From IMG/VR virus record IMGVR_UViG_3300037189_004920, positions 1 to 64,000 of that record: a stretch of DNA of 64,000 nucleotides; one strand, written 5' to 3'. Positions 1-64,000 of the stretch are shown here, in pieces. Made by a program: the position numbers and the translations under genes. How positions within the stretch are numbered: position 1 is the stretch's first letter; every line of letters begins with the position of its first letter. Origin of the DNA: a virus. The notes beneath the pieces are model-generated. The model searched no databases, was not told the origin of the DNA, and saw only the letters and a program-made list of their open reading frames with translations.

Positions 1-1
1 A

Positions 2-106
2 AAAGCCACAGCAACTGATCCAAAAGCCACAGCAACTGATCCAAAAGCCACAGCAACTGATCCAAAAGCCACAGCAACTGATCCAAAGGCCACAGCAACT
101 GATCCA
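2..106 (+). repeat. 21-bp tandem repeat, five copies in window
   Basis: Five head-to-tail copies of a 21-bp unit run from the window edge; four are identical and the fifth differs by A to G in the first codon. In the reading frame of the following protein each unit encodes KATATDP. The array is cut by the window edge, so the true copy number is unknown. Being exactly seven codons, copy-number change would lengthen or shorten the protein without a frameshift. Confidence 0.95.
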
Positions 107-1666
107 AAGGGTCCTGAAACCAGCGCCAAAGAAAAACCGCCTGTTAAAGCAGGAGATGGTCCAACTGGTCTAGCATTGGCTAAACTCGGTATTACTAGAG
201 ATCAAAGACGTAATCAAGAATTTGTAGATAAGACTCTTGGTGCAGGCAAATTTACAGCAGGAACTGCGGCCTCGAACCTAGCATTACTAGCGGCTGCTGA
301 AGAAAACGCTAGAAATCCAGCGGCTCCAGCACCAGCGGCGGTGGCAGCGTCTCCTGCGGTGGACGCGGCGGCGCCTGCGGCATCAGGTGATGGACAAGGA
401 CCAAAACCTAACGGAGCAGGGGTTGTTCCACAAGCAAGTGTACAAGGAAGTCCAACTGCGACCAGTGTTGCTCCAGCACCAGCTCCAGCTCCAGCGGCAG
501 TACCAGTAAATGCAGAAGACGAACAGGCTAAATTTGACAGACTGGCAGCAGTTGCTAGAGAACGCGAGCAAACAGCTAATGCTAAGGCATATATTGATAA
601 TTTAAGAAAAGAATACGGTAACAAAGACGGTAACTTTATGAGATCAACTGGCGCACAGGCAATTGATCCAGAAGGCAACCCAGTCTATTGGAAACGCGGC
701 AACACGGGAACTGACGGTTCATGGGAAAAATTGCCTAGCTATCACCCTGCTACAAGACAAGGTTGGTATAGTCCAGAATTAGTTGACGCACTGAAACGTA
801 CAGGAGCTGTACCAAGTGACGACAAGTTTGCTCCTGATAAGAGAAGCTGGTATGAAAAGCCATTTAAAGATGCAGAAGGTTCAATCAAGTTAAATCTTAA
901 AGAGCCAGCGGCAACTACTACAACTGCTCCAGTTAGTAGATCAGTTGCATTAGGAAGAGCGGCACCAAAACCTGACGGCTCTCCACAAACTATTACTGTT
1001 AGTGATAATGGCGGCAAACCAGACACATCTGCTAAGGAAGGACCAGTTGATCGCACAAACCCTGCAGTTAAAGACGCATTAGGTGCAAATCGTAATGGCG
1101 CACAAGAATCAAGCGATTGGCCAATGAAAACTATCAATGGTGTGAGAACTTTTGATCCGTTAAACATTGGTCGTTCTGATCCAAAAGAAAATATTGAATT
1201 ACATGAAATGTCCACACAGCTTAACTTGCTAGCGGAAGAATTAACTGAATGGAGCATGAGTGATAGAATTCACAAAGATGTTCCATATTCATATTCAGAC
1301 GCCGCAACTGATGCAGGCATTGCAGGTCTAGGAGCACTAGCCACTTATGCTACAGGCGGATTGGCAGCTCCAATTGCAGGTGCAGCCACTGTGGCACGTG
1401 GTGGTCGTTTAGCAAACATGCTAAACAAGGCCTACCAAGGTTCAAAAAATGTAGCTAAAGGTGCTAAAGAAATTGCAACTAATCCAGAAGTTAGAGCAGT
1501 GGCAAATAAAAACTTACCAGGAGTTGCGGCAACTGGTGTAAAAACTGGTACTGCTAGTGCTGGCGTGACTACAGGATTAAATGCTGCCAGTGATGCGTTA
1601 GATGAAACTAATGTTGATAATACAACCACTGAACTTGAAAGAATAAAGAAACTGTCCAAAGGATAA
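2..1666 (+). CDS. Ala/Pro-rich repeat protein, probably virion-associated (5' partial)
   Basis: The frame is open from the window edge, so the start lies upstream; a TTG at 176 is internal. The protein opens with KATATDP repeats, continues through Ala/Pro-rich low-complexity sequence (several PAPAPA-type runs), then a more ordinary region, and near the C-terminus has a long Gly/Ala-rich hydrophobic stretch (about [21 protein letters not shown]) followed by a basic Ala/Lys segment. I do not recognise a family. It lies 4 bp before a second Ala/Gly-rich protein and upstream of the terminase, so a structural, scaffolding or ejected internal virion protein is plausible. The hydrophobic Gly/Ala segment would suit membrane interaction, but that is inference. 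Confidence 0.8.
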
Positions 1667-1670
1667 AATT

Positions 1671-2936
1671 ATGAAAATGCATGATATTACAAATGAAAAC
1701 AAGCTCACTTCGGCAGGTGAACTTGCGACAAAATTAGGCGGCAAAGCATGGTCTGGCGCTAAAGATATAGCTGGTAAAGTGTTTAACTGGAATGAGAAAA
1801 ATGTTTATTCAAAACCAGTACAAAAATCAGCAGATGACATTGCAGGGAAAAATGCAGATCGAGCCGCAAGAAGAGAACCATCAGAGCTAGCAGTTAAAAA
1901 TGCTGAAAATGAATTGGCTAGAATTGCAGCCACTAAATCAGATGTACATGCAGTTGTTCCTGCAGGCAGTAAAATGCCGGTACCAAAAGATGAATATGTT
2001 AATAAATTGAATACAACAATTGCTACTAACAATCCAATTATTAATAAAAATTCACCAATTAAACCTCCAGATTTTGACAAAGTGAGTAAATTAAGATACA
2101 CATTACCTGTAGCAACTGCTGATTTAGCGTTAGGTAAAGCAACTTCATCTACAGATGATCCTGAAGGCTACTCTGCTATTAGAGGCCTTGCAGGTCTTGC
2201 GAAAGATGCCGCAGTTGGGACCGCACAGCTTCCTGGAAAAGTTTTGACTGGATTAGACAAAGGCAATATATCAGCAGACCCAGAAGACGGCCCAAGTACA
2301 AGTGCAAAAGAAGTGGACCCAAATAAACCACAACTTGAAGAAAATATAAATGATATATTAAAATTATCTGGTGTTAAGCGTATTACCAGTAGAGACAATA
2401 CATCGGGTTTAACTAAAGTAAAGGAAGTTACTACATTGAATGAATCAAAACAAATAGACGAGTGCGGAATGGGCATGCCGTCAAATAGTTCAACTCCTGC
2501 AACATTGAGCATTAATGCTACAGCATCTAGTGGAGAAGAAGTGGCCAACATGTTAAAGAGCATTATGGACCTAGCAGGAGTTAAGCCAGTAACAGCAGAC
2601 ATGTTAGGCGGACCAGTTGCTCCAATGCCTATGGTCAAAGCTATTGACATTGTTAGTACGCCAGATCACGACCATGATCATGATAGCATGGAACCACAAG
2701 AAGATGAATTAAATCAAAAGCCATTAACTGGCAGTATGGAAGAAGAGTATGCAAATACTCCAGAAGATCCAACTGATGTTCCAAAATATGATCCTGAAAA
2801 AATGGTATTCCGTCCTAATCAACCAGGACAAGGGGATAGAATGGATGGTACAATGCCCAAGGGTAATCCAGGATTAGGAGAAGGCCTAGCACAATCTCTA
2901 CTCAAAGAGTACGAAGCTTTCAAAAATGGTCAATAA
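1671..2936 (+). CDS. Conserved structural-type protein upstream of terminase
   Basis: This 421-residue protein starts 4 bp after the preceding stop; an in-frame ATG two codons later is also possible. The N-terminal part is Ala/Lys-rich and resembles the C-terminal style of the preceding protein (GGKAWSGAKDIAGKVF). The middle is acidic with LKLSGV-like segments, there is a His/Asp run DHDHDHDS near residue 325, and the C-terminus carries ANTPEDPTD and a KEYEAF-type ending that I recall from proteins near terminase or head genes in aquatic T4-like phages. The function is unknown. Its context and lack of catalytic motifs favour a head, scaffold or internal virion protein. Its stop overlaps an ATAAATA box and is followed by a terminator. 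Confidence 0.75.
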   Translation: MKMHDITNENKLTSAGELATKLGGKAWSGAKDIAGKVFNWNEKNVYSKPVQKSADDIAGKNADRAARREPSELAVKNAENELARIAATKSDVHAVVPAGSKMPVPKDEYVNKLNTTIATNNPIINKNSPIKPPDFDKVSKLRYTLPVATADLALGKATSSTDDPEGYSAIRGLAGLAKDAAVGTAQLPGKVLTGLDKGNISADPEDGPSTSAKEVDPNKPQLEENINDILKLSGVKRITSRDNTSGLTKVKEVTTLNESKQIDECGMGMPSNSSTPATLSINATASSGEEVANMLKSIMDLAGVKPVTADMLGGPVAPMPMVKAIDIVSTPDHDHDHDSMEPQEDELNQKPLTGSMEEEYANTPEDPTDVPKYDPEKMVFRPNQPGQGDRMDGTMPKGNPGLGEGLAQSLLKEYEAFKNGQ

Positions 2937-2940
2937 ATAT
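2933..2940 (+). promoter_or_regulatory. Late-promoter-like box ATAAATAT
   Basis: It overlaps the stop codon of the preceding gene and lies 53 bp before the terminase ATG. It matches the TAAATA core seen before many late genes here. A terminator lies between it and terminase, which weakens the assignment. Confidence 0.4.
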
Positions 2941-2957
2941 TCCTAACAGGAACAAAT

Positions 2958-2982
2958 AAAGCCTGCCCAGCGCAGGCTTTTT
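2958..2982 (+). terminator. Rho-independent terminator before terminase
   Basis: Perfect 9-bp stem AAAGCCTGC / GCAGGCTTT with a 5-nt loop, running into a T tract. It ends the upstream structural transcript. Confidence 0.85.
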
Positions 2983-2992
2983 AATCAAACAT

Positions 2993-4564
2993 ATGGCAAA
3001 AAGTTTAGACGGCGTATTAATTAAAAAAGCTCACGTTCGACAAAAGTGGACCGAAGCTGAAATAGAACAAATGCTCAAATGTTCAGATCCTGTCACGGGT
3101 CCGGATTATTTTTTAAGAAACTTTTTCTACATACAGCATCCAACAAAAGGACAAATGTTATTTGAACCTTTTGAGTATCAAATGCGTTTGTTAGACAGCT
3201 ATCATAATTACAGATTTAATGTAAACATGATGCCACGTCAAACAGGTAAAACAACCACTGCGGCTGGTTACTTGCTTTGGTATGCCATGTTTAATCCAGA
3301 CAGTACTATTCTTATTGCGGCACACAAGTACACTGGCGCACAGGAAATTATGCAACGTGTTCGTTATGCTTACGAAATGTGTCCAGATTTTCTACGTGCA
3401 GGTGTTACTAGTTATAATAAGGGCAGTGTTGAATTTGACAACGGATCACGTATAGTAAGTCAAACAACTACAGCTAACACTGGTCGTGGTATGTCTATTA
3501 CACTACTCTACGCTGACGAGTTTGCTTTCGTTCCACCTAACATAGCCAGTGAGTTTTGGACTTCTATATCTCCTACTTTGTCAACTGGTGGTAAAGCTAT
3601 TATTACTAGCACACCAAACAGTGACGAAGATCAGTTTGCACAAATATGGAAAGAAGCAAACAAACGATTTGATGAATATGGTAATGAGCAAGATGTTGGC
3701 ACAAACGGATTCCATCCATTTAAAGCACATTGGAGTGAACATCCTGACAGAGATGAAAAATGGGCCAATGAAGAACGCTCACGCATTGGTGAAGAAAGAT
3801 TCCGTCGTGAACACGAATGTGAATTTATTATCTTTGATGAGACATTGATTAGTGCATTATTCCTTGCAGAAATGGAAGGGGTAGAACCAATCATGCGTGT
3901 AGGTCAGGTGCGCTGGTATAGCAAAATACAAAAGAATAAAAATTATCTAGTCAGTTTAGATCCTAGTTTAGGAACTGGCGGTGACTACAGTGCTGTTGAA
4001 GTATTTGAAATACCTGGAATGAAACAGGTGGCTGAATGGCATCATAATATGACTCCAGTTCAAGCACAGGTTAGAATATTAAAAGAAATTTGCAAATATA
4101 TAACTGAAGAATCAGGTGGCGGGGACAATGCTCCTAAAGTATATTACAGTGTGGAAAATAACACCGTAGGAGAAGCCGCTCTAGTTTCTATTAATGAAAT
4201 TGGAGAGGAAAATATACCAGGATTGTTTATCAGTGAACCCATACGCAAAGGACACGTTCGCAAGTTCCGTAAGGGATTTAACACTACCCATAATAGTAAA
4301 ATTTCTGCTTGCGCCAAGCTAAAACAACTGATTGAAACTAAATCAATTGACATTAAAAGTAAAGCACTTATTAGCCAACTCAAGGCATTTATTGCTTCTG
4401 GAACCAGTTTTGGGGCTAAACAAGGGGAGCATGATGACCTTGTAATGAGTATGTTAGTAGCAGTACGTATGCTAGGAGTACTCAGTGATTGGGATCCACA
4501 AGTATATGATCTTCTAAGAAAGGGCGAAGATGTGGTCATGCCAATGCCCATATTCATGAGCTAA
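2993..4564 (+). CDS. terL: Terminase large subunit (T4 gp17-like)
   Basis: This is the ATP-driven DNA-packaging motor and headful nuclease. The N-terminal ATPase has a Walker A PRQTGKTT at residues 81-88, a Walker B LLYADE at 171-176 and an STPNS coupling motif near 207. The C-terminal RNase H-like nuclease shows SLDPSLGTGGDYS at 321-333, with candidate metal ligand D323, and the downstream acidic motif EHDDLVMSM. At 523 residues it is slightly shorter than T4 gp17 but contains both domains. The ATG at 2993 follows a terminator, and the next gene begins 18 bp downstream with an ATAAATA box between. No small terminase subunit is visible beside it. Confidence 0.97.
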   Translation: MAKSLDGVLIKKAHVRQKWTEAEIEQMLKCSDPVTGPDYFLRNFFYIQHPTKGQMLFEPFEYQMRLLDSYHNYRFNVNMMPRQTGKTTTAAGYLLWYAMFNPDSTILIAAHKYTGAQEIMQRVRYAYEMCPDFLRAGVTSYNKGSVEFDNGSRIVSQTTTANTGRGMSITLLYADEFAFVPPNIASEFWTSISPTLSTGGKAIITSTPNSDEDQFAQIWKEANKRFDEYGNEQDVGTNGFHPFKAHWSEHPDRDEKWANEERSRIGEERFRREHECEFIIFDETLISALFLAEMEGVEPIMRVGQVRWYSKIQKNKNYLVSLDPSLGTGGDYSAVEVFEIPGMKQVAEWHHNMTPVQAQVRILKEICKYITEESGGGDNAPKVYYSVENNTVGEAALVSINEIGEENIPGLFISEPIRKGHVRKFRKGFNTTHNSKISACAKLKQLIETKSIDIKSKALISQLKAFIASGTSFGAKQGEHDDLVMSMLVAVRMLGVLSDWDPQVYDLLRKGEDVVMPMPIFMS

Positions 4565-4570
4565 GAAAGC

Positions 4571-4578
4571 ATAAATAT
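4571..4578 (+). promoter_or_regulatory. Late-promoter-like box ATAAATAT
   Basis: It lies between terminase and the 825-residue gene, 5 bp before the ATG at 4583, matching the TAAATA box seen at late genes. A transcript from it would have almost no leader. Confidence 0.5.
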
Positions 4579-4582
4579 CATT

Positions 4583-7060
4583 ATGATTAATCAAGACATT
4601 ATCGCACAAGACTTGTTCTATAAAATCCGTAGCAGATTTCCCAAGATGGAAATGGGCGACGGTGATGGACAACCTACATTTGAAGCTACTAAGGGCAGAT
4701 TGTTTGATTTTGATGCTGTATTTGAAGGTACTAATTTAGGCACCGTTAGTATCAGTATCAACGAACCTGGTAGTTTAAAAATTTACTTCAACAGAAATAT
4801 CTTAGAAGATGTAGATCCAATTATATCAAAAACATGGTATAATTTTTTAAAAGAAATGAGAAAGTTTGCCATGAAGCGATTAATGAGCTTTGACACAAGA
4901 GATATTTCTAAAACAAATTTAGACAAAAGAGATTACGGTTATTTGGCCAAAAAGGAATCAGTTATGAATGAATCACTTATGAAAGGCACTAGTCGCACTA
5001 GTTATAAGCCTTTGGAAAAGACACGTTTAATTATTAGACACAGCAAAACAGTAGATGAGTCTATTCCAGGAGCACGTAGCAGAAACATCGAAGCATTGTT
5101 TATTGAAAATGCTATTGGTGAAAGATACAAGTATCCATTCAATCATAAAGTTGGTGCAGAAGCAATGCAACGACACGTGGCCAATGGCGGACTACCACAT
5201 GACCCAATAGGCAAAAAAATTATTGAAATGAGTGAAGACATTGCTAAACTAAAATCATTCAAACATTATGTTCAAAAAGAAGATTTAATGAACACTCAGA
5301 ATAACCACATAGTGGAACGAGCAACTGCAAAACTAGAATCCTTAAAAGGTACCATGGCCAAGTTGAGTCGTCAACATCATTACGAAGAATTTAAAAACAG
5401 TTTTGGCACAGCAGTGTCCAGTGACGAACAGCCACTAATGGATCAAATTACATTAGAAGATTACAAAGACAAGTTTACTGTTAAAAGTTTTAAAGAAGAT
5501 ATCGCTGACATTTTTCCATTGATACATCGTATTATGCAGGAAAACAGTGATATTGATTTAGAAGAAGTCGCACAATTAGAAGACACTACAGAAGAAGTTA
5601 ATTTAGAAGACCTAGTGTCTGAAAGTCCAGATCATCAATTTGACACATGGACTACAACACTAATTGAAACAAGACTGACTCCTGAAGAAATAAATTCATT
5701 AAAAGGTCTATTGAGTGAACACTTCCCTGTTGGCATCAATGGCGACAGTGCTACAGGTGCGTTAGAAGAATTAGGCATCAACTTATCCAATAAAGTGAAA
5801 CAAGACTTAGCACAACTAGCAGAATCAGAAGGTCCAGATTCAGATGCAAAAGATCTAGTAATTGAATATCTAAGCAAATACGAACCAGAAGTGTATGGAG
5901 CACTGGATATTCAAATGGCTGAAAGTAATGAAGTCAATGAAGGACAGTCCTCAGTTGAACTCAATGGAAAAGCAGTCGATGTTCAAAGTTTAGAAATTGA
6001 CGGTGTAGATACACGTGACTATCCAGATTTTGCTGATGCATATTTTAGTGCAGGGTCATTTGAAGATGGCACAGAATTATCAGATCAAGATTTAGAACAA
6101 CTTAGAGATCAACACGGTGACTTGCTTCACGAACTAGTGTTTGATAGTTTACATGAAAATTTAAAAGTAGTACCAAATCCAAGTGGTGCATCAAGTGCTG
6201 ATGATGCCAAACGATTAGGGGCATTGATGCCAGCTAATGCTGGTGAAAAAGATCCTATTGCTACTAAGGAAAATACAGGAGATCAAACTCCTGAAGAAAG
6301 AAAAGCTGCCGCAGAGTATACTGCCAAAGTAGCAATGGCTATACGCAAAGGTGAAATTAAACCAGAAGACATTGAAAGTGAATTTTTTAATACACTACCA
6401 ATGATGGGTGTGAGTGACGAAAGAACTTATGCCGCTTGGGATAGAATAACCAATCACAGCGGTGAACAAAAACCTAAAGCCGCAATGAGCGACAAAGATA
6501 TAGATGCACAGTTAAAGGGCATTGATAACGAAGAAGACGATGACGCCCAATTTATTGCCAATCTAAAGAATCAAGCCAAGAGTGGCGGCATTAAACAAGA
6601 CAACACAGGCTTTGGTGCAGAAGTCAACGAAAGAGAAGGCGCCGCACAAGAGGGCAAAGGCGATAACTCAAATATGAAAAAGATTGCAGAGTTTATCATG
6701 GGATTCTATGATCGTAACACTGGCAACTTCCCATTAGGTGAAACAGGTGTTGCTATCAAAGTACAAAAAGAATTTGGCGATAAAGCAGGCGAGCTAGCAG
6801 AACGATTAATTCAAAAAATGGCAAATCAAAATCAAGTTGAACAAACTAGTCAACAAATGTTTGAAGATCTAAAGAAACTAAGTGGGCAAATTAAGTCTAG
6901 CGGTCTAACTGCTATAAACAAATCACCAACTACAACTAAAAAGATTAATGAAGGCACTGACCACACTGAATTACAAAGATTGGCAGGAATAGGCACAAAG
7001 ACAAAAGCAACTGGTAAATCCAGTGAAGTATTTGATTTGAAAAAGTTAGCCGGAATCTAA
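4583..7060 (+). CDS. Large conserved protein of aquatic T4-like phages, function unknown
   Basis: An 825-residue acidic protein. The N-terminal 270 residues (INQDIIAQDLFYKIRSRFP, then FDFDAVFEG, SISINEPGS and RHVANGGLPHD) match a family I recognise as strongly conserved in uncultured aquatic T4-like phages, always without an assigned role. The C-terminal two thirds are Glu/Asp/Gln-rich, with segments resembling charged linker or scaffold sequence, and end in the repeat-like LQRLAGI and LKKLAGI. I see no catalytic motif. It sits directly after terminase, suggesting a virion or packaging-associated role, but it also precedes gp32. The start is the first ATG and lies 5 bp after a late-type box. 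Confidence 0.75.
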   Translation: MINQDIIAQDLFYKIRSRFPKMEMGDGDGQPTFEATKGRLFDFDAVFEGTNLGTVSISINEPGSLKIYFNRNILEDVDPIISKTWYNFLKEMRKFAMKRLMSFDTRDISKTNLDKRDYGYLAKKESVMNESLMKGTSRTSYKPLEKTRLIIRHSKTVDESIPGARSRNIEALFIENAIGERYKYPFNHKVGAEAMQRHVANGGLPHDPIGKKIIEMSEDIAKLKSFKHYVQKEDLMNTQNNHIVERATAKLESLKGTMAKLSRQHHYEEFKNSFGTAVSSDEQPLMDQITLEDYKDKFTVKSFKEDIADIFPLIHRIMQENSDIDLEEVAQLEDTTEEVNLEDLVSESPDHQFDTWTTTLIETRLTPEEINSLKGLLSEHFPVGINGDSATGALEELGINLSNKVKQDLAQLAESEGPDSDAKDLVIEYLSKYEPEVYGALDIQMAESNEVNEGQSSVELNGKAVDVQSLEIDGVDTRDYPDFADAYFSAGSFEDGTELSDQDLEQLRDQHGDLLHELVFDSLHENLKVVPNPSGASSADDAKRLGALMPANAGEKDPIATKENTGDQTPEERKAAAEYTAKVAMAIRKGEIKPEDIESEFFNTLPMMGVSDERTYAAWDRITNHSGEQKPKAAMSDKDIDAQLKGIDNEEDDDAQFIANLKNQAKSGGIKQDNTGFGAEVNEREGAAQEGKGDNSNMKKIAEFIMGFYDRNTGNFPLGETGVAIKVQKEFGDKAGELAERLIQKMANQNQVEQTSQQMFEDLKKLSGQIKSSGLTAINKSPTTTKKINEGTDHTELQRLAGIGTKTKATGKSSEVFDLKKLAGI

Positions 7061-7064
7061 ATAT
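7057..7064 (+). promoter_or_regulatory. Late-promoter-like box CTAAATAT
   Basis: It overlaps the stop codon of the 825-residue gene. It matches the shared late box, but a hairpin lies between it and gp32, so it may not be functional. Confidence 0.3.
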
Positions 7065-7073
7065 TAATTTCAG

Positions 7074-7102
7074 TTGACTTGCTAAATAAAAGCGTATACA
7101 AT
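7074..7102 (+). promoter_or_regulatory. Sigma70-type promoter for gp32/UvsX operon
   Basis: TTGACT at 7074-7079 and TACAAT at 7097-7102, separated by exactly 17 bp. It should start transcription near 7109, within the adjacent hairpin, about 75 nt before the gp32 start. Confidence 0.7.
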
Positions 7103-7120
7103 AACATGTATGCGCTTTTT
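7088..7120 (+). terminator. Terminator hairpin overlapping the gp32 promoter
   Basis: A 12-bp stem, AAAAGCGTATAC pairing with GTATGCGCTTTT (one G-T pair), ends in five T. Its left arm contains most of the -10 region of the promoter at 7074-7102, so incoming late transcripts can end where the gp32 transcript begins. Confidence 0.8.
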
Positions 7121-7183
7121 GTTTTGTGTAGTGGCACATTACAAAGTAAGGCAAACTAAAGGCATATTATAAGGAGAAACATT

Positions 7184-8179
7184 ATGGCATCTTTAGCAGA
7201 AATTAGAGCAAAACTTCAAGAACAAAACAGCCGCACCCAAAGCGGTGGTCAAACAGGTGGCGACAACGCCATTTTCCCTCACTGGAACATTGCAGAAGGA
7301 CAAGAAGTAACTGTCCGTTTCATTCCAGACAGCGATCCAAATAACACATTTTTCTGGGCAGAACGTGCCATGATCAAACTACCATTTGCTGGTATCAAAG
7401 GTCAAACAGATTCACGTCCAGTTACTGTACAAGTTCCTTGTATGGAAATGTGGGGAGAAACTTGTCCTATTCTAACTGAGGTACGTCCTTGGTTTAAAGA
7501 CAAGAGTTTGGAAGACATGGGTCGTAAGTATTGGAAGAAAAAGTCTTACGTTTTCCAAGGGTTTGTGGTTGACGCTGGCAAGTTCAAAGAAGATAGAACT
7601 CCAGAAAATCCAATCCGTCGTTTCATTATTGGTCCTCAGATTTTTAACATTATCAAGGCCGCATTGATGGACAATGAGATTGAAGAAATGCCAACTGACT
7701 ATGTTCGTGGTCTTGACTTCAAAATTGTTAAAACTACTAAGGGTGGCTACGCTGACTATAGCACAAGCAAATGGTCACGCAGAGAAACAAGCATCACACA
7801 AGAACAACAAGATGCTATCAAAGCAAACGGGTTGTTCAATCTAAGGGATTTCCTTCCTAAGAAGCCAACTGATGTTGAACTCAAAGTCATCAAAGAAATG
7901 TTTGAAGCAAGCGTTGATGGCGAAGCATTTGACATGGATCGTTGGGGACAATACTACAAACCAGCTGGCGCAACAGGCAGTGGTCGTGGTGGCGATGCTG
8001 AAGCAGATGTTGGAGCAGTTGATGTTGCTACACCTGTGGCAATTGCACAACCAGCAGTTAGAACAGAATCTGTTGCTCAAACAACAGCACCTGCACAAGA
8101 AGCTGGCAAATCACCAAGTAGTGAAAGAGCGCAAGATATTCTTGCCGCAATTCGCGCACGTCAAAATAAATCAGAATAA
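7184..8179 (+). CDS. 32: Single-stranded DNA-binding protein (gp32-like)
   Basis: The T4-type gp32 coats ssDNA at replication forks and recombination intermediates. The 331-residue protein has the family layout: a basic N-terminus (LAEIRAKLQEQNSR), an OB-fold core starting at FPHWNI (about 31-36), a Cys-containing segment CMEMWGETCPI at 86-96 likely to contribute to zinc binding, and an acidic, Ala/Gly-rich linker towards the C-terminus. The end (DILAAIRARQNKSE) is basic rather than the usual acidic tip. AAGGAG precedes the ATG at 7184. It is followed 17 bp later by UvsX, as expected for a recombination operon. Confidence 0.92.
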   Translation: MASLAEIRAKLQEQNSRTQSGGQTGGDNAIFPHWNIAEGQEVTVRFIPDSDPNNTFFWAERAMIKLPFAGIKGQTDSRPVTVQVPCMEMWGETCPILTEVRPWFKDKSLEDMGRKYWKKKSYVFQGFVVDAGKFKEDRTPENPIRRFIIGPQIFNIIKAALMDNEIEEMPTDYVRGLDFKIVKTTKGGYADYSTSKWSRRETSITQEQQDAIKANGLFNLRDFLPKKPTDVELKVIKEMFEASVDGEAFDMDRWGQYYKPAGATGSGRGGDAEADVGAVDVATPVAIAQPAVRTESVAQTTAPAQEAGKSPSSERAQDILAAIRARQNKSE

Positions 8180-8196
8180 TTTAGGAGGGTTTACGA

Positions 8197-9261
8197 ATGG
8201 GAAAGGCATTTGATGTCTCTAAGTTTCGTAAAACCCTCACTAAGTCTATTGATGGGCTTGGTGTTGGTTTTAACGATCCTACAGACTGGATTAGTACAGG
8301 AAACTTTGCACTCAATTACTTGATCAGTGGTGACTTTAACAAGGGTATTCCTTTGGGCAAGGTCACTGTGTTCGCAGGTGAAAGTGGTGCAGGTAAAAGT
8401 TATATTTGCTCAGGCAATATTGTAAGACATGCACAAGAGCAAGGAATTTTTGTTGTCCTAGTAGACAGCGAAAATGCACTTGATGAAAAATGGTTGCATG
8501 CCTTAGGTGTTGATACTAGTGAAAACAAACTACTTAAACTTAACATGGCTATGATTGATGACGTGGCAAAAACTATCCACGAATTCATGAAAGAGTATAA
8601 AACAATGCCAGATGGCGAACGTCCAAAAGTATTGTTTGTCATTGACAGTTTAGGTATGCTATTGACTCCTACTGACATTAATCAGTTTGAAGCAGGTGAT
8701 TTGAAAGGTGACATGGGCCGTAAGCCTAAAGCACTTACAGCACTTGTTCGTAACTGTGTAAACATGTTTGGTAGTTACAATGTTGGTCTAGTAGCAACTA
8801 ATCATACATACGCAAGTCAAGACATGTTTGATCCTGATGACAAGATCTCAGGCGGACAAGGCTTTATCTATGCGTCTAGTATTGTTGTGGCCATGCGTAA
8901 GTTGAAGTTGAAAACAGACGCAGATGGTAACAAAACTACTACAGTTAATGGTATTCGTGCCGCTTGTAAAATTATGAAAACACGCTATGCAAAACCTTTT
9001 GAAAGCGTTCAAGTTGAAATTCCTTACGAAGCTGGTATGAGTCCTTTTAGTGGTCTAGTCGATCTTGCTGAAGCAAAAGGTCTTCTTAAGAAAGAAGGCA
9101 ACAGTCTTGTTTATGTTACACCAGATGGTGAGATCATTAAACAATTCCGAAAGGCTTGGCAAAATAACGAAAAAGACGGTCTTACAATTATTATGGCTAA
9201 TTACAATACTTCATTGGCAAAAGTAGAAGCAAGTGAAGCAATTGTAGAGGAAACTGAATAA
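8197..9261 (+). CDS. uvsX: UvsX, RecA-like recombinase
   Basis: It catalyses homologous pairing and strand exchange for recombination-dependent replication and repair. The 354-residue protein has a Walker A GESGAGKS at 61-68 and a Walker B KVLFVID at 144-150, followed by SLGMLL, and the ATN-H segment of the RecA core around residue 200. A strong AGGAGG lies 9 bp before the ATG. It sits between gp32 and, one short gene later, UvsY, so the loader, filament and mediator are co-transcribed. Confidence 0.96.
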   Translation: MGKAFDVSKFRKTLTKSIDGLGVGFNDPTDWISTGNFALNYLISGDFNKGIPLGKVTVFAGESGAGKSYICSGNIVRHAQEQGIFVVLVDSENALDEKWLHALGVDTSENKLLKLNMAMIDDVAKTIHEFMKEYKTMPDGERPKVLFVIDSLGMLLTPTDINQFEAGDLKGDMGRKPKALTALVRNCVNMFGSYNVGLVATNHTYASQDMFDPDDKISGGQGFIYASSIVVAMRKLKLKTDADGNKTTTVNGIRAACKIMKTRYAKPFESVQVEIPYEAGMSPFSGLVDLAEAKGLLKKEGNSLVYVTPDGEIIKQFRKAWQNNEKDGLTIIMANYNTSLAKVEASEAIVEETE

Positions 9262-9263
9262 TC

Positions 9264-9512
9264 ATGGAAGAGCATTTAATCATTGAAGTTTGGGATTTAT
9301 TTAAAGAGTATATTCCAGGTAAGAATATCGACATTGCTGCCAATCATTTTGTTGACTTTTTAGTTGACAAAGATGTTGACATAAAAACTTTAGAAAGTCT
9401 GCAAGGATTAGATAGTCATTTAGACGAAGCAATCAAAGCCCTACTTCGCGAGGAGCAGGGTTATGATGATGCAGATGAAGATGAAGAATCTTACGAAGAC
9501 GAGGACTATTAA
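9264..9512 (+). CDS. Small acidic protein between UvsX and UvsY
   Basis: An 82-residue protein ending in a very acidic tail (about the last 20 residues are mostly Asp/Glu with Tyr). The first 60 residues look helical (LIIEVWDLFKEYIPGKNID, HFVDFLVDKDVDIKTL). A similarly placed acidic protein occurs in related aquatic phages; no function is known to me. The location in the gp32-uvsX-uvsY operon and the DNA-mimic-like tail suggest it may bind one of these proteins. Its TAA overlaps the UvsY ATG (TAATG), implying coupled translation. Confidence 0.75.
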   Translation: MEEHLIIEVWDLFKEYIPGKNIDIAANHFVDFLVDKDVDIKTLESLQGLDSHLDEAIKALLREEQGYDDADEDEESYEDEDY

Positions 9513-9964
9513 TGTGGTACAACAAGGTAAGTAAGGACCTCGGCGAGCTTCCCGCTTGCCTTGAGTACTATTATGACCAAATGGTTCTAGCACAGCAGGA
9601 ATGTAAGATTTATGGTAGTTTGGAAAAAGCAAGCTCAATGTTGCCTGGCATTGTTGAGCTTCGCTTTAACCAATTACAAGAGATTGAAGCAATACTAGAA
9701 TACCTAAATATTGAATTACGAAGATTACGTAGTAAAACTTTTAGAAAATACTTAGAAAACTATCAACGTGCATTGAGTAGTCGAGATGTTGAAAAGTACG
9801 TAGACGGTGAAGCTGATGTTGTAGACTTTGAAAAACTAATAAACGAGTTTGCATTGATTAGAAACAAGTGGCTTGGTATTATCAAAGCTCTTGATATTAA
9901 ACAATGGCAAATGAGTAATATTATTAAGCTAAGAACTGCAGGAATGGAGGATGTAACTGTATGA
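9512..9964 (+). CDS. uvsY: UvsY-like recombination mediator
   Basis: A 150-residue, mostly helical protein, close to the 137 residues of T4 UvsY. It would load UvsX onto gp32-coated ssDNA. Recognition rests on the WYNKVSKDLGELP-type N-terminus, the repeated Leu/Arg helices in the middle (IEAILEYLNIELRRLRSKTF), and the position directly after uvsX plus one small gene. It starts in a TAATG overlap and ends in an ATGA overlap with the next gene. Confidence 0.82.
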   Translation: MWYNKVSKDLGELPACLEYYYDQMVLAQQECKIYGSLEKASSMLPGIVELRFNQLQEIEAILEYLNIELRRLRSKTFRKYLENYQRALSSRDVEKYVDGEADVVDFEKLINEFALIRNKWLGIIKALDIKQWQMSNIIKLRTAGMEDVTV

Positions 9965-10386
9965 CCAGAAAAATTTACATAGGTGACATTAATGGAACCG
10001 CTGATTCCTGTCTAGATAAAATTAAACGTACCAGTGAAGAAAGTTTACATTTCCATATTATTAAAAAAAGTGATTTGGTCAAACATGAATTGACCAAAGA
10101 TGCAGGGTCTGATGTTTTTCAGTTCTTTGTACCATTTTTTAATCAGTATCAAGGTCTTGCATTATATGTTACTGATCAATTTGTATCAAAATTTGATGTA
10201 GATAAATTCTTTAGCAGTGTAGTGCATCAAAACTTAGGTTCAATTGTTTATTTTTCTCAGCATGATGCTTGGTTATTCAATTGTGACGACCCAGCAATAA
10301 GAATACTCACTCCTGATTATGTCAATAGTGCAACTAATCAGCAAATTAAAGAAACCATTTCAATAACTGTAATACAAGATATTTGA
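9961..10386 (+). CDS. Hypothetical protein downstream of UvsY
   Basis: A 141-residue protein with no motif I recognise. The sequence alternates short strands (KIYIGDI, LALYVTDQF, LGSIVYFSQHDAWLF) in an alpha/beta pattern. The ATG overlaps the UvsY stop (ATGA), so it belongs to the gp32-uvsX-uvsY operon. Its stop lies within the -35 region of the promoter that drives the next gene. Confidence 0.7.
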   Translation: MTRKIYIGDINGTADSCLDKIKRTSEESLHFHIIKKSDLVKHELTKDAGSDVFQFFVPFFNQYQGLALYVTDQFVSKFDVDKFFSSVVHQNLGSIVYFSQHDAWLFNCDDPAIRILTPDYVNSATNQQIKETISITVIQDI

Positions 10387-10411
10387 CTTCACCATATTTT
10401 TCATGTATAAT
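10383..10411 (+). promoter_or_regulatory. Sigma70-type promoter upstream of the HARP-like gene
   Basis: TTGACT at 10383-10388, a 17-bp spacer, and TATAAT at 10406-10411. The ATG at 10419 is only 7 bp beyond the -10 box, so transcription would begin at or next to the start codon, giving a leaderless mRNA. Confidence 0.75.
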
Positions 10412-10418
10412 TTAAAAT

Positions 10419-11597
10419 ATGAAGTATATTGAAGATTTTGTACAACTCTTTGCCATTGGCCAAATACACCTAAGCACATTTGATGAAAAAATTGCTAGTA
10501 GCCTTGGCTGGCAATGTGTTGAGAACAAAGCATTTACTCAAAAACAGGCAGAAATTGCATTACGGTTGCTGAAAAAATATAAAAAGCAATTTCTTGCACT
10601 TGGTCATCAAAATATTGAACTTTTTATTGACACTCCTGTGTACAAACATGCACTTAGAGTGATTGATAATCAAAGTGCAGTCACCCTTGATTACAAAGAT
10701 CAAAAATTTAGAGTTAAATTTCCGTTTAACCAAGAATTAGTCACAAAAATTCGCCAATTTTCGTCAAAAACACATTTGACGAAACCTAATTGGGATCCTG
10801 AAACTAAAACTTGGCAGTTTGATCTAAATGAAAAAAGTTTAGAATTTATTTTTAATGAACTACTTCCTTTAAAATTTGAAGTTACTGATGAAATATCAGA
10901 AATATTGGAAAAATACCAAAAAATTAAGGAAAATTTTGAAGATTATGTTCCCATGCTAATCAAGCATCATGACACTTATTGTTTTAAAAATATAAAATCT
11001 AATTTTAGTTCCACTGACTTGACTAGTGCATTAATTGAAAGTGTAAAATTAGCAGTAAGTGTTTACGATGACCAAATTTATGAAGAAATTGGCGTAGTTG
11101 GCACTGAATATCCAATATACAATATTTTTAAGCAACACGAAAAACAAAATTTTGTGTTACCAAAAGAAAAATATTCACGCACACAAATTTTGCACTTCAT
11201 GAAAGATATGGACACAATCAATGTAATTTTCCTTCATGAAAATGCCACCGCAGAAACGCTAAAAAACTGGATTTTTGACCTAGAATCGTGTGGTATAAGT
11301 TTAAGTGATGTCGCTGTTTTGTTTAGACAAAATAACGAAGGTCAGGGTGTTGAATTCAACAGCGTAGTAAAAAGTTATAACCTAAATAAGTCTACACAAG
11401 ACAATGTAAAGTGGATATTTTTAGGTGGGAAATACCCAAAAAGTTTAGTAAAAAATGAAAAAATTGCAAATATTTGTTTGTTTGAAAACCAGTATGTGTA
11501 CACACATCATACCATACAAAGTGTCATGAAAAACTCAATTTTTAATTTTGCTCACAACGAACATACAAAACAAGGAGATGGATTTGTCGTCTTGTAA
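10419..11597 (+). CDS. HARP-like domain protein preceding UvsW
   Basis: A 392-residue protein. Residues about 92-135 read FRVKFPFNQELVTKIRQF followed by PNWDPETKTWQFDLNE, which resembles the HARP domain of SMARCAL1-type annealing helicases (basic/hydrophobic strand, then N-x-D-P-x-T-x-x-W). I see no Walker motifs, so it has no obvious helicase core. The gene overlaps the start of UvsW, itself a branch-migration helicase. I infer a DNA-structure-recognition partner of UvsW. The rest of the protein is Lys/Asn-rich and unassigned. Leaderless transcription is likely from the promoter at 10383-10411. Confidence 0.7.
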   Translation: MKYIEDFVQLFAIGQIHLSTFDEKIASSLGWQCVENKAFTQKQAEIALRLLKKYKKQFLALGHQNIELFIDTPVYKHALRVIDNQSAVTLDYKDQKFRVKFPFNQELVTKIRQFSSKTHLTKPNWDPETKTWQFDLNEKSLEFIFNELLPLKFEVTDEISEILEKYQKIKENFEDYVPMLIKHHDTYCFKNIKSNFSSTDLTSALIESVKLAVSVYDDQIYEEIGVVGTEYPIYNIFKQHEKQNFVLPKEKYSRTQILHFMKDMDTINVIFLHENATAETLKNWIFDLESCGISLSDVAVLFRQNNEGQGVEFNSVVKSYNLNKSTQDNVKWIFLGGKYPKSLVKNEKIANICLFENQYVYTHHTIQSVMKNSIFNFAHNEHTKQGDGFVVL

Positions 11598-13038
11598 AAT
11601 AGTATTAAAAGATGAAGTCAACGTAAAAATTGAAGGTTTAGATTTAGACACTAGGAAAAAATTAGTGTCAATGTTTAAGTACGAGTTGCCCTATGCAAGA
11701 CACATGCCTGCTTTTAAATTAGGCAGATGGGATGGTACTGTTAGCTTTTTTGGTCTAGGCGGAACTACATATCTAAGCATGTTAGATAGGGTATTACCTG
11801 AGTTAGAAAGCAGAGGATTTGACATTGATTTAGAAGACTTACGTAATCCAACTAAACTTGAATTTGAAAAAGTCACTGAGACATATTGGGCAGACAAAGG
11901 AAAAGTTTGGCCTAAAGGTCACGTTAAAGAAGGTGAGCCAATTTTATTGCGTGACTATCAACCAGATGCAATTAATAGATTTTTAGAAAATCCGCAAAGC
12001 ATACAAGAACTAGCAACTGGTGCTGGTAAAACAATTATGACTGCTACCATGAGTCATATGTGTGAAAAATATGGACGCACAATTGTTATTGTTCCAAACA
12101 AAGGACTTGTTGAGCAAACTGAAGAAGATTATATCAACGTTGGATTAGATGTTGGTGTATACTATGGTGATAGAAAAGATTTAGACAAGACGCATACGAT
12201 TTGTACTTGGCAAAGTCTTAATATACTTGAGAAAAAAGGCAAAGAACTTGACGATGCAATGAAATTGATTGAGTTCATTGAAGGTGTAGTGTGCGTTATT
12301 GTTGACGAAGTACACATGGCTAAAGCAGATGTGTTAAAAAATTTGCTAACAGGAGCATTTGCACATTGCCCAATACGTTGGGGACTAACTGGCACAGTTC
12401 CTAAAGAAGATTTTGAATTTGAAGGTATCAAATGTAGTTTAGGCCCAGTGGTTGGTGGTATTTCTGCTCATGCATTACAGGAAGCAGGTCACTTGGCCAA
12501 TTGCCACGTTAACATAATTCAAACTCAAGAATGGAAAGAGTTTGGTGGTTATGCTGAAGAATTAAAATATCTAGTCACTGATAGCGACCGATTAACTTAT
12601 GTTGCTAATCTTATTAGAGTAATGTCTGAAACTGGAAATACCCTAGTATTAGTTGACAGGATTGAATGTGGCAAGCAATTGAGTGCTCACTTAGATTGTG
12701 TGTTTATTAATGGCAACGTTAAGACCACTGATAGGAAAGAACACTATGATGAAGTTCGAGAATCAGATGATAAGATTATTGTTGCCACATATGGTGTAGC
12801 TGCCGTAGGTATTAACATTCCAAGAATCTTTAATCTAGTTTTAATTGAACCTGGAAAGAGTTTTGTTCGAGTTATTCAAAGTATTGGTCGTGGCATTAGA
12901 AAAGCTGAAGACAAAGACTTTGTACAAATTTGGGACATAACTGCAAGTACCAAATACGCAAAAAGACATTTAACGGAGCGTAAAAAATACTACAAAGAAG
13001 CAAAATATCCGTTTACAATAGACAAGGTGAAATATTAA
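11578..13038 (+). CDS. uvsW: UvsW, superfamily 2 DNA/RNA helicase
   Basis: UvsW unwinds R-loops and branched DNA and in T4 drives the switch from origin- to recombination-dependent replication. From ATG 11578 the N-terminal domain contains FKLGRWDGTVSFFG (46-59), as in T4 UvsW; Walker A ATGAGKT is at 146-152; the DEVH box is present (VIVDEVHMA); motif VI is QSIGRGIRKAE. The start is ambiguous: AAGGAG abuts ATG 11578 directly, lies 6 bp before an in-frame TTG at 11584, and an in-frame TTG occurs upstream at 11548. The 5' end overlaps the HARP-like gene by 20 bp. Confidence 0.93.
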   Translation: MDLSSCKIVLKDEVNVKIEGLDLDTRKKLVSMFKYELPYARHMPAFKLGRWDGTVSFFGLGGTTYLSMLDRVLPELESRGFDIDLEDLRNPTKLEFEKVTETYWADKGKVWPKGHVKEGEPILLRDYQPDAINRFLENPQSIQELATGAGKTIMTATMSHMCEKYGRTIVIVPNKGLVEQTEEDYINVGLDVGVYYGDRKDLDKTHTICTWQSLNILEKKGKELDDAMKLIEFIEGVVCVIVDEVHMAKADVLKNLLTGAFAHCPIRWGLTGTVPKEDFEFEGIKCSLGPVVGGISAHALQEAGHLANCHVNIIQTQEWKEFGGYAEELKYLVTDSDRLTYVANLIRVMSETGNTLVLVDRIECGKQLSAHLDCVFINGNVKTTDRKEHYDEVRESDDKIIVATYGVAAVGINIPRIFNLVLIEPGKSFVRVIQSIGRGIRKAEDKDFVQIWDITASTKYAKRHLTERKKYYKEAKYPFTIDKVKY

Positions 13039-13040
13039 TA

Positions 13041-13547
13041 ATGCAAATACTGACTTTAAAAGATGAAACATTTTACTTAAATGATCTTCCAGAAGAAGTT
13101 GATGAAGACTGTAGATTCGCTGTGTTAGATAACAGCGATCCTAAAGAGCCCGATTACTTTTTCCAACCACTTATATTCTTAGAATCATTTACGTGCCCAG
13201 CGGCTGTATTACAAATTGGTCCTTGGCAAGTCCAAATGCCTTTAGATTGGTGTATGATTGTTGGTGACCCAGAAAGTACAGGTGACATGGAAGTATTGCC
13301 ATTAACCAGTTTAAATGATCGAGGTTTTAGCGCCTACACATTTAATCCAATTAGTAGTTTCAAACCACAATTTTATCCAGTAGACATTATTAATGTTTAT
13401 CAAGATGTAAAATGGTATTTTCCTAAAATGCGATTGGGACAACTACTTGCGACTCCTTTGCACGGTGGTGAAGCACCTACGTGTGCATACTTCGTTAAAG
13501 AAGTTAGTCGTCAAAGTGAGTTAGTTGATTATTCAAAATGTTGGTGA
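13041..13547 (+). CDS. Conserved hypothetical protein after UvsW
   Basis: A 168-residue protein of a family I recall next to uvsW or gp62 in aquatic T4-like phages (LETFxxPAAVLxIG, VPLDWxxxVGDPE, LNDRGFxAFTFNP, WYFPKM, CAYFVKE). It is Pro/Phe/Trp-rich and predicted mainly beta, with no catalytic motif visible. It starts 2 bp after the UvsW stop and is followed 4 bp later by the next gene. The conserved position within the replication block suggests a replication-related accessory role, but the function is unknown. Confidence 0.78.
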   Translation: MQILTLKDETFYLNDLPEEVDEDCRFAVLDNSDPKEPDYFFQPLIFLESFTCPAAVLQIGPWQVQMPLDWCMIVGDPESTGDMEVLPLTSLNDRGFSAYTFNPISSFKPQFYPVDIINVYQDVKWYFPKMRLGQLLATPLHGGEAPTCAYFVKEVSRQSELVDYSKCW

Positions 13548-13551
13548 TATT

Positions 13552-13845
13552 ATGGGACAACTTAAACCTGGTGTAAAATTAATATACGAACGACATGATA
13601 ATGTCGTGTATGCTAGAGAGTTTGGATCTGATCCAAGTACTAGACAAGTTCATGGATGGGATTATAATAAAGAGAATCCAAATTTTGATCCAAGAACAAG
13701 TGATGGTAGACCATTGCGTGACCACATAATGGAAGACAAAATGTGGGGTGAAATTCGCAGAGAAGCTCGAACAAATGAAGCATTGCATCATGCTTTAGAA
13801 CAGTGTATACTAATATATAACTTGAGTAAAGAACATGGCGCTTGA
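13552..13845 (+). CDS. Small conserved hypothetical protein
   Basis: A 97-residue protein from ATG 13552. The N-terminus reads KPGVKLIYERHDNVVYARE; the middle is Asn/Asp/Pro-rich; the C-terminal 30 residues are a predicted helix. It matches no domain I know. It overlaps the clamp-loader-like gene by 11 bp, so translation is probably coupled. Confidence 0.7.
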   Translation: MGQLKPGVKLIYERHDNVVYAREFGSDPSTRQVHGWDYNKENPNFDPRTSDGRPLRDHIMEDKMWGEIRREARTNEALHHALEQCILIYNLSKEHGA

Positions 13846-14290
13846 TATCAAAAAAGAATTGCACGGTGTTGACATGCGAGATAAAGACATGTACAACAAC
13901 CTTACAGAAGAAGAACGTAAGTCATTTAGTCCTTACATACTAATGCGATATGTTAGTAATGTGCAAGGTGATAATGATGTTCAAGAATGGTTTGTTGAAA
14001 TGACTAACGAGCTGGTCAACAAGCATCATTGGAAACTTAGTAAGAATCACAAAGGTTTACTATGGAAATTGTTTGCTGGATGTGGTACTGGTGCAAAGGC
14101 ATATCATCCATATCTAGCTGCCGGCAAAAAAGAAAAAGCAGTTAAAATTGAAAAATTAATTGCTGAACTTAATCCAGCAATGAAGATGGATGAAGTAAAA
14201 TTATTGACAAGTTTAATGACTAAGGATGACATTGAAAATCTGTTTAACCAGTTGGGGTACGACAAAAAGCAACGCAAGGAATATGAGTAA
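13835..14290 (+). CDS. 62: Clamp-loader small subunit (gp62-like)
   Basis: In T4, gp62 with gp44 loads the gp45 sliding clamp. This 151-residue protein has the family's start (a short charged helix, then SFSPYILMRYVS), a middle with HHWKLSKNHKGLLWKLF, and a C-terminal half with repeated Lys/Glu/Leu helices (KIEKLIAELNPAMKMDEV) ending in a basic tail. Similarity is by pattern only and length is a little below T4 gp62 (187). gp44, gp45 and the gp43 polymerase are not in the window and must lie elsewhere if present. Confidence 0.6.
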   Translation: MALDIKKELHGVDMRDKDMYNNLTEEERKSFSPYILMRYVSNVQGDNDVQEWFVEMTNELVNKHHWKLSKNHKGLLWKLFAGCGTGAKAYHPYLAAGKKEKAVKIEKLIAELNPAMKMDEVKLLTSLMTKDDIENLFNQLGYDKKQRKEYE

Positions 14291-14963
14291 CTATACGTGT
14301 GTTCACTGTGGCAAGGGATATACCAAAGAAGCAACTTTGGTGGCCCATATGTGTGAGCAAAAACGTAGGGCATTGCAACGAGATGAGAAAAGAGTGCAAG
14401 CTGGATTTATGACTTATAATAGATTTTATAAGTTGACTCAAAATTCTAAAAAAGATAAAACGTATGAAGATTTTTGCAAAAGCCCATACTACAATGCGTT
14501 CGTTAAGTTTGGTAGTTTTGTTAATAACGTTAATCCTATCTATCCTGACAAGTTTGTTGATTACGTTATCAAAAGTGGAGTTAAGCTCGATCACTGGTGT
14601 AGAGATGAATTATATTATACCTATCTATCCGAAATGATTAAAATTGAGCCAGTAGACTCTGCAATACAAAGATCACTTAACACTATGATGGAATGGGGTG
14701 ATGAGCAAGATGCAAATTTTGCACATTACTTTAACTATGTTAACATTAATCGTTCAGTTAGACACATTGCTGATGGATTGATTAGTCCTTGGCTGTTATT
14801 AAATTGTAACAGTGGAAAAGATATGCTGGCTAAATTTAACGACGAGCAATTGAACATTGTGTCTGATATTATAGATCCTACATATTGGATGAAAAGATTT
14901 AAAACATATCCTAGTGAAATTGCACTTGTAAAAGAAATTTGTAAAGAAGCAGGAATAACATAA
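14283..14963 (+). CDS. Conserved zinc-finger protein of aquatic T4-like phages
   Basis: From ATG 14283 the 226-residue protein begins with a short zinc-finger-like motif: CVHCGKGYTKEATLVAHMC (C5, C8, H21, C23). The rest is helical with conserved-looking stretches YNRFYKLT, SPYYNAFVKFGSF, DHWCRDELYYTYL and ISPWLLLN. I recall this family beside the mini-PolIII-like gene in many uncultured aquatic phages, always of unknown function. It overlaps the gp62-like stop by 8 bp and its own TAA overlaps the next ATG (TAATG), so the pair is probably co-translated. A DNA-binding partner of the downstream palm-like protein is a reasonable inference. Confidence 0.75.
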   Translation: MSNYTCVHCGKGYTKEATLVAHMCEQKRRALQRDEKRVQAGFMTYNRFYKLTQNSKKDKTYEDFCKSPYYNAFVKFGSFVNNVNPIYPDKFVDYVIKSGVKLDHWCRDELYYTYLSEMIKIEPVDSAIQRSLNTMMEWGDEQDANFAHYFNYVNINRSVRHIADGLISPWLLLNCNSGKDMLAKFNDEQLNIVSDIIDPTYWMKRFKTYPSEIALVKEICKEAGIT

Positions 14964-15550
14964 TGCCAGATATTGACATAGACTTTTTTGATAGAGATTC
15001 AGCACTAAAGCTAATCAAGCACGTGCCAGCGAGTCGTATTGAAAATGGTACTGTTAAAAAGCACAATACTGGAGTATATTGTACTTCTATCCCGTACGAT
15101 TCTGTAACAGGACTTGCCAGTATAGATTATGAAGAAGCTGAAGATCGTGGCTATTTTAAAATAGATTTTTTGAATGTGTCAATTTATAAAGACATTACTA
15201 GTGAACAAGAAATTGATCAATTACTGGCTGTTGAACCTCTTTGGGACTTGTTAGAACAAAAAGAGTTTTGTGATTTGATATTTCATATCAATGGATATCA
15301 TTCATTAGTTGCTCAGGTAAAACCTAAAAATATAGAGCAGTTGGCCATGTTATTGGCACTGATTAGACCTGGAAAGCGTCACCTTGTTTCAAAGGTAGAA
15401 CGTGAGGGTTGGGATAGTATTAAAGATGAGATTTGGGTTAAAACTGAAGATGAATATAGTTTTAAGAAAAGCCACGCAATTGCCTATGCACATGCTATTG
15501 TGGTACAAATGAATAATATTTGTAAAGCAATTAGTTACGGATTTTCCTAA
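14963..15550 (+). CDS. Miniature DNA polymerase III alpha (C-family) palm-like protein
   Basis: The 195-residue protein opens with PDIDIDF, the hallmark motif of bacterial DNA polymerase III alpha, giving candidate catalytic aspartates D5 and D7. It continues with KKHNTGVYCTSIP (compare the KHAGGVVIAP block), then GYFKIDFLNVSIY, which fits the VKFDFLGL motif carrying the third catalytic Asp (D68). LLEQKEF..LIFHINGY, LAMLLALIRPG and FKKSHAIAYAHAIVV follow in the same order as the PolIII blocks FQLES, ALVALFRPGPL and FNKSHSAAYA. PHP, most fingers, and the C-terminal beta-binding and OB domains are absent (usual length above 1,100). Whether it polymerises is unknown. Confidence 0.8.
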   Translation: MPDIDIDFFDRDSALKLIKHVPASRIENGTVKKHNTGVYCTSIPYDSVTGLASIDYEEAEDRGYFKIDFLNVSIYKDITSEQEIDQLLAVEPLWDLLEQKEFCDLIFHINGYHSLVAQVKPKNIEQLAMLLALIRPGKRHLVSKVEREGWDSIKDEIWVKTEDEYSFKKSHAIAYAHAIVVQMNNICKAISYGFS

Positions 15551-15917
15551 CACTACGAACAAGTTGAATACTTTTTCGTTTAACTCTTTTTTCTGCTATT
15601 TCATTTAGATTAACAATTGGCCCAAATACTAAAACAATATCCTTGCTATTAATTGTTTTGATATATCTTCGGTAGTTTTCAAGCTCACCTTTTAAGAATA
15701 TATTGATAGGTATTTTTCGATTGCTTTCCCACCACCATTGTTCGCCAAGATCCAGAAGACCTTGTTTTTCAATGTCGTTGTGAATTGCGCCCAGATCATA
15801 GATGCTTAGGACGCTGTCGTTTTGATTGATAACTATGCCCACTATCTCCAGTTCGTTGCAACGAACGCAGGTTAAAAATGGGAATGTCTGTTGTAATGTA
15901 TTTGTTATGTCGTTCAC
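15531..15917 (-). CDS. Conserved hypothetical protein, leftward
   Basis: A 128-residue protein with a GTG start (the only early candidate). The sequence DLGEQWWWESNRKIPINIFL followed by a basic segment EKRVKRKSIQLVRSVRK resembles a family I recall in aquatic T4-like phages; no function is known. The N-terminus has a CxxC-like pair (CVRC). It overlaps convergently by 20 bp with the palm-like gene. The upstream end lies against a rightward structural gene, with a late TATAAATA box on the minus strand at 15949-15956. Confidence 0.65.
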   Translation of the reverse strand: MNDITNTLQQTFPFLTCVRCNELEIVGIVINQNDSVLSIYDLGAIHNDIEKQGLLDLGEQWWWESNRKIPINIFLKGELENYRRYIKTINSKDIVLVFGPIVNLNEIAEKRVKRKSIQLVRSVRKIRN

Positions 15918-15925
15918 TATAAATA
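15918..15925 (+). promoter_or_regulatory. Late promoter TATAAATA (rightward)
   Basis: A perfect T4-late-type octamer immediately before the rightward structural gene. It overlaps an ATG at 15925, so initiation would favour the ATG at 15931, again nearly leaderless. Confidence 0.7.
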
Positions 15926-15930
15926 TGGGT

Positions 15931-16917
15931 ATGTTGAATTTACCAGTCTATTTATATACACCAGCCATCCGAGTTTTCATAGATTTGGAAAATAATTCCG
16001 TTATGGGGGTAGATGATATGTTTCATGGCTATGCTAATATTGCAAAAGGGATCAAAAACACGATCCGATTTAATTTTTTAAATGGTGAACAACGCACTGT
16101 TAATATCAGTGATAAAAGTTTTAGGTTCAATCTATATGACCAAAGTACAAATAAAAGAGTGCTTTCCAAAGGAATCACAGTTCTAGATGACACTGTGTCT
16201 AAAACTATTGCCACTGCTCAAACTGCTGTAGGAAGCACCATTACATTGAACAATGCCACTAATGTGAGTGTTGGTCAAAGCGTATATGGCATTGGCATAA
16301 CAAAAAATACAACGGTGCAGTCTATTAATGGAGCACAGGTAACTTTGAGTTCACCCACTACTGCACTAGCCCCTTTAGGTAGTGTAATTAAATTTGTTAC
16401 CTACAATCTAAGGGGTTCAGCTGAGTTAACATTGGTTGGCAGAGACACTGTTAATTTAAACTCAGGAAAATACAATTATTCAATCTATTTGGAAGATTTG
16501 GCAACGAACGAATTAAGTCCAGTATTTGTTGATGGTGCAAGCAGTATGACCGGAGTTGCTGAACTTATTGACAGTGTCAATCCTAAATTTATTGATAGTG
16601 AAACTTTAAACTTTAATCAGATGCCTGATAACAAGTTTACTTCTGGCAAAGTAGCTGCCAACCGAGATGGTAAAGGTAATGCCGACTTACATACTGCGGC
16701 AATTTATTTCAATAATTTTACCGGTAATTTTAAAATCTACGGCTCACTAAACAACAGTATAGATGGCGACGCAGGCAATTGGGCGTTATTAAGTTCAACT
16801 GATCATACCAACAAAAATGTCATTGAATATGCCAACCTATATGGTGCTTTTAACTTCTTCAAGTTTGAGTATAGTAAGACAGCCGGATCCATTGACAAAG
16901 TCCTATATAGAAGCTAA
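15931..16917 (+). CDS. Virion structural protein, aquatic T4-like family
   Basis: From ATG 15931, 328 residues. The N-terminus MLNLPVYLYTPAIRVFIDLE and the following DMFHGYANIAKGIKNTIRFNFLNGEQ match a beta-rich virion protein family I recognise in uncultured aquatic myoviruses. The middle has a Thr/Val-rich Ig-like insertion (ATNVSVGQSVYGIGITKNTTV) that resembles segments in the giant fibre at 39167-43381. The C-terminus is beta-rich with a YGAFNFFKFEYS segment like proteins that bind or cap fibres. It lies in the replication block but carries a late TATAAATA box, so it is probably expressed late. Confidence 0.72.
   Translation: MLNLPVYLYTPAIRVFIDLENNSVMGVDDMFHGYANIAKGIKNTIRFNFLNGEQRTVNISDKSFRFNLYDQSTNKRVLSKGITVLDDTVSKTIATAQTAVGSTITLNNATNVSVGQSVYGIGITKNTTVQSINGAQVTLSSPTTALAPLGSVIKFVTYNLRGSAELTLVGRDTVNLNSGKYNYSIYLEDLATNELSPVFVDGASSMTGVAELIDSVNPKFIDSETLNFNQMPDNKFTSGKVAANRDGKGNADLHTAAIYFNNFTGNFKIYGSLNNSIDGDAGNWALLSSTDHTNKNVIEYANLYGAFNFFKFEYSKTAGSIDKVLYRS
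15949..15956 (-). promoter_or_regulatory. Late promoter TATAAATA (leftward)
   Basis: A perfect octamer on the minus strand, about 30 bp before the GTG of the leftward gene and inside the 5' coding sequence of the rightward gene. Confidence 0.6.
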
Positions 16918-16926
16918 AATAGTAGT

Positions 16927-17910
16927 ATGAGTCTTTTACAGACAGAACTACTATCATACCTACCTTTTAAAAGAAAACAAACGTCCAGTGGTTGGACTAG
17001 TTTTGATGCTCCTTGCTGTGTTTATAATGGCGAGAGTGCAGACACTAGACAGCGTGGTGGATTTATCAGTCACGGCGGTGGTGGATTCAGTTATCATTGT
17101 TTTAACTGTGGGTTCAAGACCAGTTGGCAACCAGGCAGACAGATTAGTGGCAAAAATAAAAAGTTTTTCAAATGGGTTAATGTACCTAGTAGTAAAGTCA
17201 ACGAATGGAGTTTAGAAGCTCTTAAACTTTTAGACAATGGGTCAACCAATCAAGTTACATTCAAGGACTTTGAAGAAGTTGCTCCTCCTTTAGATTCAAT
17301 GCCATTAGCAGAAGCAATATTAGAACACGACGAAGCAATCAAATGCTTAGAGTATCTATTAGAGCGTGGACACACTTTAGAAGATTACAATTGGTTGTAC
17401 AGTCCAATGCCAGGCTATAAAGATAGATTGGTCATACCCTTTTATCATAGTAAGAAGTGTGTGGGCTACACTGCTAGGAAAGTTGTACCAGGTAGTCCAA
17501 AATACCTAAGTGAAAATCAAACAGGCTATGTGTTTAATGTTGATAATCAAAAATACACTAGCAAGGTGGTTTTTGTAACAGAAGGCCCATTTGATGCTCT
17601 AGCCATTGGTGGTGTAGCCATACTCACAAACTTGCCAAATGAACAACAAAAAGCTATAATTAATAGTCTAGGCAAGACAGTAGTAGTAGTTCCTGACAGA
17701 GATCATACTGGCATGGGATTTGTTAAAGAAGCTATGGAAATGGGATGGCTTGTGGCAATACCTGAATGGGAAGAAGATATCAAAGATGCTAGTGAAGCAT
17801 TTAAGCGTTATGGCAGACTGTTTACCATAAAGACAATTTTAGATACAGCTACAGATAACAAAGTAAAATTGGAACTACTGATGAAACGTTATCCAAAGGA
17901 AATTAAATGA
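16927..17910 (+). CDS. 61: DNA primase (gp61/DnaG type)
   Basis: It synthesises RNA primers for lagging-strand replication. The N-terminal zinc-ribbon region has C30/C31 and HCFNC (C58, C61). The Toprim domain has the Glu motif VVFVTEGPFDA (E219) and the DxD motif VVVVPDRDHTG (D257, D259). At 327 residues it is close to T4 gp61 (342). Its ATGA stop/start overlaps the next small gene, and the helicase follows, giving a primase-helicase operon. Confidence 0.93.
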   Translation: MSLLQTELLSYLPFKRKQTSSGWTSFDAPCCVYNGESADTRQRGGFISHGGGGFSYHCFNCGFKTSWQPGRQISGKNKKFFKWVNVPSSKVNEWSLEALKLLDNGSTNQVTFKDFEEVAPPLDSMPLAEAILEHDEAIKCLEYLLERGHTLEDYNWLYSPMPGYKDRLVIPFYHSKKCVGYTARKVVPGSPKYLSENQTGYVFNVDNQKYTSKVVFVTEGPFDALAIGGVAILTNLPNEQQKAIINSLGKTVVVVPDRDHTGMGFVKEAMEMGWLVAIPEWEEDIKDASEAFKRYGRLFTIKTILDTATDNKVKLELLMKRYPKEIK

Positions 17911-18104
17911 ATACTCAAGTAACAGCAGGAAGCGTGTGGGAATCAAATAGCAAAAAATTTATGGTAATCCATGTGGTCGAACTAGACGGGCATACTTGGG
18001 TACACTATAGAGAAAACTTAATGAACAAGGCAACAAGCGACTGTAAAGAATACAGTTGCTACTTAGAAAGCTTCCTTTCAAGATTTAATAAATTACCAGA
18101 CTAA
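17907..18104 (+). CDS. Small protein between primase and helicase
   Basis: A 65-residue protein: VTAGSVWESNSKKFMVIHVVE, then a short beta segment and LESFLSRFNKLPD. The layout resembles short SH3-like phage proteins of the type GDVWEN...F...V that I recall from related genomes, but I cannot name the family. It overlaps the primase stop (ATGA) and ends 2 bp before the helicase ATG, suggesting a replisome accessory role. Confidence 0.72.
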   Translation: MNTQVTAGSVWESNSKKFMVIHVVELDGHTWVHYRENLMNKATSDCKEYSCYLESFLSRFNKLPD

Positions 18105-18106
18105 AC

Positions 18107-19558
18107 ATGCAAAAAACAAACTATACTACTGAAATGCAACGACTTTACTTGGAAATGTTTCTAAGTGATGCAGAGACTTTTGTACGTTGCCAAAACATTT
18201 TTGATGCTGAAAACTTTGACCGCAAACTTAAAGATGCAGCCGAGTTCATTAACGGCTATGTGGACAAGTATAAGGTCATGCCTGAACTGGACATTGTTAA
18301 TACCAGTTGCAGTACAGACTTTAAAGATGTGACTGGATTGCCAGTAGAAAACTATGATTGGTTGTTAGATGAATTTGAACAGTTTAGTAGACACAAAGCT
18401 CTAGAACGAGCAATTATTAAAAGTGCTGACATGCTGGAAAAAGGAGACTTTGGTCCAGTAGAAGCCATGATTAAGGCAGCGGTACAAATTAGTCTTAACA
18501 AAGACATGGGTACAGATTACTTTGAAGATCCTAAAGGTCGCTTGATGGGACTCAAAGATAAGAACGGGCAAGTCAGTACTGGCTGGCCCACATTTGATAA
18601 AAAATTATTTGGTGGATTTAATAGAGGCGAGCTGAATATATTTGCAGGTGGTTCAGGTGCAGGTAAGAGTTTGTTTTTACAAAATTTAGCCATAAACTTC
18701 AGTCAAGGCGGACTAAACGTATTGTACGTTAGTTTGGAATTGAGCGAACAATTGGTAGCCATGCGTTTGGACAGTATGATGACTGGCTTGCCCACTAGAG
18801 AAATTTTTAAGAACATCGATGACGTAGAACTCAAAGTTAAAGTTGCAGGTAAAAGTCAAGGAGCCATACAGGTCAAATACTTGCCATCGGGCAAGAACGT
18901 TAATGACCTTAGAGCCTACATAAAAGAATATCAAGTGAAAAAAGGTCACAAGCCTGATGTTGTGCTCATTGACTATTTGGATCTAATGATGCCGATCAGT
19001 GTCAAGATCAGTGCAGAAAACTTGTTTGTCAAAGACAAGTATGTGAGTGAAGAAATTCGTAACTTTGCCATGGATACCAAGTGTGTATGTGTAACAGCGT
19101 CACAGTTGAATCGTAGTGCTGTGGAAGAAATTGAATTTGATCACAGTCATATTTCAGGTGGATTATCTAAAATCCAAACAGCTGACAACGTGATTGGCAT
19201 CTTTACAAGTCGTGCTATGCGTGAACGTGGACGCTATCAAATACAGTTTATGAAGACACGTTCAAGCAGTGCTGTGGGACAGAAAATTGACTTGGACTAT
19301 AACTTGGACAGTTTACGCATTACAGATCCAGGTGAAGAGGGAGATGCCCCACAAGCCAGCTTTGGTCAGGGTGGTGGTCGTGCGCCTAGTACAGGGGCAA
19401 CTAGCATATTAGATGGATTGAAAAAGACTTCTACTGTGATGTCTAACGAAGAAGCTCGTGAACCCGATGACGGCATTGCTGTGGGTAAGGTACGTGCTAA
19501 AACTGATACCAGCCGCATTAGAGACATGCTGGCTAATTTGAACAGCGAACGAGATTAA
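18107..19558 (+). CDS. 41: Replicative DNA helicase (gp41/DnaB family)
   Basis: A hexameric 5'-3' helicase. The N-terminal helical domain (1-130) is followed by a RecA-like ATPase with Walker A AGGSGAGKS (180-188) and Walker B PDVVLIDYLD (283-292). SQLNRSAVEE and a SGGLSKIQTADN segment are typical of DnaB/gp41 motifs. The C-terminus is Gly/Ser-rich and charged. The 483-residue length matches T4 gp41 (475). Its TAA overlaps the TAA of the leftward AlgH-like gene in a shared TTAA. Confidence 0.95.
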   Translation: MQKTNYTTEMQRLYLEMFLSDAETFVRCQNIFDAENFDRKLKDAAEFINGYVDKYKVMPELDIVNTSCSTDFKDVTGLPVENYDWLLDEFEQFSRHKALERAIIKSADMLEKGDFGPVEAMIKAAVQISLNKDMGTDYFEDPKGRLMGLKDKNGQVSTGWPTFDKKLFGGFNRGELNIFAGGSGAGKSLFLQNLAINFSQGGLNVLYVSLELSEQLVAMRLDSMMTGLPTREIFKNIDDVELKVKVAGKSQGAIQVKYLPSGKNVNDLRAYIKEYQVKKGHKPDVVLIDYLDLMMPISVKISAENLFVKDKYVSEEIRNFAMDTKCVCVTASQLNRSAVEEIEFDHSHISGGLSKIQTADNVIGIFTSRAMRERGRYQIQFMKTRSSSAVGQKIDLDYNLDSLRITDPGEEGDAPQASFGQGGGRAPSTGATSILDGLKKTSTVMSNEEAREPDDGIAVGKVRAKTDTSRIRDMLANLNSERD

Positions 19559-20115
19559 CTCATCCAGTCGCTGACTGCGCTACGGGCACTGAGCTCCACG
19601 CTGGCCCGCCAAAGATCCATGCCAGTTAGACCAAAGAGTACTTCATGGTCTGCTGGCGCCACTAGCCAACTGTGTTCTTTGTTCCAAGGCTCTTGCCCAG
19701 ATATTTCGCCCTCCAGCTGACCCGGTGCCCAACTGCAAGTGCCCAGTATGAGCCTATACTGTTTGGGTATGTTGCCTGCCATGAGCTCACTGATAAAGCC
19801 CATGTCACTGCTCACAGACAAGCCTGTACCACTGTGCTGTGTTTCCATGGTACTGACATCAGGGGTGTGTAAAAAATGCAAGCTGGTACTGTTAATAGGA
19901 CCCCCGGCATGCACTTCCCCAGGCAAGTCCAATTCAATGTTGACCCTCTTGAGTATGTCAGTATTGGTCACGCTCACAATGGGCTTGTTGACCACCATGC
20001 CCCATGCTCCTGTGCTGGTATGGCTGTTGATATAGATCACGGTGTTGTTGAATCTGCGGTCCAATATCTTGGGTGGTGCTACTAGCAGTTGTCCAGTTAG
20101 GTTTTGTATGTTCAT
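19555..20115 (-). CDS. yqgE: AlgH/YqgE (UPF0301, DUF179) family protein
   Basis: The 186-residue protein has the family's length (about 187) and signatures: LTGQLLVAPPKILDRRFNNT, WGMVVNKPI, GGPINSTSLHFLHT, and ILGTCSWAPGQLEGEI. AlgH/YqgE is a widespread proteobacterial protein whose biochemical role is unsettled; AlgH has been linked to regulation in Pseudomonas. It is transcribed leftward, converging on the helicase with overlapping stop codons. A TTAAATAT box on the minus strand at 20120-20127 almost touches the ATG, suggesting late, leaderless expression. It is unusual in a phage replication block and was probably acquired from a host. Confidence 0.9.
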   Translation of the reverse strand: MNIQNLTGQLLVAPPKILDRRFNNTVIYINSHTSTGAWGMVVNKPIVSVTNTDILKRVNIELDLPGEVHAGGPINSTSLHFLHTPDVSTMETQHSGTGLSVSSDMGFISELMAGNIPKQYRLILGTCSWAPGQLEGEISGQEPWNKEHSWLVAPADHEVLFGLTGMDLWRASVELSARSAVSDWMS

Positions 20116-20119
20116 ATGG

Positions 20120-20127
20120 ATATTTAA
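20120..20127 (-). promoter_or_regulatory. Late-type box TTAAATAT for the AlgH-like gene
   Basis: It lies 4 bp upstream of the AlgH-like ATG, back to back with GTAAATAA on the other strand. Confidence 0.55.
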
Positions 20128-20130
20128 CAG

Positions 20131-20138
20131 GTAAATAA
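20131..20138 (+). promoter_or_regulatory. Late-type box GTAAATAA for the nucleotidyltransferase gene
   Basis: It lies 6 bp before the ATG at 20145, and 3 bp from the leftward box at 20120-20127. The two boxes form a divergent late-promoter pair. Confidence 0.55.
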
Positions 20139-20144
20139 CTTACC

Positions 20145-20843
20145 ATGCAAATACTAGAGTTTATCAGCCCCATAATGCTACACACCACACTGAACCCTCA
20201 GTTGTGGAACGGCGACCAAATTAAAGAACCTGTGAGGCTCAAATTACTAGCACATGCTCGTGAATTCATAAAATCATGGGATTTGGACCAAGTGCCACTT
20301 AGGGACATAGTGCTCACGGGCAGTCAGACCAATTTGACCTATACCCCAGCCAGTGACCTAGACCTACACATCATAGTGGACATGGACAAGATTTACGGGG
20401 GTGGATCTTTAGTAGAAAACTTCTTGGATGCCAAGCGCCGTTTGTGGAACAAGACCTATGATGTAGAGCTCTACGGCACTCCAGTAGAAGTCTACGTGGA
20501 AGACGATGATGAAACTGTGCGTGGCAACAAGTACAGTTTGATTTCTAATGAGTGGTTGGTGCGTGAACCCCTAAAGGACACACAGTATGATGACCGCAGT
20601 GTTAGGGCCAAGTATGGCTATCTCACACGTCATTTGACCCGTATCTTGGATCGTGCGGACAGTGTGGATGACCTAGACAGAGTCATGCGCAAGCTCAAGC
20701 AGTATAGACAAAGTGGCTTGGATCAGCATGGGGAATTCAGCACGGAAAACCTAGTGTTCAAGGCATTGAGAAATAATGGTTGGTTAGAACGCATACAAGA
20801 GCTCAGGGTAACACTAACGAACAAATCCTTGAGCCTGGATTAA
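20145..20843 (+). CDS. Nucleotidyltransferase-superfamily protein
   Basis: A 232-residue protein with the Pol-beta-type nucleotidyltransferase signature: LTGS (57-60), then SDLDLH (70-75), giving the metal-binding D71/D73 pair, and a further acidic residue in the strand VEVYVEDDDE. The N-terminus LNPQLWNGDQIKEPVR is shared with a family I recall in aquatic phages. The substrate (tRNA, RNA, protein or small molecule) cannot be inferred. The C-terminal helices are Arg-rich (RKLKQYRQSGLDQ). The gene may be late, because a GTAAATAA box lies just upstream. Confidence 0.8.
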   Translation: MQILEFISPIMLHTTLNPQLWNGDQIKEPVRLKLLAHAREFIKSWDLDQVPLRDIVLTGSQTNLTYTPASDLDLHIIVDMDKIYGGGSLVENFLDAKRRLWNKTYDVELYGTPVEVYVEDDDETVRGNKYSLISNEWLVREPLKDTQYDDRSVRAKYGYLTRHLTRILDRADSVDDLDRVMRKLKQYRQSGLDQHGEFSTENLVFKALRNNGWLERIQELRVTLTNKSLSLD

Positions 20844-20908
20844 AAACTAGGCATTTTTTAACAGAACCAGTCAATATTGATTAAAAAATTAACAATTATT
20901 GACAAGTT

Positions 20909-20916
20909 TTAAATAA
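20909..20916 (+). promoter_or_regulatory. Possible late-type box TTAAATAA
   Basis: It sits in a 119-bp AT-rich gap, 46 bp before the ATG at 20963. A TTGACA nearby at 20899-20904 has no convincing -10 partner. Confidence 0.35.
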
Positions 20917-20962
20917 AAACAGAGTCTTTTTAACAACGAGAACAAAAGGTATAGCATAACAT

Positions 20963-21187
20963 ATGACACGTGAACAATTAACCCAACAATTTCAAACTCT
21001 AACTGAAGAGTGTACCGCCCTATTAGAACAAGTGCGCCAAACTGAAGATGTAGAATCCAAAAAGGCATTGACTTGGCAAGCTGACGAACTAAGACGTCAA
21101 ATCAATCTAGTGCAAGCTGACATAATCAAGCTGGACCAAGAACAAGTCAATAGCCTGCATCAACAACAAGCTCAGGGCAGATACTGA
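20963..21187 (+). CDS. Small coiled-coil protein
   Basis: A 74-residue, Gln/Glu-rich protein with heptad-like Leu spacing throughout (LTQQFQTLTEECTALLEQV, then ADELRRQINLVQADIIKLD), so it should form a coiled coil. No family is recognised. An AT-rich gap precedes it and no strong ribosome-binding site is visible. Confidence 0.6.
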   Translation: MTREQLTQQFQTLTEECTALLEQVRQTEDVESKKALTWQADELRRQINLVQADIIKLDQEQVNSLHQQQAQGRY

Positions 21188-21220
21188 TTCAAAAGACTAC
21201 CTACCCAAACCAGCAGGAGT

Positions 21221-21228
21221 TTAAATAA
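21221..21228 (+). promoter_or_regulatory. Late-type box TTAAATAA
   Basis: Four bp before the ATG at 21233 and overlapped upstream by a possible ribosome-binding site AGGAG (21215-21219). Confidence 0.4.
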
Positions 21229-21232
21229 TTCC

Positions 21233-21562
21233 ATGCAAGTAGAACGAATCCCCGGCGATAACTATTTCCTCACATATAGCCCTGAAGCTGTCCAAGCCAT
21301 TACGGCCATTGGCAAGACCAAACCACAGGGCTGGTTCCGTATTAGATGTATTGTGCTAGCCGACAGAACTGACATTGAATTTGCTTGGGACGACGTTGCC
21401 ACTGATGACGACTTCCTAATTCCCATACCCAACTGCACTTATGAACTGATCATGGATGCTGTGAGCATAAGTTATATACTGGACGAATACTCACTCACAC
21501 ACGATGGCATTCGATTCATCCTAAGCAAGAATCCTAAGGGCCCACTCCGCCATCAGAAGTAG
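21233..21562 (+). CDS. Hypothetical protein at end of rightward replication block
   Basis: A 109-residue protein, Ile/Asp-rich with alternating strands and one helix (TYELIMDAVSISYILDEYS). No family is recognised. It is the last rightward gene before a multi-hairpin terminator and the convergent early region. Confidence 0.65.
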   Translation: MQVERIPGDNYFLTYSPEAVQAITAIGKTKPQGWFRIRCIVLADRTDIEFAWDDVATDDDFLIPIPNCTYELIMDAVSISYILDEYSLTHDGIRFILSKNPKGPLRHQK

Positions 21563-21613
21563 CCGTTAAGAGCGCGAAGCGCGATTGCGAAGCAACAGCG
21601 GTAAACGGTTTTT
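21563..21613 (+). terminator. Branched terminator closing the rightward block
   Basis: An outer stem CCGTT/AACGG encloses two mini-hairpins, GCGCGAAGCGC and TTGCGAAGCAA, and is followed by TTTTT. It lies immediately after the stop at 21562. Multi-branched terminators of this kind are uncommon. Confidence 0.75.
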
Positions 21614-21634
21614 ACCATTCATTAACTACCCACA

Positions 21635-21841
21635 TTATTTGTCAACCCTTCCCCACGCAATGCCCGACCATACTCGATCGTACAAGTAGTAACTGGTCAT
21701 CCAAACCATGTTAATAATGATGGTGGGGACTAGTGCTTGAGTCAGACTTTGCCCAGTGACCAAGAGCATGACATAAGTGCTCGCAATGACCCAAATCCTA
21801 TATATAACAGTTTTAACCAAAGTTCTTGTTCTAGTTTCCAT
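21635..21841 (-). CDS. DUF2061-like small membrane protein
   Basis: A 68-residue protein with the DUF2061 pattern: ETRTRTLVKTVIYRIW near the N-terminus, a hydrophobic segment VIASTYVMLLVTGQSL, a second hydrophobic segment IIINMVWMTSYYLYDRVW, and a terminal WGR. This predicts two transmembrane helices in the inner membrane. The function of DUF2061 is unknown. It is the last leftward gene before the convergence point and lies 8 bp after its upstream neighbour. Confidence 0.8.
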   Translation of the reverse strand: METRTRTLVKTVIYRIWVIASTYVMLLVTGQSLTQALVPTIIINMVWMTSYYLYDRVWSGIAWGRVDK

Positions 21842-21849
21842 TATAGTCC

Positions 21850-22047
21850 TTATAGTGAGAGATCATTGACATCTACTGGCTTACACACATCAGCCCAGCG
21901 TAGTAAGAATTCTGTTAGTAGTGGGCCTTCTGGGATCCAAAAGCGTGTACGGTTTAAGTGTACTTCATGCTTGATCTTATTGTGGGCAATCCATTGGCCC
22001 ACTGTGATGTAGTGTAAGTCGCGGGTTAAAACATAGTATTGATGCAT
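21850..22047 (-). CDS. Hypothetical protein
   Basis: A 65-residue protein, His/Trp/Tyr-rich (MHQYYVLTRDLHYITVGQW, HEVHLNRTRFW). It is not recognised. It lies upstream of the DUF2061 gene in the same direction and probably shares a transcript. No promoter of the standard early type is evident upstream; instead a hairpin and a phased repeat lie there. Confidence 0.6.
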   Translation of the reverse strand: MHQYYVLTRDLHYITVGQWIAHNKIKHEVHLNRTRFWIPEGPLLTEFLLRWADVCKPVDVNDLSL

Positions 22048-22063
22048 ACTAGTATATAGCTGG

Positions 22064-22097
22064 GAGTGAGTAAACTCACTCGTCCTTTCGGACCGAG
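22064..22097. other. Tandem hairpins
   Basis: GAGTGAG-TAAA-CTCACTC (7-bp perfect stem, 22064-22081), followed by GTCC-TTTC-GGAC within a longer imperfect stem ending at about 22097. A short TTTA follows on the plus strand, so it may act as a weak terminator of rightward read-through. Confidence 0.6.
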
Positions 22098-22100
22098 CTT

Positions 22101-22170
22101 TATAGGGGATTATAGACTATTATAGTTGTCTATGGTGAATTATAGTTGTTTATAGTGTTCTATAGTGGTC
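22101..22170. repeat. 10-bp phased TATAG repeat, seven units
   Basis: TATAG begins at 22101, 22111, 22121, 22141, 22151 and 22161; the unit at 22131 is TATGG. The spacing is exactly 10 bp, about one helical turn, with variable last five bases. Such phasing suggests a curved DNA element or an array of protein contacts on one helix face. Confidence 0.85.
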
Positions 22171-22300
22171 ATACCAGAAAGGGTCTTACACTAGCAAAAA
22201 ATTGGTGCGCAGTTTTTTTAAAAGTAGAATTATAGGTTGCCCACCACTTCTTAACCACTGGGTAGACGATTTTGGGGAATATTGACAGAAGAATTGGCAT

Positions 22301-22331
22301 GCGCACTGTTGCAAAAAAACAACAGTTGCGC
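22301..22331 (-). terminator. Long hairpin downstream of the GIY-YIG gene
   Basis: GCGCACTGTTG and CAACAGTTGCGC pair over 11 bp with one bulged T; the loop is A-rich on the plus strand (U-rich in the leftward RNA). It lies about 30 bp after the leftward stop at 22361 and has no U tract after the stem, so it is an atypical terminator or RNA-stability element. Confidence 0.5.
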
Positions 22332-22360
22332 ATATAAGCCACCACCCACCTATCTAACTG

Positions 22361-22687
22361 TCATGCCACCTGGTAGCCACAACCTCTCACATCAGTGTTC
22401 AACTCGGGCTTCATCAGTGCTATAAGCTCTCGCTCACGAGCATGAGCAGCCGCCTTGCCTCTAACAATCTCTAAGGGACGGATGTCTATCTCATGCTTGC
22501 TAGCCAGTGTGCGCAAGGCTGCACACAATCCCCATGTGCGCTGTTCTACTGTAGCTCTATAGTAGTGCTTATGTGCCCTACGCTGTAGGCTATGCAGTAC
22601 AGTCTTGTCCTTGTAGGTAATGCCAATGTAACGCTGGCCTTCTACAGTGATCTGGTATATGATATGATTGCGTAGTTTGATGCTCAT
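22361..22687 (-). CDS. GIY-YIG-type endonuclease domain protein
   Basis: A 108-residue protein with the family order: IIYQIT (9-14) and RYIGIT (19-24) in place of GIY and YIG, a basic segment with LQRRAHKHYYRAT carrying the catalytic Arg region, and the metal-binding Glu helix ARERELIALMKPELNTD. It is a stand-alone domain without an added DNA-binding region, like small phage homing or host-DNA-degrading nucleases. It is driven by its own early promoter at 22720-22748. Confidence 0.8.
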   Translation of the reverse strand: MSIKLRNHIIYQITVEGQRYIGITYKDKTVLHSLQRRAHKHYYRATVEQRTWGLCAALRTLASKHEIDIRPLEIVRGKAAAHARERELIALMKPELNTDVRGCGYQVA

Positions 22688-22719
22688 CTAGTGCTCCTGC
22701 TTGCTTAGTGTATGTCTAC

Positions 22720-22748
22720 ATTGTACACTAGGTTTTGCCTATTGTCAA
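22720..22748 (-). promoter_or_regulatory. Early promoter P1
   Basis: TTGACA - 17 bp - TACAAT on the minus strand; spacer core GGTTTTGCC (plus-strand reading). It drives the GIY-YIG gene. Confidence 0.85.
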
Positions 22749-22807
22749 GAGGGGAGGGAGAGCTCTTCTACTAGGGACACTACCCCCCAAGCTCTCCCGG
22801 AGCAACC

Positions 22808-23131
22808 TTAGTCTAAACGACTGCCTGCGTAGGCCTTTAGACCCAATGTGTTTAGGTAGTTGGCATAGGCCCAAGCACCTGCTTCTTTAATGTCTATGTT
22901 CTGTACTGGGAGTCCACCTGGATTCCACATGCTCAAACACCGGGGCTTGTAGTCCTTCTTAAAGCCTGCCTTCAGTAGCTCTTGTGCCTGCTTTGAGTTA
23001 GTGCGATCCACATAGACCTCAACCCAAGCAAAGCCACAGCAACCTCTGTCCCCGCCCCACTTGGCGTACTCGGCTTGGCTTGCTTGCTCTGCGAAGACCT
23101 TGCCTGCTGTAATGAATTCTGCTGTTACCAT
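22808..23131 (-). CDS. Hypothetical early protein
   Basis: A 107-residue protein with GCCGFAWVEVYVDRTNSKQAQELLKAG in the centre (short quotes only) and a C-terminal AWAYANYLNTLGLKAYAGSRLD. The CGFAWV-type centre recalls other small phage proteins of unknown role. It is monocistronic from promoter P2 with AAAGGAGC in the leader. Confidence 0.65.
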   Translation of the reverse strand: MVTAEFITAGKVFAEQASQAEYAKWGGDRGCCGFAWVEVYVDRTNSKQAQELLKAGFKKDYKPRCLSMWNPGGLPVQNIDIKEAGAWAYANYLNTLGLKAYAGSRLD

Positions 23132-23159
23132 TTGTCTGCTCCTTTGTGTTAGTGTCTAA

Positions 23160-23188
23160 AGTATACTAGGTTTTACCTAACTTGTCAA
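23160..23188 (-). promoter_or_regulatory. Early promoter P2
   Basis: TTGACA - 17 bp - TATACT; spacer core GGTTTTACC. It drives the gene at 22808-23131. The TGA in TTGACA is also the stop codon of the upstream gene (23185-23562). Confidence 0.88.
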
Positions 23189-23562
23189 CCCTCTACGCAG
23201 ATATATTTCTTGTCCCAGCTACCAATCTGCATGTGTGTATAGAACGCAGTGTGGAAGTAATCGGTCATGGCATCGCTCTCATCAAAGTAAACACGACCGC
23301 CCGCACGACCCGGAGCATTGTGCATGATCTCATCAATCTTGATCAGGGCCGCTTGGTCATCTGCATCCTGCCAGTGGTCCTTGATCCAGTAGTTGTTGAC
23401 CTGTGCATAGTCCTTGCCTTCGAATGCGCAAGTGCCCTGCATGATGTTCACGTCCACGCTAAGGCTACCACTGCCCTTGCGAACGCTGAACTTCCACTTG
23501 GGGAATGCCTGCTTGAGTTCTGCGCGGATTGCTTGGACGTCTTCTTTGCTAATGTATGCCAT
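23185..23562 (-). CDS. LPD29-like early protein
   Basis: A 125-residue protein. The N-terminal half (ISKEDVQAIRAELKQAFPKWKFSVRKG, then SLSVDVNIMQG) fits the small phage/mobile-element domain LPD29 (IR..L...FP...FSVR...S..V), and the C-terminus ends with HMQIGSWDKKY. The match is by pattern only and its function is unknown. Its stop codon is inside the next promoter's -35 box. Confidence 0.65.
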   Translation of the reverse strand: MAYISKEDVQAIRAELKQAFPKWKFSVRKGSGSLSVDVNIMQGTCAFEGKDYAQVNNYWIKDHWQDADDQAALIKIDEIMHNAPGRAGGRVYFDESDAMTDYFHTAFYTHMQIGSWDKKYICVEG

Positions 23563-23594
23563 TGTCAGCTCCTGTGTGTTAGTGTATGTGTTAC

Positions 23595-23622
23595 ATTATA
23601 CACGGTTTTACCGGAATGTCAA
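23595..23622 (-). promoter_or_regulatory. Early promoter P3
   Basis: TTGACA - 16 bp - TATAAT; spacer core GGTTTTACC. It drives the LPD29-like gene. Confidence 0.88.
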
Positions 23623-23624
23623 GC

Positions 23625-23822
23625 CTATTGAGCAAATATTTCTCGGCTAAGGATCTCGTCTTCAACCAGCTGGTTACAGGCATTCAGGGTAAACATTAGC
23701 ACTAGGTTGGCATTGGCCTGCTCTTTGCTGGGCAAGTGCGCAATGAAGTCCTGGACTTCGGCTAGGGTTGGAGTGGTGAACAAGTTACTCTTGGGGATGG
23801 GGTTTTGAACGATATCGTACAT
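23625..23822 (-). CDS. Small hypothetical early protein
   Basis: A 65-residue protein (YDIVQNPIPKSNLFTTPTL..., LVLMFTLNACNQLVEDEIL). Predicted mainly helical; not recognised. It is monocistronic from promoter P4 and ends 3 bp before the -35 box of P3. Confidence 0.62.
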   Translation of the reverse strand: MYDIVQNPIPKSNLFTTPTLAEVQDFIAHLPSKEQANANLVLMFTLNACNQLVEDEILSREIFAQ

Positions 23823-23848
23823 GCTTGCTCCTGTGTGTTAGTGTGTTA

Positions 23849-23877
23849 ATTATACAACCGGTTTTATCAGTTGTCAA
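23849..23877 (-). promoter_or_regulatory. Early promoter P4
   Basis: TTGACA - 17 bp - TATAAT; spacer core GGTTTTATC. It drives the gene at 23625-23822. Confidence 0.85.
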
Positions 23878-24046
23878 GTCTTTTTATGCCCAAGGTGCCC
23901 ACCCACATGATGAGCAGGCCCACACCACTGACCAGGACTCCTGTGGCCAATGTGGCATTGTCCATGCTGAGCTCTACGCTACCCACACCGCCCAAGGTCA
24001 AGAGTAGACCCACGGTGAAACAGAACATGCTTTCATTCTCAGTCAT
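23867..24046 (-). CDS. Small two-helix membrane protein
   Basis: A 59-residue protein. Two hydrophobic stretches, FCFTVGLLLTLGGVG and TGVLVSGVGLLIMWVGTLG, predict two transmembrane helices; a basic KRLDN end follows. Its ATG overlaps the TAA of the upstream gene (TAATG), so it is translationally coupled to it. Its 3' end runs into promoter P4. It is small enough to be overlooked, but the overlap and the promoter cassette upstream support it. Confidence 0.68.
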   Translation of the reverse strand: MTENESMFCFTVGLLLTLGGVGSVELSMDNATLATGVLVSGVGLLIMWVGTLGIKRLDN

Positions 24047-24228
24047 TATGCATACTCCTTAGGTGCAAACATCTTCTCGCCTGCTTCCATGAACACGAAG
24101 TAGGCCCGCAGTTCTTCCAGTGTGTAGTTGTGACTGTTGGTCTTGATGTCCATGAGCACTTCTAGGACTCCTGTATCCCGACCATATGCCTTGGCCTGGA
24201 TGATCTTACATGCCTTTGCTATATCCAT
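24046..24228 (-). CDS. Small hypothetical early protein
   Basis: A 60-residue protein from ATG 24228 (MDIAKACKIIQAKAYGRDTG, then MDIKTNSHNYTLEELRAYF). A longer frame upstream runs through promoter P5, so the 24228 start with its GGAGC-type leader is preferred. First gene of a two-gene unit with the 59-residue membrane protein. Confidence 0.65.
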   Translation of the reverse strand: MDIAKACKIIQAKAYGRDTGVLEVLMDIKTNSHNYTLEELRAYFVFMEAGEKMFAPKEYA

Positions 24229-24259
24229 TTCCTGCTCCTTTTGTTTAGTGTATGTGTAC

Positions 24260-24288
24260 ATTGTACACTCGGTTTTACCAAATGTCAA
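24260..24288 (-). promoter_or_regulatory. Early promoter P5
   Basis: TTGACA - 17 bp - TACAAT; spacer core GGTTTTACC. It drives 24046-24228 and 23867-24046. Its TGA is the stop codon of 24285-24539. Confidence 0.9.
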
Positions 24289-24539
24289 CCTAATACCACT
24301 ACACGGCGTGTGGACTCGTCAACAATTTCGTTGCCCTCGTCATCAAAGTCACCCTCGCCATCGTCTTCCACCATCTTGTCCATGCGGTGGTACTCACTGT
24401 ACACTACTGCGCCTTCAAACACTTCACCCACCTTAGGGGCTACCTGTGTGCGCCAATGGTCACCGTAATTGTATGCAAAATGGACTTCTGCATCCTTGTC
24501 CATGTAGCCCAACTGCTCGATAAGTTCTTGTACTGTCAT
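24285..24539 (-). CDS. Small acidic early protein
   Basis: An 84-residue protein: VQELIEQLGYMDKDAEVHFAYNYGDHWRT at the start and a Glu/Asp-rich C-terminal half (MVEDDGEGDFDDEGNEIVDE). The N-terminal pattern is that of small phage proteins beginning VxELIexLxxxdpdaeV; no function is known. It is monocistronic from P6. Confidence 0.68.
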   Translation of the reverse strand: MTVQELIEQLGYMDKDAEVHFAYNYGDHWRTQVAPKVGEVFEGAVVYSEYHRMDKMVEDDGEGDFDDEGNEIVDESTRRVVVLG

Positions 24540-24571
24540 TTAGTGCTCCTGCTTTGTTAGTGTATGTGTCT

Positions 24572-24600
24572 AGTATAGCACAGGTTTTACCGGCTGTCAA
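24572..24600 (-). promoter_or_regulatory. Early promoter P6
   Basis: TTGACA - 17 bp - TATACT; spacer core GGTTTTACC. It drives 24285-24539. Its TGA is the stop codon of 24597-24797. Confidence 0.9.
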
Positions 24601-24797
24601 CCTTCTATCCAACAATCCCTGGCTGACTGTATGGTTGTTTCCTGCCCGCCAATGTAGCCACCCTCAAAGCCATTTGGGCCTGCCTCTAGGTACAGCCTGT
24701 CCCCTTCGATCCGGGTGATGCGACCTGACTGCTCGATGTCACACTTAAAGCTGACGTAGTCCCCTACCTTGACCACTTGACCATCTACCTTTGCCAT
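24597..24797 (-). CDS. Small SH3-like early protein
   Basis: From ATG 24797, 66 residues. The pattern KVGDYVSFKCDIEQSGRITRIEGDRLYLE is that of a short beta-barrel (SH3/KOW-like) domain. A longer frame would start within promoter P7, so the shorter start is preferred. No specific function is assigned. Confidence 0.66.
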   Translation of the reverse strand: MAKVDGQVVKVGDYVSFKCDIEQSGRITRIEGDRLYLEAGPNGFEGGYIGGQETTIQSARDCWIEG

Positions 24798-24823
24798 GTT
24801 GCGCTCCTTGTTAGTGTATGTGT

Positions 24824-24852
24824 ATAATAACACAAAAGGAAAAACCTGTCAA
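24824..24852 (-). promoter_or_regulatory. Early promoter P7
   Basis: TTGACA - 17 bp - TATTAT; spacer core is the variant GGAAAAACC. It drives 24597-24797. Its TGA is the stop codon of 24849-25061. Confidence 0.8.
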
Positions 24853-25061
24853 CCGTAGTACTTGTATAACCCTGCTAGCCCTATGGTTATTGCTACAACG
24901 TTAACCAGTAGCTGAGGCTTGTTGCGCACACGCAAGGTCCAGGCAAGATAGAATATGCCACCTGCCACGCCTGCTACAATGTTATAGGGGTGCAGGTGAG
25001 GAAAGAAAGACATTAGCACGTACATGGTGAGGAGGCACACCGTGCCTGCCCACTGCAACAT
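24849..25061 (-). CDS. Small integral membrane protein
   Basis: A 70-residue protein, nearly all hydrophobic: LQWAGTVCLLTMYVLMSFF, PYNIVAGVAGGIFYLAWTL and LLVNVVAITIGLAGLYKYYG predict three transmembrane helices with a short basic loop. Last gene of the three-gene unit from P8. A TTG at 25073 gives an alternative, slightly longer start. Small phage membrane proteins of this kind often act in superinfection exclusion or host takeover, but there is no direct evidence here. Confidence 0.7.
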   Translation of the reverse strand: MLQWAGTVCLLTMYVLMSFFPHLHPYNIVAGVAGGIFYLAWTLRVRNKPQLLVNVVAITIGLAGLYKYYG

Positions 25062-25069
25062 GTTATTAA

Positions 25070-25297
25070 TCAAAATGTCTCCAAGTCAAATTCCATGTCA
25101 GCAACCACAAGCTCTAGCATGTCTGCTAGTCGCATCTTGTCTGCCTTGCTCAGTGTCTCCACCTCGTCATCATAAAAGTACTGCATCAAGTCTGCGTCTA
25201 GTCCCACATGCCCGTCCATGTAGTCTAAGCCTGCATCACCTCTGTCGTATATTTTACCAAATGCATCTGCAATTCTTTTGTTTAGTGCTTTACTCAT
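25070..25297 (-). CDS. Small hypothetical early protein
   Basis: A 75-residue protein with acidic, helical composition (LSKADKMRLADMLELVVADMEFDLETF at the C-terminus). Not recognised. Second gene of the unit from P8; 9 bp separate it from the upstream gene. Confidence 0.65.
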   Translation of the reverse strand: MSKALNKRIADAFGKIYDRGDAGLDYMDGHVGLDADLMQYFYDDEVETLSKADKMRLADMLELVVADMEFDLETF

Positions 25298-25306
25298 TTT
25301 ACTTCC

Positions 25307-25462
25307 TTAATCTACGTAATAATCTACTGCTTCTGTTAGTTTGTGCAATGCACCTTCTAACTCTGCAAAGCAGTCCATCTCTGCTAGTTGCTCGCCGTCT
25401 AGCGTAGCCTCCATCAGCATGTCGTCTATCTCTGCTAGCTTTGCAAGTATAGCATCTCTCAT
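25307..25462 (-). CDS. Small hypothetical early protein
   Basis: A 51-residue, acidic helical protein (MRDAILAKLAEIDDMLMEAT, then AELEGALHKLTEAVDYYVD), likely a coiled coil. A longer frame would cross promoter P8, so ATG 25462 is chosen. First gene of the unit from P8. Confidence 0.62.
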   Translation of the reverse strand: MRDAILAKLAEIDDMLMEATLDGEQLAEMDCFAELEGALHKLTEAVDYYVD

Positions 25463-25490
25463 CTTACGCTCCTTCTTAGTGTATGCGCTA

Positions 25491-25519
25491 ATTATACAAT
25501 CGGTTTTGCCGTTTGTCAA
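25491..25519 (-). promoter_or_regulatory. Early promoter P8
   Basis: TTGACA - 17 bp - TATAAT; spacer core GGTTTTGCC. It drives three genes, 25462 down to 24849. Confidence 0.87.
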
Positions 25520-25537
25520 TCTGTGCCGTTAATACCC

Positions 25538-25753
25538 TTACGCTGTGTAAGTGTATCCTTCTTCGCCTGCTAGTGCGCAGTCCATCCATTCTTCAAAACA
25601 GTCTTCTGCGTATTCTTCTTCCCAAATCAAAATCTGATCGCATGTTACAAACTCTTTGCCGCGTTGCAGTGTCACCTTTACAGTGCTTCCGCTAGCATAT
25701 TCGCTCTTGTAGTAACCTGCGTCTTCTATGTTTACAACTTTTACCTTTTGCAT
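25538..25753 (-). CDS. Small hypothetical early protein
   Basis: A 71-residue protein from ATG 25753: MQKVKVVNIEDAGYYKSEYA, followed by a beta segment and an acidic C-terminus (CDQILIWEEEYAEDCFEEWMD). Not recognised. It is monocistronic from P9; a longer frame would cross that promoter. Confidence 0.63.
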   Translation of the reverse strand: MQKVKVVNIEDAGYYKSEYASGSTVKVTLQRGKEFVTCDQILIWEEEYAEDCFEEWMDCALAGEEGYTYTA

Positions 25754-25784
25754 CTTTGCTCCTATTGCTTTAGTGTATGTGTAC

Positions 25785-25813
25785 ATTGTAGCATAGGTTT
25801 TTCCTTTTGTCAA
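25785..25813 (-). promoter_or_regulatory. Early promoter P9
   Basis: TTGACA - 17 bp - TACAAT; spacer core GGTTTTTCC. It drives 25538-25753. Confidence 0.85.
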
Positions 25814-25853
25814 TCTGCTGTGCAAATAACCCTACTGTGTGTAGGGTTATTGC

Positions 25854-26069
25854 TTATGCTACAATGACAAAGTCTTCTGCACTAAGGGAGGCAACTGCCT
25901 TGCTAATAAGCATAGGGAGGTCTTCCTCCAAACAGTCCCCGGAGGTGTATACTGCATTTTTGCTGTTGACTTTTTGCGTAGTGTTGAACGCAATGTAAAA
26001 ACGACTGCATTTGACTGCGTGTTTGTTGGGGGATTTTACTACACGGACTTGCGCTGTGCTTGCTTGCAT
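25854..26069 (-). CDS. Small hypothetical early protein
   Basis: A 71-residue protein (MQASTAQVRVVKSPNKHAVK, then FYIAFNTTQKVN, ending EDFVIVA), predicted alpha/beta. Not recognised. It is monocistronic from P10. Confidence 0.6.
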   Translation of the reverse strand: MQASTAQVRVVKSPNKHAVKCSRFYIAFNTTQKVNSKNAVYTSGDCLEEDLPMLISKAVASLSAEDFVIVA

Positions 26070-26099
26070 TGTTTAGCTCCTTTTGTTTAGTGTGTAAGT

Positions 26100-26128
26100 A
26101 TAATAACACAGGTTTTACCACCTGTCAA
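26100..26128 (-). promoter_or_regulatory. Early promoter P10
   Basis: TTGACA - 17 bp - TATTAT; spacer core GGTTTTACC. It drives 25854-26069. Confidence 0.87.
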
Positions 26129-26176
26129 CCGGTCTTGGCAATACCCACACTAACATCAAGGTCTTTCACTCAAAGT

Positions 26177-26208
26177 GACAGGGAAGACCACTAACAATCT
26201 TCCCTGTC
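26177..26208. other. 11-bp perfect hairpin in 3' region
   Basis: GACAGGGAAGA and TCTTCCCTGTC form a perfect stem with a 10-nt loop, in the 126-bp gap downstream of the HTH gene. No U tract follows on either strand, so it is more likely an RNA-protecting structure, a processing site or an operator than a standard terminator. Confidence 0.7.
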
Positions 26209-26254
26209 GGGTGCCTACGGGAGCGAATCGCAGGGCTTTTCCTCTAGGCGAGGA

Positions 26255-26545
26255 TTAAAGGGTAATACCTAGGCTTTGTGCCTTGTAGCCCAGTGCGGTC
26301 AATTTGCGTGACGCCTCACCATGGCGGTATTCTGTAACTTCAACATTGTTACCAGCAACACGGCTCTTGCTGTATACAGCATAACCACGTTGACGAATAA
26401 CTGAGATAGTGGCAGTAGGATTCTTAATACCAAAACGCTTGGCGATCTGTGCCTCTGTCAATGTCTCCTTGTCCAATACCAATGCCTTGAACAATTTGCC
26501 TTGTTTTGTTTCTAAATCGAAACGCTTGAGTTTAGTTGCTTTCAT
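26255..26545 (-). CDS. HTH (winged-helix-like) DNA-binding protein
   Basis: A 96-residue basic protein. The segment LTEAQIAKRFGIKNPTATIS followed by VIRQRGYAVYSKSR is a helix-turn-helix with a wing-like extension (about residues 28-66). The N-terminus KATKLKRFDLETKQGKLF is basic. Its promoter lacks the GGT-N3-ACC element present in most neighbouring promoters, so it could be the regulator that recognises that element; this is inference. Confidence 0.75.
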   Translation of the reverse strand: MKATKLKRFDLETKQGKLFKALVLDKETLTEAQIAKRFGIKNPTATISVIRQRGYAVYSKSRVAGNNVEVTEYRHGEASRKLTALGYKAQSLGITL

Positions 26546-26594
26546 TTTTTGTTTCCTCTATATAAAGTGGCTGTCTTTATCACAGCATGTCACT

Positions 26595-26623
26595 ATTATA
26601 TAGGGGAATTGATTATATTGCAA
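26595..26623 (-). promoter_or_regulatory. Early promoter P11 (no operator core)
   Basis: TTGCAA - 17 bp - TATAAT; the spacer has no GGT-N3-ACC. It drives the HTH gene. Confidence 0.65.
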
Positions 26624-26640
26624 GAGTCAATTTGCCCAAA

Positions 26641-26760
26641 TTAGGCGCCGTTGTAAGGACTATACTCTTCAAGGTCTTCTTCTTGAGTTTGATCCTCTTG
26701 TGAGCGTTGACGAATCATTTGGTCCATGACCTTTTGCAGTTCGGTAAAATCGTATGCCAT
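26641..26760 (-). CDS. 39-residue acidic early protein
   Basis: MAYDFTELQKVMDQMIRQRS then a Glu/Gln/Asp-rich end. It lies 2 bp after the stop of the preceding gene and is the last gene of the unit from P12. The tight spacing and a full-length open frame support it; function is unknown. Confidence 0.58.
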   Translation of the reverse strand: MAYDFTELQKVMDQMIRQRSQEDQTQEEDLEEYSPYNGA

Positions 26761-26762
26761 GT

Positions 26763-26990
26763 TTATTCCTTAAAAGAGTTAATCAAATCCACAGTGGAAT
26801 CTTCCACACTATCTACTTCATCAATGCAAGCCAATATCATTAGCTCACATACCACTTGCGCCTGTTCCCTATCCTTCTTAGGCAGTGAACGAATAAAGGT
26901 CGTAACCTGATCAGTGCTGTCCAAACTCCACATAATGTCTGCGAACAGACGTTGCTTCTTTGACAGACCTTCTATAACGATGTTAGACAT
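26763..26990 (-). CDS. Small hypothetical early protein
   Basis: A 75-residue helical protein (IVIEGLSKKQRLFADIMWSL, RSLPKKDREQAQVV, ending LINSFKE). Not recognised. Third gene of the P12 unit; 1 bp separates it from the upstream gene. Confidence 0.66.
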   Translation of the reverse strand: MSNIVIEGLSKKQRLFADIMWSLDSTDQVTTFIRSLPKKDREQAQVVCELMILACIDEVDSVEDSTVDLINSFKE

Positions 26991-26991
26991 A

Positions 26992-27168
26992 TTAGCTTTC
27001 CCAATCAGTTGGAGTTAAATCTACCACACCTTCAATCTCAGTCCACAAGTCGTAGACCTTAGCACTCAATTGTTTCTTCACAGCTGGGTTTAAATGTAGT
27101 TCCAGTATCAAGGCATCCACATCATCCAACAGCGAATCAATTTGGGCCAGTGTATCTTCAGTCTTCAT
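26992..27168 (-). CDS. Small helical early protein
   Basis: A 58-residue protein from ATG 27168 (MKTEDTLAQIDSLLDDVDAL, KKQLSAKVYDLWTEIEG), strongly helical and acidic. Longer in-frame starts overlap the upstream gene and lack a ribosome-binding site. Second gene of the P12 unit. Confidence 0.64.
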   Translation of the reverse strand: MKTEDTLAQIDSLLDDVDALILELHLNPAVKKQLSAKVYDLWTEIEGVVDLTPTDWES

Positions 27169-27169
27169 A

Positions 27170-27418
27170 TTACACCCAACTCTTCTTGTCACCGCACTCT
27201 TCGTTGTATGCGTAACCTGCCTTGTAAGCCTCAACCTGTTCCTCAGTCATTACTGGTGGGGTCAGCTTGGGTGCATTACCTGTGCCATTTGGATAGTAAT
27301 GCGGATCAAGACCACGACCATAATAGCTGTCTGCACTACCACGATCAAATGGGCTACCATGCTTCTGCAGATAGCTCTTGCCCTTATACTCTACCATGCT
27401 CTCTTGCTCTATAAACAT
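27170..27418 (-). CDS. Small hypothetical early protein
   Basis: From ATG 27418, 82 residues. VEYKGKSYLQKHGSPFDRGS then YYGRGLDPHYYPNGTGN, and a C-terminal EEQVEAYKAGYAYNEECGDKK. The EEQVEAYKAGY segment is of a type seen in several small phage proteins; function is unknown. First gene of the P12 unit. Confidence 0.68.
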   Translation of the reverse strand: MFIEQESMVEYKGKSYLQKHGSPFDRGSADSYYGRGLDPHYYPNGTGNAPKLTPPVMTEEQVEAYKAGYAYNEECGDKKSWV

Positions 27419-27446
27419 TGTCGCTCCTTTGTTTAACTTAGCCACT

Positions 27447-27475
27447 AGTATAGCACCGGTTATACCACCTGTCAA
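27447..27475 (-). promoter_or_regulatory. Early promoter P12
   Basis: TTGACA - 17 bp - TATACT; spacer core GGTTATACC (a perfect GGT/ACC dyad). It drives four genes, 27418 to 26641. Confidence 0.86.
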
Positions 27476-27480
27476 CCTGT

Positions 27481-27591
27481 TTATCCAAAGACCATATGAG
27501 CAATAAGGTTACCAGCCACGATGAGCGACACTGCAATGAATAGACAATTCACCACCACCAGTGCTACAATGATCCATTCCTCAGTCGTCAT
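27481..27591 (-). CDS. 36-residue single-helix membrane protein
   Basis: MTTEEWIIVALVVVNCLFIA then VSLIVAGNLIAH: one or two transmembrane segments. It overlaps the upstream gene by 11 bp, implying coupled translation. Too short to assign a function. Confidence 0.55.
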   Translation of the reverse strand: MTTEEWIIVALVVVNCLFIAVSLIVAGNLIAHMVFG

Positions 27592-27793
27592 AAGCCTCTT
27601 CACCCAGCTCAGTCACAGTCTCCTCCACCACATGGAGATCAATGATGCGAGCTGTTTGATCTTCATTGCTCACACCTTGGAACGCTGTCCTGAAGCTTTG
27701 GTTCTCTGCAAGGAAGTCAAACACATCCATGCGGTCCCAACCCTCTGGGACCTCCAACTCTTGATTGATGATTGTGGTAACAAGAACTTTCAT
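27581..27793 (-). CDS. Small acidic early protein
   Basis: A 70-residue protein (VLVTTIINQELEVPEGWDRM, DFLAENQSFRTAFQGV), ending in acidic residues. It resembles short phage proteins beginning VxVxxTxxxELEVPEGW; function is unknown. Second gene of the P13 unit. Confidence 0.65.
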   Translation of the reverse strand: MKVLVTTIINQELEVPEGWDRMDVFDFLAENQSFRTAFQGVSNEDQTARIIDLHVVEETVTELGEEAYDD

Positions 27794-27802
27794 GTCAGCT
27801 CC

Positions 27803-28060
27803 TTAGGCGTATTCGTAAAACTTAACGGAAGGATCCAACTGCTTCAACTCTTTAGCCACTTGTGTCAGCTCACGGTAGCGTGACTGCACTTGACCACGTG
27901 ACAGCTCTCCATCACAGGTAAGGTTCTCCGGACTCAATGCACTGTCCACAATCTCTGCAATGCGTTGACGGTCCGCCGCCACTGTAAGGTCCAAGTCCTT
28001 GATACCAAACACGCTGTTGAATTGGTTACGCTGTTTAACGAACTGTGCTAGTGCTTTCAT
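27803..28060 (-). CDS. Small hypothetical early protein
   Basis: An 85-residue protein, helical, with a CDGELSRGQVQSRYRELTQV centre. Similar helical small proteins occur beside the preceding family, but I do not recognise a domain. First gene of the P13 unit; 9 bp separate it from the next gene. Confidence 0.64.
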   Translation of the reverse strand: MKALAQFVKQRNQFNSVFGIKDLDLTVAADRQRIAEIVDSALSPENLTCDGELSRGQVQSRYRELTQVAKELKQLDPSVKFYEYA

Positions 28061-28090
28061 CTATCGCTCCTTTTGTTTAACTTAGCCTAT

Positions 28091-28119
28091 AGTATAGCAG
28101 AGTCGGTATTACCTGTCAA
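28091..28119 (-). promoter_or_regulatory. Early promoter P13
   Basis: TTGACA - 17 bp - TATACT; spacer core GGTATTACC (perfect GGT/ACC dyad). It drives 28060 to 27481. Confidence 0.86.
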
Positions 28120-28140
28120 GCTCTTTCTGCCATTAAGAAA

Positions 28141-28164
28141 GGGTGTTGTATTTCTACAACACCC
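28141..28164 (-). terminator. Terminator of the acidic-tip protein gene
   Basis: A 10-bp perfect stem, GGGTGTTGTA/TACAACACCC, with a 4-nt loop; in the leftward RNA it is followed by UUUCUU. It contains the GTTGTA-N4-TACAAC dyad that recurs at 30001, 31515 and 33975. Confidence 0.65.
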
Positions 28165-28188
28165 CGGCACTCAGCGTCTTACGTATAC

Positions 28189-28200
28189 GCTACAGCGGGA
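28189..28200 (+). repeat. GCTACAGCGGGA motif, outlying copy
   Basis: An exact 12-mer copy of the motif repeated four times at 35.6-35.9 kb. Confidence 0.8.
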
Positions 28201-28209
28201 AAGCACGGT

Positions 28210-28572
28210 TTAGAAAGGGGCGTCTTCAAGATCGGCGAGAGATGCCTTAGCTTTGGCTTGTGACATCACAGTGTCTGCTACTGTGGTCTTCTTAGCCTTA
28301 GTGGGCTTGGCTGCTTGCAACTCTACCTTACGTTTAGTTGCTTCACGTTGAATGGCTTCAGCCTTCTCAACGTTACCATCGGAGAAGTCAATTGCTAGCA
28401 AGTAGCTGACCACTTCTGACTTGGTCATAGCACGTGGCAGTTCAAGAAGGTCAATGTTGTCGTGTCCGCCTTTAACTAGTACTTTGACACGTGTCATATC
28501 ATTAGCAAAACGAACTTTGGTACTGCCGTTAACTTTAGAAGTACCGGCTACAGTGAACAGTTTATCAGTCAT
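28210..28572 (-). CDS. Basic early protein with SSB-like C-terminal tip
   Basis: A 120-residue protein. The N-terminal half is beta-rich (LFTVAGTSKVNGSTKVRFAN, RVKVLVKGGHDNIDLLEL), the middle Lys/Ala-rich, and it ends ASLADLEDAPF. This acidic tip, with final Pro-Phe, resembles the peptide at the end of bacterial SSB (DDDIPF) that docks on host repair and replication proteins. The match is short and could be chance. It is monocistronic from P14 and closed by the hairpin at 28141-28164. Confidence 0.7.
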   Translation of the reverse strand: MTDKLFTVAGTSKVNGSTKVRFANDMTRVKVLVKGGHDNIDLLELPRAMTKSEVVSYLLAIDFSDGNVEKAEAIQREATKRKVELQAAKPTKAKKTTVADTVMSQAKAKASLADLEDAPF

Positions 28573-28623
28573 TTAAATCTCCAAGTGTGAATGTGTGTGT
28601 TAGAACAATCTCTAACTATTAAT

Positions 28624-28652
28624 AGTATACTACCTTTTGAGCAGCTTGTCAA
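28624..28652 (-). promoter_or_regulatory. Early promoter P14
   Basis: TTGACA - 17 bp - TATACT; spacer lacks the GGT-N3-ACC core. It drives 28210-28572. Confidence 0.8.
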
Positions 28653-28655
28653 CCG

Positions 28656-28781
28656 TTATTTGGTTGCTTCTTTTGTAACTGATTGTACCTTGGTCACGGC
28701 ACTGTCACCAATCTTGGCAATGCCACCAAAGCCTACAGTTGCAATCACAATACCAAAAATTACTGCAATGATATATCCCAT
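28656..28781 (-). CDS. 41-residue membrane protein
   Basis: From ATG 28781: GYIIAVIFGIVIATVGFGGI is a single transmembrane helix, followed by a short Lys/Thr-rich cytoplasmic tail. It lies downstream of the tRNA and on the same transcript. Function unknown. Confidence 0.6.
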   Translation of the reverse strand: MGYIIAVIFGIVIATVGFGGIAKIGDSAVTKVQSVTKEATK

Positions 28782-28804
28782 CTCTATCTCCTTCTGTGTG
28801 TAAT

Positions 28805-28882
28805 TGGTGGGCCCTGTGTGAGTCGAACACACCACCAATGGATTATGAGTCCACTGCTCTAACCAACATGAGCTAAGGGCCC
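28805..28882 (-). tRNA. tRNA with CAU anticodon (probably Ile2, possibly Met)
   Basis: The 78-nt gene folds as a complete cloverleaf on the minus strand: acceptor GGGCCCT/AGGGCCC, an encoded ACCA 3' end, T loop TTCGACT, and an anticodon arm with loop CTCATAA. The pattern UUAGCUCA...GAGCAG...GACUCAUAAUC...UUGGU is closer to tRNA-Ile2, whose CAU is converted to lysidine-AU by TilS to read AUA, than to elongator Met. AUA codons are visible in the structural genes, which fits. The identity cannot be settled from sequence alone. Confidence 0.93.
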
Positions 28883-28890
28883 GTTAATCT

Positions 28891-29325
28891 TTACGCTGTT
28901 TCCTTCTCTGTACAAAAGTCAAAGAACTCCATGACCGTGCCATCAAAGATCGCTTCGTTCTTGTCAGACATAGTAAGTCCAAACATATTGCATCCGCGAT
29001 CCGTAATACGCACTCGCAACCCTTGTGCATCTTTGTAAACGTGATATTCGTAGTCCTGACCACAGTCAGTAGCTGTTGCTGGGTACAGGTAAAACTGTCC
29101 AGCTTCGCCTACTTTGAAGTTGCTGACCATCTGTGCAGCCAAGCAACCCATGCCATTGGCAACCTTGCGTGTTTCGTTAACACCTAGTCCATTGACCATA
29201 GTGAACTGTGCAAGGAACTCTGCCAGCTCTAAGCCATGACCACTAGGGTAGCCATCGTACTGGCGGTACATGTTGATGATGACGTCTTGCTCGTCGTATA
29301 CGAAAGTGAGTGAACGTGTGCCCAT
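28891..29325 (-). CDS. Conserved phage protein (MGTRSLTFVYDE family)
   Basis: A 144-residue protein of a family widespread in phages, recognised by MGTRSLTFVYDE, NMYRQYDGYPSGHG and LAEFLAQFTMVNGLG. The middle has CGQDYEYHVYKD. Its function is unknown to me. It heads the P15 unit that also contains the tRNA and a small membrane protein. Confidence 0.82.
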   Translation of the reverse strand: MGTRSLTFVYDEQDVIINMYRQYDGYPSGHGLELAEFLAQFTMVNGLGVNETRKVANGMGCLAAQMVSNFKVGEAGQFYLYPATATDCGQDYEYHVYKDAQGLRVRITDRGCNMFGLTMSDKNEAIFDGTVMEFFDFCTEKETA

Positions 29326-29356
29326 TTGTAGCTCCTTGCTGTGTTAGTGTGTGTTA

Positions 29357-29385
29357 ATTATACAACCGAAACATTCAGTTGTCAA
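29357..29385 (-). promoter_or_regulatory. Early promoter P15
   Basis: TTGACA - 17 bp - TATAAT; spacer has GAAACATTC, not the core. Its TGA is the stop codon of 29382-29654. It drives 29325 to 28656 including the tRNA. Confidence 0.8.
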
Positions 29386-29654
29386 GCATTTTTAAAGTAA
29401 ACAACCTGAATTTTGTTGTTTGCACGGTCTTCAACGAAGACATACTCTGTGCTTTCCTCGCGATTGGCAAGGGGATTGTTTAGTACTTTCTTAGCAATGA
29501 TCTTAACGCTACGCTCGTTAACGCTGTCCGTTACATCGTAGCCTGGGCCAAAGTTCTTTGCGCCGTCTGCTGTGTAGCTGTACTTGCCATTGCAACCGCA
29601 CATACAACCCAGCTTGCCGTTGTAGACCTTAACAATTTTGGAAATATCTAACAT
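29382..29654 (-). CDS. Cys-containing small early protein
   Basis: A 90-residue protein from ATG 29654. KLGCMCGCNGKYSYTADGAK holds three closely spaced cysteines (CMCGC), which could bind metal. The rest alternates beta strands (KIIAKKVLNN, EYVFVEDRANNKIQVVYF). A family of similar proteins with CxCGC near the start occurs in phages; function unknown. It is monocistronic from P16. Confidence 0.68.
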   Translation of the reverse strand: MLDISKIVKVYNGKLGCMCGCNGKYSYTADGAKNFGPGYDVTDSVNERSVKIIAKKVLNNPLANREESTEYVFVEDRANNKIQVVYFKNA

Positions 29655-29681
29655 GCCTGCTCCTTTAGTGTTTATGTGTGT

Positions 29682-29710
29682 AGTATAGCACGGTTTTACC
29701 ATCTTGTCAA
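29682..29710 (-). promoter_or_regulatory. Early promoter P16
   Basis: TTGACA - 17 bp - TATACT; spacer core GGTTTTACC. The TAA stop of the upstream gene (29696-29941) is formed by this core. Confidence 0.88.
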
Positions 29711-29941
29711 GTCAGTGTCTGCAATAACCTTACCACCTCTATGGGTAATGAACACCTTGGTGCTGTCAGTGCCACCTTCACACAGGAAGACTGCCATGTA
29801 GCAGATCTGTCCACCATTGGTGATGCCTAGGAACTTGCATGAGCTGAAGGCTGGACCTGTGTAGCCATTGTCCTTGGCCAACTTGGTTAGCTCGGGGGCT
29901 CGGTAGTTGATAAGTGTGTTGAGGGTTTCTGCTGTGATCAT
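29696..29941 (-). CDS. Small hypothetical early protein
   Basis: An 81-residue protein from ATG 29941 (MITAETLNTLINYRAPELTK, FLGITNGGQICYMAVFLCEG), beta-rich, with a VFITHRGGKVIADTDLTRW end. Not recognised. It ends inside promoter P16 and is driven by P17. Confidence 0.64.
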   Translation of the reverse strand: MITAETLNTLINYRAPELTKLAKDNGYTGPAFSSCKFLGITNGGQICYMAVFLCEGGTDSTKVFITHRGGKVIADTDLTRW

Positions 29942-29961
29942 TTGCTCTCCTAAGTGTCTAT

Positions 29962-29990
29962 AGTATAGCACCGGTAAAACCAAATGTCAA
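29962..29990 (-). promoter_or_regulatory. Early promoter P17
   Basis: TTGACA - 17 bp - TATACT; the core is in the opposite orientation, GGTAAAACC on the plus strand. It drives 29696-29941. Confidence 0.87.
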
Positions 29991-29999
29991 CCAGAATTT

Positions 30000-30017
30000 T
30001 GTTGTATTTTTACAACA
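30000..30017. repeat. GTTGTA-TTTT-TACAAC dyad
   Basis: A 7-bp inverted repeat just downstream of the stop at 30018 and about 10 bp upstream of the -35 box of P17. No U tract follows in the leftward RNA. Confidence 0.7.
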
Positions 30018-30269
30018 TTAATCGTCTATCTGTCCGTTGGCTCGGAACCAGGTCTTGATGACCTTAACGATGGCATCAGCTTCAGCATCGCGTAGGGGCT
30101 TTTCGCTTTCAGGTACTTGGGCTCTAGGAAACTCACAACGATCTTCTATAAGGTCAATGCAAGCACGAGCCGTGACCACCATCAACTCCCATAGGCGGGG
30201 ATCTTGGCACTCCTCTTCTGAGTACCCTGCATGTTTCTTTAAGTCGTCTTGCCATTTGTATTCTGTCAT
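30018..30269 (-). CDS. Small hypothetical early protein
   Basis: An 83-residue acidic protein (TEYKWQDDLKKHAGYSEEEC, QDPRLWELMVVTARACIDLI), helical. Not recognised. No early-type promoter is evident between it and the terminator at 30292-30321, so it may depend on read-through. Confidence 0.64.
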   Translation of the reverse strand: MTEYKWQDDLKKHAGYSEEECQDPRLWELMVVTARACIDLIEDRCEFPRAQVPESEKPLRDAEADAIVKVIKTWFRANGQIDD

Positions 30270-30291
30270 ATGCTCTCCTCCTTGTAGTTAT

Positions 30292-30321
30292 CAAAAAGAA
30301 AGGGCACACCAGGTACCCTTT
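30292..30321 (-). terminator. Rho-independent terminator, leftward
   Basis: In the leftward RNA AAAGGG pairs with CCCTTT around an 11-nt loop and is followed by CUUUUU. It closes the unit that starts at P18. Confidence 0.75.
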
Positions 30322-30326
30322 GTAAA

Positions 30327-30345
30327 GTAACCCATTGCAGGTTAC
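30327..30345. other. Hairpin GTAACC/GGTTAC
   Basis: A perfect 6-bp stem with a 7-nt loop, in the 164-bp gap between 30269 and 30434. Confidence 0.6.
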
Positions 30346-30359
30346 GGAGCAAAGTTGGG

Positions 30360-30392
30360 TGGGGAGTGGGCCTGCGTTTTGTTGACTCCCCA
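30360..30392. other. Hairpin TGGGGAGT/ACTCCCCA
   Basis: A perfect 8-bp stem in the same gap as the hairpins at 30292 and 30327. Three hairpins within 100 bp suggest a structured 3' untranslated region or a small RNA. Confidence 0.65.
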
Positions 30393-30433
30393 TTAAGGTA
30401 TTACCTAGGACTGCCCTTACCACCCGTAAACTG

Positions 30434-31021
30434 TTATTTCGATTCTTTCTCTTCTTCCTCTTCAGCGTTCTCTTCTTCCCATTCAGCCATATATTCACTG
30501 ATGCAGAACATTTCGTCTAAGACTGCGGGCAGTTCTTCTCGGACCTGCTCACTGGTCATACCACTAAGGTCATAGTAGTCATCTTCAAAGTCTTCCCAAA
30601 TACCAGCAAAGCACATGCCACCTTCATAGTAGTAGGCACGAACGCTGAAGCCCAAGTCAACCAACTTCTCGTATGCCTGGATAGGTGGTGACCACGCACT
30701 GTCAAAGGATGTGCTAATGCGACCATTCTCAATCTCGCAGGTCATGCCATCGCCACCGACGTCCCACTTGGTGCCCCACTCGTTGACACAATAGTCATAC
30801 CAGTTGCCATAGCCATGAACTTCCATGTTGCGTTTGGTATCTTCTTCGAGCTTCTTCTGCTCTGCTTCATCACTTACCATGCCTGCTACAATGTGCAAAC
30901 TCTCTGGCACTGGGATGAATTCATTTAGGAACTCTCCGCGATTCAGTGCATCACGAGCACGCTCAAGCATTGCTGGATCTTCGTGGGCCAGCTCGACCAC
31001 ATTGTTACACCAATTTGGCAT
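30434..31021 (-). CDS. Api92-like (DUF1281) family protein
   Basis: A 195-residue protein. The family signature is clear: MPNWCNNVVEL at the start, NWYDYCVNEWGTKWDV in the middle, then FDSAWSPPIQAYEKLVDLGF and a YYYEGGMCFAGIWED block. This matches the ferredoxin-like-fold domain found in phages and plasmids (Api92/DUF1281), whose molecular role is unknown. The C-terminus is very acidic (AEWEEENAEEEEEKESK). Its start overlaps the preceding 57-residue gene. Confidence 0.87.
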   Translation of the reverse strand: MPNWCNNVVELAHEDPAMLERARDALNRGEFLNEFIPVPESLHIVAGMVSDEAEQKKLEEDTKRNMEVHGYGNWYDYCVNEWGTKWDVGGDGMTCEIENGRISTSFDSAWSPPIQAYEKLVDLGFSVRAYYYEGGMCFAGIWEDFEDDYYDLSGMTSEQVREELPAVLDEMFCISEYMAEWEEENAEEEEEKESK

Positions 31022-31178
31022 TGTCAATCTCCTTCAGTTGTTCGTCAAGTTCTAGTGAGTCTGCAAGACAATTGGCAGTGCTTGCCAGCACTCGCAGGAC
31101 CTTCATGCGTTCTTCAACGGTCAAGACTTCTTCAAGTCTCTTCATGCACCGTTGCATCAATGCTACTTGACCCATCAT
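31005..31178 (-). CDS. 57-residue helical early protein
   Basis: MMGQVALMQRCMKRLEEVLT then EERMKVLRVLASTANCLADS and ELDEQLKEI: a helical, probably coiled-coil protein. Its ATG overlaps the stop of the upstream gene and its 3' end overlaps the start of the Api92-like gene, a compact three-gene unit from P18. Confidence 0.63.
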   Translation of the reverse strand: MMGQVALMQRCMKRLEEVLTVEERMKVLRVLASTANCLADSLELDEQLKEIDNAKLV

Positions 31179-31447
31179 ACTGGGCTCAGCATGTTAGCAG
31201 GAACACGCCACATGCCTTGTGGCGTAGCCACTGTGACATACTTACGACCTACCTTGTTCACAGTGCCCTTATAGGTCATGCCATTCCGTGTGCTAGTGAA
31301 CTGAACATTAGAACCAGTCCGCATGCTAAAGATGTTCTTCTGTGCAATACGGCTACGGGCAAACTTCACAGCGTCCATGATGCTATCCAGCTGTTCGTTA
31401 GTAAAGGCACCTTGCAGGATCTCTGCATTGATAGTTTGAATTGACAT
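31175..31447 (-). CDS. Small conserved phage protein with SH3-like core
   Basis: A 90-residue protein. A helical N-terminus (LQGAFTNEQLDSIMDAVKFA) is followed by VQFTSTRNGMTYKGTVNKVG and KYVTVATPQGMWRVPANMLS, a short beta-barrel pattern recurrent in phage proteins of unknown role (TxRNGxxxxGTVxKVxRKxVxV...WRVPxxML). First gene of the P18 unit. Confidence 0.78.
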   Translation of the reverse strand: MSIQTINAEILQGAFTNEQLDSIMDAVKFARSRIAQKNIFSMRTGSNVQFTSTRNGMTYKGTVNKVGRKYVTVATPQGMWRVPANMLSPV

Positions 31448-31476
31448 ACTCGCTCCTTTTGTTTAACTTAGCCTAT

Positions 31477-31505
31477 AGTATAGCACCGGTAAAACCATTT
31501 GTCAA
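31477..31505 (-). promoter_or_regulatory. Early promoter P18
   Basis: TTGACA - 17 bp - TATACT; core GGTAAAACC (reversed orientation). It drives 31447 to 30434. Confidence 0.87.
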
Positions 31506-31514
31506 GCCTTTTTG

Positions 31515-31534
31515 GTGTTGTATTTTTACAACAC
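31515..31534. repeat. GTGTTGTA-TTTT-TACAACAC dyad
   Basis: An 8-bp inverted repeat 9 bp upstream of the -35 box of P18, overlapping the 3' end of the gene at 31526. Confidence 0.7.
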
Positions 31535-31819
31535 TCCTTCTTGCTCTAGCTCAGCAACCGCTTCATTGAACAAGTTCTCCAACTCTTCAATAGACAAGGT
31601 GTTGTGTTTTTGCAACGGAGCGGCACTCCTGCCCTTGACCAAAGCAGACCCTTTGACATACATTCGAGCATAGTGTTCGGCACAATAGCTCTTGCCCTTG
31701 ACCACCTTGCAACCACAGTAGGTCACTGGACTGGTCCTTGGATCCTGATTAGGGCCCAGCCACTGACAGCCCCAATCCTTCTCGATCATCCGTTGCATGA
31801 CGCTGTCAGTCAAGTTCAT
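31526..31819 (-). CDS. Cys/His zinc-binding protein resembling GcrA C-terminal region
   Basis: A 97-residue protein. The central region has CQWLG (C18), TYCGCKV (C35, C37), SYCAEHYARMYVKG (C45, H48): a C...C.C...C..H arrangement like the short zinc-binding region of GcrA-family regulators and a small phage family I recall. The C-terminal 25 residues are an acidic helix (SIEELENLFNEAVAELEQE). Its role is unknown. Second gene of the P19 unit, 1 bp after the ATPase. Confidence 0.7.
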   Translation of the reverse strand: MNLTDSVMQRMIEKDWGCQWLGPNQDPRTSPVTYCGCKVVKGKSYCAEHYARMYVKGSALVKGRSAAPLQKHNTLSIEELENLFNEAVAELEQEGVL

Positions 31820-31820
31820 A

Positions 31821-32672
31821 TTAGGCCCTCTTCATGCAAGTAAGAGCAGCCACACTCTGCCATTTGTCAGGCATTGCCGCACGAAGGTCTGCAACCTTGA
31901 TGACCATACGCAATGACAGCTCACGCATCTTGTCCTTGTTCACATCAATGAACTGTACCACTTCAGCCTTCTGCTCTTCAGTCAGGTCGTATACATCCAG
32001 CATGCCATCGTTCACAATCTGCTTGATACGAAGGATCTTCTCACGAGCTGTGTCAATGGTGAGGTCCAAGTAGTGACAGCGTGACTCTAGTGCATCCAAG
32101 TGGTCACGGAGCTTCTTACTGCGCACATGCTCGAACTTGATGTTAGTAATAAAGATGGCACTGCCTGCGAACTCAAACGAATTGGGGATACCTTCTGCTC
32201 GCAACACACGGCTGTCTGTGTTCCAAGAGATAGTGCGCTTCTTGCTAGAGTCAAGAGCAGCCTTCAAAATATTAAGACTCAGCTCGTCCAGCAATACGCT
32301 GTCACAGTCGTCAAACACCAAGACACTGCCTTTCTTGCTGTACTCATAGAGCTTGCTGTACAAGCCAATGGCACTCATTGCACCCTTGAGGATTTCATAG
32401 CGTGGCTTGCGGTCACCCATCTTGTCAAACAGGTCGTCTTTGGTCAGTACTGCTTCAACACCAAAGCTCTTGCCCACACCTGGGGGGCCTGAAACGATCA
32501 TGGCACGGACATCACCTTTGCGCACACCCTTGGTCATGTCTTCAAGGATAGTGAATCGTTCTTTAATACGAGTGATGATCTCTTCATCAGTCTCACGGGC
32601 CACTGCCTTCTCACGGGCCTTGATAGCTTCTTGATCAAAGTCCAAAAGGTTAGTTGCGGGTGCTTTTGCCAT
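31821..32672 (-). CDS. AAA+ ATPase, early
   Basis: A 283-residue ATPase: Walker A SGPPGVGKS (61-69), Walker B VLVFDDCD (117-124), a sensor-like ITN at about 174-176 (AIFITNIKFEH), and an Arg-rich region DALESRCHYLDL likely to hold the arginine finger. It resembles AAA+ proteins encoded by many phages near early genes; its substrate is unknown. At 283 residues it has the AAA module and a helical lid (REKILRIKQIVND) but no extra domain. It is driven by P19 and followed by the Cys/His protein. Confidence 0.88.
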   Translation of the reverse strand: MAKAPATNLLDFDQEAIKAREKAVARETDEEIITRIKERFTILEDMTKGVRKGDVRAMIVSGPPGVGKSFGVEAVLTKDDLFDKMGDRKPRYEILKGAMSAIGLYSKLYEYSKKGSVLVFDDCDSVLLDELSLNILKAALDSSKKRTISWNTDSRVLRAEGIPNSFEFAGSAIFITNIKFEHVRSKKLRDHLDALESRCHYLDLTIDTAREKILRIKQIVNDGMLDVYDLTEEQKAEVVQFIDVNKDKMRELSLRMVIKVADLRAAMPDKWQSVAALTCMKRA

Positions 32673-32701
32673 TCTATGCTCCTGTGTGTGTTTAAAGTGT
32701 A

Positions 32702-32730
32702 ATTATACTGCCGGAAGTTTCATTTGTCAA
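32702..32730 (-). promoter_or_regulatory. Early promoter P19
   Basis: TTGACA - 17 bp - TATAAT; no core (spacer contains CCGGAAGTTTC). It drives 32672 to 31526. Confidence 0.82.
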
Positions 32731-32747
32731 CCCCCGGCCCTGCCTAT

Positions 32748-33137
32748 TTACCACCAACTGTCGTAGTAAACGGCATCGCCCACTGCCAGTACTTCGCGGC
32801 ACTCTGCAATGAAGCGCAGGTCTTCAGTGTCGCTGTCCTCGTCTGGAGGATTGTCTCCAAAGAAGAAACCACTAGTACTAGGCAATTGTCTAGCCTTAAT
32901 GTCCAACTCCAAGGCCAAGAGGTCTACCTCATTGAGGCGAACGGGCACACAATTGAAGCTGTCAGCTTCGCCACCCTTGGCATAGTACAGCCGCTCCATC
33001 CAACCATGGAGGTTGTGATGCTTGCGCCAGTAGTGCATCTCTTCTACCTTGCCACGACCTTCTTCGTCCTTGGCAATAGTAAAGTCATCAATGGCATCCT
33101 CTGCCTTGACTCGCCACGCATACATGTCTAAACCCAT
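32748..33137 (-). CDS. Conserved phage protein (MGLDMYA family)
   Basis: A 129-residue protein of a widespread phage and prophage family recognised by MGLDMYAWRVK, the HYWRKHHNLHGWMERLY segment, and FNCVPVRLNEVDLLALE. Acidic C-terminus. Function unknown to me. It is monocistronic from P20. Confidence 0.82.
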   Translation of the reverse strand: MGLDMYAWRVKAEDAIDDFTIAKDEEGRGKVEEMHYWRKHHNLHGWMERLYYAKGGEADSFNCVPVRLNEVDLLALELDIKARQLPSTSGFFFGDNPPDEDSDTEDLRFIAECREVLAVGDAVYYDSWW

Positions 33138-33167
33138 TGCTCGCTCCTTCTTATTAACTTAGCCTAT

Positions 33168-33196
33168 AGTATACTGGAAAAACCGGCCCTTGTCAA
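33168..33196 (-). promoter_or_regulatory. Early promoter P20
   Basis: TTGACA - 17 bp - TATACT; core variant GGAAAAACC. Its TGA is the stop codon of the gene at 33193-33906. Confidence 0.85.
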
Positions 33197-33906
33197 GCCT
33201 GTTGCATAAAGACCACAAAGCCTGAACGGTCTTTCTTAGCACGGCCCTTAGCCTTAAGACCTAGCACCACGCCCCTAGGATCAAGGAAGCGAAGGTCTGT
33301 ATCATCTGCATTGAATACAGTCTTGCCCTTGTACTCTGCAGGGATCTTGTCAAACACAACGGTCACGTTCATGTTCTTGCTGATGGCCCAGTTGGCATCC
33401 TTCTCATTGCCGTCTGCTTGGCTGAACGTGAGGTGATAGTTCTTAATGCCGTCTACCTTGCGCTTGGGCACCTTGGTGTAGTCATAAAACTGTACTTGGG
33501 GGAAGGCTTCAAAGATGTTAGTGTAGCCCGCTACCTCATACTTCTCCCAGCTCAAGTCGCTAGTACCATTCAAACGGAACACAGGAGTCAAGCCCTTGCG
33601 CTCTGCGAACTTGATGGCCTTCTGGATGTCTTTGTAGAGATCAGCCATAAAGCCTGCACGGTCTTCAAAGAAGTACTTGGCCTTGCGGATACGTGCCTTC
33701 TGGATAGTGTTGGTGGTCTCACCTTTCTTGAACATACCACCACGACCGGCAGTGTTCAAGCATGCCGCCTTACAACCAGCCGTGGCCTTGGGGCAGGTAT
33801 TGTAGCCGCTCACATCAGCAGGGGCAAGGTGAAGGATAAAGCTCAAGTAGCCTTGCTTGGTACCCTTTTGGATTTTTGGGTTGGCAGTACTTAACAGTTT
33901 GAACAT
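33193..33906 (-). CDS. GP88-like family protein
   Basis: A 237-residue protein. The pattern NTCPKATAGCKAACLNTAGR near residues 37-56, followed by ARIRKAKYFFEDRAGFMADL and PVFRLNGTSDLSWEKY, matches the phage family called gene product 88 (Cys-rich N-terminus, then RLNGTSDLxWE). The cysteines may bind metal. Molecular function is unknown. It is monocistronic from P21; the stop is in the -35 box of P20. Confidence 0.85.
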   Translation of the reverse strand: MFKLLSTANPKIQKGTKQGYLSFILHLAPADVSGYNTCPKATAGCKAACLNTAGRGGMFKKGETTNTIQKARIRKAKYFFEDRAGFMADLYKDIQKAIKFAERKGLTPVFRLNGTSDLSWEKYEVAGYTNIFEAFPQVQFYDYTKVPKRKVDGIKNYHLTFSQADGNEKDANWAISKNMNVTVVFDKIPAEYKGKTVFNADDTDLRFLDPRGVVLGLKAKGRAKKDRSGFVVFMQQA

Positions 33907-33935
33907 GCTAGCTCCTTTGTGTAGTGTATGTCATA

Positions 33936-33964
33936 ATTATACTGCCGGTTTTACCGATTGTCAA
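33936..33964 (-). promoter_or_regulatory. Early promoter P21
   Basis: TTGACA - 17 bp - TATAAT; core GGTTTTACC. It drives the GP88-like gene. Confidence 0.9.
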
Positions 33965-33974
33965 CCATTTTCTT

Positions 33975-33992
33975 TGTTGTATTTTTACAACA
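33975..33992. repeat. TGTTGTA-TTTT-TACAACA dyad
   Basis: A 7-bp inverted repeat 11 bp upstream of the -35 box of P21, the fourth copy of this element. Confidence 0.7.
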
Positions 33993-34142
33993 CTATCTGA
34001 CCTGCCCGGCACTCACGCCCACTGGACCGCCCAAGCTACCAGGTCTTGGTTCATCTAGGAAGGCACATGAATAGATCACTTGACCTATCACATAGGCCAA
34101 GGCTAGATGTAAGACTAGTCTACTCCAACGGATCTTGGGCAA

Positions 34143-34430
34143 TCACATGCTCCAGTAGAGTTCACTTGATGGATCACATGCTCGTGGGGTGTCATGTGGG
34201 ATCTCCATGTCCCGCCCCGTCATCAAGTTCTTCACAGTCTTCATAGTGGGCACGAACTCTATGCGATAGCCTAACCGTGTGGGCCACAGTTCATACTGGA
34301 GTTCACGCACCTCACGACGCATCTCTGCCTCGTCCCTGTTCTGCCATACTGTAGTGCTTACAAGTCGTTCGCCCCGTTTGGTACGACGATCCGCCTTGTA
34401 GATGTACATGGTGTGAGAGGTCTTCATCAT
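34143..34430 (-). CDS. Small basic early protein
   Basis: A 95-residue protein, Arg-rich in the middle (YKADRRTKRGERLVSTTVW, EAEMRREVRELQYELWPTRL), probably nucleic-acid-associated. It starts with ATGATG overlapping the stop of the preceding HTH-like gene, so the two are translationally coupled. Not recognised. Confidence 0.68.
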   Translation of the reverse strand: MMKTSHTMYIYKADRRTKRGERLVSTTVWQNRDEAEMRREVRELQYELWPTRLGYRIEFVPTMKTVKNLMTGRDMEIPHDTPRACDPSSELYWSM

Positions 34431-34663
34431 TCGTCTCCGTAGTAGCCGTAGTCTTCGTCCGTGCCAAAGCCAGCAGAGGCAAGGGCATCACCATCGTCCT
34501 CGTAGTCTGGTTCGTAGTCTTCTTCCTGCTCCATCATGTCAGCAAAGATCTCCTCCACAGTGGATTGTGGCACATCGTATCGCTCGGCAATCTCTGCAAA
34601 GCTCAAGTCGCCCGAGTTCAGCTCGTCTTGGATATCAAAAATTACGTCTTTTAGTGCGCCCAT
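34427..34663 (-). CDS. Small HTH-like protein with acidic tail
   Basis: A 78-residue protein. LSFAEIAERYDVPQSTVEEI (residues 20-39) reads as a helix-turn-helix; the second half is strongly acidic with Tyr (EEDYEPDYEDDGDA, YGYYGDE). This arrangement resembles small phage regulators or DNA mimics; either is inference. First gene of the two-gene unit from P22, one of the promoters nearest the presumed origin. Confidence 0.72.
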   Translation of the reverse strand: MGALKDVIFDIQDELNSGDLSFAEIAERYDVPQSTVEEIFADMMEQEEDYEPDYEDDGDALASAGFGTDEDYGYYGDE

Positions 34664-34692
34664 ACAGTCAGCTCCTTAGTGTGTAAGTCTAA

Positions 34693-34721
34693 ATTATATG
34701 ATAAAACCTAGCCTTTGTCAA
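34693..34721 (-). promoter_or_regulatory. Early promoter P22
   Basis: TTGACA - 17 bp - TATAAT; spacer holds ATAAAACC, a degenerate core. It drives 34663 to 34143. Confidence 0.83.
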
Positions 34722-34768
34722 GAGCCTTTTGAAAGACCACACAAAGAGTCTGGCTTCTCCGCCACCGG

Positions 34769-34797
34769 TTGACAAAACGGTTTTTCCATTGTATACT
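34769..34797 (+). promoter_or_regulatory. Rightward early-type promoter facing the DnaA-box cluster
   Basis: TTGACA (34769-34774), 17 bp, TATACT (34792-34797). The spacer contains GGTTTTTCC, a variant of the same core. It is the only rightward member of this promoter class in the early region, and it transcribes into the DnaA-box cluster. Confidence 0.82.
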
Positions 34798-34829
34798 AGT
34801 GGCATAATAAGAAAACGGGAAGACCGGCC

Positions 34830-35042
34830 ATGTGTTCGAACAGTCATACTGGGGATGGACGTGGAGGCTGGGCGTCTGATTCTGGTGGTGGCAAAATAAA
34901 AAGAGCCCGCCCAAAAGCTCAAAGTTATCCACAGGTTGTTCACAGGGTGTGGATATCTTTCAGGTTATCCACAGCTTATCCGCCAGTTATCCACAACCAA
35001 TTCTGGACTTATCCACAGGTTATCCACAAGTTATTTCTTTAG
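34830..35042 (+). CDS. Possible small protein read through the DnaA boxes
   Basis: A 70-residue frame (MCSNSHTGDGRGGWASDSGG, then KIKRARPKAQ) lies downstream of the promoter at 34769-34797. Its C-terminal half is the DnaA-box repeat itself, reading YPQVV, VIHN and YPQVIHK. The ribosome-binding site is weak. It may instead be only an untranslated RNA entering the origin region. It ends tail to tail with the lipoprotein gene, overlapping by 12 bp. Confidence 0.25.
   Translation: MCSNSHTGDGRGGWASDSGGGKIKRARPKAQSYPQVVHRVWISFRLSTAYPPVIHNQFWTYPQVIHKLFL
34925..35028. other. DnaA-box cluster, candidate replication origin
   Basis: Perfect TTATCCACA boxes start at 34925, 34965, 34987, 35009 and 35020. 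Degenerate boxes start at 34936 (TTGTTCACA) and 34976 (TTATCCGCC), and one lies on the minus strand (34948-34956, TGTGGATAT). The distances 11, 11, 11, 22 and 11 between neighbouring starts put most boxes on one helical face. The cluster lies at the divide between leftward early and rightward late genes. This is the organisation expected of a DnaA-bound origin; DnaA titration is the main alternative. Confidence 0.8.
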
Positions 35043-35348
35043 GATTTCTCTGCAAAAGTCCTTACCATTGTCAGGGTTACTACGACAATAGCTGATCATT
35101 TCCACCTGTTCCCAATTTCTTTTCTCGGCAAAAGCTCTTGTGTCCACTTCTTTGACCGCTCCCCATTGTGGTTCAGGTCTTGATCTAGAACGACATTCCT
35201 CATCACCAGCGCGGTATTTTGCTTGATGGCCCACACAATCTCTCCAGTATGTCATACTCATACTATATGTGGTTATACTCATACTAGGACCTGTTGCACA
35301 CCCAGTCATACCTATACACGCTGTACATGCTAGTATAAGAGTTCTCAT
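35031..35348 (-). CDS. Small lipoprotein
   Basis: From ATG 35348 (GAGGAAG 8 bp upstream) the 105-residue protein begins MRTLILACTACIGMTGCATG: a short basic n-region, a hydrophobic core and a lipobox-like MTGC, predicting lipid-anchored export with mature Cys17. The mature part is polar with further cysteines (WRDCVGHQ, DEECRSRS, ISYCRSNPD, KDFCREIL), which may pair. A longer start at 35369 lacks a ribosome-binding site. Phage lipoproteins can block superinfection or modify the envelope; neither is shown here. It is driven by P23. Confidence 0.75.
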   Translation of the reverse strand: MRTLILACTACIGMTGCATGPSMSITTYSMSMTYWRDCVGHQAKYRAGDEECRSRSRPEPQWGAVKEVDTRAFAEKRNWEQVEMISYCRSNPDNGKDFCREILKK

Positions 35349-35380
35349 GCCGTAGTCTTCCTCGTTCACTATATGAGTAT

Positions 35381-35409
35381 AGTATACAGGATCACATCGG
35401 TTTTGTCAA
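35381..35409 (-). promoter_or_regulatory. Early promoter P23
   Basis: TTGACA - 17 bp - TATACT; spacer contains CGGTTTT, a partial core. It is the outermost leftward promoter and drives the lipoprotein gene. Confidence 0.82.
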
Positions 35410-35611
35410 GAGTGTTCTATACTGGATATAGAGTGAAAAACCGCCCATTTTCAGGGTCAAGGAGCCCTAGAATACCACCGTAGATCCCATCTTTTGAACA
35501 GATTTGGGCGAAAATACCTAAGAAATCCTAGTAAAAATTTTTGGCAGGGTCGTGGTCCAATCGGGTAATGACCAAATACTTTTTACCATTCTACCTAAAA
35601 TACCTGTATAT

Positions 35612-35872
35612 GCTACAGCGGGACTTTTAGCTCTTGACCCCCCACACGCTACAGCGGGAATGCTAGGTATTATGTATATACGCTAACCTTTCACTAGTAT
35701 GAGTATACAGTATGAGCCCTTGTGTAAGTGTGTGAGACCTTTCCTTAGTATGAGTATGAGTGCGTGTGTGCAGTATGCGTTGAGTGTTATATTTGTCTAC
35801 AGCTACAGCGGGAATGTAGGGTTAGAAGGTTTTATCTAATTTGACGTATATGTGCTAGTAGCTACAGCGGGA
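35612..35872 (+). repeat. Four GCTACAGCGGGA motifs
   Basis: Exact 12-mers start at 35612, 35648, 35802 and 35861, all in the same orientation; three continue as AATG. One further copy is at 28189. Spacing is irregular (36, 154, 59 bp), so they are dispersed sites, not a tandem array. Confidence 0.85.
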
Positions 35873-35943
35873 ATGTGCTCAGTGTAAATACTCATACTAG
35901 TGTATATACTCATATGAAGCCATACTCATTAATACATTGTTAT
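35698..35943. repeat. TATGAGTAT/ATACTCATA repeat family
   Basis: Copies of AGTATGAGTAT and its complement ACTCATAC(T) recur between about 35698 and 35943 and also at 35255-35290 and 35373-35386. They surround and interleave with the GCTACAGCGGGA motifs. Confidence 0.7.
35884..35891 (+). promoter_or_regulatory. Late-type box GTAAATAC
   Basis: It lies 22 bp before the ATG at 35914 and is the first late box of the rightward block. Confidence 0.5.
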
Positions 35944-36123
35944 TTGACATCAGCAGAAGATTCAGTTCAGGAACAGATGTGGCTGTACATACAAAGGTAT
36001 AAGGGTTGGATCAGTACTCATCCCCTAGGACTTTTAGTCTACATTCCCGAGAGATACAGTGCCATCATACTCATGTTAGATCCTCTGGCTCAGCGACAAC
36101 ATCGGCATGACTACATTGCTTAA
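35914..36123 (+). CDS. Small hypothetical late protein
   Basis: A 69-residue protein from ATG 35914 (MKPYSLIHCYLTSAEDSVQE, IPERYSAIILMLDPLAQR). A longer frame starts inside the repeat region. Not recognised. It overlaps the next gene by 17 bp. Confidence 0.62.
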   Translation: MKPYSLIHCYLTSAEDSVQEQMWLYIQRYKGWISTHPLGLLVYIPERYSAIILMLDPLAQRQHRHDYIA

Positions 36124-36328
36124 AGCCGAAATTGCTTGGCCTGAGATTGGCCAGGACCATCATCAGCTGGATTGGATTGACCACATGTTTGCTGTGGAAG
36201 TGTGGTTGATATCTAATGTGGGCAGGGAAGGTGAGTTGTGGCGCTGGCGGGACGCCCTAGGGGGCGGACTTGCAGTCCAGTTTGAAAGGCCTCAGGATCT
36301 TGCATGGTTCATGCTCAAGTGGGGCTAA
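36107..36328 (+). CDS. Small hypothetical late protein
   Basis: A 73-residue protein, Trp-rich (AEIAWPEIGQDHHQLDWIDH, VEVWLISNVGREGELWRWRD, FMLKWG). Not recognised. It overlaps the upstream gene and is followed by a late box. Confidence 0.62.
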   Translation: MTTLLKAEIAWPEIGQDHHQLDWIDHMFAVEVWLISNVGREGELWRWRDALGGGLAVQFERPQDLAWFMLKWG

Positions 36329-36330
36329 TG

Positions 36331-36338
36331 GTAAATAC
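36331..36338 (+). promoter_or_regulatory. Late-type box GTAAATAC
   Basis: It lies 26 bp before the ATG at 36365, ideal spacing for a short leader. Confidence 0.6.
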
Positions 36339-36364
36339 ACAGTATATTATACTAGGACCTTTTC

Positions 36365-37114
36365 ATGATTACCCTACAACGAGTTTATAACAGCTACGAT
36401 CCCTTGACCAGTCAACTCTTGGTTGATGTCACACAGGAGTTTGTGCCCGATAATGACCCACAGGCCACCCCCGAGGTCATAGCCTCATGGACCATAATGG
36501 TACACTTGCCCGTGGACAGTTCGGGTCAGGTCACACAGGATGCCAGCTTGATTGAAAGTCTAGTACAAGAGCGCATACAACAGCGCCTGGCGCCATTTAC
36601 ACAACAGACCAGTCAAATACCCCTGGGCGGTGTGGTCAATCCTCAAGCTATCTATGCCTTGACTGCCACGGCCGAAGTAGACAGTTTGCCCTTGGGCAGT
36701 TTCTATGTCAAGTTGACCGCAGACCCTGACAGTGAAACTGCACCTGCATCAGGCATGTTCACACGTTCAATCATGCAGTTGATCACTACAAGAACCAATT
36801 TGAGCCGTCCCTACAACGTGGCCTATGATCAGTTTGAAACCTTGGACAATGGCAACATTGTAGCCAGTGGGGGCTTGACTCTTGTGGAATCAGCAGGTGT
36901 GGCCACTGTACAAGCAGGACCATTTGCTATCACTGCGGCCAATGACAACACTGACACCTTGCCCGTGGACTCATGGGTCTACTCCGTGGCTCCCGGCTAT
37001 GTGGACAACCAGTTGCCTGATGCTTGGGCTCAAGGCTATGACTTTTACCAAGTCTACATAGAGCATGATGCCCTAGAGATTGTGGGCACTGCCACAGCCA
37101 TTTTCAGCTACTAA
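36365..37114 (+). CDS. Beta-rich virion-like protein
   Basis: A 249-residue protein, Thr/Val/Gln/Asp-rich with repeated strands (MITLQRVYNSYDPLTSQLLV, SFYVKLTADPDSE, WVYSVAPGYVDN), a composition typical of tail or baseplate proteins. No family is recognised. A late box and the surrounding structural genes support a virion role. Confidence 0.68.
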   Translation: MITLQRVYNSYDPLTSQLLVDVTQEFVPDNDPQATPEVIASWTIMVHLPVDSSGQVTQDASLIESLVQERIQQRLAPFTQQTSQIPLGGVVNPQAIYALTATAEVDSLPLGSFYVKLTADPDSETAPASGMFTRSIMQLITTRTNLSRPYNVAYDQFETLDNGNIVASGGLTLVESAGVATVQAGPFAITAANDNTDTLPVDSWVYSVAPGYVDNQLPDAWAQGYDFYQVYIEHDALEIVGTATAIFSY

Positions 37115-37161
37115 GTCATTTTTATGTGAGCTAGCTCTGGTCAAGAGCTAATTACTTGACT

Positions 37162-37515
37162 ATGACTTTAGAACAAATTATCTGGGCACAAGTGGCCTTT
37201 GTAGTAGCAATTGGAGTAGTATACACTCACAGTAATTGGCGCAAGATCCGTGAGTGCTATGGCATGTGGTTCACACGTGAATACTGGACAGACTATAACG
37301 TAGTAGAGTTTGCATCATGGGCCGCCAAGGCCTTGATCATTGTGCCTGGACTTATATTTGGCATTCAAATATGGTGGCTGTTCTTTTTAACCCTGTTTAC
37401 CAGCTTGACATTAATATGGGCCAGTAACAAGAAGTTGTTGCCCACATTGGTTGGTTTCAATACCATATGGGTTTGGATCAGCTGTATGGTTCTAGCTCAA
37501 CACCTAGTCAAGTAG
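37162..37515 (+). CDS. Integral membrane protein
   Basis: From ATG 37162, 117 residues. Hydrophobic segments IIWAQVAFVVAIGVVYTHS, WAAKALIIVPGLIFGIQIWW, LFFLTLFTSLTLIWAS and VGFNTIWVWISCMVLA predict four transmembrane helices. It might be a holin or other membrane protein, but there is no endolysin beside it to support that. It overlaps the convergent oxygenase gene by 8 bp. Confidence 0.75.
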   Translation: MTLEQIIWAQVAFVVAIGVVYTHSNWRKIRECYGMWFTREYWTDYNVVEFASWAAKALIIVPGLIFGIQIWWLFFLTLFTSLTLIWASNKKLLPTLVGFNTIWVWISCMVLAQHLVK

Positions 37516-38041
37516 GGTTATATTCACTTTCCATGAGCCAGTTGATGCCTATGCTCATGCGCCAATCCCCTAGGTCAGGAGCCAAGGCTTCATGTTCAAT
37601 ACCACTGTTAAACACCACCAGTCTATGTGGTTGGAACGGGACTTGTTGTTCGTCTAGGGGTTCATAAAATTTCAAATCGCCCGAGTGGCCCAGTAAGAAG
37701 TAGACCCCAGTCCAGTATCTAGGATCATGGTCAAAGTCTGTGTGTACCCCTGGAGCCATACCCCCTGTCTGACCATTGACTATGACACGTTCAAAGCCCA
37801 AGAACTTGGCCTGGGGGTCCAGTTGCTGAATCAAGTCCGTGCGTATGTAATCGCATAGGGCTGTGACAAAGTATGGAGGCTCTTGATTGACCCCAGTCCT
37901 TCTATTAAACAAACATCGGCCAAAGAATGCGGGGTTATGGTTGTGCGTGTGATGATTGTACTCCATGGGGAACCTATAGAACTGTTCCTCGCCCACTTGC
38001 TCTAGCCACTGGGGCAGTGGGTGGTCAATGGTTTTTATCAT
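37508..38041 (-). CDS. 2OG-Fe(II) oxygenase-like protein, leftward
   Basis: From ATG 38041, 177 residues. The double-stranded beta-helix signature of prolyl-4-hydroxylase-type 2-oxoglutarate/iron oxygenases is visible: HTDFDHDPRYWTGVYFLL (H-x-D iron ligands), then GDLKFYEP, PHRLVVFNSGIEHEALAP (distal His), and a final Trp-rich strand. The substrate is unknown. It is divergent from another oxygenase (38103-38690) and convergent with the membrane protein. Confidence 0.82.
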   Translation of the reverse strand: MIKTIDHPLPQWLEQVGEEQFYRFPMEYNHHTHNHNPAFFGRCLFNRRTGVNQEPPYFVTALCDYIRTDLIQQLDPQAKFLGFERVIVNGQTGGMAPGVHTDFDHDPRYWTGVYFLLGHSGDLKFYEPLDEQQVPFQPHRLVVFNSGIEHEALAPDLGDWRMSIGINWLMESEYNPT

Positions 38042-38102
38042 AAGTGTTGATCTCGGACAAATAAAATTATAACTATACTTAATTATCACAAAGAAATTGA
38101 CA

Positions 38103-38690
38103 ATGCTTACACTCTGGTTCCCCACAGCAATACTTGATGCAGAATACCCACAGCATGAAAAGCTCAAACAGCATCTTGAACCACTCGTGCTAGCCCGTGT
38201 GGGTAAGAATCCCACAACACAAGATTGGATAGGCAACGTGCCCAACAGTTTTAATCTTTGGAACCCCTTGAACACTGATGACGGCCCAGTGCAGGAGTTT
38301 GCCCATTGGGTTGAAGAACAAACTAACGAGCTGGCATTTAAAATGGGCAGTATGAATCAGTTTATGATTGGGGAGGCTTGGGCCAATGTGTATGGTCCAG
38401 GAGATTTTCAAGAAAGTCACTATCACCCAGGGTGGCATTTTAGTGCTGTTTACTTTTTAACAGCGCCTGAAGGTAGTGGCAGTCTAAAGTTTGAAAGTCC
38501 CCTACTACCAGACATGTTGCCCTTGGACACTATGACACACAATGAACTCAGTAATCAATCAGCTTCATACACACCCCTTGAAGGTAGTCTAGTGGTATTT
38601 AGAAGTAGCCTGCGTCATGGAGTATACCCCAACCAATCCCAGTTGCCTAGAATATCGCTAGCCATGAATTTATGCAAGGTTAGACGCTAA
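38103..38690 (+). CDS. 2OG-Fe(II) oxygenase (PF13759-like)
   Basis: A 195-residue protein from ATG 38103. The family block is EAWANVYGPGDFQESHYHPG (candidate ligand H121/H123 region) followed by HFSAVYFLTAPEGSGSLKFE, SLVVFRSSLRHGVYPNQS (distal His) and RISLAMNL (2OG-binding Arg). This matches the putative 2OG-Fe(II) oxygenase family common in T4-like aquatic phages. The target is unknown. It is the first gene of a late block with fibres. Confidence 0.87.
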   Translation: MLTLWFPTAILDAEYPQHEKLKQHLEPLVLARVGKNPTTQDWIGNVPNSFNLWNPLNTDDGPVQEFAHWVEEQTNELAFKMGSMNQFMIGEAWANVYGPGDFQESHYHPGWHFSAVYFLTAPEGSGSLKFESPLLPDMLPLDTMTHNELSNQSASYTPLEGSLVVFRSSLRHGVYPNQSQLPRISLAMNLCKVRR

Positions 38691-38694
38691 ATAT
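38687..38694 (+). promoter_or_regulatory. Late-type box CTAAATAT
   Basis: It overlaps the stop of the oxygenase gene and lies 16 bp before the ATG at 38711. Confidence 0.55.
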
Positions 38695-38710
38695 TGAAAA
38701 GGAGATCACG

Positions 38711-38905
38711 ATGACCGAATATAGAATTATTGCTAAAGATGTCAAGAACGGCACCAGGATCGTTAGACAAAGTCTAATCAATGCAGGCATGTATGACAAA
38801 CATATTGCACAAGATGAAGCCAATGCTTTTGCCGAACAGCAGAGCAAAAAGACCAGAAGAGAGTGGGTAGGGGTCATCGAAGAAGTGCGTAAACGTTCTT
38901 GGTAA
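38711..38905 (+). CDS. Small hypothetical late protein
   Basis: A 64-residue basic, helical protein (MTEYRIIAKDVKNGTRIVRQ, KKTRREWVGVIEEVRKRSW). Good AAGGAG ribosome-binding site. Not recognised. It is followed by a terminator. Confidence 0.68.
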   Translation: MTEYRIIAKDVKNGTRIVRQSLINAGMYDKHIAQDEANAFAEQQSKKTRREWVGVIEEVRKRSW

Positions 38906-38914
38906 TATAAAAAG

Positions 38915-38938
38915 AAAAGGCTCGTAAGGGCCTTTTTT
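38915..38938 (+). terminator. Rho-independent terminator
   Basis: AAAAGGC pairs with GCCTTTT around an 8-nt loop, followed by further T. It closes the transcript of the small gene at 38711. Confidence 0.82.
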
Positions 38939-38943
38939 ATTGG

Positions 38944-38951
38944 GTAAATAT
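38944..38951 (+). promoter_or_regulatory. Late-type box GTAAATAT
   Basis: It lies just after the terminator and 3 bp before the GTG at 38955, so initiation would be almost leaderless. Confidence 0.5.
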
Positions 38952-38954
38952 GGG

Positions 38955-39110
38955 GTGAACATATATTACCTAAAACAACGTCAAGCACAATGCCAAGTGT
39001 GCCCTGAGAATAAAATGGGACGTTGCCAACAATGCAAATGCATCATATCTGCCTTGATCATGTGGCCTTTCAGCAAGTGTCCCTTGGGCCGTTGGCACGG
39101 AGTCAAATAA
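38955..39110 (+). CDS. Small Cys-rich protein (aquatic phage family)
   Basis: A 51-residue protein with a GTG start. Cysteines in CQVCPE and CQQCKC, then WPFSKCPLGRW, match a small Cys-cluster family I recall in cyanophages and related T4-like phages, which ends CPLGKW. It probably binds zinc or iron; the role is unknown. It lies between a terminator and the giant fibre gene. Confidence 0.75.
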   Translation: MNIYYLKQRQAQCQVCPENKMGRCQQCKCIISALIMWPFSKCPLGRWHGVK

Positions 39111-39116
39111 TATTTG

Positions 39117-39124
39117 GTAAATAT
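39117..39124 (+). promoter_or_regulatory. Late-type box GTAAATAT
   Basis: It lies 42 bp before the ATG of the giant fibre gene at 39167. Confidence 0.6.
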
Positions 39125-39166
39125 ACAATAATGAATGGCCAACTTGCTGGTTAGAGGAAACGATAA

Positions 39167-42100
39167 ATGTCTAAAAGTGTAAAAATTCGTAGGGGTAGTA
39201 GTCTAGATCATCAACAGTTCACAGGCGCCGAGGGCGAAATAACGGTTGATATCACTTTAGATACTCTCAGAGTACATGATGGGGTCACTGTAGGTGGATA
39301 CCCATTGCTCAACACCATTAAAAACTCTCAAGTAACTGCTGAAGAGTTCATAGCAAATAAAATATTATACAAAAACAGTTATGCCAGTCTATCGGCATTC
39401 CCCAATGCAGTTACCTATCCAGGTATGTTGGCCTACGCACAACTGGAAGACAAAGCATATATTAGTAATGGAACCACATGGACATCTTTTACTCAGCCAT
39501 CAGACCTTACCAATTTCGTAGTAGGCAGTATCAACACTGCCAACACTGTATTAGACTTTGGAGTTACAGCTCCTAAAGTTGGTACTAATCTAAGCTTCAA
39601 AACTCTTAGAGCTGGAACTAACATCAGCATGTCAGCTGATGCATCTAGTATTACCATAGTTGGTGCTAGTTATACTGGAGAGAACGTACAAGATAGTAGT
39701 GGTGGACAAACAGTCTATAAAACTACAAGTGGTACCAGTTTACAATTTAAAACACTACGTCCAGGCACTGGTATTACCATGTCAACTAGTGTTAGCGGTA
39801 ATGAAATAAATTTAGACACCCCACTCAAACAAGCATACAACACAGTGACAGTTGACACTACTGATATTCCAACCAATACAGTAAACAACACCATAACATT
39901 TACTTCAGGCTCAGGCATCACCCTAACACCAAACACTGTGAGTAAGAGTGTGAACGTGGCTGTGAATCTATCAGCCACCAATAACTCTAGTCAAACAGGC
40001 AGTAATGTATTAGGCAGTTACAGTGCAGGTACATTTGTTTTCAATAAAATTACTGGCGGAACTGGTATTACATTGACCACAGGACCAAATGGTGAAGTTA
40101 ATATTGATAACGACTATGCAGGTACAATTACTGGTGCAATACCAATGTTGCCACCGACACCAACATCTTTGGCAGTGTTCAATGATGTAACTGGCGCAGG
40201 AGTACTGCGTTTCTTTAACATAGCGGCTGGTGATGGAATATCGTTGAGCAATGATGGTAACTCAGTGGTCATAACCAGTACTGGCGCAGGCGGTGGCGGA
40301 GCAGGTGTTGGTATCATTAACTCTGGTACACTAAATGCTTTGGCATTTTATCCAGGCCCTGGCACAGTAATAAGTCCTACAGCTAGCCCTGTCAAATATG
40401 ATTCTGTTGATCAATTATTGATCACTGATATTGATGGAACTGTAAGTGACATAAGCAACCATACAACTGATGCACTATCAGAAGGAACAACCAATGTCTA
40501 TTGGACTCAAACTAGATTCAATACAGCATTTGGTTTAAAGAATTCAGGAGACCTTGTAGAAGGCGGTTTGAATTTGTATTTTACCAATGAGCGAGCACAG
40601 GATGCTGTATCATTAATGTTACTTAATGGTAATCCAACGCCATCCAGCATAACAGCAACAACTACGGCATCAAGTACCAGCCTTGCCACAGTGACTGTTG
40701 GAAGCACTAGTGGTATTACAGCGGGAATGACCGTAACAGGTGCAGGCTTTGGTGCAGGAGTTACCGTTCAATCTGTAGTTAATGCTACAACATTTTTAGT
40801 AAGCCCAGCCATATTTGCGCCAACTGGTACCAGCATTACTTTAACTGGTGTGTCGTCACTAGTTATAAACACTACTGCAAATACAACCAGCAGTGCAACA
40901 TTTGTTGTTGATAGCACAGCAGGTATTACTACTGGATTGTCAGTTATTGGTACAGGTATACTTGGTTCAGTAACAGTGTCTTCAGTGACTAACTCTACAT
41001 CCTTTATTGTAAGCCCAGGGTATAACGTCACAGTGGGCAGTGGTGTTGCACTAACAGTTAGAGCACTAGCCGCAACAGGCATAACAAGTGCATATAGTGA
41101 CCCATCAAATACCTATACATACAATTTAGATTATGCAGTAGTTGGTCAACAGATTAGAAACAGTTTGAGTGTTATTGCTGGACAAGGTCTAAGCTATGAT
41201 CCCGTAAGTGGACGCTTTGGACTGAGTGGAGCAGTAACCAGTGTAAACGGACTATCAGGAGCGGTGCAGTTGACTGTTGGCGACATAACAGGTGCGGCAC
41301 CACTTGCAAGTCCAACATTTACAGGAACTGCTAGAGTATCAACTCCTACAGCAGGAAGTCCTACACTACAAATTGCCAACAAAGACTATGTGGATCAAGC
41401 TAGACTTGCAGTAACAGGTAACCCACTAAGTGGATTGGCCACAATACAAGCTCTTGGTAACGCCATTAATGGTGACACATTGTTCTTCCAAACTGTTAAC
41501 ACTAGTCTTGCAGGCAAGTTAAACACAGCAGGCGGAACACTAAATGGTGTATTGAATTTAAACTACACAATCAATTCTGGTTCAGACCCACTAACTGCTG
41601 TTAACAAACAATATGTTGATGGCGTTGCTCTTGTACAAACAGTTAATAGCAAACAGGGTAACGTGGTATTGGTCACTGATGATATTGCTGAAAGAGTAAG
41701 TCCAACAGCTACTAGATTATATTTTACTCAAGCTCGTGCAAGAGGTGCAATAAGTTTAACAAGTGCAGATTCAGATATCTTAAGTTACAACATAGGAACT
41801 GGTGCATTTACATTTAACATGCCAGACACTGATAAGATTGTTGAAGGAACTAATCAGTATTGGACCACAACACGCAGTCGTGGAGCAATGGGCATCAACG
41901 TAACTGGAAATACTTCTTTTGCCAGTTATAATGCAGGCACTGGAATTTACACATTTAATGCAACCACTGACAATTTGTCACAAGGTACAACTAACAAGTT
42001 CTACGATGATGCTCTAGTAAGACAAGCAATTACTTTGAGTACAAGTAATAGTCAAGTGGGCCTATTAACATATAATACCAGTACTGGTCAATTTACTGTT

Positions 42101-43381
42101 GCGGCTCAGACATCAAACATATCAGAAGGTGCCGCTGGTCCTTACTACTTTACAGGCACAAGAGTTAACTCTGCACTTGCGGTAAGCGTTACACAGTTAA
42201 ACAACGTGGCGGCATCACAAGTTTTAACATCAGCGTTTAACCCTGCTACATCCGTAACAACATTTACATTTAATGCTAACACAAACAGTATTACAGAAGG
42301 CACAAACAACTTGTACTTCACAGATACTAGATCTAGAACAGCTATCACTTTAAGTAGTGATGATACAACTGTACTAGCATATAACACAGCTACTGGCGCA
42401 TTTACCTTTAACAAGCCTAGCACAACAAAGATTGCTGAAGGTACAAACCTTTACTATACTGATGCTCGTGTAAGATTGGCGCTTGGTGTTAATGTAACTC
42501 AAACCACCGGGGTATCAATAGCTAATGCTCTTACTTACAGCACATCAACTGGTGTGTTTACATTTAATGCTAACTTAGATAACTTTGCTGACGGTGCAAC
42601 AAACAGATTTGCTAGCGTTGGTAGAGTTGCTGGAATTATAAGTTTAAACACAACTACTGCTGACGGCGCTGTTCCAGGAGCACTGCTTGCCTACAACAAT
42701 TTAACAGGTGCATTTACATTTAACAATAGTACTGATAGCTTGCGTGAAGGTTCAGTTAACAAGTGGGCCAGTGCCGCAACTGTTCGAGGACATGTAACTG
42801 CATCAGCAACAACACCAACAGTAAACAATAGTCAGTTTGCTTTACGCTTTGGTGGAAGTGCTGGTATAGGTGGCACAAATGCTGTAAGTGCTGGTGATAT
42901 TAATCTTGCTTTCTATACTAGTCCAAGTATTGTTTGGACTCCGCAAGCTGATGGTAATACAACATTCCACTTGCGTACAGCACAAGAAATAACAACTACA
43001 TCTACACCTTTGTTCAAATACATTACCAAGGCAACTAATCCAGCAGCCGCTGCCTCTGGAACTAGAATTGCAATTGGTGGTCTTGGAGATGTAACGTTTA
43101 ACTGTTCAGTGGCTAGCTATCATGAAGTTAACAGAAATGCAAGTATTTCGTCACTGTCATTTACTAACGTTCCAGCAAGTGGACAATATTTTGAAGTGAC
43201 TGTTGTATTCTATTGCAATTCAACTGGTTTAAATTTTACAAATAGCAATACCGCAGTTAAGTTTGCTGGTGGCGCACCTCCTACTATGTCTAATAGTATA
43301 GGATATAGAGACATATTTAAATTTTATACTATTGACGGCGCAAACTTCTATGAGCTAAGTCGTAGTATTGCTGTGAGATAA
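39167..43381 (+). CDS. Giant tail-fibre-type protein with internal repeats
   Basis: A 1,404-residue protein. The N-terminus SVKIRRGSSLDHQQFTGAEG then EITVDITLDTLRVHDG is the attachment module seen in many phage fibres. The central 600 residues hold repeated units around EGTNxLYFTDxRSRxAIxLS and YNTATGAFTFN, about 50-60 residues apart, as in fibre shafts. An Ig-like Thr/Val-rich insertion (residues about 500-640) has two similar halves. The C-terminus (about 1280-1404) is a distinct beta-rich domain, perhaps the receptor-binding tip. The final strand ends ELSRSIAVR. No chaperone gene is visible beside it. Confidence 0.88.
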   Translation: MSKSVKIRRGSSLDHQQFTGAEGEITVDITLDTLRVHDGVTVGGYPLLNTIKNSQVTAEEFIANKILYKNSYASLSAFPNAVTYPGMLAYAQLEDKAYISNGTTWTSFTQPSDLTNFVVGSINTANTVLDFGVTAPKVGTNLSFKTLRAGTNISMSADASSITIVGASYTGENVQDSSGGQTVYKTTSGTSLQFKTLRPGTGITMSTSVSGNEINLDTPLKQAYNTVTVDTTDIPTNTVNNTITFTSGSGITLTPNTVSKSVNVAVNLSATNNSSQTGSNVLGSYSAGTFVFNKITGGTGITLTTGPNGEVNIDNDYAGTITGAIPMLPPTPTSLAVFNDVTGAGVLRFFNIAAGDGISLSNDGNSVVITSTGAGGGGAGVGIINSGTLNALAFYPGPGTVISPTASPVKYDSVDQLLITDIDGTVSDISNHTTDALSEGTTNVYWTQTRFNTAFGLKNSGDLVEGGLNLYFTNERAQDAVSLMLLNGNPTPSSITATTTASSTSLATVTVGSTSGITAGMTVTGAGFGAGVTVQSVVNATTFLVSPAIFAPTGTSITLTGVSSLVINTTANTTSSATFVVDSTAGITTGLSVIGTGILGSVTVSSVTNSTSFIVSPGYNVTVGSGVALTVRALAATGITSAYSDPSNTYTYNLDYAVVGQQIRNSLSVIAGQGLSYDPVSGRFGLSGAVTSVNGLSGAVQLTVGDITGAAPLASPTFTGTARVSTPTAGSPTLQIANKDYVDQARLAVTGNPLSGLATIQALGNAINGDTLFFQTVNTSLAGKLNTAGGTLNGVLNLNYTINSGSDPLTAVNKQYVDGVALVQTVNSKQGNVVLVTDDIAERVSPTATRLYFTQARARGAISLTSADSDILSYNIGTGAFTFNMPDTDKIVEGTNQYWTTTRSRGAMGINVTGNTSFASYNAGTGIYTFNATTDNLSQGTTNKFYDDALVRQAITLSTSNSQVGLLTYNTSTGQFTVAAQTSNISEGAAGPYYFTGTRVNSALAVSVTQLNNVAASQVLTSAFNPATSVTTFTFNANTNSITEGTNNLYFTDTRSRTAITLSSDDTTVLAYNTATGAFTFNKPSTTKIAEGTNLYYTDARVRLALGVNVTQTTGVSIANALTYSTSTGVFTFNANLDNFADGATNRFASVGRVAGIISLNTTTADGAVPGALLAYNNLTGAFTFNNSTDSLREGSVNKWASAATVRGHVTASATTPTVNNSQFALRFGGSAGIGGTNAVSAGDINLAFYTSPSIVWTPQADGNTTFHLRTAQEITTTSTPLFKYITKATNPAAAASGTRIAIGGLGDVTFNCSVASYHEVNRNASISSLSFTNVPASGQYFEVTVVFYCNSTGLNFTNSNTAVKFAGGAPPTMSNSIGYRDIFKFYTIDGANFYELSRSIAVR

Positions 43382-43389
43382 TTAATATT

Positions 43390-43623
43390 ATGAGACTAAA
43401 CGAATTTACCGATCAAGAGTTAGAAGAACGTTGGGTAGCGGCCCACACTTGTAAGAGCCCAAAACATTTGGGTAATAGCGATCAAAGCCAATGTGTGGCT
43501 CGTGGGTTACGTCCAAGACATGATCACAAAGTATTAAAAGGCAAACAAGTGTATGGTCGCAAGATCAAACATACCAAATACGGTGGCCCACTTGGCGGCG
43601 ACCCAAACGGCAAGGGCAAGTAA
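43390..43623 (+). CDS. Small basic protein after the giant fibre
   Basis: A 77-residue, Lys/Arg/His/Gly-rich protein (EERWVAAHTCKSPKHLGNSD, GLRPRHDHKVLKGKQVYG, ending GGDPNGKGK). Not recognised; it could bind nucleic acid or be a structural peptide. It is 8 bp after the fibre stop. Confidence 0.65.
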   Translation: MRLNEFTDQELEERWVAAHTCKSPKHLGNSDQSQCVARGLRPRHDHKVLKGKQVYGRKIKHTKYGGPLGGDPNGKGK

Positions 43624-43654
43624 TCAATTTTTATTGACTGATTGATTACATTTC

Positions 43655-43662
43655 TTAAATAG
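43655..43662 (+). promoter_or_regulatory. Late-type box TTAAATAG
   Basis: Four bp before the ATG at 43667; the leader would be very short. Confidence 0.4.
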
Positions 43663-43666
43663 TTTC

Positions 43667-43912
43667 ATGCTATATAAAGAACTTGCTAACAAACATATCA
43701 AACTACCAAGTAAAGGACAAGTGGAAATTGACGCTGGAGATGGCGTTATTCTTGTCCCTTTGAACGACGGTAAAATATTCCTAAATTGGCTCAATGACAA
43801 AGGGCAGATTATAGCTACACATACTTTAAGATTCAGTACTCAAATTGAACGCCGTGTTCGAATTATTAATTCTGAATCTAAAGAAATAACGCTATTGCAA
43901 ATTACTCTATGA
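43667..43912 (+). CDS. Small hypothetical late protein
   Basis: An 81-residue beta-rich protein (LPSKGQVEIDAGDGVILVPL, KIFLNWLNDKGQIIATHTLR). Not recognised. The ATGA overlap couples it to the following oxygenase gene. Confidence 0.66.
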   Translation: MLYKELANKHIKLPSKGQVEIDAGDGVILVPLNDGKIFLNWLNDKGQIIATHTLRFSTQIERRVRIINSESKEITLLQITL

Positions 43913-44424
43913 TAGAGTCTATATATCTAACGCAAGTAAAAGATTTAAATTTACTTGAAGACCTGTGTCAAGAATTACTATCAATACTTGATCAAGACTT
44001 ATCTAGAACTCCTGTTGATCATCCTATTACATTTAACAATAGTGATATTTTTATAATGGATAGTACAATTATAAAAAAGTTTATCAAAGAAGTTGTTGAG
44101 CCTGAATTTGAAAAATATGTAGATGTGCATTACAATAAAAAACTTAGTGAACTTAAACACTATTATAAGTCTTGGGTAGCAATGTATACCAATGGTAGAC
44201 ATCAGCCTATTCATAATCATCCTAGCAGTACCATAAGTTCAGTGATATACCTATTGTCTAATAATGAAGGTGGTGAGATAGAATTTATAGAAGATACCGC
44301 AACATTATTACATGCCCCTGTTACAGGAGACTTTGTAATATTCCCTAGTAGACTTCATCATGAAGTAAAAAAGTACAACGGCAGACTGCGTTTGGCATTG
44401 CCTGTTGATTTATATATTATATGA
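43909..44424 (+). CDS. 2OG-Fe(II) oxygenase-like protein
   Basis: A 171-residue protein. WVAMYTNGRHQPIHNHPSST contains the proximal His motif; ISSVIYLLSNNEGGEIEF, TGDFVIFPSRLHHEVKKY (distal His) and the final RLRLALPVDLYI strand complete the fold of the PF13759-type oxygenase. Substrate unknown. It is coupled upstream and downstream by ATGA overlaps to two other genes. Confidence 0.85.
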   Translation: MIESIYLTQVKDLNLLEDLCQELLSILDQDLSRTPVDHPITFNNSDIFIMDSTIIKKFIKEVVEPEFEKYVDVHYNKKLSELKHYYKSWVAMYTNGRHQPIHNHPSSTISSVIYLLSNNEGGEIEFIEDTATLLHAPVTGDFVIFPSRLHHEVKKYNGRLRLALPVDLYII

Positions 44425-45050
44425 TTAACCTAGAAAACTATTTTGAAAAGGGATTTGATATTACACAGTTAACTCCTGACTTTGTGACCAAGTTGTGGCA
44501 AATAGTTTATACGACAGAATGGATAAACGATGAGTCAGGGTATAAGGCCAAACCAGACTGGTATCAAACTAAAGATATTTCTAATGTTAATAACAGTCGC
44601 ATTTACCAAGGCAAAATAGAACGAGAGTACGGTAAAGAATTATTAAACAACAGTCCAACAGCTATAACAGACATTGCTCAAGATGTCATAAATTCCAATT
44701 TTTTTAGTCCGTTGAGAGTTTTTAAAACCAATACTGAACTAAAATACGTTCATCTTTGGAATGGTGCAGAGGACATATCTTGGCACAGTGATGCAATTGA
44801 TGGTTCAGATATGTTAATACTCGTATATCTAACTGAAGAAATAAAATGGGATAATAACTGGGGTGGCTGTATTGAAATTGCCAAAGATATTAATAATGAA
44901 AAACGTTATCAAACAATGGTACAACCATTAAGTGGTAATATGGTTGTGATAAACAATGCCAATCCACTAGTCAAACATCGAGTTCACGCACTCACTAATC
45001 AAACAGTTAACCGATACACATTCAACATGTGTTTCAATTGGTTAAGTTGA
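44421..45050 (+). CDS. 2OG-Fe(II) oxygenase-like protein
   Basis: A 209-residue protein. HLWNGAEDISWHSDAIDGSD supplies the H-x-D pair, then MLILVYLTEEIKWDNNWGGC, and PLSGNMVVINNANPLVKHRV supplies the distal His. It ends RYTFNMCFNWL. It is similar to the 2OG-Fe(II) family with a WHxD motif and differs clearly from the neighbouring oxygenase, so the pair are not recent duplicates. It overlaps the upstream gene (ATGA). Confidence 0.84.
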   Translation: MINLENYFEKGFDITQLTPDFVTKLWQIVYTTEWINDESGYKAKPDWYQTKDISNVNNSRIYQGKIEREYGKELLNNSPTAITDIAQDVINSNFFSPLRVFKTNTELKYVHLWNGAEDISWHSDAIDGSDMLILVYLTEEIKWDNNWGGCIEIAKDINNEKRYQTMVQPLSGNMVVINNANPLVKHRVHALTNQTVNRYTFNMCFNWLS

Positions 45051-45072
45051 TCATAATTTGATAAAACCAGTC

Positions 45073-45101
45073 TTGACAACTGTTCAAAAATCCACTATAA
45101 T
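45073..45101 (+). promoter_or_regulatory. Perfect sigma70 promoter for DNA ligase
   Basis: TTGACA (45073-45078), 17 bp, TATAAT (45096-45101), all consensus. It sets the ligase apart from surrounding late genes: it should be expressed by unmodified host RNA polymerase. Confidence 0.9.
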
Positions 45102-45133
45102 AATACACATAGACACTATTTAGGAAAAATCAA

Positions 45134-46450
45134 ATGCACAAAATTATTGCGGCTCTAGAAGCAGACAACAGTCGTCTTGCCAAAGAAGCAATTATCTCTG
45201 CGGAGATGGAAAAGGATAATAAAGAATTTTTTGAAGGAGCACTACTTTGTCTAAGTCCCTTCATTACGTTTGGTGTTAAGAAAGTTCCCACACATGGCGG
45301 CCCAGATGGTCAAGGATTGCCTTGGTCAGTCTTTAAAGACTTGGCAGACAAACTAGCCAAACGTGAACTTACAGGGCATGACGCTCGTGACGCAATTGAA
45401 CTGTGTTTGAAAACTGCCAAACAAGACGAATGGAATGGCTGGTACAAACGCATTCTTACCAAAGACTTTAAAGCAGGCTTTGGCGAAAGCACAATCAATA
45501 ACTGTGCAAAGAAACTAAAAAACAAAGAGTTTGGCATTCCATTGTTTGAATGTCAGCTGGCACACGACAGCGCCAAACACGAAAAGAAAGTAACAGGCAA
45601 GAAGCTTATTGAAGTTAAGCTGGATGGTGTGCGTGTTATTACCATTGTTCATCCCAACGGCATTGTCAATATGTACAGCCGTAACGGCAAAGAGCTAGTT
45701 AACTTCCCTCACATTGCAGAACAGTTCGCCAAGTATGCTGGCAACTTAAAAGAAGCCACTGTGTTTGATGGTGAAGTAATGTCTAGTTCATTCCAAGACC
45801 TTATGAAGCAGGTGCATCGTAAGAGCAACGTGCAGGCTAACGATGCTGTACTGCATTTGTTTGACTACTTGCCACTTAAAAACTTTCAAAAGGGCGGATG
45901 GGATATGCCACAAACATATCGCATTGCACAATTGAACAAATGGAAAGAGTCTACTGGAGAGTTTGCTCCTAACATCCAGTGTTTGGATTACGAAGAAGTA
46001 GACTTGGACACGATGGTTGGTCAAGTGCGTTATAAAGAAATTAACGCACAAGCCATTGCTGGTGGCTATGAAGGCATCATGCTCAAAGATCCAGAAGCTG
46101 GTTATGAGTGCAAACGTAGTGTTGCATGGCTTAAACTTAAACCATTTATTGAAGTTAGTCTCACCGTTGTTGGTGTTGAAGAAGGTACTGCTGGCACCAA
46201 GAATGAAAACAATTTGGGTGCATTAATTTGTGAAGGTGAAGATGATGGAAAATTTATCCGTGTTAATGTGGGTGGCGGGTACAGTGATGATCTGCGTCGT
46301 GAGCTATGGGACAATAAAGATACGCTTGTGGGACAGATTGTTGAAGTACGTGCAGATGCGGCAACTAAAGCACAAGATGGCGAAACTTGGAGCCTTCGAT
46401 TCCCTAGATTCCTTCGTTTCCGCGGCTTCGAAGTTGGCGAGAAAATTTGA
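45134..46450 (+). CDS. lig: ATP-dependent DNA ligase (gp30-like)
   Basis: It seals nicks during replication and repair. The 438-residue protein has the nucleophilic-lysine motif EVKLDGVRV (K162), the nucleotidyltransferase motifs VFDGEVM and GGYEGIMLKDPEAGYECKR, and the final motif WLKLKP, then an OB-fold domain ending in FPRFLRFRGF. The N-terminal domain is helical. T4 gp30 is 487 residues. A perfect consensus sigma70 promoter lies 32 bp upstream. Confidence 0.95.
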   Translation: MHKIIAALEADNSRLAKEAIISAEMEKDNKEFFEGALLCLSPFITFGVKKVPTHGGPDGQGLPWSVFKDLADKLAKRELTGHDARDAIELCLKTAKQDEWNGWYKRILTKDFKAGFGESTINNCAKKLKNKEFGIPLFECQLAHDSAKHEKKVTGKKLIEVKLDGVRVITIVHPNGIVNMYSRNGKELVNFPHIAEQFAKYAGNLKEATVFDGEVMSSSFQDLMKQVHRKSNVQANDAVLHLFDYLPLKNFQKGGWDMPQTYRIAQLNKWKESTGEFAPNIQCLDYEEVDLDTMVGQVRYKEINAQAIAGGYEGIMLKDPEAGYECKRSVAWLKLKPFIEVSLTVVGVEEGTAGTKNENNLGALICEGEDDGKFIRVNVGGGYSDDLRRELWDNKDTLVGQIVEVRADAATKAQDGETWSLRFPRFLRFRGFEVGEKI

Positions 46451-46463
46451 GAGGGCTCCAATT

Positions 46464-46709
46464 ATGATGGATAAGACAGCAATCAAGGATACTCTATATG
46501 GAGGTATCCATGAAATGATGAATAACAGTAAATACTTTTACTATAGTAGTGTAGGACACAACTATTGTCATTGGACAGATGAAGGAGTGAAGGCACTGAC
46601 GGAATACCTCAAACTCATGACTCCTATAATGTTGACCAATGAAAGAGAGATGCTCGATAAACGAGCAAAGCAACTTGTTCTTGATGGACTGAAAGGAGAT
46701 GTGAAGTAA
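46464..46709 (+). CDS. Small hypothetical protein
   Basis: From ATG 46464 (tandem ATG at 46467), 81 residues (MMDKTAIKDTLYGGIHEMMN, NYCHWTDEGVKALTEYLKLM). Helical, Met/Lys-rich. A longer upstream frame lies within the ligase gene and is an artefact. It is 1 bp before the IF-1 gene. Not recognised. Confidence 0.66.
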   Translation: MMDKTAIKDTLYGGIHEMMNNSKYFYYSSVGHNYCHWTDEGVKALTEYLKLMTPIMLTNEREMLDKRAKQLVLDGLKGDVK

Positions 46710-46710
46710 A

Positions 46711-46926
46711 GTGAGTAAAGAAGACGTTATCGTCATGGAAGGAGAAGTCATTGAAGTTCTCCCCAACGCAACATTCAAAGTAGTACTTGATAATAAAGTG
46801 GCAATTAACGCATACACTTCAGGAAGAATGCGTCAAAATAAAATACAGGTTCTGTTAGGCGACAGAGTTCAAATTGAACTAAGCCCGTATGATCTCAGTA
46901 AAGGTCGTGTAAGTCGAAGACTTTAA
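46711..46926 (+). CDS. infA: Translation initiation factor IF-1
   Basis: A 71-residue protein with the full IF-1 OB-fold sequence: MSKEDVIVMEGEVIEVLPNA, then FKVVLDNKVAINAYTSGRMR, QNKIQVLLGDRVQIELSPYD and LSKGRVSRRL. It matches the bacterial IF-1 pattern (LPNxxFxVxLxN...GxMRxxxIxxLxGDxVxxELxPYDLxKGR) across its whole length. IF-1 binds the ribosomal A site and helps choose the start codon. It has a GTG start, 1 bp after the preceding stop. Its TAA overlaps the stop of a leftward gene. Phage IF-1 is rare. Confidence 0.95.
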   Translation: MSKEDVIVMEGEVIEVLPNATFKVVLDNKVAINAYTSGRMRQNKIQVLLGDRVQIELSPYDLSKGRVSRRL

Positions 46927-47201
46927 TCCCAAGAAAGTTTAACATCAGGAGTGTTGGCTGAAAGCCATTCACCCATATCCCTGCATGTCTTGTGAAACTC
47001 ATCACGTTTAATACTCACAGCGGCAGGATTGGGCCTACCACCATCTCTAGGATCTAATAGCAAGTCCAACTGCTCAGCAGAAATCAACATGGTGTTGTAT
47101 ATTTTCCTACCACTAGATTGAGCAAACTCATCAACACTGTCTAGAGCCTGCTCAATCTGTAGCTTGTGCTGTAAAAACTTAGGGTTTTTACTTAATTTCA
47201 T
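46923..47201 (-). CDS. Hypothetical protein downstream of HNH endonuclease
   Basis: From ATG 47201, 92 residues, helical in the first half (KFLQHKLQIEQALDSVDEFA) with a DPRDGGRPNPAAVSIKRDEF linker. Not recognised. It overlaps the HNH stop in an ATGA, so the two are probably coupled, and its stop overlaps the IF-1 stop. Confidence 0.66.
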   Translation of the reverse strand: MKLSKNPKFLQHKLQIEQALDSVDEFAQSSGRKIYNTMLISAEQLDLLLDPRDGGRPNPAAVSIKRDEFHKTCRDMGEWLSANTPDVKLSWD

Positions 47202-47710
47202 AACAAATATTGTTCCCAACTTGGATGAGCAAGATAGAAAGGCATCTTCTTGCGCTTTTCAACCAGTTCCCAATAGCTTGGTTTATATGGTTGACGCTTA
47301 GGTTTAATGCGTTTATCGTTGCCTTTGTTGGCATTACATTTTGAACAAGCACACGTAGCATTTTCCCACACGCTTTTACCGCCGTGTGATGTTGGCAACA
47401 CATGGTCTAAGGTTGCTGTTTTCTTGTTGACTTGTGCGCCGCAGTACTGGCATTTAAAATCATCGCGGAGAAAAACATTCTGCTTGCTGTAACGAACATA
47501 CGATTTTGCCTTTTGATAATCCCTTAACACCATAACGGCAGGAATCTTGGTTTCCCAAGACGAGCTACGCACCACTCGGTCTTCGTGCCATTCCAAAGGA
47601 ACAGCCTTGTCCAAAACGAGATAAGTGATAGCGTCCTGCCAAGATATAGTACTCAAAGGGAGTACACTAACTGGTTGGCAGTCTGCATTTAGGATTAGAC
47701 ATTCTGACAT
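47198..47710 (-). CDS. HNH endonuclease
   Basis: From ATG 47710, 170 residues. The ββα-metal core is clear: FKCQYCGAQ (C87, C90), LDHVLPTSHGGKSVWENAT (D102, H103) and CSKCNANKGN (C122, C125) with the catalytic His/Asn. The N-terminal 80 residues (LNADCQPVSVLPLSTISWQD, then VPLEWHEDRVVRS) resemble a family of phage HNH proteins found across T4-like aquatic phages. Homing or host-DNA degradation are both possible. A late GTAAATAT box at 47730-47737 precedes it. Confidence 0.9.
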   Translation of the reverse strand: MSECLILNADCQPVSVLPLSTISWQDAITYLVLDKAVPLEWHEDRVVRSSSWETKIPAVMVLRDYQKAKSYVRYSKQNVFLRDDFKCQYCGAQVNKKTATLDHVLPTSHGGKSVWENATCACSKCNANKGNDKRIKPKRQPYKPSYWELVEKRKKMPFYLAHPSWEQYLL

Positions 47711-47729
47711 TAAAACCTCACTTAAAACA

Positions 47730-47737
47730 ATATTTAC
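47730..47737 (-). promoter_or_regulatory. Late-type box GTAAATAT for HNH gene
   Basis: It lies on the minus strand 19 bp before the ATG at 47710. A TATAAT hexamer on the same strand (47744-47749) has only a weak -35 partner. Confidence 0.5.
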
Positions 47738-47804
47738 CTTGAGATTATAGCACGAAACTGCCAAAAGAGCAAGGTACAACATACTTAAACGAATAATTAA
47801 TTTT

Positions 47805-48224
47805 ATGAAAAAACTATTTTGGAAACTACTTGGATTTATAAGTTTGGGCTTGGCCTATATTGGGGTTATTACCCCTGGAATGCCATATTCTATCTTTGTT
47901 GTATTCGCAGCCTATTGTTTTGCCAAAGGTTCACCAAAAATGCATGCCTGGCTGTACAATCACAAGTTGTTTGGGCCGTTCCTAACCAATTGGGGTGAAA
48001 AGCGTGTGTTCCCAACTAAAATGAAATACTTTATGTTGGTCATGATGACCAGTAGTTTGATCATCATGTATTTTACAGGAGTAAAACCAATTGGAATTAT
48101 TAGTACTGCAATTTTTATGGGGCTTGTTGCTATTTGGGCTTGGAGGTTTCCTGGCTCTGTTGCCCATTATGATCAGCGCATCGCTAAAGGCAAAAAAGTA
48201 GGTTGGTTTAATAACAACTTTTGA
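47805..48224 (+). CDS. DUF454 (YbaN-like) membrane protein
   Basis: A 139-residue protein. LGLAYIGVITPGMPYSIFVV, the FAKGSPKMHAWLYNHKLFGP motif, and the later helices YFMLVMMTSSLIIMYF and ISTAIFMGLVAIWAW match the DUF454 family of bacterial inner-membrane proteins, including the LPGLPTTPF-like turn here written TPGMPYSIF. About three transmembrane helices are predicted. The role is unknown; the gene is host-like and unusual in phage. Confidence 0.86.
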   Translation: MKKLFWKLLGFISLGLAYIGVITPGMPYSIFVVFAAYCFAKGSPKMHAWLYNHKLFGPFLTNWGEKRVFPTKMKYFMLVMMTSSLIIMYFTGVKPIGIISTAIFMGLVAIWAWRFPGSVAHYDQRIAKGKKVGWFNNNF

Positions 48225-48225
48225 A

Positions 48226-48233
48226 TATAAATA
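48226..48233 (+). promoter_or_regulatory. Late promoter TATAAATA
   Basis: Perfect octamer, 26 bp before the ATG at 48260. Confidence 0.75.
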
Positions 48234-48259
48234 AATTTATAATTTCAAAGGAGCCACAG

Positions 48260-48643
48260 ATGGCAGATTTATATTCAACATTAGGTACTAACGCTAAGAA
48301 AACATTCGATAGCACACAGTTTGGTACTCGTGATTTAGTATTTTTACAGATTGATGCACAGCAAGATATTGAAACTAACTACACAGCATCAAACAGCGTT
48401 TTTACTGAATTAATCCAATGTCTACAACAAAGAGTTGAGATTTACGGCGTTGGCATTCCAGACGGACAAGAAGTCACTGTTGTAGTCAGCAGACAATCTG
48501 TCCCATTCACTGACAATGAAGAAGCAGATGCAGGCGGTAATGTCAGCGTTTTACAAGACATGATCAATGCAAGTGCTACATTTAGTGGTGTTAATGTGTT
48601 CCACGGTAAGATGAACGGTTGGTCAATCCAAAACGATTGCTAA
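48260..48643 (+). CDS. Conserved hypothetical late protein
   Basis: From ATG 48260 (AAAGGAG 8 bp upstream), 127 residues (MADLYSTLGTNAKKTFDSTQ, VEIYGVGIPDGQEVTVVVSR), predicted mainly alpha/beta, ending in GWSIQNDC. It resembles small proteins of unknown role I recall from aquatic T4-like phages. It stands alone between a late promoter and a terminator, which suggests high expression. Confidence 0.7.
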   Translation: MADLYSTLGTNAKKTFDSTQFGTRDLVFLQIDAQQDIETNYTASNSVFTELIQCLQQRVEIYGVGIPDGQEVTVVVSRQSVPFTDNEEADAGGNVSVLQDMINASATFSGVNVFHGKMNGWSIQNDC

Positions 48644-48658
48644 TCTAATCTAGCAAAC

Positions 48659-48688
48659 AAAGCCCAGATTAAGCCCTGGGCTTTTTTT
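48659..48688 (+). terminator. Rho-independent terminator
   Basis: AAAGCCCAG pairs with CTGGGCTTT around a 7-8-nt loop, then T. It closes the gene at 48260. Confidence 0.88.
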
Positions 48689-48694
48689 ACGGCT

Positions 48695-48702
48695 GTAAAT
48701 AC
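48695..48702 (+). promoter_or_regulatory. Late-type box GTAAATAC
   Basis: Four bp before the ATG at 48707; very short leader. Confidence 0.5.
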
Positions 48703-48706
48703 CTGT

Positions 48707-49366
48707 ATGAAAATTAGACGAAATAGTGAGCGTGGCTATATTCCTCACAGCAGACTAGGCGAAGATAACTTTGAAAGCTATCGTAGTTTTAGTTTTGAAG
48801 GCTACCAAGATCCCAAGTACGATTGCTGGGGTCCTATTAGAACAATTAACGATGATAGAGCACAACCTGGATTTATTACCAGCCATCACGAACATGTGGG
48901 TTTAGATATTCTAAGTTATGTAGTACGAGGTCAGGTGCATCATAAGGATAACTTGGGCAACGAACTTCAAGCACAAGAAGGACAAGTACAATGGATGAGT
49001 TGTGGTACAGGCATTTGGCACACAGAAGGAAACACTAGTGACAAGCCTAACCGTTACTTACAAATATGGATCATGCCCAATAAGATTGCTCCAGTGTGGC
49101 AACCTAAATATGAATTAATAACTCGACCAGCTGGGTTTGCCAAGTTGCCTTTACAGTTACAAAACACAGAGCTAGAAGTGTGGGCTGGCAACTTAGATTG
49201 TTACATGGATATTGTTAACAGTTATCTATTGGTATTAGAAGGAAGCATTCGTGTAGGAGATACTATACTTACAGAAGGAGATAGTATTGATACAGAAGGC
49301 GACTATGTTACTGTGGAGCCAATAGGAACACCACACCTACTACTGTTTGAACTACACTACAATTAA
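48707..49366 (+). CDS. Pirin-family protein (YhaK-like)
   Basis: A 219-residue bicupin-type protein. [20 protein letters not shown] supplies H61 and H63, and [13 protein letters not shown] supplies H105 and E107: the four-ligand metal site of pirin, with the same relative spacing. [20 protein letters not shown] lies between. The C-terminal half has a second beta region. Pirins are metal-binding proteins, some with quercetinase activity. The phage substrate is unknown. The stop overlaps the ALAS stop, TTAA. Confidence 0.88.
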
Positions 49367-50553
49367 AACATTGTTTTAAGAGCTTTAACCAAATCCTCAA
49401 TCATTCCATCATCGTGAAACGGAGTAGGCGCAAAACGTAAACGCTCTGTCCCCACAGCCACAGTAGGATAGTTGATTGGCTGCACATATATGTTGTGCTC
49501 GTTTAGTAATGCATCACTCATGGCTTTACACTTCTTAGCATCTCCCACTAGCACAGGAACAATATGTTCTGTAGCACAACTCATAACTTCAATACCAGCA
49601 ACACCTAAACGATGTTTTAGTTTACGAGCACGTTCTTGATGCTTCTCACGTATCTCATTGTGATCTTTAAGATACTTAACAGCCGCTAGAGCGCCTGCAC
49701 AACTAACTGGGCTCATACTGGTAGTAAAGATAAAGCCAGCTGCCACACTACGAATCGCATCACACACTACGGAGTCGGCAGCAATATAGCCGCCCTGTAC
49801 TCCAAATGCCTTGCCCAGTGTACCATTTATGATATCTATTTCAGATTCTAGTCCAAGCTCTTCAACTTTGCCACCGCCATGTTGTCCATATAAACCAACA
49901 GCGTGAACTTCATCAATATAGGTAATGGCTTTGTATTTTTTAGCAAGGCGGCATATTTCTTTAATGGGACTAACATCGCCATCCATGCTGTAGACACTTT
50001 CAAAAGCAATGCATGGTGTATTTCCTTGTGCAAAACTAATTTTAAGTTTCTGTTCTAAATCTTCTAAGTCGTTGTGTTTGAATACAACTTTCTTGGCTCG
50101 ACTATGACTCATGCCCACAATCATACTGTTGTGGTTATTTTCATCACTGATATATTCTATGTTGGGTATAATTTTAGCAAGAGCAATAAACGTCCATTCA
50201 TTAGCAACATAGGCACTACTGAAAAGCAGTGCTTTGGGTTTCTTATGTAACTGAGCAAGTTCGTATTCAAGGGCCACGTGATAGTGACTGGTCCCGCCAA
50301 TATTGCGGGTGCCGCCTGATCCTGCCCCAGTATGATCTAAGGCGGTGTGCATGGCATCTAGCACAACTTTGTGCTGTCCCATGCCCAAATAATCATTTGA
50401 ACACCAATTAACTATGTTTTTAATGTTGTAAGGCCCGTACCAAATGGCTGTGGGGAATTTGCCCGCCTCACGCACAATGTCATTAAACACGCGGTATTTG
50501 CCCGTTTCTTTTAGGCTTTCTATCAGGTCTTGAAAAGGTTGCTTGTTAATCAT
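49363..50553 (-). CDS. hemA: 5-Aminolevulinate synthase (ALAS, Shemin pathway)
   Basis: It condenses glycine with succinyl-CoA to 5-aminolevulinate, the first precursor of haem and other tetrapyrroles. The 396-residue protein is complete and matches ALAS rather than other alpha-oxoamine synthases throughout: [72 protein letters not shown], and the PLP lysine in [16 protein letters not shown] (K248), with R21 also present. It is leftward, divergent from a tail gene, with a TTAAATAA box at 50560-50567 touching the ATG. No other haem gene is in the window. Confidence 0.97.
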
Positions 50554-50559
50554 ATAGCC

Positions 50560-50567
50560 TTATTTAA
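50560..50567 (-). promoter_or_regulatory. Late-type box TTAAATAA for ALAS
   Basis: It lies 6 bp upstream of the ALAS ATG on the minus strand and 1 bp from CTAAATAT on the other strand. Confidence 0.55.
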
Positions 50568-50568
50568 A

Positions 50569-50576
50569 CTAAATAT
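50569..50576 (+). promoter_or_regulatory. Late-type box CTAAATAT for the rightward tail gene
   Basis: It lies 18 bp before the ATG at 50595, back to back with the ALAS box. Confidence 0.6.
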
Positions 50577-50594
50577 TGATAGAGGGCGACTAAA

Positions 50595-50867
50595 ATGAGC
50601 AGACAACTAATCAATTTGGGCAATGAAAACGCTGGCAATGGCGACCCATTACGCATTGCCTTTGAAAAGGTCAATGACAACTTTACTGAGGTATATGCGT
50701 TGTTAGGAGGCCCAGCAACTGATTTACAAGAACTAGCACAAGATTACGCGGCAGAAATGCTGACTACAGTAACACATAATGGTATCATTACCTCATATAA
50801 TAATTCTACAAATAAATTGACTTTAACAGTAGTGATTGATGGCGGCACTGCTTCAACAGTGTTTTAA
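50595..50867 (+). CDS. Small tail-fibre-associated protein
   Basis: A 90-residue protein starting SRQLINLGNENAGNGDPLRI followed by AFEKVNDNFTEVYALLGG, a module very common at the start of fibre or baseplate-attached proteins in aquatic T4-like phages (QLINxGxxxNDGTGDPLRxAFxKxNxNFxElY). Here it is a stand-alone protein with a short beta-rich end. It is 12 bp before the 1,314-residue fibre gene, so it may serve as adaptor. Confidence 0.8.
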   Translation: MSRQLINLGNENAGNGDPLRIAFEKVNDNFTEVYALLGGPATDLQELAQDYAAEMLTTVTHNGIITSYNNSTNKLTLTVVIDGGTASTVF

Positions 50868-50879
50868 GGATAAAAGAAT

Positions 50880-53800
50880 ATGGCAACGCAGATTAAATTA
50901 AGAAGGGACACGTATCAGAATTGGTTTGATAATAATCCAGTTCTAGGACTAGCTGAACCTGGCTATGATACCACTAACAAAAAACTAAAAATTGGTGATG
51001 GAGTCACTACTTGGCGCCTACTTCCTTATTTTGATGATAAGGAAACGGATCTTAGTGCAGTTGCACAAAATATTGTCCCAAGTGTAGACAGCAACGGTAC
51101 TACAGGGTATACACTAGGAAGTCCAAGTTTTAAATGGAAAGAATTATTTGTATCTAATGGATCAATTTATATTGGTGATGTTAAACTATCTAACGTTGCT
51201 GGTAAACTTGTTGCTACAAAGGTTGTTAATCCTGGAGAAGATGACGAAGCTGAAGATCCTGATGATTCAGATGCAGCTAGCGAAATTGGTAACGGCGGGG
51301 GAATACAATTACCTTCACAAAGTGGACAAGAAGGAAAATTTTTAACAACAGATGGTGATGAATTAAGTTGGGCCACAGTAACTGGCGGCGATGCTGACTT
51401 AGGGTCGTTTACTATCGAAAGTAACATACTAAGTGTAAACTCTGGCACAGATATCTACATCGAAACATACGAAACTGATGGTGACGGTGAAAGCAGATTG
51501 ATATTAAAGCCACAAGAGGATGACGATGGTGACAACCCAACTCGAATAGAAGGTTCATACGGTGTAGGCATTTGGGCCAATACTACCGGCACAGCGAAGA
51601 AATGGTTGTTTGGCTCAGATGGTGATCTAAAACTACCAGCAGGTGGAGACATTGTTGACAGCAGTGGCAACTCAGTATTAGGTGGAGGCGGTGGCGGTGC
51701 TGTTGTAGATCGTGCGGTTAGTTTTCCCAACGGTGAAGCTGGCGACACAGAGGGTACCTTGGCCAACGACAATGGTGTATTGTATTTCTGTACAGCAGAC
51801 TATGTTGATTTCAATCAATATATTGACACACCATTCAGCCTAGAAACCAACCAAGATTTTCTAGTTGGGCAAACAGGCAACTTACTAAATGTAGCAACTA
51901 TATCGCGAGAATCTAACGCTTTTGTTTTATTCATACTAGAGAACGGTGGTACTACTGCCAGCGACTGGTCTATCACAATGACTGACGGCGACTTTGGCGG
52001 AGCACAGACCTGTACTGCTGTAGGATTTAATGTCGATGACGATATTAACTTTTTATGGACACACCGCAATGACGATCCAAACAGTATCCCAGAAGGTTCT
52101 ACGTTTACTGTAACATATACAGGCACATTAAATCGCCCAGCAATTTGGGAAAGAATTAGTGGCGGTGGCAATCTTATTGAATACTATGACGAAGTATTAG
52201 ATTATACCAGTTCAGTTGAACTGACAGGAGATTTTAGAGTAGATGTAGATGATGCTCATTTAGAAGTAGACGGAGACGGATATTGGTCGTTGGGTAGTAA
52301 TAACTACGACACTAAAATATTCTCAACGAGCCGCACAGGGCCTGATCCAGTGGATATCACCATCCGAGCCAACGACAATGATTGGGTTTTTAAAAGTGAT
52401 GGTGGCTTGGCATTCCCAGATGGCACACTACAGACCACAGCCTATACTGGACAGTCGGGCGGCGTTACTAGCAGACGATTTGTTGCTGTAAGTAGAGATG
52501 GTAAAGTCTACGGTTCCACAGACGGTGAGAACTGGACATCATATGTCAGCCCAATAACTAACATTAGTGAGGTTGCTGTTGGCCCTAATCGAATTGTTTA
52601 TGTTGCGGCCAATAGCAATGACCTTGAAAGCCGATCACTATGGTATGCTACCGCTTATAACTCTACTCCTACAGAAGTGGCACCTCCTGAAAATGTACTA
52701 GAATATTACGAGAGAGTATACTATTTCAGCAGTATCGAAAAATATGTAGCAGTGGGATATGTTGCCGAAGGCAATGACTTTCCAATATTACTACACAGCA
52801 GTGATGGTATTACTTGGACTCGTTCATATGTCTCTGAGGAATTGATAACAGAACTTGGCGTTAGCGGCAGTGTGAGGTTCGAAGATATCGCAGAAAATGA
52901 TCTAGGATTTTTCGTTGTTTCAGATGATAGTGACCTAGGTGGATTCTTCCTTGAAAACATCACAGATCCGTTAGACAGCACAACCCATGTTGATCAGACA
53001 ACCGATTTTGATCACGTAGTTTGGGTAGAAACTGCCAACAGCAATCTCGGAGGCTGGCACGCTTTTGAAAGTGCTGAAGAATGGTATCACAATCCAAATC
53101 CTGATCCTCGTCAGGGAACATTTGCGAATTTTGCTCTTGAAGATGACATAGATGATATCACTGAGTCACAATTAGGTGTCAGCGTGGACATTAGAGAAAC
53201 GGCAGTGGGTGTACACAACGGTGTAACAACTCTTGTATTGTCCACACAAAGAGGACACATCCTGTACTGGCCGGTATCAAATGCCTTGCCAACTGTGGTA
53301 ATTCCCGAACCCTACACATCTAGTATTAGTGACATTATTCGCGGAACAATTACAGAGATCGAATGGACTGGTGACTATGAGCCAGAAGAGAGCGGTGAAA
53401 AGATTGTTATCACAGGAGTGACCACTCAACAAGGCGAGCCAGGGACTACTAACCAAAGTTATAATGGTATCAAGTATATTAAGAATAACGGTGGCATTTA
53501 TGAACTCTATACAGACCAAGCATTAACTACGCCGTGGAACACTACCACATATTGGCCAGTTAATACCAATACTGGTACACTGACTTGGAGTCACGGTGCG
53601 GACATTGATGCCCTACACTATGACGATGGTGTGTTCTATATTGGCAACGATAATCACCAACTGTTTAGATCAACTACTGGTGGAGCAACTTGGACTCAAC
53701 TTGGTACAGATGAAGGTACGGCAGATTTTGAATATATTTCTTCCTATGGTACAGTAGTTGCTGACACTACCACAGTGGTCAGTCAGGACACAGCACCCAC

Positions 53801-54824
53801 AGCGGACAATGGCTCACTATGGTTTAACACAGCAGAAGGAAGACTCTACATCAAGTACAGCGATGCTTGGATTGATGCGGCTCCTCTAGTTCAACCGCCA
53901 CCAGACACTGACATTGATGTTAACTCAATTACATTTGCAGATGCTTCAGTATTAACTTCTGTGGCGGACCTAACTCCCAACAAGTTGGTTAACGGTGATA
54001 ATGAACTAGTGCTTGCCACAGATGGTACACTGACATTCCCTGGTGGCAATATCAGCGTAGGTAGCATTCAAGGACAAGAAGTCATTATAGGAAGTACTAA
54101 CGCTACTATAAATGTAATAGCACAGGGCGCAACTGGCGTGGCCAGTCTCGGATGGGCTGAAGACGGAATTGATAGTGTTATTGTTGGATCAAACGTTGCG
54201 GCTGTAACCGTTAACAGTCCAGGCAACAGTTCCCCAGGCACAGTTGAGATAACGACAGGTAATAGTGGTATTGGCACAAACATCTGGGAGTTTAGACCAG
54301 ATGGTACTACAAAGTTTCCTAACGGTGTTATCAGACCACCGTTAGGTGATAATACTACCACAATAGAGTCCGAAAACGGCCTAACTAGTCTTGAAGTTGC
54401 TAATGGTTCAGTTGTTATAACCGCACAAACTTCTACAGAAAATACCTGGACATTTGGCACCAATGGTAGTTTAACTTTCCCAGATAACACAGTACAGACT
54501 ACTGCTTATACTGGGTCAAATGTACAGGGTGAATACATATACGCATTTAACGGTACAAACACAGAATTAACTATTACTAACGTTAACTTCAACTTGTTAT
54601 TTTGTACAGTAGCAAACGCATACGCAGGATCAGCAACGCACACCGTAAACTTGCCTGCGGGAACTCCTGGACAACGATTAGTAGTTATAAACTCAACTAC
54701 ACTTTGTACTCTAGTAGTCTCAGGTGCTGGTGAGGGCGATTCCTCTGTCACTGTTAACAGCGGCCCAGCAGAATACATCTACACTACTAATGAGGGTTGG
54801 TTTGCGATGTACGGCACAGTATAA
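50880..54824 (+). CDS. Giant tail-fibre-type protein
   Basis: A 1,314-residue protein. The N-terminus TQIKLRRDTYQNWFDNNPVL then GLAEPGYDTTNKKLKIGDGV is the fibre-attachment module shared with 55058-59245. The protein is Thr/Asp/Gly-rich with repeated FPDGTLQTTAYTG and FPDNTVQTTAYTG units, and glycine-rich stretches. A central section (about 540-1000) has a beta-propeller-like texture with SRDGKVYGSTDGENWTSY and SSDGITWTRSYVS units. The C-terminus (about 1230-1314) is a separate compact beta domain, probably the tip. Confidence 0.86.
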   Translation: MATQIKLRRDTYQNWFDNNPVLGLAEPGYDTTNKKLKIGDGVTTWRLLPYFDDKETDLSAVAQNIVPSVDSNGTTGYTLGSPSFKWKELFVSNGSIYIGDVKLSNVAGKLVATKVVNPGEDDEAEDPDDSDAASEIGNGGGIQLPSQSGQEGKFLTTDGDELSWATVTGGDADLGSFTIESNILSVNSGTDIYIETYETDGDGESRLILKPQEDDDGDNPTRIEGSYGVGIWANTTGTAKKWLFGSDGDLKLPAGGDIVDSSGNSVLGGGGGGAVVDRAVSFPNGEAGDTEGTLANDNGVLYFCTADYVDFNQYIDTPFSLETNQDFLVGQTGNLLNVATISRESNAFVLFILENGGTTASDWSITMTDGDFGGAQTCTAVGFNVDDDINFLWTHRNDDPNSIPEGSTFTVTYTGTLNRPAIWERISGGGNLIEYYDEVLDYTSSVELTGDFRVDVDDAHLEVDGDGYWSLGSNNYDTKIFSTSRTGPDPVDITIRANDNDWVFKSDGGLAFPDGTLQTTAYTGQSGGVTSRRFVAVSRDGKVYGSTDGENWTSYVSPITNISEVAVGPNRIVYVAANSNDLESRSLWYATAYNSTPTEVAPPENVLEYYERVYYFSSIEKYVAVGYVAEGNDFPILLHSSDGITWTRSYVSEELITELGVSGSVRFEDIAENDLGFFVVSDDSDLGGFFLENITDPLDSTTHVDQTTDFDHVVWVETANSNLGGWHAFESAEEWYHNPNPDPRQGTFANFALEDDIDDITESQLGVSVDIRETAVGVHNGVTTLVLSTQRGHILYWPVSNALPTVVIPEPYTSSISDIIRGTITEIEWTGDYEPEESGEKIVITGVTTQQGEPGTTNQSYNGIKYIKNNGGIYELYTDQALTTPWNTTTYWPVNTNTGTLTWSHGADIDALHYDDGVFYIGNDNHQLFRSTTGGATWTQLGTDEGTADFEYISSYGTVVADTTTVVSQDTAPTADNGSLWFNTAEGRLYIKYSDAWIDAAPLVQPPPDTDIDVNSITFADASVLTSVADLTPNKLVNGDNELVLATDGTLTFPGGNISVGSIQGQEVIIGSTNATINVIAQGATGVASLGWAEDGIDSVIVGSNVAAVTVNSPGNSSPGTVEITTGNSGIGTNIWEFRPDGTTKFPNGVIRPPLGDNTTTIESENGLTSLEVANGSVVITAQTSTENTWTFGTNGSLTFPDNTVQTTAYTGSNVQGEYIYAFNGTNTELTITNVNFNLLFCTVANAYAGSATHTVNLPAGTPGQRLVVINSTTLCTLVVSGAGEGDSSVTVNSGPAEYIYTTNEGWFAMYGTV

Positions 54825-54829
54825 AACCG

Positions 54830-54837
54830 ATAAATAT
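54830..54837 (+). promoter_or_regulatory. Late-type box ATAAATAT
   Basis: It lies 15 bp before the ATG at 54853. Confidence 0.55.
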
Positions 54838-54852
54838 GAATAGGACACTTAA

Positions 54853-55056
54853 ATGGCAATAACATTTCCAACATCGCCCACAATAGGGCAAGAATACGTA
54901 GCAGATAACTCTGCCACTTATCAATGGACGGGCAGTCAGTGGAGCACACAAGTTCCTTGGCTAGCAGGTAGAGCACAATATGTAGCAGGCGGCGGGGTTG
55001 CCGACCAGACTTACAACGAAGATTTAGATAACACCCTTGGTGGAGGCGGAGCATAA
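54853..55056 (+). CDS. Small fibre-associated protein
   Basis: A 67-residue protein: MAITFPTSPTIGQEYVADNS, YQWTGSQWSTQ, ending in LGGGGA. The FPxSPxxGQxYxxxxxxYxWxGxxW pattern is the short fibre-base module that often begins larger tail proteins. It ends 1 bp before the next fibre gene and is probably an adaptor. Confidence 0.76.
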   Translation: MAITFPTSPTIGQEYVADNSATYQWTGSQWSTQVPWLAGRAQYVAGGGVADQTYNEDLDNTLGGGGA

Positions 55057-55057
55057 A

Positions 55058-58000
55058 ATGACAACAAGAATTAAATTACGTAGAGATACGGCGGCAAACT
55101 GGACAACAGCAAATCCAATCCTGGCTGCTGGTGAACCTGGTTTAGAATCAGACACTGGCAAGATCAAGTATGGTGACGGTGAAACTGCTTGGACCAGTTT
55201 AGACTATAACGGTGGCGGCGGAGACTCATTATCTGATGACGGCTCAGTTGTGGTCACAGCAGGTTCAACAGAGCACTGGATTGCCACACAGCGTAGAGAT
55301 AATCAAAACGTTTACCCTAAAGCCCTGCGTTATGACAGTCTAGGTAATTTGTATTCGTTGACTGACTCATATGACGGTCAAGATAATATTACTATTCTTA
55401 CCAAATATACAGCCGCTGGTGCCATAGCATGGCAAAAATCATTCACTGGCTTTGATCCACATTCTTTGGCTATAGACAGCAGTGACCGTGCTTATATCAC
55501 TTACACCGATGGTGGTGACATGTCGCCTCCCTATATTGGAGTATACAAGTTTGAAACCACAGGCGGCGTACTGTGGCAGAAAGAATATGACATGTCCGTA
55601 ACGGCGTCATGGGACGCCTTCATCGAAGAAAAGAGTGCTACCACATTGGCATTGGTATGTAGCGCCAGCGATGAAGCCCCAGGTCCAAACATGATCATAG
55701 CAATGGAAATCAGTGCTTCAACTGGAGCAGTTGAGATTAAACGACGAATCGCATTTGACGCTTTAGATGCAACAGTTTTTGTTACAGGTCTTGATGTTGA
55801 CCCTGATGAAAATGTGTTTATCACAGGCTCACACTATAATAGTGCTGACAGTGTTACCAACATGTTTGTTGAAAAACTAGATCAGAATTTAGGTCGTGTA
55901 TGGTCCAAGACTATTGATGTTGGTGCTACATTCAGTCAGACTGGTGGTGACTGTGCTAGTGACGCACTGGGCAATATCTATGCTGTGGGAGCATATATAG
56001 TTCGAACAATAAACAGCGGTAATGGTACTGGTGACACTGACGAACAATCTGCTGGTATTCTAGTCAAACTAAACTCTAGTGGTGTACTACAATGGACACG
56101 CAGACTTGGGCCAGGACCTTGTGGTAGTTTTATCGCAGGCCTAACAGCCACAGCCACAGGCGATGTTTATCTATCAGCGGCCACTTTTGCTATCAGCACT
56201 GACAGTCAGACAGTTGAAAACGGTCAAAGTGCTCAAGAAGACCTTGGCGATAACAAAATGATTGTAGTTCGTTACACTACCACAGGTGATGTTGTTTGGC
56301 AACGCTATGTTGATGTAGCACATTTAGAAGAAATACCAAACAATCTAGCGGATGGCGACAGTCGCGGACAGGCCATAGCAGTATTTGAGGACAAGTTTGC
56401 TGTAGACGGATACGGCAATACTTGGAATACCACACCTTATGACGAAGGTTACTCACATGACAATGAATATGATTACTTTGTGGTACAGTTGCCCACAGCA
56501 GGCACAGACTTGACCATTGGTGATCTACACTTTACAGAAAGCCGTGTTCCAGGTCGTTTCATTACACCTGAAACTGTTAGCACTCCGTTGGTTAACATTG
56601 CCTATCCTGAAACAATTTCAGCAGAAACCGTTACAATAAACGCAGACGCAGTTGCTCGTGTTGCTAATGATATCGTTAACAGCGACACTTATGATTATAC
56701 ATTTGGTGCTGATGGTACACTGACTATTCCCAACGATGGCGATATTCGACTAACACAAAGTCAAGTAGGCTACATGATGTCCATAGGCAGTACTAATAAT
56801 CTCGATCCAAGTGTTTATTATGCTACGCTAACAGTAGACGCAGATGGTTACACGTATGTAGGCGGAGAAGAAGGTAATGGCAGTAACGCAAGTATAACCA
56901 AGATTAGCCCAACAGGTGAAAGATTGTGGGGTGTGAATATTATTGAAGACAGCGAAGGATGGGAGAACAGAGTTAACGGACTTGTGGTAAATCCTGAAAA
57001 TAACTCAGTGACCGCAATTCTTAGAATTTACACGGGCGACGATTGGTACGGTGCTGTAGTTACTCTAGATAAAGACACTGGTCGTATTTTAGATAACACA
57101 GAATACAAAGACTTGGGCAGTAACATTTACCTAAATGGTATTACTCTTGACAGCAACAACGACCCAATCATAGTGGGTGAAAAGAGTGGTGAGTTCGTTG
57201 CTCCAATCGTTGTTACACCAGAAACTGGCAGCGGCACTGGTGTCATTAAAATCTTAAGAAGTGCTATTCCAAACACTGACGCTGAGAGTTGGGATATTGG
57301 CGGTACTGGCATTACTGGATATGAAGCCATTCTTTATGTAGAACGCTACACAGGATTAACTGGCACAGTGCGTCAAGGCTCAGGTGCTACATTTGACATT
57401 ATCGACAACGGTAATGGCAGTTATAGTGCCGCGGTTGTTAATGGCGGTACAAATTATCTAGCAGGACACAAGATCAAGATTCTAGGTACTAGCCTAGGTG
57501 GTGCTACACCTGCCAACGATATCACTATCACAGTACAAACTGTAAATGAAAACGGTGTTATTCAAGGAGGTGGTGTAGGCAATACAGGAACGGCCGCTGG
57601 CACTGAAACTGCTACCTACACAGCATTATCGGGTGCTAACTTTGAAACAGGTTCTGGATTTGAATTTACACTACGAGGTTCAAGATACAGCAATAATTAT
57701 AATGATTACAATGGTCTTAACGTTGATAATCCTGGCACAAACTATGTAGAAAATGACCGTATTGTTATTCCAGGCACAAGTCTAGGCGGCACTAGCCCTA
57801 CTAACGACTTAACAATAACAGTTGGAGTTAATGCTGGAGGAGTTAACACATGGTACAATCTAGCAGGTACAAGCCAATCAACTACTTGGAAACTAGAAAC
57901 AACCACACAGGTTGATTTTGCTGGTACAGGCTCTTGGTCTATTCAATATCCATTAAGTCAAGAAAGTCTGTTGATCACTAGTGGTTGGTCACGCACATTT

Positions 58001-59245
58001 GGCACTGATGCCAATAAGACAGATTATATAACGGCTGTGGCTAGGGACTCTGGCAACAACATTATTGCCGTTGGTCGTGGTAATGGTGAAACCAGTACCG
58101 GCAATGATGATGACCTTGCCATTGTCTACAAGTTTAGCAGTACTGGCACACTACTATGGACCCGTAAACTAAACGACGAAAGTGACGATTGCGAGGCTCA
58201 TAGTGTAACAACCATTGGCACAGACATCTATGTTACACACGAAAACGACAGTGGCGAAACAATAATCAGCAAACTAGACGCTAGTGGCACAGTCAAGTGG
58301 CAACGCATTACTGAAAGCGGCAACGATCACCGTTCATCAATTGCTGCCACAGCAGATGGCAACTTGTTGGTAGTGGTAGAAGACGATAACAATGATATCG
58401 ATAATGATGCTGTCAAAGTGTTCTTGTTGTCATCCGCAGGTGAAGTCATCTACAAGCGTTGGTTAATGGCTAGTACTGACAGTACTACACGTCTTGATGA
58501 ACGTCGATGCCTAGCAGTAGTTGGGGACAGTTTTTACGTTAGTTGTAGTTACAACACCAATAATAATCAATCACAATTTGTGGCTCGACTACCTGTAGAT
58601 GGTTCAGGCACAGGTGAGTACGGTTCATTCCGTTATGTGGATGTTCATGCTGAAGCAGGTCTGGGCTTTGGCAACAATAACGCACAGGATAATACTAACT
58701 ACATTGTTTCTGAACTTGATTTAGACGGTGTGGACAACTATGCTGGTCCATTGGCTGCGGGTGAAGAAGTTTATATCAAGAGTACTGACACTTATACAAC
58801 TGGTACAGGTGATTACCGTGTAGAAAGTTACTTCCCAAGCATAGTTGTTGAAACTGTGCGTGATACAGATGGCGGCAGTATCATATTCCCAGATGGTACT
58901 AAGCAAACTACTAGTGCTACAGAATGGCCACAAACTCGTTTCTTTGGACAAAAGTACACAGTGGGTATGAAGGATCGTGGAGGCCATATTTTGTGCTATG
59001 ACTCTACTGATTCAATATTATTGCCTTATAACTCTCGTGTTGAACTGCCAATAGGCACAGTGGTACGTGTGGTTAACACAACAAGTAGTAGTATTGCGAT
59101 CAACGTTGAAGGTGGCGGAACTAGTATGATTGTGGCAGGCCAAGGTTATTATAGTACCGGATATGTACTCCCATACGGTCTAGCCACACTATTAAAAGTT
59201 GCTCGTGACGAATGGCATATATCTGGTAACGTGGATGTAAACTAA
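55058..59245 (+). CDS. Giant tail-fibre-type protein with propeller-like repeats
   Basis: From ATG 55058, 1,395 residues. It starts TTRIKLRRDTAANWTTANPI followed by LAAGEPGLESDTGKIKYGDG, the attachment module. Repeats of the type DSLGNLYSLTDS, DALGNIYAVGAYI and YTAAGAIAWQKSF recur through residues about 60-500 and 880-1150, as in beta-propeller (SBBP-like) repeat proteins. Two similar FETGSGFEFTLRG and GTSLGG units near 760-860 suggest another internal repeat. The C-terminus has FPDGTKQTTSATEW, then a compact ending RDEWHISGNVDVN. The following oxygenase begins 2 bp later. Confidence 0.86.
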   Translation: MTTRIKLRRDTAANWTTANPILAAGEPGLESDTGKIKYGDGETAWTSLDYNGGGGDSLSDDGSVVVTAGSTEHWIATQRRDNQNVYPKALRYDSLGNLYSLTDSYDGQDNITILTKYTAAGAIAWQKSFTGFDPHSLAIDSSDRAYITYTDGGDMSPPYIGVYKFETTGGVLWQKEYDMSVTASWDAFIEEKSATTLALVCSASDEAPGPNMIIAMEISASTGAVEIKRRIAFDALDATVFVTGLDVDPDENVFITGSHYNSADSVTNMFVEKLDQNLGRVWSKTIDVGATFSQTGGDCASDALGNIYAVGAYIVRTINSGNGTGDTDEQSAGILVKLNSSGVLQWTRRLGPGPCGSFIAGLTATATGDVYLSAATFAISTDSQTVENGQSAQEDLGDNKMIVVRYTTTGDVVWQRYVDVAHLEEIPNNLADGDSRGQAIAVFEDKFAVDGYGNTWNTTPYDEGYSHDNEYDYFVVQLPTAGTDLTIGDLHFTESRVPGRFITPETVSTPLVNIAYPETISAETVTINADAVARVANDIVNSDTYDYTFGADGTLTIPNDGDIRLTQSQVGYMMSIGSTNNLDPSVYYATLTVDADGYTYVGGEEGNGSNASITKISPTGERLWGVNIIEDSEGWENRVNGLVVNPENNSVTAILRIYTGDDWYGAVVTLDKDTGRILDNTEYKDLGSNIYLNGITLDSNNDPIIVGEKSGEFVAPIVVTPETGSGTGVIKILRSAIPNTDAESWDIGGTGITGYEAILYVERYTGLTGTVRQGSGATFDIIDNGNGSYSAAVVNGGTNYLAGHKIKILGTSLGGATPANDITITVQTVNENGVIQGGGVGNTGTAAGTETATYTALSGANFETGSGFEFTLRGSRYSNNYNDYNGLNVDNPGTNYVENDRIVIPGTSLGGTSPTNDLTITVGVNAGGVNTWYNLAGTSQSTTWKLETTTQVDFAGTGSWSIQYPLSQESLLITSGWSRTFGTDANKTDYITAVARDSGNNIIAVGRGNGETSTGNDDDLAIVYKFSSTGTLLWTRKLNDESDDCEAHSVTTIGTDIYVTHENDSGETIISKLDASGTVKWQRITESGNDHRSSIAATADGNLLVVVEDDNNDIDNDAVKVFLLSSAGEVIYKRWLMASTDSTTRLDERRCLAVVGDSFYVSCSYNTNNNQSQFVARLPVDGSGTGEYGSFRYVDVHAEAGLGFGNNNAQDNTNYIVSELDLDGVDNYAGPLAAGEEVYIKSTDTYTTGTGDYRVESYFPSIVVETVRDTDGGSIIFPDGTKQTTSATEWPQTRFFGQKYTVGMKDRGGHILCYDSTDSILLPYNSRVELPIGTVVRVVNTTSSSIAINVEGGGTSMIVAGQGYYSTGYVLPYGLATLLKVARDEWHISGNVDVN

Positions 59246-59247
59246 CT

Positions 59248-59703
59248 GTGATAGCAACGCATACTAATCCCGTTAGGTGCGTTCAATTAGCAGTACCCGA
59301 AGGTCTTGCGGCACGTATTCAACAACAGCGTGAATTGACGCCGCGAGATCGTGATGGCAGAGGCTGGCAAAGTTATCCAACTACTGACCAGCCTTTTGTT
59401 TGGTTTGACTCAGTATATCAAGCAGTGGAGGCTGAACACGGTGCCATAGACACTTGGTGGTTTAATGTAAACACACTGGGCGAATACACCAACTGGCACG
59501 CTCACCATCGCTGGGCCAAGGTAGCAGTATTGTATGTTACTGTGCCTGGCGGTGATATAGAGTTTAGGCAGGGCGGAGCATATTGGCGTGAAACTCCTCA
59601 AGCAGGGGACTTATTTGTTTTCTCTGGAGAGTTAGATCATAGAGTCTTGCCCAACCCTAGCGAACAAGTTAGGATCAGCGTAGCATTTAACTTTAAGAAT
59701 TAG
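59248..59703 (+). CDS. 2OG-Fe(II) oxygenase-like protein beside the fibre gene
   Basis: A 151-residue protein with a GTG start. WWFNVNTLGEYTNWHAHHRW gives the proximal His motif; KVAVLYVTVPGGDIEFRQGG, TPQAGDLFVFSGELDHRVLP (distal His) and NPSEQVRISVAFNF (2OG-binding Arg) follow. This is the same fold pattern as the oxygenases near 38 and 44 kb, in a shorter form. It follows the fibre stop by 2 bp, so they are co-transcribed. Its stop overlaps the QueC-like stop. Confidence 0.8.
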   Translation: MIATHTNPVRCVQLAVPEGLAARIQQQRELTPRDRDGRGWQSYPTTDQPFVWFDSVYQAVEAEHGAIDTWWFNVNTLGEYTNWHAHHRWAKVAVLYVTVPGGDIEFRQGGAYWRETPQAGDLFVFSGELDHRVLPNPSEQVRISVAFNFKN

Positions 59704-60290
59704 CGTATTGCCTGTTCACGTAGTTTAACACACGTATCGCACTTCCCACAAGGTGCGATATTTTTTTCACTGTACACCGGACGCCTACAACTCCAAAATA
59801 TATTACGCAATGTATCTGGTAAGCTATCGTAGATTTCACGCTTGGTCATTGTCATTACTGGATAGATTTTACCCACATCAGTAAATGCCGCTAATATTTT
59901 GTCAGCACGTTTACGGCGGTCTTCTAGTGCTAGATTATAATCATTTGCCTGCATGCCTAGAGCAACTTTTACTATATCAGGATTCGCAGAACAAATATAG
60001 CCAGCAAAGAAGTTAAGTGTATCTGAATCAAAAAGAAACTTGTTGCCGTAAGGTTGTGTGCCTATTTCGCTTTCACTATAGTCAAAAGTAAAACCCAATC
60101 GTTTGAGTTCTTTTAGAGCCATGTCAACAGCAATCTTTTCTGCCTGTGCCCTATTCTCCACATTACGATTGTGTATGTGATGTATGTGTAACCGATAGTC
60201 TCGGTATTCAGGATCTGTAAGCAACTTGTACGTCATGCCTAGGCTGTCAAGTCCGCCCGAGTACATGGCTAAGATTGTTTGTTGTTCCAT
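59700..60290 (-). CDS. queC: QueC-like 7-cyano-7-deazaguanine synthase / PP-loop ATPase
   Basis: A 196-residue protein. The PP-loop SGGLDSLGMTYKLL (11-24) and the Cys cluster WSCRRPVYS, then APCGKCDTCVKLR (C167, C180, C183, C186) match QueC, the ATP-dependent enzyme making preQ0. It is shorter than typical QueC (about 220-230), and a domain central to substrate binding may be reduced. In phages QueC can feed queuosine in tRNA or 7-deazaguanine DNA modification, but no other gene of that pathway is in the window. It overlaps the upstream methyltransferase-like gene. Confidence 0.82.
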   Translation of the reverse strand: MEQQTILAMYSGGLDSLGMTYKLLTDPEYRDYRLHIHHIHNRNVENRAQAEKIAVDMALKELKRLGFTFDYSESEIGTQPYGNKFLFDSDTLNFFAGYICSANPDIVKVALGMQANDYNLALEDRRKRADKILAAFTDVGKIYPVMTMTKREIYDSLPDTLRNIFWSCRRPVYSEKNIAPCGKCDTCVKLREQAIR

Positions 60291-60727
60291 ATGTAAAATG
60301 TATAAACTTCGTTGACAGGGTGTTCTTCAGGTTGCGGAGTTAGTTCTTCAGCACGGGGGAAATACACAGCATACTTTGTGGGCCAGCTGGGATTAAGAAA
60401 TGCACGAGCAACAAAACGATCACAGTGTTTGAGCACTTTGGGTAATAATGTTTTACAGTATTCTTCGCCCAGTGCTAGTGCGCCATCTACTATAATAGTA
60501 TCCCAGTGTTTGTCTAATGTAAGCCAATCCCGGTTCTTGATCTTAACGTCATCGTACTTGGGTTCTAAATCCCATGCTTCTGTACACAAAGGTAATAGCA
60601 GTTTTGTGCTACCCAACAGTAATACACGCCCTGTACAATACTGCTCAAATACACGATAATCGTCTAGATTAGGCGCCGCAGGCCATGTTAATCCAGTCCA
60701 ATAGTCTTTATCTGCATGTATATTCAT
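60269..60727 (-). CDS. Methyltransferase-like protein upstream of QueC
   Basis: From ATG 60727, 152 residues. VLLLGSTKLLLPLCTEAWDL then DVKIKNRDWLTLDKHWDTII and VDGALALGEE follow the Rossmann pattern of a class I SAM-dependent methyltransferase (motif I with GSTK instead of a GxGxG, post-I acidic Asp, motif IV). It is short and the glycine motif is degenerate, so the assignment is tentative. A perfect late box on the minus strand at 60733-60740 almost touches the ATG. It overlaps the QueC-like gene by 22 bp. Confidence 0.58.
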   Translation of the reverse strand: MNIHADKDYWTGLTWPAAPNLDDYRVFEQYCTGRVLLLGSTKLLLPLCTEAWDLEPKYDDVKIKNRDWLTLDKHWDTIIVDGALALGEEYCKTLLPKVLKHCDRFVARAFLNPSWPTKYAVYFPRAEELTPQPEEHPVNEVYTFYIWNNKQS

Positions 60728-60732
60728 CAGGG

Positions 60733-60740
60733 TATTTATA
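60733..60740 (-). promoter_or_regulatory. Late promoter TATAAATA (leftward)
   Basis: A perfect octamer 5 bp before the methyltransferase-like ATG. Together with the rightward box it forms a perfect 10-bp-arm palindrome centred at 60741. Confidence 0.75.
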
Positions 60741-60741
60741 G

Positions 60742-60749
60742 TATAAATA
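60742..60749 (+). promoter_or_regulatory. Late promoter TATAAATA (rightward)
   Basis: A perfect octamer 4 bp before the desaturase ATG; mirror image of the leftward box. Confidence 0.75.
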
Positions 60750-60753
60750 CACC

Positions 60754-61458
60754 ATGGAACTAATATTAATAACTCTCTTAATGACACACATAACGATAGT
60801 GTCAGTCACACTGTACCTACATCGTTGCCAAGCACATAGGGGAGTTGAATTTCACCCCGTAATTAGCCACTTTATGCGTTTCTGGTTATGGCTCACAACT
60901 GGCATGACAACTAAGCAATGGGTTGCAGTACATCGAAAACATCATCAGACCACCGACGTTGAAGGTGATCCACACAGTCCGCATATATTTGGCATTAAGA
61001 CTGTAATGACTACAGGTTGGTTATTATACAACACTGCATGTAAGGATGCCGACTTTGTCATGAAATACGGCATGGGCACACCTAAAGACTGGATTGAACG
61101 CAAACTATATCAACCACATCATAAGTTAGGTATTCTTTTAATGTTGGCTATTAATCTAGCATTGTTTGGACCGTGGGGATTGCTAGTATGGGGAGTGCAG
61201 ATGGTCTGGATTCCATTCTGGGCCGCTGGTATGATTAACGGACTAGCACATTGGTGGGGATATCGCAATGGAGAAACTAAAGACTTTAGTCGTAACATTA
61301 GCCCTATTGGTATTGTGGTAGGAGGCGAGGAACTGCATAACAATCATCATTTAGACCCAGCAAGTCCAAAATTTAGCCGTAAGTGGTTTGAATTTGACAT
61401 AGGTTGGATGTATATCACTGTCTTATGTAAATTAAGATTGGCAAAATTAAAAGGTTAA
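60754..61458 (+). CDS. Fatty-acid desaturase (delta-9 type)
   Basis: A 234-residue membrane enzyme with the three histidine boxes of the di-iron desaturases: HRCQAH (23-28), HRKHH (60-64) and HNNHH (195-199). The boxes alternate with hydrophobic segments, as expected for acyl-CoA/acyl-lipid delta-9 desaturases, which insert a double bond into membrane fatty acids. It is smaller than many bacterial relatives (about 280-320) but has every ligand box. It is expressed from a late TATAAATA box, almost leaderless, and diverges from the MTase/QueC pair. Confidence 0.94.
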   Translation: MELILITLLMTHITIVSVTLYLHRCQAHRGVEFHPVISHFMRFWLWLTTGMTTKQWVAVHRKHHQTTDVEGDPHSPHIFGIKTVMTTGWLLYNTACKDADFVMKYGMGTPKDWIERKLYQPHHKLGILLMLAINLALFGPWGLLVWGVQMVWIPFWAAGMINGLAHWWGYRNGETKDFSRNISPIGIVVGGEELHNNHHLDPASPKFSRKWFEFDIGWMYITVLCKLRLAKLKG

Positions 61459-61462
61459 ATAT
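61455..61462 (+). promoter_or_regulatory. Late-type box TTAAATAT
   Basis: It overlaps the desaturase stop and lies 4 bp before the ATG at 61467. Confidence 0.5.
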
Positions 61463-61466
61463 TATT

Positions 61467-61679
61467 ATGGCCGCAAACGGAATATCAACATTAGCAACTA
61501 AAGAACTTAAACAGAAAGCCAAGCTAGACTTGGCTGCTACAGACAGAGCCGCTGTGGGCAATCCTAGAGCAACTTACGATATCACACAGTTGCCAACACA
61601 GTATGACGACAATGCTGTAGTTAACAACCCTAACATAGGCGGACTAGTTCAAGGCCGTCCTTGGACAACAACACCTTAA
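61467..61679 (+). CDS. Conserved small structural-type protein
   Basis: A 70-residue protein: MAANGISTLATKELKQKAKL, ATDRAAVGNPRATYDITQLP, then GGLVQGRPW. This pattern is strongly conserved in uncultured aquatic T4-like phages; function unknown, probably virion-associated. It is followed by two further genes of the same set. Confidence 0.82.
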   Translation: MAANGISTLATKELKQKAKLDLAATDRAAVGNPRATYDITQLPTQYDDNAVVNNPNIGGLVQGRPWTTTP

Positions 61680-61692
61680 GGAAAATTGAATT

Positions 61693-62007
61693 ATGAAAAT
61701 GGCAGACATATTAAGAAACTTAGCAGACAAACTGGACGGCATTGAACAAAGCAGTGATGAATCTAATCATCCAGCAAACATTGATCAGTCAGCGGTTGAC
61801 TCACCTAAAGGTAATCCTGAGTTGGACATGAATCCAGTTATGGTTCCGCCACTACAAGCCAAACTAGAATTGTTGAAGAAAGCTACTGGCGTTGATAGCG
61901 TTTATGATGACGACAGTTCGGATGAGCTCGGTGATATTAAAAAGCTAACTGGTATCAAAGCTGTTATAGCTCAAGAAGCTGGTGAAGACAACGACATAAC
62001 AGGATAA
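61693..62007 (+). CDS. Conserved structural-type protein
   Basis: A 104-residue acidic protein (MADILRNLADKLDGIEQSSD, VPPLQAKLELLKKATGVDSV, ending AGEDNDITG). PPLQxKxELLKKAxGVD is a pattern I recall in the same family set. The role is unknown. The next gene starts 4 bp later. Confidence 0.75.
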   Translation: MKMADILRNLADKLDGIEQSSDESNHPANIDQSAVDSPKGNPELDMNPVMVPPLQAKLELLKKATGVDSVYDDDSSDELGDIKKLTGIKAVIAQEAGEDNDITG

Positions 62008-62011
62008 GCAG

Positions 62012-63607
62012 ATGGCCATTTATGATCTTTGGTTAAGCCGTAATAACGGTCCTACAGTTGCCGACTATGTCGGACACACCGGCCGCTTGTTTTACGATCC
62101 GGCAGAAAGAGTTCTACGGATCAGCGATGGTACTACTGCTGGCGGAGAAGTGTTTAACGGTCTAGTGACGGTTGCCAACCTTGAACCTACTGATAACTTT
62201 CAAGGACAGATTTGGCTCAACCCAGAAGATTCTTCTCTCAGCGTTTATCACAATGGCGACTTTATTCCCACTATCGACGTAGCAACATCGACTAAACTAG
62301 GTGGTATCAAACTAGGTCCTGGCATTACAGTCAACGCAGAAGGTCAGCTTATTATTGATAGTGAAGGTTTGGATTTTTCGTTTGGTAACTTTGCTGCCAC
62401 TGTTGGAACATATCCCTCGGATTATTTTGATGAGGATCGCCAAGACCAAGACTATGCGGTATTGAGCAGTATTGTAGCCAATGAAGATATTATCCTTGCC
62501 TCTAATGGCACAGGTGCTGTTAGGGTTGTGGGAGACTTCAGCGTTCGCCGTGCTAACGGTGACTTAGTCGGTGCTCTAGATGAACAACCAATCTTCCGTG
62601 TCAAATCAGATGGGCAGGTACAGATGTTAGTACCCGACGCTGACTCCTCAGAAGGAGCTGTGACTATTGTAGGTGGACTAGATGGAGTATTTCAGGCACC
62701 AGTTAATACTGGAGTTATGCTACACATCACAGGCATTGCTAGTAGTCCGGATCCAACCCCTTCTAGAATTTACAATGACGCACAAAATTCTTTCTCAGCC
62801 ATTGTTAGTCGCCGCTATAATGGTACTGCGGCTGCTCCTACAGCAGTATTGGCCAATGAGGAGATTATGCGTCTCAGCGGCACAGCACACAATGGTACTC
62901 TAATTCCTGGCACAGGCAATCAGCGTATTGTCTATGTAACTCGAGGCAATCAAACAACCAGCAACCAAGGTGGTGCTATTGAGTTCTGGGCTACTCCACT
63001 AAACACTACTACACTTGGTAAAGTTGCTACGGTAGAAAGCACAGGTATCGCCCTTGAATCAGGCAAAGTACTAACAGGCAATGTGACTGGCAATGTCACA
63101 GGCGATGTTACAGGTAATGTGTCAGGCTCAGCAGGATCAGTAGCAGCCGCAAACATCACAGGCACAACACTAGCCAGCGGAGTAACAGCCAGTAGCCTAA
63201 CAAGTGTGGGCACACTGACTAACCTAGCCATTGCTACTGGTGGGACTATTACTACACCACGAGTTGTGATTAACGATGGCGGCATTAGATCTGTTAACAG
63301 CGGCACAGCATTGACCATTGACTTTGCTACAGACAGTTTAATCTTATGGACTGCACCAAGTGGTACTGCTACAGTGACACTGAGCAACTACACAGCAGGC
63401 GCAACTGTTAAACTAATCATTGCTCTAACAACCAGCCGTGATATCAACTTTGGTGTATCAGCCGGCACAAATAGTAGTACAGGATCGGCTTCGTGGAACG
63501 GAGCAGGCGGAGGCGCCATTGACATATCCAATACCGCAATGCATCTTGAATACACTTGCTTTACAGCATTGGCAGCAGGATGTTATGTTGCTGTAACAGC
63601 AAACTAA
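62012..63607 (+). CDS. Tail-fibre protein
   Basis: A 531-residue protein. The N-terminus AIYDLWLSRNNGPTVADYVG, RLFYDPAERVLRISDGTT is an attachment module, and YHNGDFIPT, SQLIID-type beta repeats follow. Near 350-370 there is a regular GNVTGNVTGDVTGNVSG run (a repeated NVTG unit of four residues). The C-terminus (about 430-531) is a compact beta domain rich in Ser/Thr/Gly, ending GCYVAVTAN. It is the fourth fibre-type protein in the window and the shortest. Confidence 0.84.
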   Translation: MAIYDLWLSRNNGPTVADYVGHTGRLFYDPAERVLRISDGTTAGGEVFNGLVTVANLEPTDNFQGQIWLNPEDSSLSVYHNGDFIPTIDVATSTKLGGIKLGPGITVNAEGQLIIDSEGLDFSFGNFAATVGTYPSDYFDEDRQDQDYAVLSSIVANEDIILASNGTGAVRVVGDFSVRRANGDLVGALDEQPIFRVKSDGQVQMLVPDADSSEGAVTIVGGLDGVFQAPVNTGVMLHITGIASSPDPTPSRIYNDAQNSFSAIVSRRYNGTAAAPTAVLANEEIMRLSGTAHNGTLIPGTGNQRIVYVTRGNQTTSNQGGAIEFWATPLNTTTLGKVATVESTGIALESGKVLTGNVTGNVTGDVTGNVSGSAGSVAAANITGTTLASGVTASSLTSVGTLTNLAIATGGTITTPRVVINDGGIRSVNSGTALTIDFATDSLILWTAPSGTATVTLSNYTAGATVKLIIALTTSRDINFGVSAGTNSSTGSASWNGAGGGAIDISNTAMHLEYTCFTALAAGCYVAVTAN

Positions 63608-63610
63608 TCT

Positions 63611-64000
63611 ATGTATAGAAAATATATCAACATAGTAGAAGCAGCCAACAAAGGATGTCCTATTGCCACACACGACCTAGAGGTCAATGTGAAAAACAGA
63701 CAAACGGCTATTGACACGCATCATTACGGTCCTGCTAATCCTGACGAGCCAGGTAACTACTGGAAAGTAGCAGCCAAGCAATGGGGCATAGACGAAAAGA
63801 CTGCTAAGACTATGCAATGTGCTAACTGTGCCGCTTTTAACATTACAGATAGTATGTACAAATGTATACACGATGGCATGGGCAAAGAAGCATACGAAGC
63901 AGAAAAGACTCGTGAAGCCGCAGACTTAGGCTACTGTAACCTATTACATTTTAAATGTGCAGGCACACGTAGTTGCGAGCTATGGGTCACAGGTGGTCCA
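63611..64000 (+). CDS. Iron-sulfur-like small-protein family member (3' partial)
   Basis: The frame starts at ATG 63611 and is open through the window edge (130 codons). Cysteines in CANCAAF, YKCIHDG, YCNLLHFKCAGTRSCELW form a cluster recalled from a family often annotated high-potential iron-sulfur-like in aquatic phages (VKNRQTAIDTHHYGPANPD, LGYCNLLHFKCAGTRSC, WVTGGP). Function unverified. The gene lies 3 bp after the fibre stop. Confidence 0.8.
   Translation, partial: MYRKYINIVEAANKGCPIATHDLEVNVKNRQTAIDTHHYGPANPDEPGNYWKVAAKQWGIDEKTAKTMQCANCAAFNITDSMYKCIHDGMGKEAYEAEKTREAADLGYCNLLHFKCAGTRSCELWVTGGP

What the first reader, a model, noticed from the sequence alone, without database searches (positions are those of the whole stretch)
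14963..15550. A 195-residue DNA polymerase III alpha palm-like protein
The protein keeps the PDIDIDF motif, the third-aspartate motif (KIDFL) and downstream PolIII blocks in the right order, but lacks the PHP, most of the fingers, and the C-terminal domains. Candidate catalytic Asp are D5, D7 and D68. It is unclear whether it acts alone, pairs with another polymerase, binds the clamp or host PolIII subunits, or has another activity such as primer handling. The companion zinc-finger gene overlaps its start codon.
Basis: partly seen in the sequence, partly recalled or inferred. Interest (0 to 1): 0.82.

Follow-up and report, generated by a model that had tools for sequence, protein, structure and literature searches.

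The report
Half of a split phage polymerase
This small phage protein is one half of a stripped-down bacterial-type DNA polymerase that giant T4-like phages encode in two separate genes; the kind was described in 2021, but what it does beside the phage's own main polymerase is still unknown.

Summary
In detail: 14963-15550 encodes a 195-residue homologue of the palm and inner fingers of bacterial DNA polymerase III alpha (DnaE). AlphaFold2 gives a confident model (pLDDT 91.9); its 14 best structural matches are all DnaE/PolC (best Z 10.0, 191 of 195 residues; next unrelated Z 3.2). The metal-binding aspartates are D3, D5 and D68 (E. coli D401, D403, D555), not D5, D7 and D68; all are invariant in 105 sequences. 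It is not a stand-alone enzyme but the C-terminal half (phrog_11778) of a two-gene minimal polymerase. The N-terminal half (phrog_11127) carries the GRGS triphosphate motif and stops where this protein starts: the halves map to E. coli DnaE 278-395 and 400-781. All 12 isolate genomes and 3 contigs over 250 kb checked with this half also carry the other; the 64.8-kb window contig, a fragment, does not. Iyer et al. 2021 (PMC7824862) described this split minimal polymerase, so this is a new member of a known kind. Thumb, PHP, clamp-binding regions and the R390 and R709/R710 arginines are missing. All 13 genomes tested also have a B-family polymerase. I favour an accessory primer-extension or gap-filling role, unproven.

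The parts
14963..15550 (+). C-terminal half of the split minimal DNA polymerase III alpha (195 aa, phrog_11778)
   Evidence: phrog_11778 E 1.3e-66; AF2 pLDDT 91.9; structural matches all DnaE/PolC, Z up to 10.0
14966..14986 (+). PDIDIDF motif, residues 2-8; metal ligands D3 and D5 (E. coli D401, D403)
   Evidence: D3, D5, D7 invariant in 105 sequences; alignment to E. coli DnaE
15158..15172 (+). KIDFL motif, residues 66-70; K66 (E. coli K553) and third metal ligand D68 (E. coli D555)
   Evidence: K66 and D68 invariant in 105 sequences
15365..15376 (+). RPGK, residues 135-138 (E. coli RPGP 639-642); the Pro-to-Lys change at 138 is invariant in the phage family
15461..15490 (+). FKKSHAIAYA, residues 167-176 (E. 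coli FNKSHSAAYA 756-765), with H171 (H760) and Y175 (Y764)
14283..14963 (+). C2HC zinc-finger protein (226 aa, phrog_11058), conserved upstream neighbour and candidate DNA-binding partner
   Evidence: found upstream in 163 loci; C6, C9, H22, C24 invariant; partnership is inference
15531..15917 (-). Convergent small gene (phrog_11637, unknown function), 3' end overlaps the C-half
   Evidence: same arrangement in 165 loci; phrog_11637 E 1e-29
16927..17910 (+). DnaG-type (T4 gp61-like) DNA primase
   Evidence: phrog_47 E 2.9e-34; downstream of the C-half in 146 loci
18107..19558 (+). DnaB-like (T4 gp41-like) replicative helicase
   Evidence: phrog_19 E 7.3e-76; downstream of the C-half in 122 loci
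11548..13038 (+). UvsW-like helicase, upstream end of the conserved block (longest ORF; true start may be later)
   Evidence: phrog_16 E 1.3e-74; upstream in 126 loci

Best explanation
The protein is the C-terminal subunit of a two-subunit, minimal C-family (Pol III alpha-type) polymerase of large T4-like phages. It supplies the metal-binding strands (D3, D5, D68), K66 and the inner fingers with H171. The separately encoded N-terminal subunit supplies the rest of the palm, including the GRGS loop that in DnaE binds the dNTP triphosphate. The two should join along the cut palm to form one active site. Lacking thumb, clamp-binding and PHP parts, the complex is unlikely to be the replicase, and these genomes carry a B-family polymerase for that. 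Its place beside primase and helicase, with the other half beside the clamp loader, suggests a fork accessory that makes short DNA extensions at primers or gaps before the B-family enzyme takes over, as B. subtilis DnaE does for PolC. Shown: homology, fold, tiling of the two halves on DnaE, invariant catalytic residues, co-occurrence, neighbourhood. Inferred: physical association, catalysis, primer or gap role. I put the identity part (C-half of a split minimal Pol III alpha) at about 0.95 and the accessory polymerase role at about 0.5; the single figure below is for the whole statement.
For: Family and fold. Invariant D3, D5, K66, D68, H171 in 105 C-halves and GxGRGS in 93 N-halves. Tiling: N-half residues 77-178 on E. 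coli DnaE 278-395, C-half residues 1-192 on 400-781. Co-occurrence: N-half once in 12 of 12 isolate genomes and 3 of 3 contigs over 250 kb; C-half in 8 of 10 N-half contigs of at least 200 kb. Correlated trees, Mantel r 0.68, 0 of 2000 permutations. B-family polymerase in 13 of 13. Primase, helicase and UvsW beside the C-half, gp44-like clamp loader downstream of the N-half in 81 of 87 loci. Purifying selection. Same pairing published (PMC7824862).
Against: No thumb; E. coli R390 equivalent is Glu/Asp in the N-half and the R709/R710 segment is deleted, so dNTP binding must differ if it polymerises. No interaction or activity data. Co-inheritance and shared neighbourhood are expected of any core genes of one phage lineage. 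The primer role rests on gene position and analogy only. The N-half was not found on the window contig, which is a fragment.
Confidence: 0.5

Rival explanations
1. The two halves form an active nucleotidyltransferase that is no longer a template-directed DNA polymerase: it transfers a nucleotide to a primer end, a protein or a small molecule, using the retained metals and GRGS loop without a thumb.
For: Metal ligands and GRGS kept, but thumb, R390 and R709/R710 lost, and new invariant residues gained (K138, W158).
Against: The inner fingers and the NKSHAxAYA helix that cover the incoming dNTP in DnaE are kept, and the neighbours are replication genes.
Confidence: 0.22
2. The halves form a catalytically inactive scaffold or regulatory subunit of the phage primosome or clamp loader.
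For: Position between UvsW and primase-helicase, and beside the clamp loader; loss of several substrate-binding parts.
Against: All three metal ligands, K66, H171 and GRGS are invariant over large divergence, which a scaffold would not need.
Confidence: 0.15
3. The C-half acts without the phage N-half, by docking onto the host Pol III holoenzyme (hijack or inhibition).
For: It is homologous to host DnaE; the window contig itself shows no N-half.
Against: It has no clamp-, tau- or PHP-equivalent region; complete genomes always carry the phage N-half; these phages have their own replicase.
Confidence: 0.06
4. It is a decaying remnant or an assembly artefact of a full-length DnaE.
For: Small size relative to DnaE.
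Against: Same length and ends in hundreds of contigs and in 63 isolate records, dN/dS well below 1, conserved neighbourhood.
Confidence: 0.01

Closest known systems
Split minimal DNA polymerase III alpha of 'group 2.2' jumbo phages (Iyer et al. 2021, PMC7824862; here phrog_11778 + phrog_11127)
   Same: Same two-gene arrangement with distant genes, same division into an NTP-binding N-terminal part and a metal- and template-binding C-terminal part, alongside a B-family polymerase; the window protein is a member of the C-terminal family over its full length.
   Different: From an uncultured phage, at most 52% identical to isolate homologues in the tblastn list; its partner gene lies outside the 64.8-kb contig. 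That the published group is the same as the PHROG families is my reading of the text; the paper's accessions were not checked.
Bacterial DnaE / PolC (C-family DNA polymerase, E. coli Pol III alpha)
   Same: Palm fold, three metal-binding Asp, K553, H760, RPG and NKSHAxAYA elements in the same order.
   Different: Only E. coli 400-781 equivalents with large internal deletions; no thumb, PHP, LRRAMGKK segment, rest of fingers, clamp-binding, OB or tau-binding region; GRGS half in another gene.
Cyanobacterial split DnaE (dnaE-n / dnaE-c with split intein; own knowledge)
   Same: A DnaE encoded as two separate genes.
   Different: No intein sequence at either end here: the N-half stops at EFLK and the C-half begins at (M)PDIDIDF, so no trans-splicing is expected; the cut lies inside the palm.
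B. subtilis DnaE as lagging-strand primer extender (PMC5627055)
   Same: Works like: a second polymerase that would extend primers and hand over to the main one (analogy only).
   Different: Full-length enzyme with thumb and clamp-binding parts; partner is PolC, not a B-family polymerase.

Membership tests
Phage split minimal Pol III alpha, C-terminal half (phrog_11778) | Full-length match to the family profile | tested here: met
   E 1.3e-66, residues 3-188 of 195 to profile 8-193 of 197
Phage split minimal Pol III alpha, C-terminal half (phrog_11778) | Separate N-terminal half (GRGS) encoded at a distance in the same genome | tested here: inconclusive
   Met in 12 of 12 isolate genomes and 3 of 3 large contigs of relatives; not found on the window contig, which is a 64.8-kb fragment
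Phage split minimal Pol III alpha, C-terminal half (phrog_11778) | Accompanied by a B-family polymerase | tested here: inconclusive
   Met in 13 of 13 relatives' genomes; not determined for the window's own incomplete genome
C-family DNA polymerase (DnaE/PolC), canonical | Palm fold with three metal-binding aspartates | tested here: met
   AF2 model matches 14 DnaE/PolC entries, Z 6.5-10.0; D3, D5, D68 invariant
C-family DNA polymerase (DnaE/PolC), canonical | GRGS triphosphate-binding motif in the same chain | tested here: not met
   Motif lies in the separate N-half
C-family DNA polymerase (DnaE/PolC), canonical | Thumb domain | tested here: not met
   24-29 residues from D7 to H34 against about 107 in E. 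coli
C-family DNA polymerase (DnaE/PolC), canonical | Complete fingers with the LRRAMGKK segment | tested here: not met
   29-39 residues from K138 to H171 against about 119; no RR in that segment in 105 sequences
C-family DNA polymerase (DnaE/PolC), canonical | PHP domain and C-terminal clamp-binding, OB and tau-binding regions | tested here: not met
   The protein spans only E. coli 400-781 equivalents
C-family DNA polymerase (DnaE/PolC), canonical | Template-directed DNA synthesis | not testable with these tools
   Needs biochemistry

The most novel reading that the evidence does not exclude
A thumbless, two-subunit C-family enzyme with a rewired nucleotide pocket (R390 position made acidic, R709/R710 lost, new invariant K138) that works at the phage primosome, with the neighbouring C2HC zinc-finger protein as its DNA-binding part: either the smallest known C-family polymerase or a nucleotidyltransferase with a new activity.
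Probability: 0.3. Interest if true: 0.78.

Novelty: new member of a known kind. Interest (0 to 1): 0.48.

Why it matters
The split minimal Pol III alpha is present in every isolate and every contig over 250 kb of this lineage that I checked starting from this half, and in hundreds of environmental contigs, yet I found no report of its function. If the two halves make an active enzyme, it would be an exceptionally small C-family polymerase, cut through its active site, and would show how little of Pol III is needed for catalysis. It would also mean that these T4-like phages run two unrelated polymerases at one fork. The residue inventory and split point given here make this testable with two small proteins.

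Tried and rejected
Stand-alone enzyme: rejected because part of the palm (GRGS) is in another gene. Artefact or remnant: rejected on conservation. D5/D7/D68 as catalytic triad: rejected by alignment. Further DnaE pieces elsewhere in the genomes: PF17657 rings only inside the C-half (3 of 13) and PF07733 above its cut-off only in the N-half. Clamp (gp45, PF02916) search rang nowhere, controls included, so it says nothing. Later use of the N-half against phage records mostly picks up ordinary full-length phage DnaE at weak E-values; I did not look for an unsplit ancestor among them. A fused N+C sequence was not submitted for folding because the tool takes unchanged sequences only. The roles of R390, R709, R710, K553 and H760 in E. 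coli rest on my own knowledge; a paper search gave nothing usable. One alignment was too diverse for the genome scan.

Full report
What is there. ORF 14963-15550 (+) encodes 195 residues; its ATG overlaps the TAA of the zinc-finger ORF 14283-14963 by one base. The contig is a 64,815-base virus record, a fragment judging by the mostly 285-490 kb genomes of isolate relatives. The protein matches phrog_11778 over its length (E 1.3e-66) and phage DnaE phrog_405 over residues 48-138 (E 1.2e-7); Pfam DNA_pol3_finger is just under its cut-off. Sixty-three phage records carry a homologue with at least 80% coverage, all below 60% identity: RaK2, PBECO4, 121Q, GAP32, CBB, Atu_ph07, Phosso, PA5oct, Paride, SCTP-2, XacN1 and others.

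Residues. Aligned with E. coli DnaE (MG1655), D3, D5 and D68 correspond to D401, D403 and D555, K66 to K553, H171 to H760 and Y175 to Y764. In 105 aligned sequences D3, D5, D7, H34, G37, K66, D68, R135, P136, K138, W158, F167, K168, H171 and Y175 are invariant. The assignment agrees with the published catalytic pair D972/D974 of E. faecium PolC (PMC12592400), which falls on residues 3 and 5 in the structural match 9qpc (residue 2 to 971).

What is missing. D7 to H34 spans 24-29 residues against about 107 in E. coli, so the thumb is gone; K138 to H171 spans 29-39 against about 119, so the LRRAMGKK segment with R709/R710 is gone. The chain ends at the equivalent of about E. coli 781, before the remaining fingers and the clamp-binding, OB and tau-binding regions.

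Fold. AlphaFold2 on 105 sequences gives pLDDT 91.9 and pTM 0.81, with strands at 4-8, 21-27, 30-39 and 66-71. Foldseek's 11 best PDB matches are all Pol III alpha. In the VIA re-alignment 14 DnaE/PolC entries lead (Z 6.5-10.0, 176-192 residues aligned) and the first unrelated entry has Z 3.2.

The other half. Pectobacterium phage CBB gp328 (172 aa) was described as a truncated Pol III alpha (PMC5259590) and Atu_ph07 gp316 as an alpha subunit (PMC6102473). CBB gp328 ends in GLGRGSS...HLVDSIKYELDVNEFLKW and stops; Pfam DNA_pol3_alpha E 2.1e-8. The window protein begins at the next conserved motif. The AF2 model of a relative's N-half (pLDDT 91.0) matches DnaE/PolC with best Z 12.8, and its residues 77-178 align with E. 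coli DnaE 278-395; the C-half aligns with 400-781. The halves therefore tile the palm and inner fingers with a gap of a few residues. The first 76 or so residues of the N-half are unassigned and stand where DnaE has its PHP domain. Profile comparison with E. coli DnaE: N-half E 6.4e-6 at 323-395, C-half E 1.3e-4 at 529-642. In 93 N-halves GxGRGS is invariant, and the residue aligned with R390 is Glu (87) or Asp (6).

Co-occurrence. With the N-half profile, 12 of 12 isolate genomes and the 3 contigs of 259-345 kb each give one match; 5 contigs of 82-151 kb give none. Starting from N-half contigs, 8 of 10 of at least 200 kb carry the C-half and none of 5 shorter ones does; one 359-kb contig lacks it, perhaps because it is incomplete. 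Trees of the halves from 23 genomes correlate (Mantel r 0.68; 0 of 2000 permutations reach it). This shows co-inheritance, not binding. All 13 genomes searched also encode a B-family polymerase, and none shows another Pol III alpha piece above cut-off.

Neighbourhood. Around the C-half the order UvsW - small genes - zinc finger - C-half - convergent gene - primase - helicase recurs: zinc-finger gene in 163 loci (no match in XacN1 and RAS14), convergent gene in 165, primase in 146, helicase in 122, always on the same relative strands. The zinc finger is C2HC with its four ligands invariant. The N-half lies upstream of a gp44-like clamp loader in 81 of 87 loci.

Mechanism. The simplest reading is a heterodimer whose active site is shared across the cut: triphosphate loop from the N-half; metals, K66 and H171 from the C-half. 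That these residues are invariant argues for retained catalysis. The missing thumb, clamp-binding parts and arginines argue against a processive replicase, and the B-family enzyme fills that role. The position beside primase, helicase and clamp loader suggests short synthesis at primers or gaps; B. subtilis DnaE, which briefly extends RNA primers before PolC takes over (PMC5627055), is the analogy. Physical association, activity and role are inferred. A changed nucleotidyltransferase or an inactive scaffold remain open.

Novelty. Iyer et al. 2021 (PMC7824862, section 3.4.1; [quoted passage not shown] The window protein is a new member of that kind. What is added here is the exact split, the residue inventory of both halves, the systematic co-occurrence, and the zinc-finger neighbour. 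I found no later paper on its function in the library searched; that library lacks most subscription journals.

Noticed in passing
window 14283-14963 (+): C2HC zinc-finger protein (phrog_11058) with CxxC...HxC ligands invariant in about 160 homologues, almost always upstream of the C-half; function unknown, no fold predicted.
   Followed up: partly
window 15531-15917 (-): Convergent gene of unknown function (phrog_11637) whose 3' end overlaps the C-half; the arrangement is kept in 165 loci.
   Followed up: partly
C-half residue 138 (window 15374-15376) and N-half residue 173 (L164 7929-8462): RPGP of cellular DnaE is RPGK or RPAK with Lys invariant in 105 sequences, while the R390 position in the N-half is always acidic; perhaps a charge pair across the two halves. 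Distance not checked.
   Followed up: no
window 15533-15547 (last five residues, SYGFS): A short C-terminal tail S-Y-G-F/Y-S recurs in the window's close relatives, is absent in RaK2-like phages, and has low model confidence; it could be a docking peptide.
   Followed up: no
L002 7992-8567 (Atu_ph07, NC_042013.1): The RefSeq start of YP_009611739.1 (locus 8073) leaves out the catalytic IPDIDIDF strand; the open frame has an ATG at about locus 7992.
   Followed up: partly
window 49363-50553 (-): Phage-encoded 5-aminolevulinate synthase (TIGR01821 E 1.4e-170); such phage genes from aquatic sites have been reported (PMC11480375).
   Followed up: partly
window 19555-20115 (-): AlgH/YqgE-like protein (DUF179, PF02622 E 7e-30) in the replication region, next to the helicase.
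   Followed up: no
window 60754-61458 (+) and 59700-60290 (-): Fatty acid desaturase (PF00487 E 1.7e-13) and a QueC-like protein (PF06508 E 2.4e-6) near the end of the contig.
   Followed up: no
window 38097-38690, 44421-45050 (+): Two 2-oxoglutarate/Fe(II) oxygenase-like proteins by Pfam; 43909-44424 and 59248-59703 look similar by eye.
   Followed up: no
L203 (G010, 328-kb contig): The C-half profile match runs across one in-frame TAA; its position was not examined.
   Followed up: no

Follow-up and report, generated by a model that had tools for sequence, protein, structure and literature searches.

A 9-bp GGT-N3-ACC dyad in the early promoters of an uncultured, probable jumbo phage and its relatives: a candidate operator retained gene by gene

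An array of strong sigma70 promoters in an uncultured virus carries a recurrent 9-bp dyad, GGT-N3-ACC, between the -35 and -10 hexamers, and this dyad is probably an operator through which a putative small symmetric DNA-binding protein would shut off a subset of the early promoters. Sequence comparison identifies the core as a sequence-specific site on the DNA, and neither as an RNA hairpin nor as the result of plain copying, because it is confined to promoters, its flanks do not covary and the dyad is retained in a gene-specific manner across phages.

The contig and its relatives

The window, i.e. the whole stretch of 64,000 nucleotides analysed here, belongs to a 64.8-kb uncultured virus contig. 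A replication and packaging set of the T4 type is indicated by its genes for a terminase, SSB, a UvsX-like recombinase, a primase, a helicase and a DNA ligase. The terminase shares 55% identity with those of the Pseudomonas jumbo phages PA5oct and Paride, and an AAA protein is 52% identical to its counterpart in the same phages. The window probably derives from a jumbo myovirus with a distant relationship to PA5oct and Paride, and it is likely to be a fragment of such a genome since its motif-bearing relatives include contigs of 259–355 kb, in which the promoter array is restricted to one part of the genome.

The comparison with related phages that the initial annotation had called for revealed the same modules in dozens of uncultured relatives. 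When viral contigs were scanned for TTGACA-N3-GGT-N3-ACC-N5-TAT, at least 117 stretches matched and, among the matches listed, ten loci carry 5–9 such promoters each. Such an array is absent from the cultured PA5oct, RB49, RAS14 and Limnohabitans DC31, and XacN1 displays only scattered matches and no array. A stricter pattern gave nine single matches in 257 Gb of bacterial genomes and therefore does not represent a promoter type of the bacteria in this collection. In the tree of the AAA protein, the phages with and without the motif lie on opposite sides of one weakly supported branch (46/5).

The promoter array of the window

Between 22720 and 35409, the minus strand carries 23 sigma70 consensus promoters (Table 1), with a TTGACA -35 hexamer in 22 of them and TTGCAA in one, spacers of 16–17 bp and a TATAAT-like -10, i.e. 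about one promoter per gene or small operon over 12.7 kb. All 23 had been described in the initial annotation and were found again; one extra promoter, located on the plus strand, was missing from its count. The conservation of the leader, also claimed there, is borne out by a direct-repeat search that recovered eight copies of a 56-nt module and seven of a 55-nt module (at least 60%) as well as four near-identical leaders.

A strict GGT-N3-ACC is found in the spacer of 11 of the 24 promoters, all 11 on the minus strand. Read on the promoter strand, seven of these cores are GGTAAAACC, two are GGTTTTACC, one is GGTATAACC (promoter at 27475) and one is GGTAATACC (promoter at 28119). On the plus strand the nine main cores read as seven GGTTTTACC and two GGTAAAACC, which reproduces the seven in one orientation and two reversed counted previously. 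Seven further minus-strand promoters and the plus-strand promoter carry a core with one mismatch, and five minus-strand promoters (at 35409, 32730, 29385, 28652 and 26623) lack it. The random-sequence control, which had been proposed as a possible refutation, was run by shuffling the same spacers: 20,000 shuffles never yielded more than two strict cores, versus the 11 observed. Outside promoters, GGTN3ACC occurs 12 times in 64 kb, approximately the random rate. The offset of the dyad from the -35 is mostly 3–5 bp in the window, 0, 6 and 7 also being seen; the earlier placement of the dyad 3–5 bp from the -10 holds in most cases for its near edge but not for its centre.

Table 1. Promoters of the array and the HTH gene (strand, core with its coordinates, offset from the -35, and orthologs whose promoter carries the dyad)
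Coordinates	Strand	Feature	Core	Offset (bp)	Orthologs with dyad
22720–22748	-	promoter	variant, GGCAAAACC (22731–22739)		
23160–23188	-	promoter	strict, GGTAAAACC (23169–23177)	5	
23595–23622	-	promoter, 16-bp spacer	strict, GGTAAAACC (23604–23612)		
23849–23877	-	promoter	variant, GATAAAACC (23860–23868)		
24260–24288	-	promoter	strict, GGTAAAACC (24271–24279)		4/4
24572–24600	-	promoter	strict, GGTAAAACC (24583–24591)		4/4
24824–24852	-	promoter	variant, GGTTTTTCC (24838–24846)	0	
25491–25519	-	promoter	variant, GGCAAAACC (25502–25510)		
25785–25813	-	promoter	variant, GGAAAAACC (25796–25804)		
26100–26128	-	promoter	strict, GGTAAAACC (26111–26119)		
26255–26545	-	winged-HTH protein, regulator candidate of the initial annotation	none in own promoter		
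26595–26623	-	promoter of HTH gene, TTGCAA/TATAAT	none		0/3
27447–27475	-	promoter	strict, GGTATAACC (27458–27466)		
28091–28119	-	promoter	strict, GGTAATACC (28105–28113)	0	9/11
28624–28652	-	promoter, gene 28210–28572	none		0/6
29357–29385	-	promoter	none		
29682–29710	-	promoter	strict, GGTAAAACC (29692–29700)	4	
29962–29990	-	promoter	strict, inverted orientation, GGTTTTACC (29973–29981)		
31477–31505	-	promoter	strict, inverted orientation, GGTTTTACC (31488–31496)		
32702–32730	-	promoter, AAA protein gene 31821–32672	none		0/8
33168–33196	-	promoter	variant, GGTTTTTCC (33176–33184)	6	
33936–33964	-	promoter, GP88-like gene	strict, GGTAAAACC (33947–33955)		6/7
34693–34721	-	promoter	variant, GGTTTTATC (34700–34708)	7	
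34769–34797	+	divergent promoter	variant, GGTTTTTCC (34779–34787)		
35381–35409	-	promoter	none		

Confinement of the core to strong promoters

The analysis was extended to 226 distinct promoter-plus-RBS modules from 25 related loci. The dyad is present in 94 of them, with a centre AAA in 69 and an offset of 3 or 4 in 78. In 21 motif loci, 111 of the 114 distinct occurrences of GGTAAAACC are located in promoters that agree with the consensus at 10 or more of its 12 bases, a figure of which at most about 21 can be explained by the choice of many loci for having one such promoter; none of the 11 occurrences of four control 9-mers lies in such a promoter. The promoters carrying the dyad are close to perfect (score of 11–12 out of 12 in 85 of 90), and the polymerase should therefore use them unaided. 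By their hexamers, those devoid of the dyad are nearly as strong.

Gene-specific retention across phages

Downstream genes were grouped into ortholog clusters, close phages were removed and dyad status was permuted within each phage. Orthologs agree in dyad status in 197 of 300 pairs, versus 152.1 ± 8.6 in the permutations (p ≤ 0.0002). When one-mismatch sites are counted, the agreement persists after any large cluster is dropped (p ≤ 0.0015) and holds for ortholog pairs with less than 60% protein identity (p ≤ 0.0012). The dyad is always present upstream of two gene clusters and nearly always upstream of the GP88-like genes and of another cluster, and it is never found upstream of the 28210 family or of the HTH gene orthologs (counts in Table 1). 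The presence of the dyad in all members of one gene class and in none of another, such as the AAA protein (0/8), is at odds with the proposal that all the promoters form one regulon.

Among 130 ortholog pairs in which both promoters carry the dyad, the offset differs in 91 and the orientation of the centre is flipped in 37. In these relatives, the identity of the sequences flanking the core is 0.47 between orthologous and 0.48 between unrelated promoters, whereas the core is 92% identical between orthologous promoters. As orthologous flanks are no more alike than unrelated ones, copying alone does not account for the core, which has been maintained by selection; with the shifts in offset and orientation, this divergence indicates that the site is kept while the surrounding sequence turns over. 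The suggestion that the whole module had been copied many times thus applies to the near-duplicate leaders but not to the spacers, in which a selectively kept core is embedded in diverged flanks.

Search for the regulator

The winged-HTH protein of the array, initially put forward as the regulator, is a member of a family represented by at least 558 viral loci. It is not a specific reader of the core, because this family is widespread in motif-negative phages: among the 40 loci that encode such an HTH protein and have three or more promoters, only six carry the motif, and the recognition helix, for example NPTATISVIRQRGYAVY, is identical in phages with and without the motif. An apparent HTH family near 34427–34663, co-occurring in 18 phages, turned out to be a clustering artefact, and the 28210 family, considered as motif-specific, occurs in motif-free phages too. 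Eleven families are common to three motif-bearing jumbo genomes and absent from two motif-free ones; inspection by eye revealed no DNA-binding protein in this set. The reader could be encoded by the host, could be a phage protein that is shared but has changed its specificity, or could have been overlooked.

Alternative explanations of the dyad

The inverted repeat might act as RNA, i.e. as a terminator or processing site for upstream read-through that overlaps the next promoter, as in RB49. Indeed, the early promoters in the RB49 sequence carry strong hairpins between the -35 and the -10, in relatives without the motif, hairpins lie within the -35 or span it, and all promoter classes, including those with the dyad (mean z -0.9), fold slightly better than shuffles. 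However, the stem of the core is only 3 bp long, the AAA of its loop is itself conserved, and the one-arm changes GGC, GGA and GAT, found in spacers of the window with an intact ACC, are uncompensated. In the 94 modules carrying the dyad, the flanking positions display 24 base-pair matches versus 22.9 expected from composition, and the stem therefore does not extend beyond the core. Furthermore, no spacer with the dyad in the 25 clade loci includes a GC stem followed by TTT, and the modules with the dyad in the window have a mean folding z of -0.48, none being below -2.5. The flanks and arms thus lead us to reject an RNA hairpin for the core, with a weak folding excess remaining in all classes, and make a hairpin cassette of this kind quite improbable. 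A distinct hairpin is found in the 5' leader of the 28210 gene family, where most relatives preserve the pairing through clearly dissimilar stems. It is very improbable that the core is a functionless by-product of module copying or recombination: leaders and module parts are repeated in the window and the cassettes of T4-type phages are reportedly able to shuffle genes, but retention of the dyad follows the gene, the core remains nearly invariant while its flanks diverge equally in orthologous and unrelated promoters, and 9 bp would be too short for homologous recombination.

The dyad could also be an activator site, or an extra promoter element touched by a modified RNA polymerase, that would mark promoters for early use. 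A fixed geometry relative to the polymerase is hinted at by the preference for an offset of 3 or 4 and for AAA on the coding strand, and by a GG that directly precedes the -35 in 78 of 94 promoters with the dyad versus 71 of 132 without it. Nevertheless, this role is unlikely for promoters whose hexamers are near consensus and almost matched in strength by those without the dyad, all the more as the offset ranges from 0 to 7 and the centre can flip. The strength of these promoters when unaided favours a repressor, and the best reading of the dyad is an operator shutting off a subset of early promoters, because near-perfect promoters would need no activator; the repression considered in the initial annotation is therefore the part of its regulatory proposal that we retain. 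Several observations count against an operator: 9 bp is short for such a site, a freely placed repressor site would need neither the preferred offset nor the AAA orientation, the slight folding excess concerns all promoter classes, and both the HTH candidate and the inspection by eye of the 11 motif-only families failed to provide a DNA-binding protein.

According to the operator reading, the region would be the array of early genes of a jumbo myovirus relying on the host sigma70 RNA polymerase, with near-perfect promoters requiring no activator. In about half of these, we infer that a putative small symmetric DNA-binding protein, encoded by the phage or by the host, would bind the 9-bp GGT-(A/T)3-ACC dyad between the -35 and the -10 and block the polymerase. 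Repression would be the effect, and the timing of the early genes carrying the dyad would be governed by it, the members of this subset being silenced or held together. The promoters devoid of the dyad, for instance those of the AAA protein and of the 28210 gene, would escape.

Comparison with known systems

Promoter cassettes with inverted repeats are already known (PeSLs, ESAS, Cluster O dyads), and the modules of the window are a variant of them. The L5-type stoperators of Cluster A mycobacteriophages are asymmetric 13-bp repressor sites, mostly located outside promoters, in temperate phages. They resemble the predicted role of the window's site by their many copies per phage genome and differ from it by their asymmetry, length and mostly non-promoter location. 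The PeSLs (promoter-early stem-loops) of T4-type phages such as RB49 are reportedly variable strong hairpins that terminate transcription, in cassettes that are said to shuffle genes. They share with the window multi-copy strong sigma70 early promoters among small early genes, a shared leader and an inverted repeat between or around the -35 and -10, and possibly module shuffling, for which the window offers duplicated leaders; the window differs from their variable terminating hairpins by one fixed recurring 9-bp sequence without flank pairing. Indeed, it has strong sigma70-like promoters in many copies among small accessory genes, but its modules with the dyad have no stem-loop or terminator joined to the promoter. 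PMC4503421 cites the PeSL papers (Arbiol 2010; Comeau 2014).

Cluster O mycobacteriophages carry more than 30 copies of a 17-bp dyad, TGTTCGG-N3-CCGAACA, which is located in most cases away from promoters, is missing from the host genomes examined and was proposed to bind a dimeric protein (PMC4351075). The window's dyad has likewise perfect arms, a 3-bp A/T centre (usually AAA or TTT in Cluster O) and many copies, but its GGT arms are shorter than the TGTTCGG arms and its 9-bp copies nearly all lie in spacers instead of being dispersed mostly outside promoters. In Cluster K, SAS/ESAS are inverted repeats found upstream of a subset of genes, with 17-bp half sites, a variable spacer and a 13-bp start-associated sequence (PMC3203893). 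The window's dyad is similarly retained by gene family with changes that do not support RNA pairing; however, ESAS are linked to the translation start whereas the dyad sits in a sigma70 spacer, without 17-bp half sites by a 13-bp sequence. ESAS and Cluster O dyads were both read by their authors as likely protein-binding sites (PMC3203893, PMC4351075). Neither GGTAAAACC nor GGTTTTACC is printed as a word in any paper of the literature searched, where we found no description of modules that, like those of the window, have a fixed operator-like sequence at the position of the PeSL repeats.

Significance for jumbo phages

The timing of early genes in jumbo phages devoid of their own RNA polymerase is a largely unexplained question, which becomes testable here with a short candidate operator found in about 20 promoters and retained for individual genes in divergent phages. 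The DNA to be targeted is defined, the controlled and uncontrolled gene sets can be predicted, and the 9-bp sequence could be used as a bait to fish the reader. Related phages would use the same promoter spacer in two ways, as a hairpin cassette or as an operator cassette. We tentatively suggest, as a possibility somewhat short of an even chance, that an uncultured jumbo clade dependent on the host RNA polymerase has a dedicated early regulon, in which a putative regulator other than the HTH protein at 26255 would read the spacer dyad in consensus promoters and switch off a gene-specific half of the early array, in place of the terminator hairpins found at this position in sister phages.

The 28210-28572 gene family and its leader

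The early gene at 28210-28572 belongs to a family whose protein tail is rich in Lys/Ala and, in many members, finishes with an acidic end, DAPF/DAPY, that resembles the SSB C-terminal tip. The GGT-N3-ACC dyad is absent from the promoter of this family in all the orthologs compared (6/6). The 5'-leader of the gene carries a hairpin, GTTAGAGATTGTTCTAAC. In most relatives a hairpin persists at this position although its stem sequence differs, changes in one arm being compensated in the other; it is likely an mRNA-stabilising or regulatory RNA element.

Other elements of the early array and promoter styles in relatives

One other hairpin occurs in four copies in the window, each at a dyad-bearing promoter, and may correspond to a terminator or a processing site.

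Features of the early region
Feature	Position	Strand	Location
Leader hairpin	28599-28616	minus	5'-leader of gene 28210-28572 (minus)
tRNA-Met(CAT) gene	28805-28882	minus	within early array
GTTGTA-(AAAA)-TACAAC hairpin	28142-28165		directly upstream of dyad-bearing promoter
same	29998-30021		same
same	31514-31537		same
same	33973-33996		same
DnaA-box cluster	34925-35028		adjoins divergent promoters 34721(-)/34769(+)

In a set of relatives, the majority of which lack the motif (loci L191, L205, L214, L228 and others), promoters lie within GC-rich hairpins across the -35. T runs follow some of these hairpins, a terminator-like arrangement, and TTGG words recur in the spacer and close to the -35. 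The cultured jumbo phages RAS14 (L137) and XacN1 (L138) each display a style of their own: terminator-like hairpins over the -35 in RAS14, a spacer rich in AATTTAA in XacN1.

A candidate replication origin

Five perfect DnaA boxes, TTATCCACA, are clustered within 104 bp, and the rest of the window carries no other perfect copy. This cluster, which lies beside divergent promoters, is a candidate replication origin.
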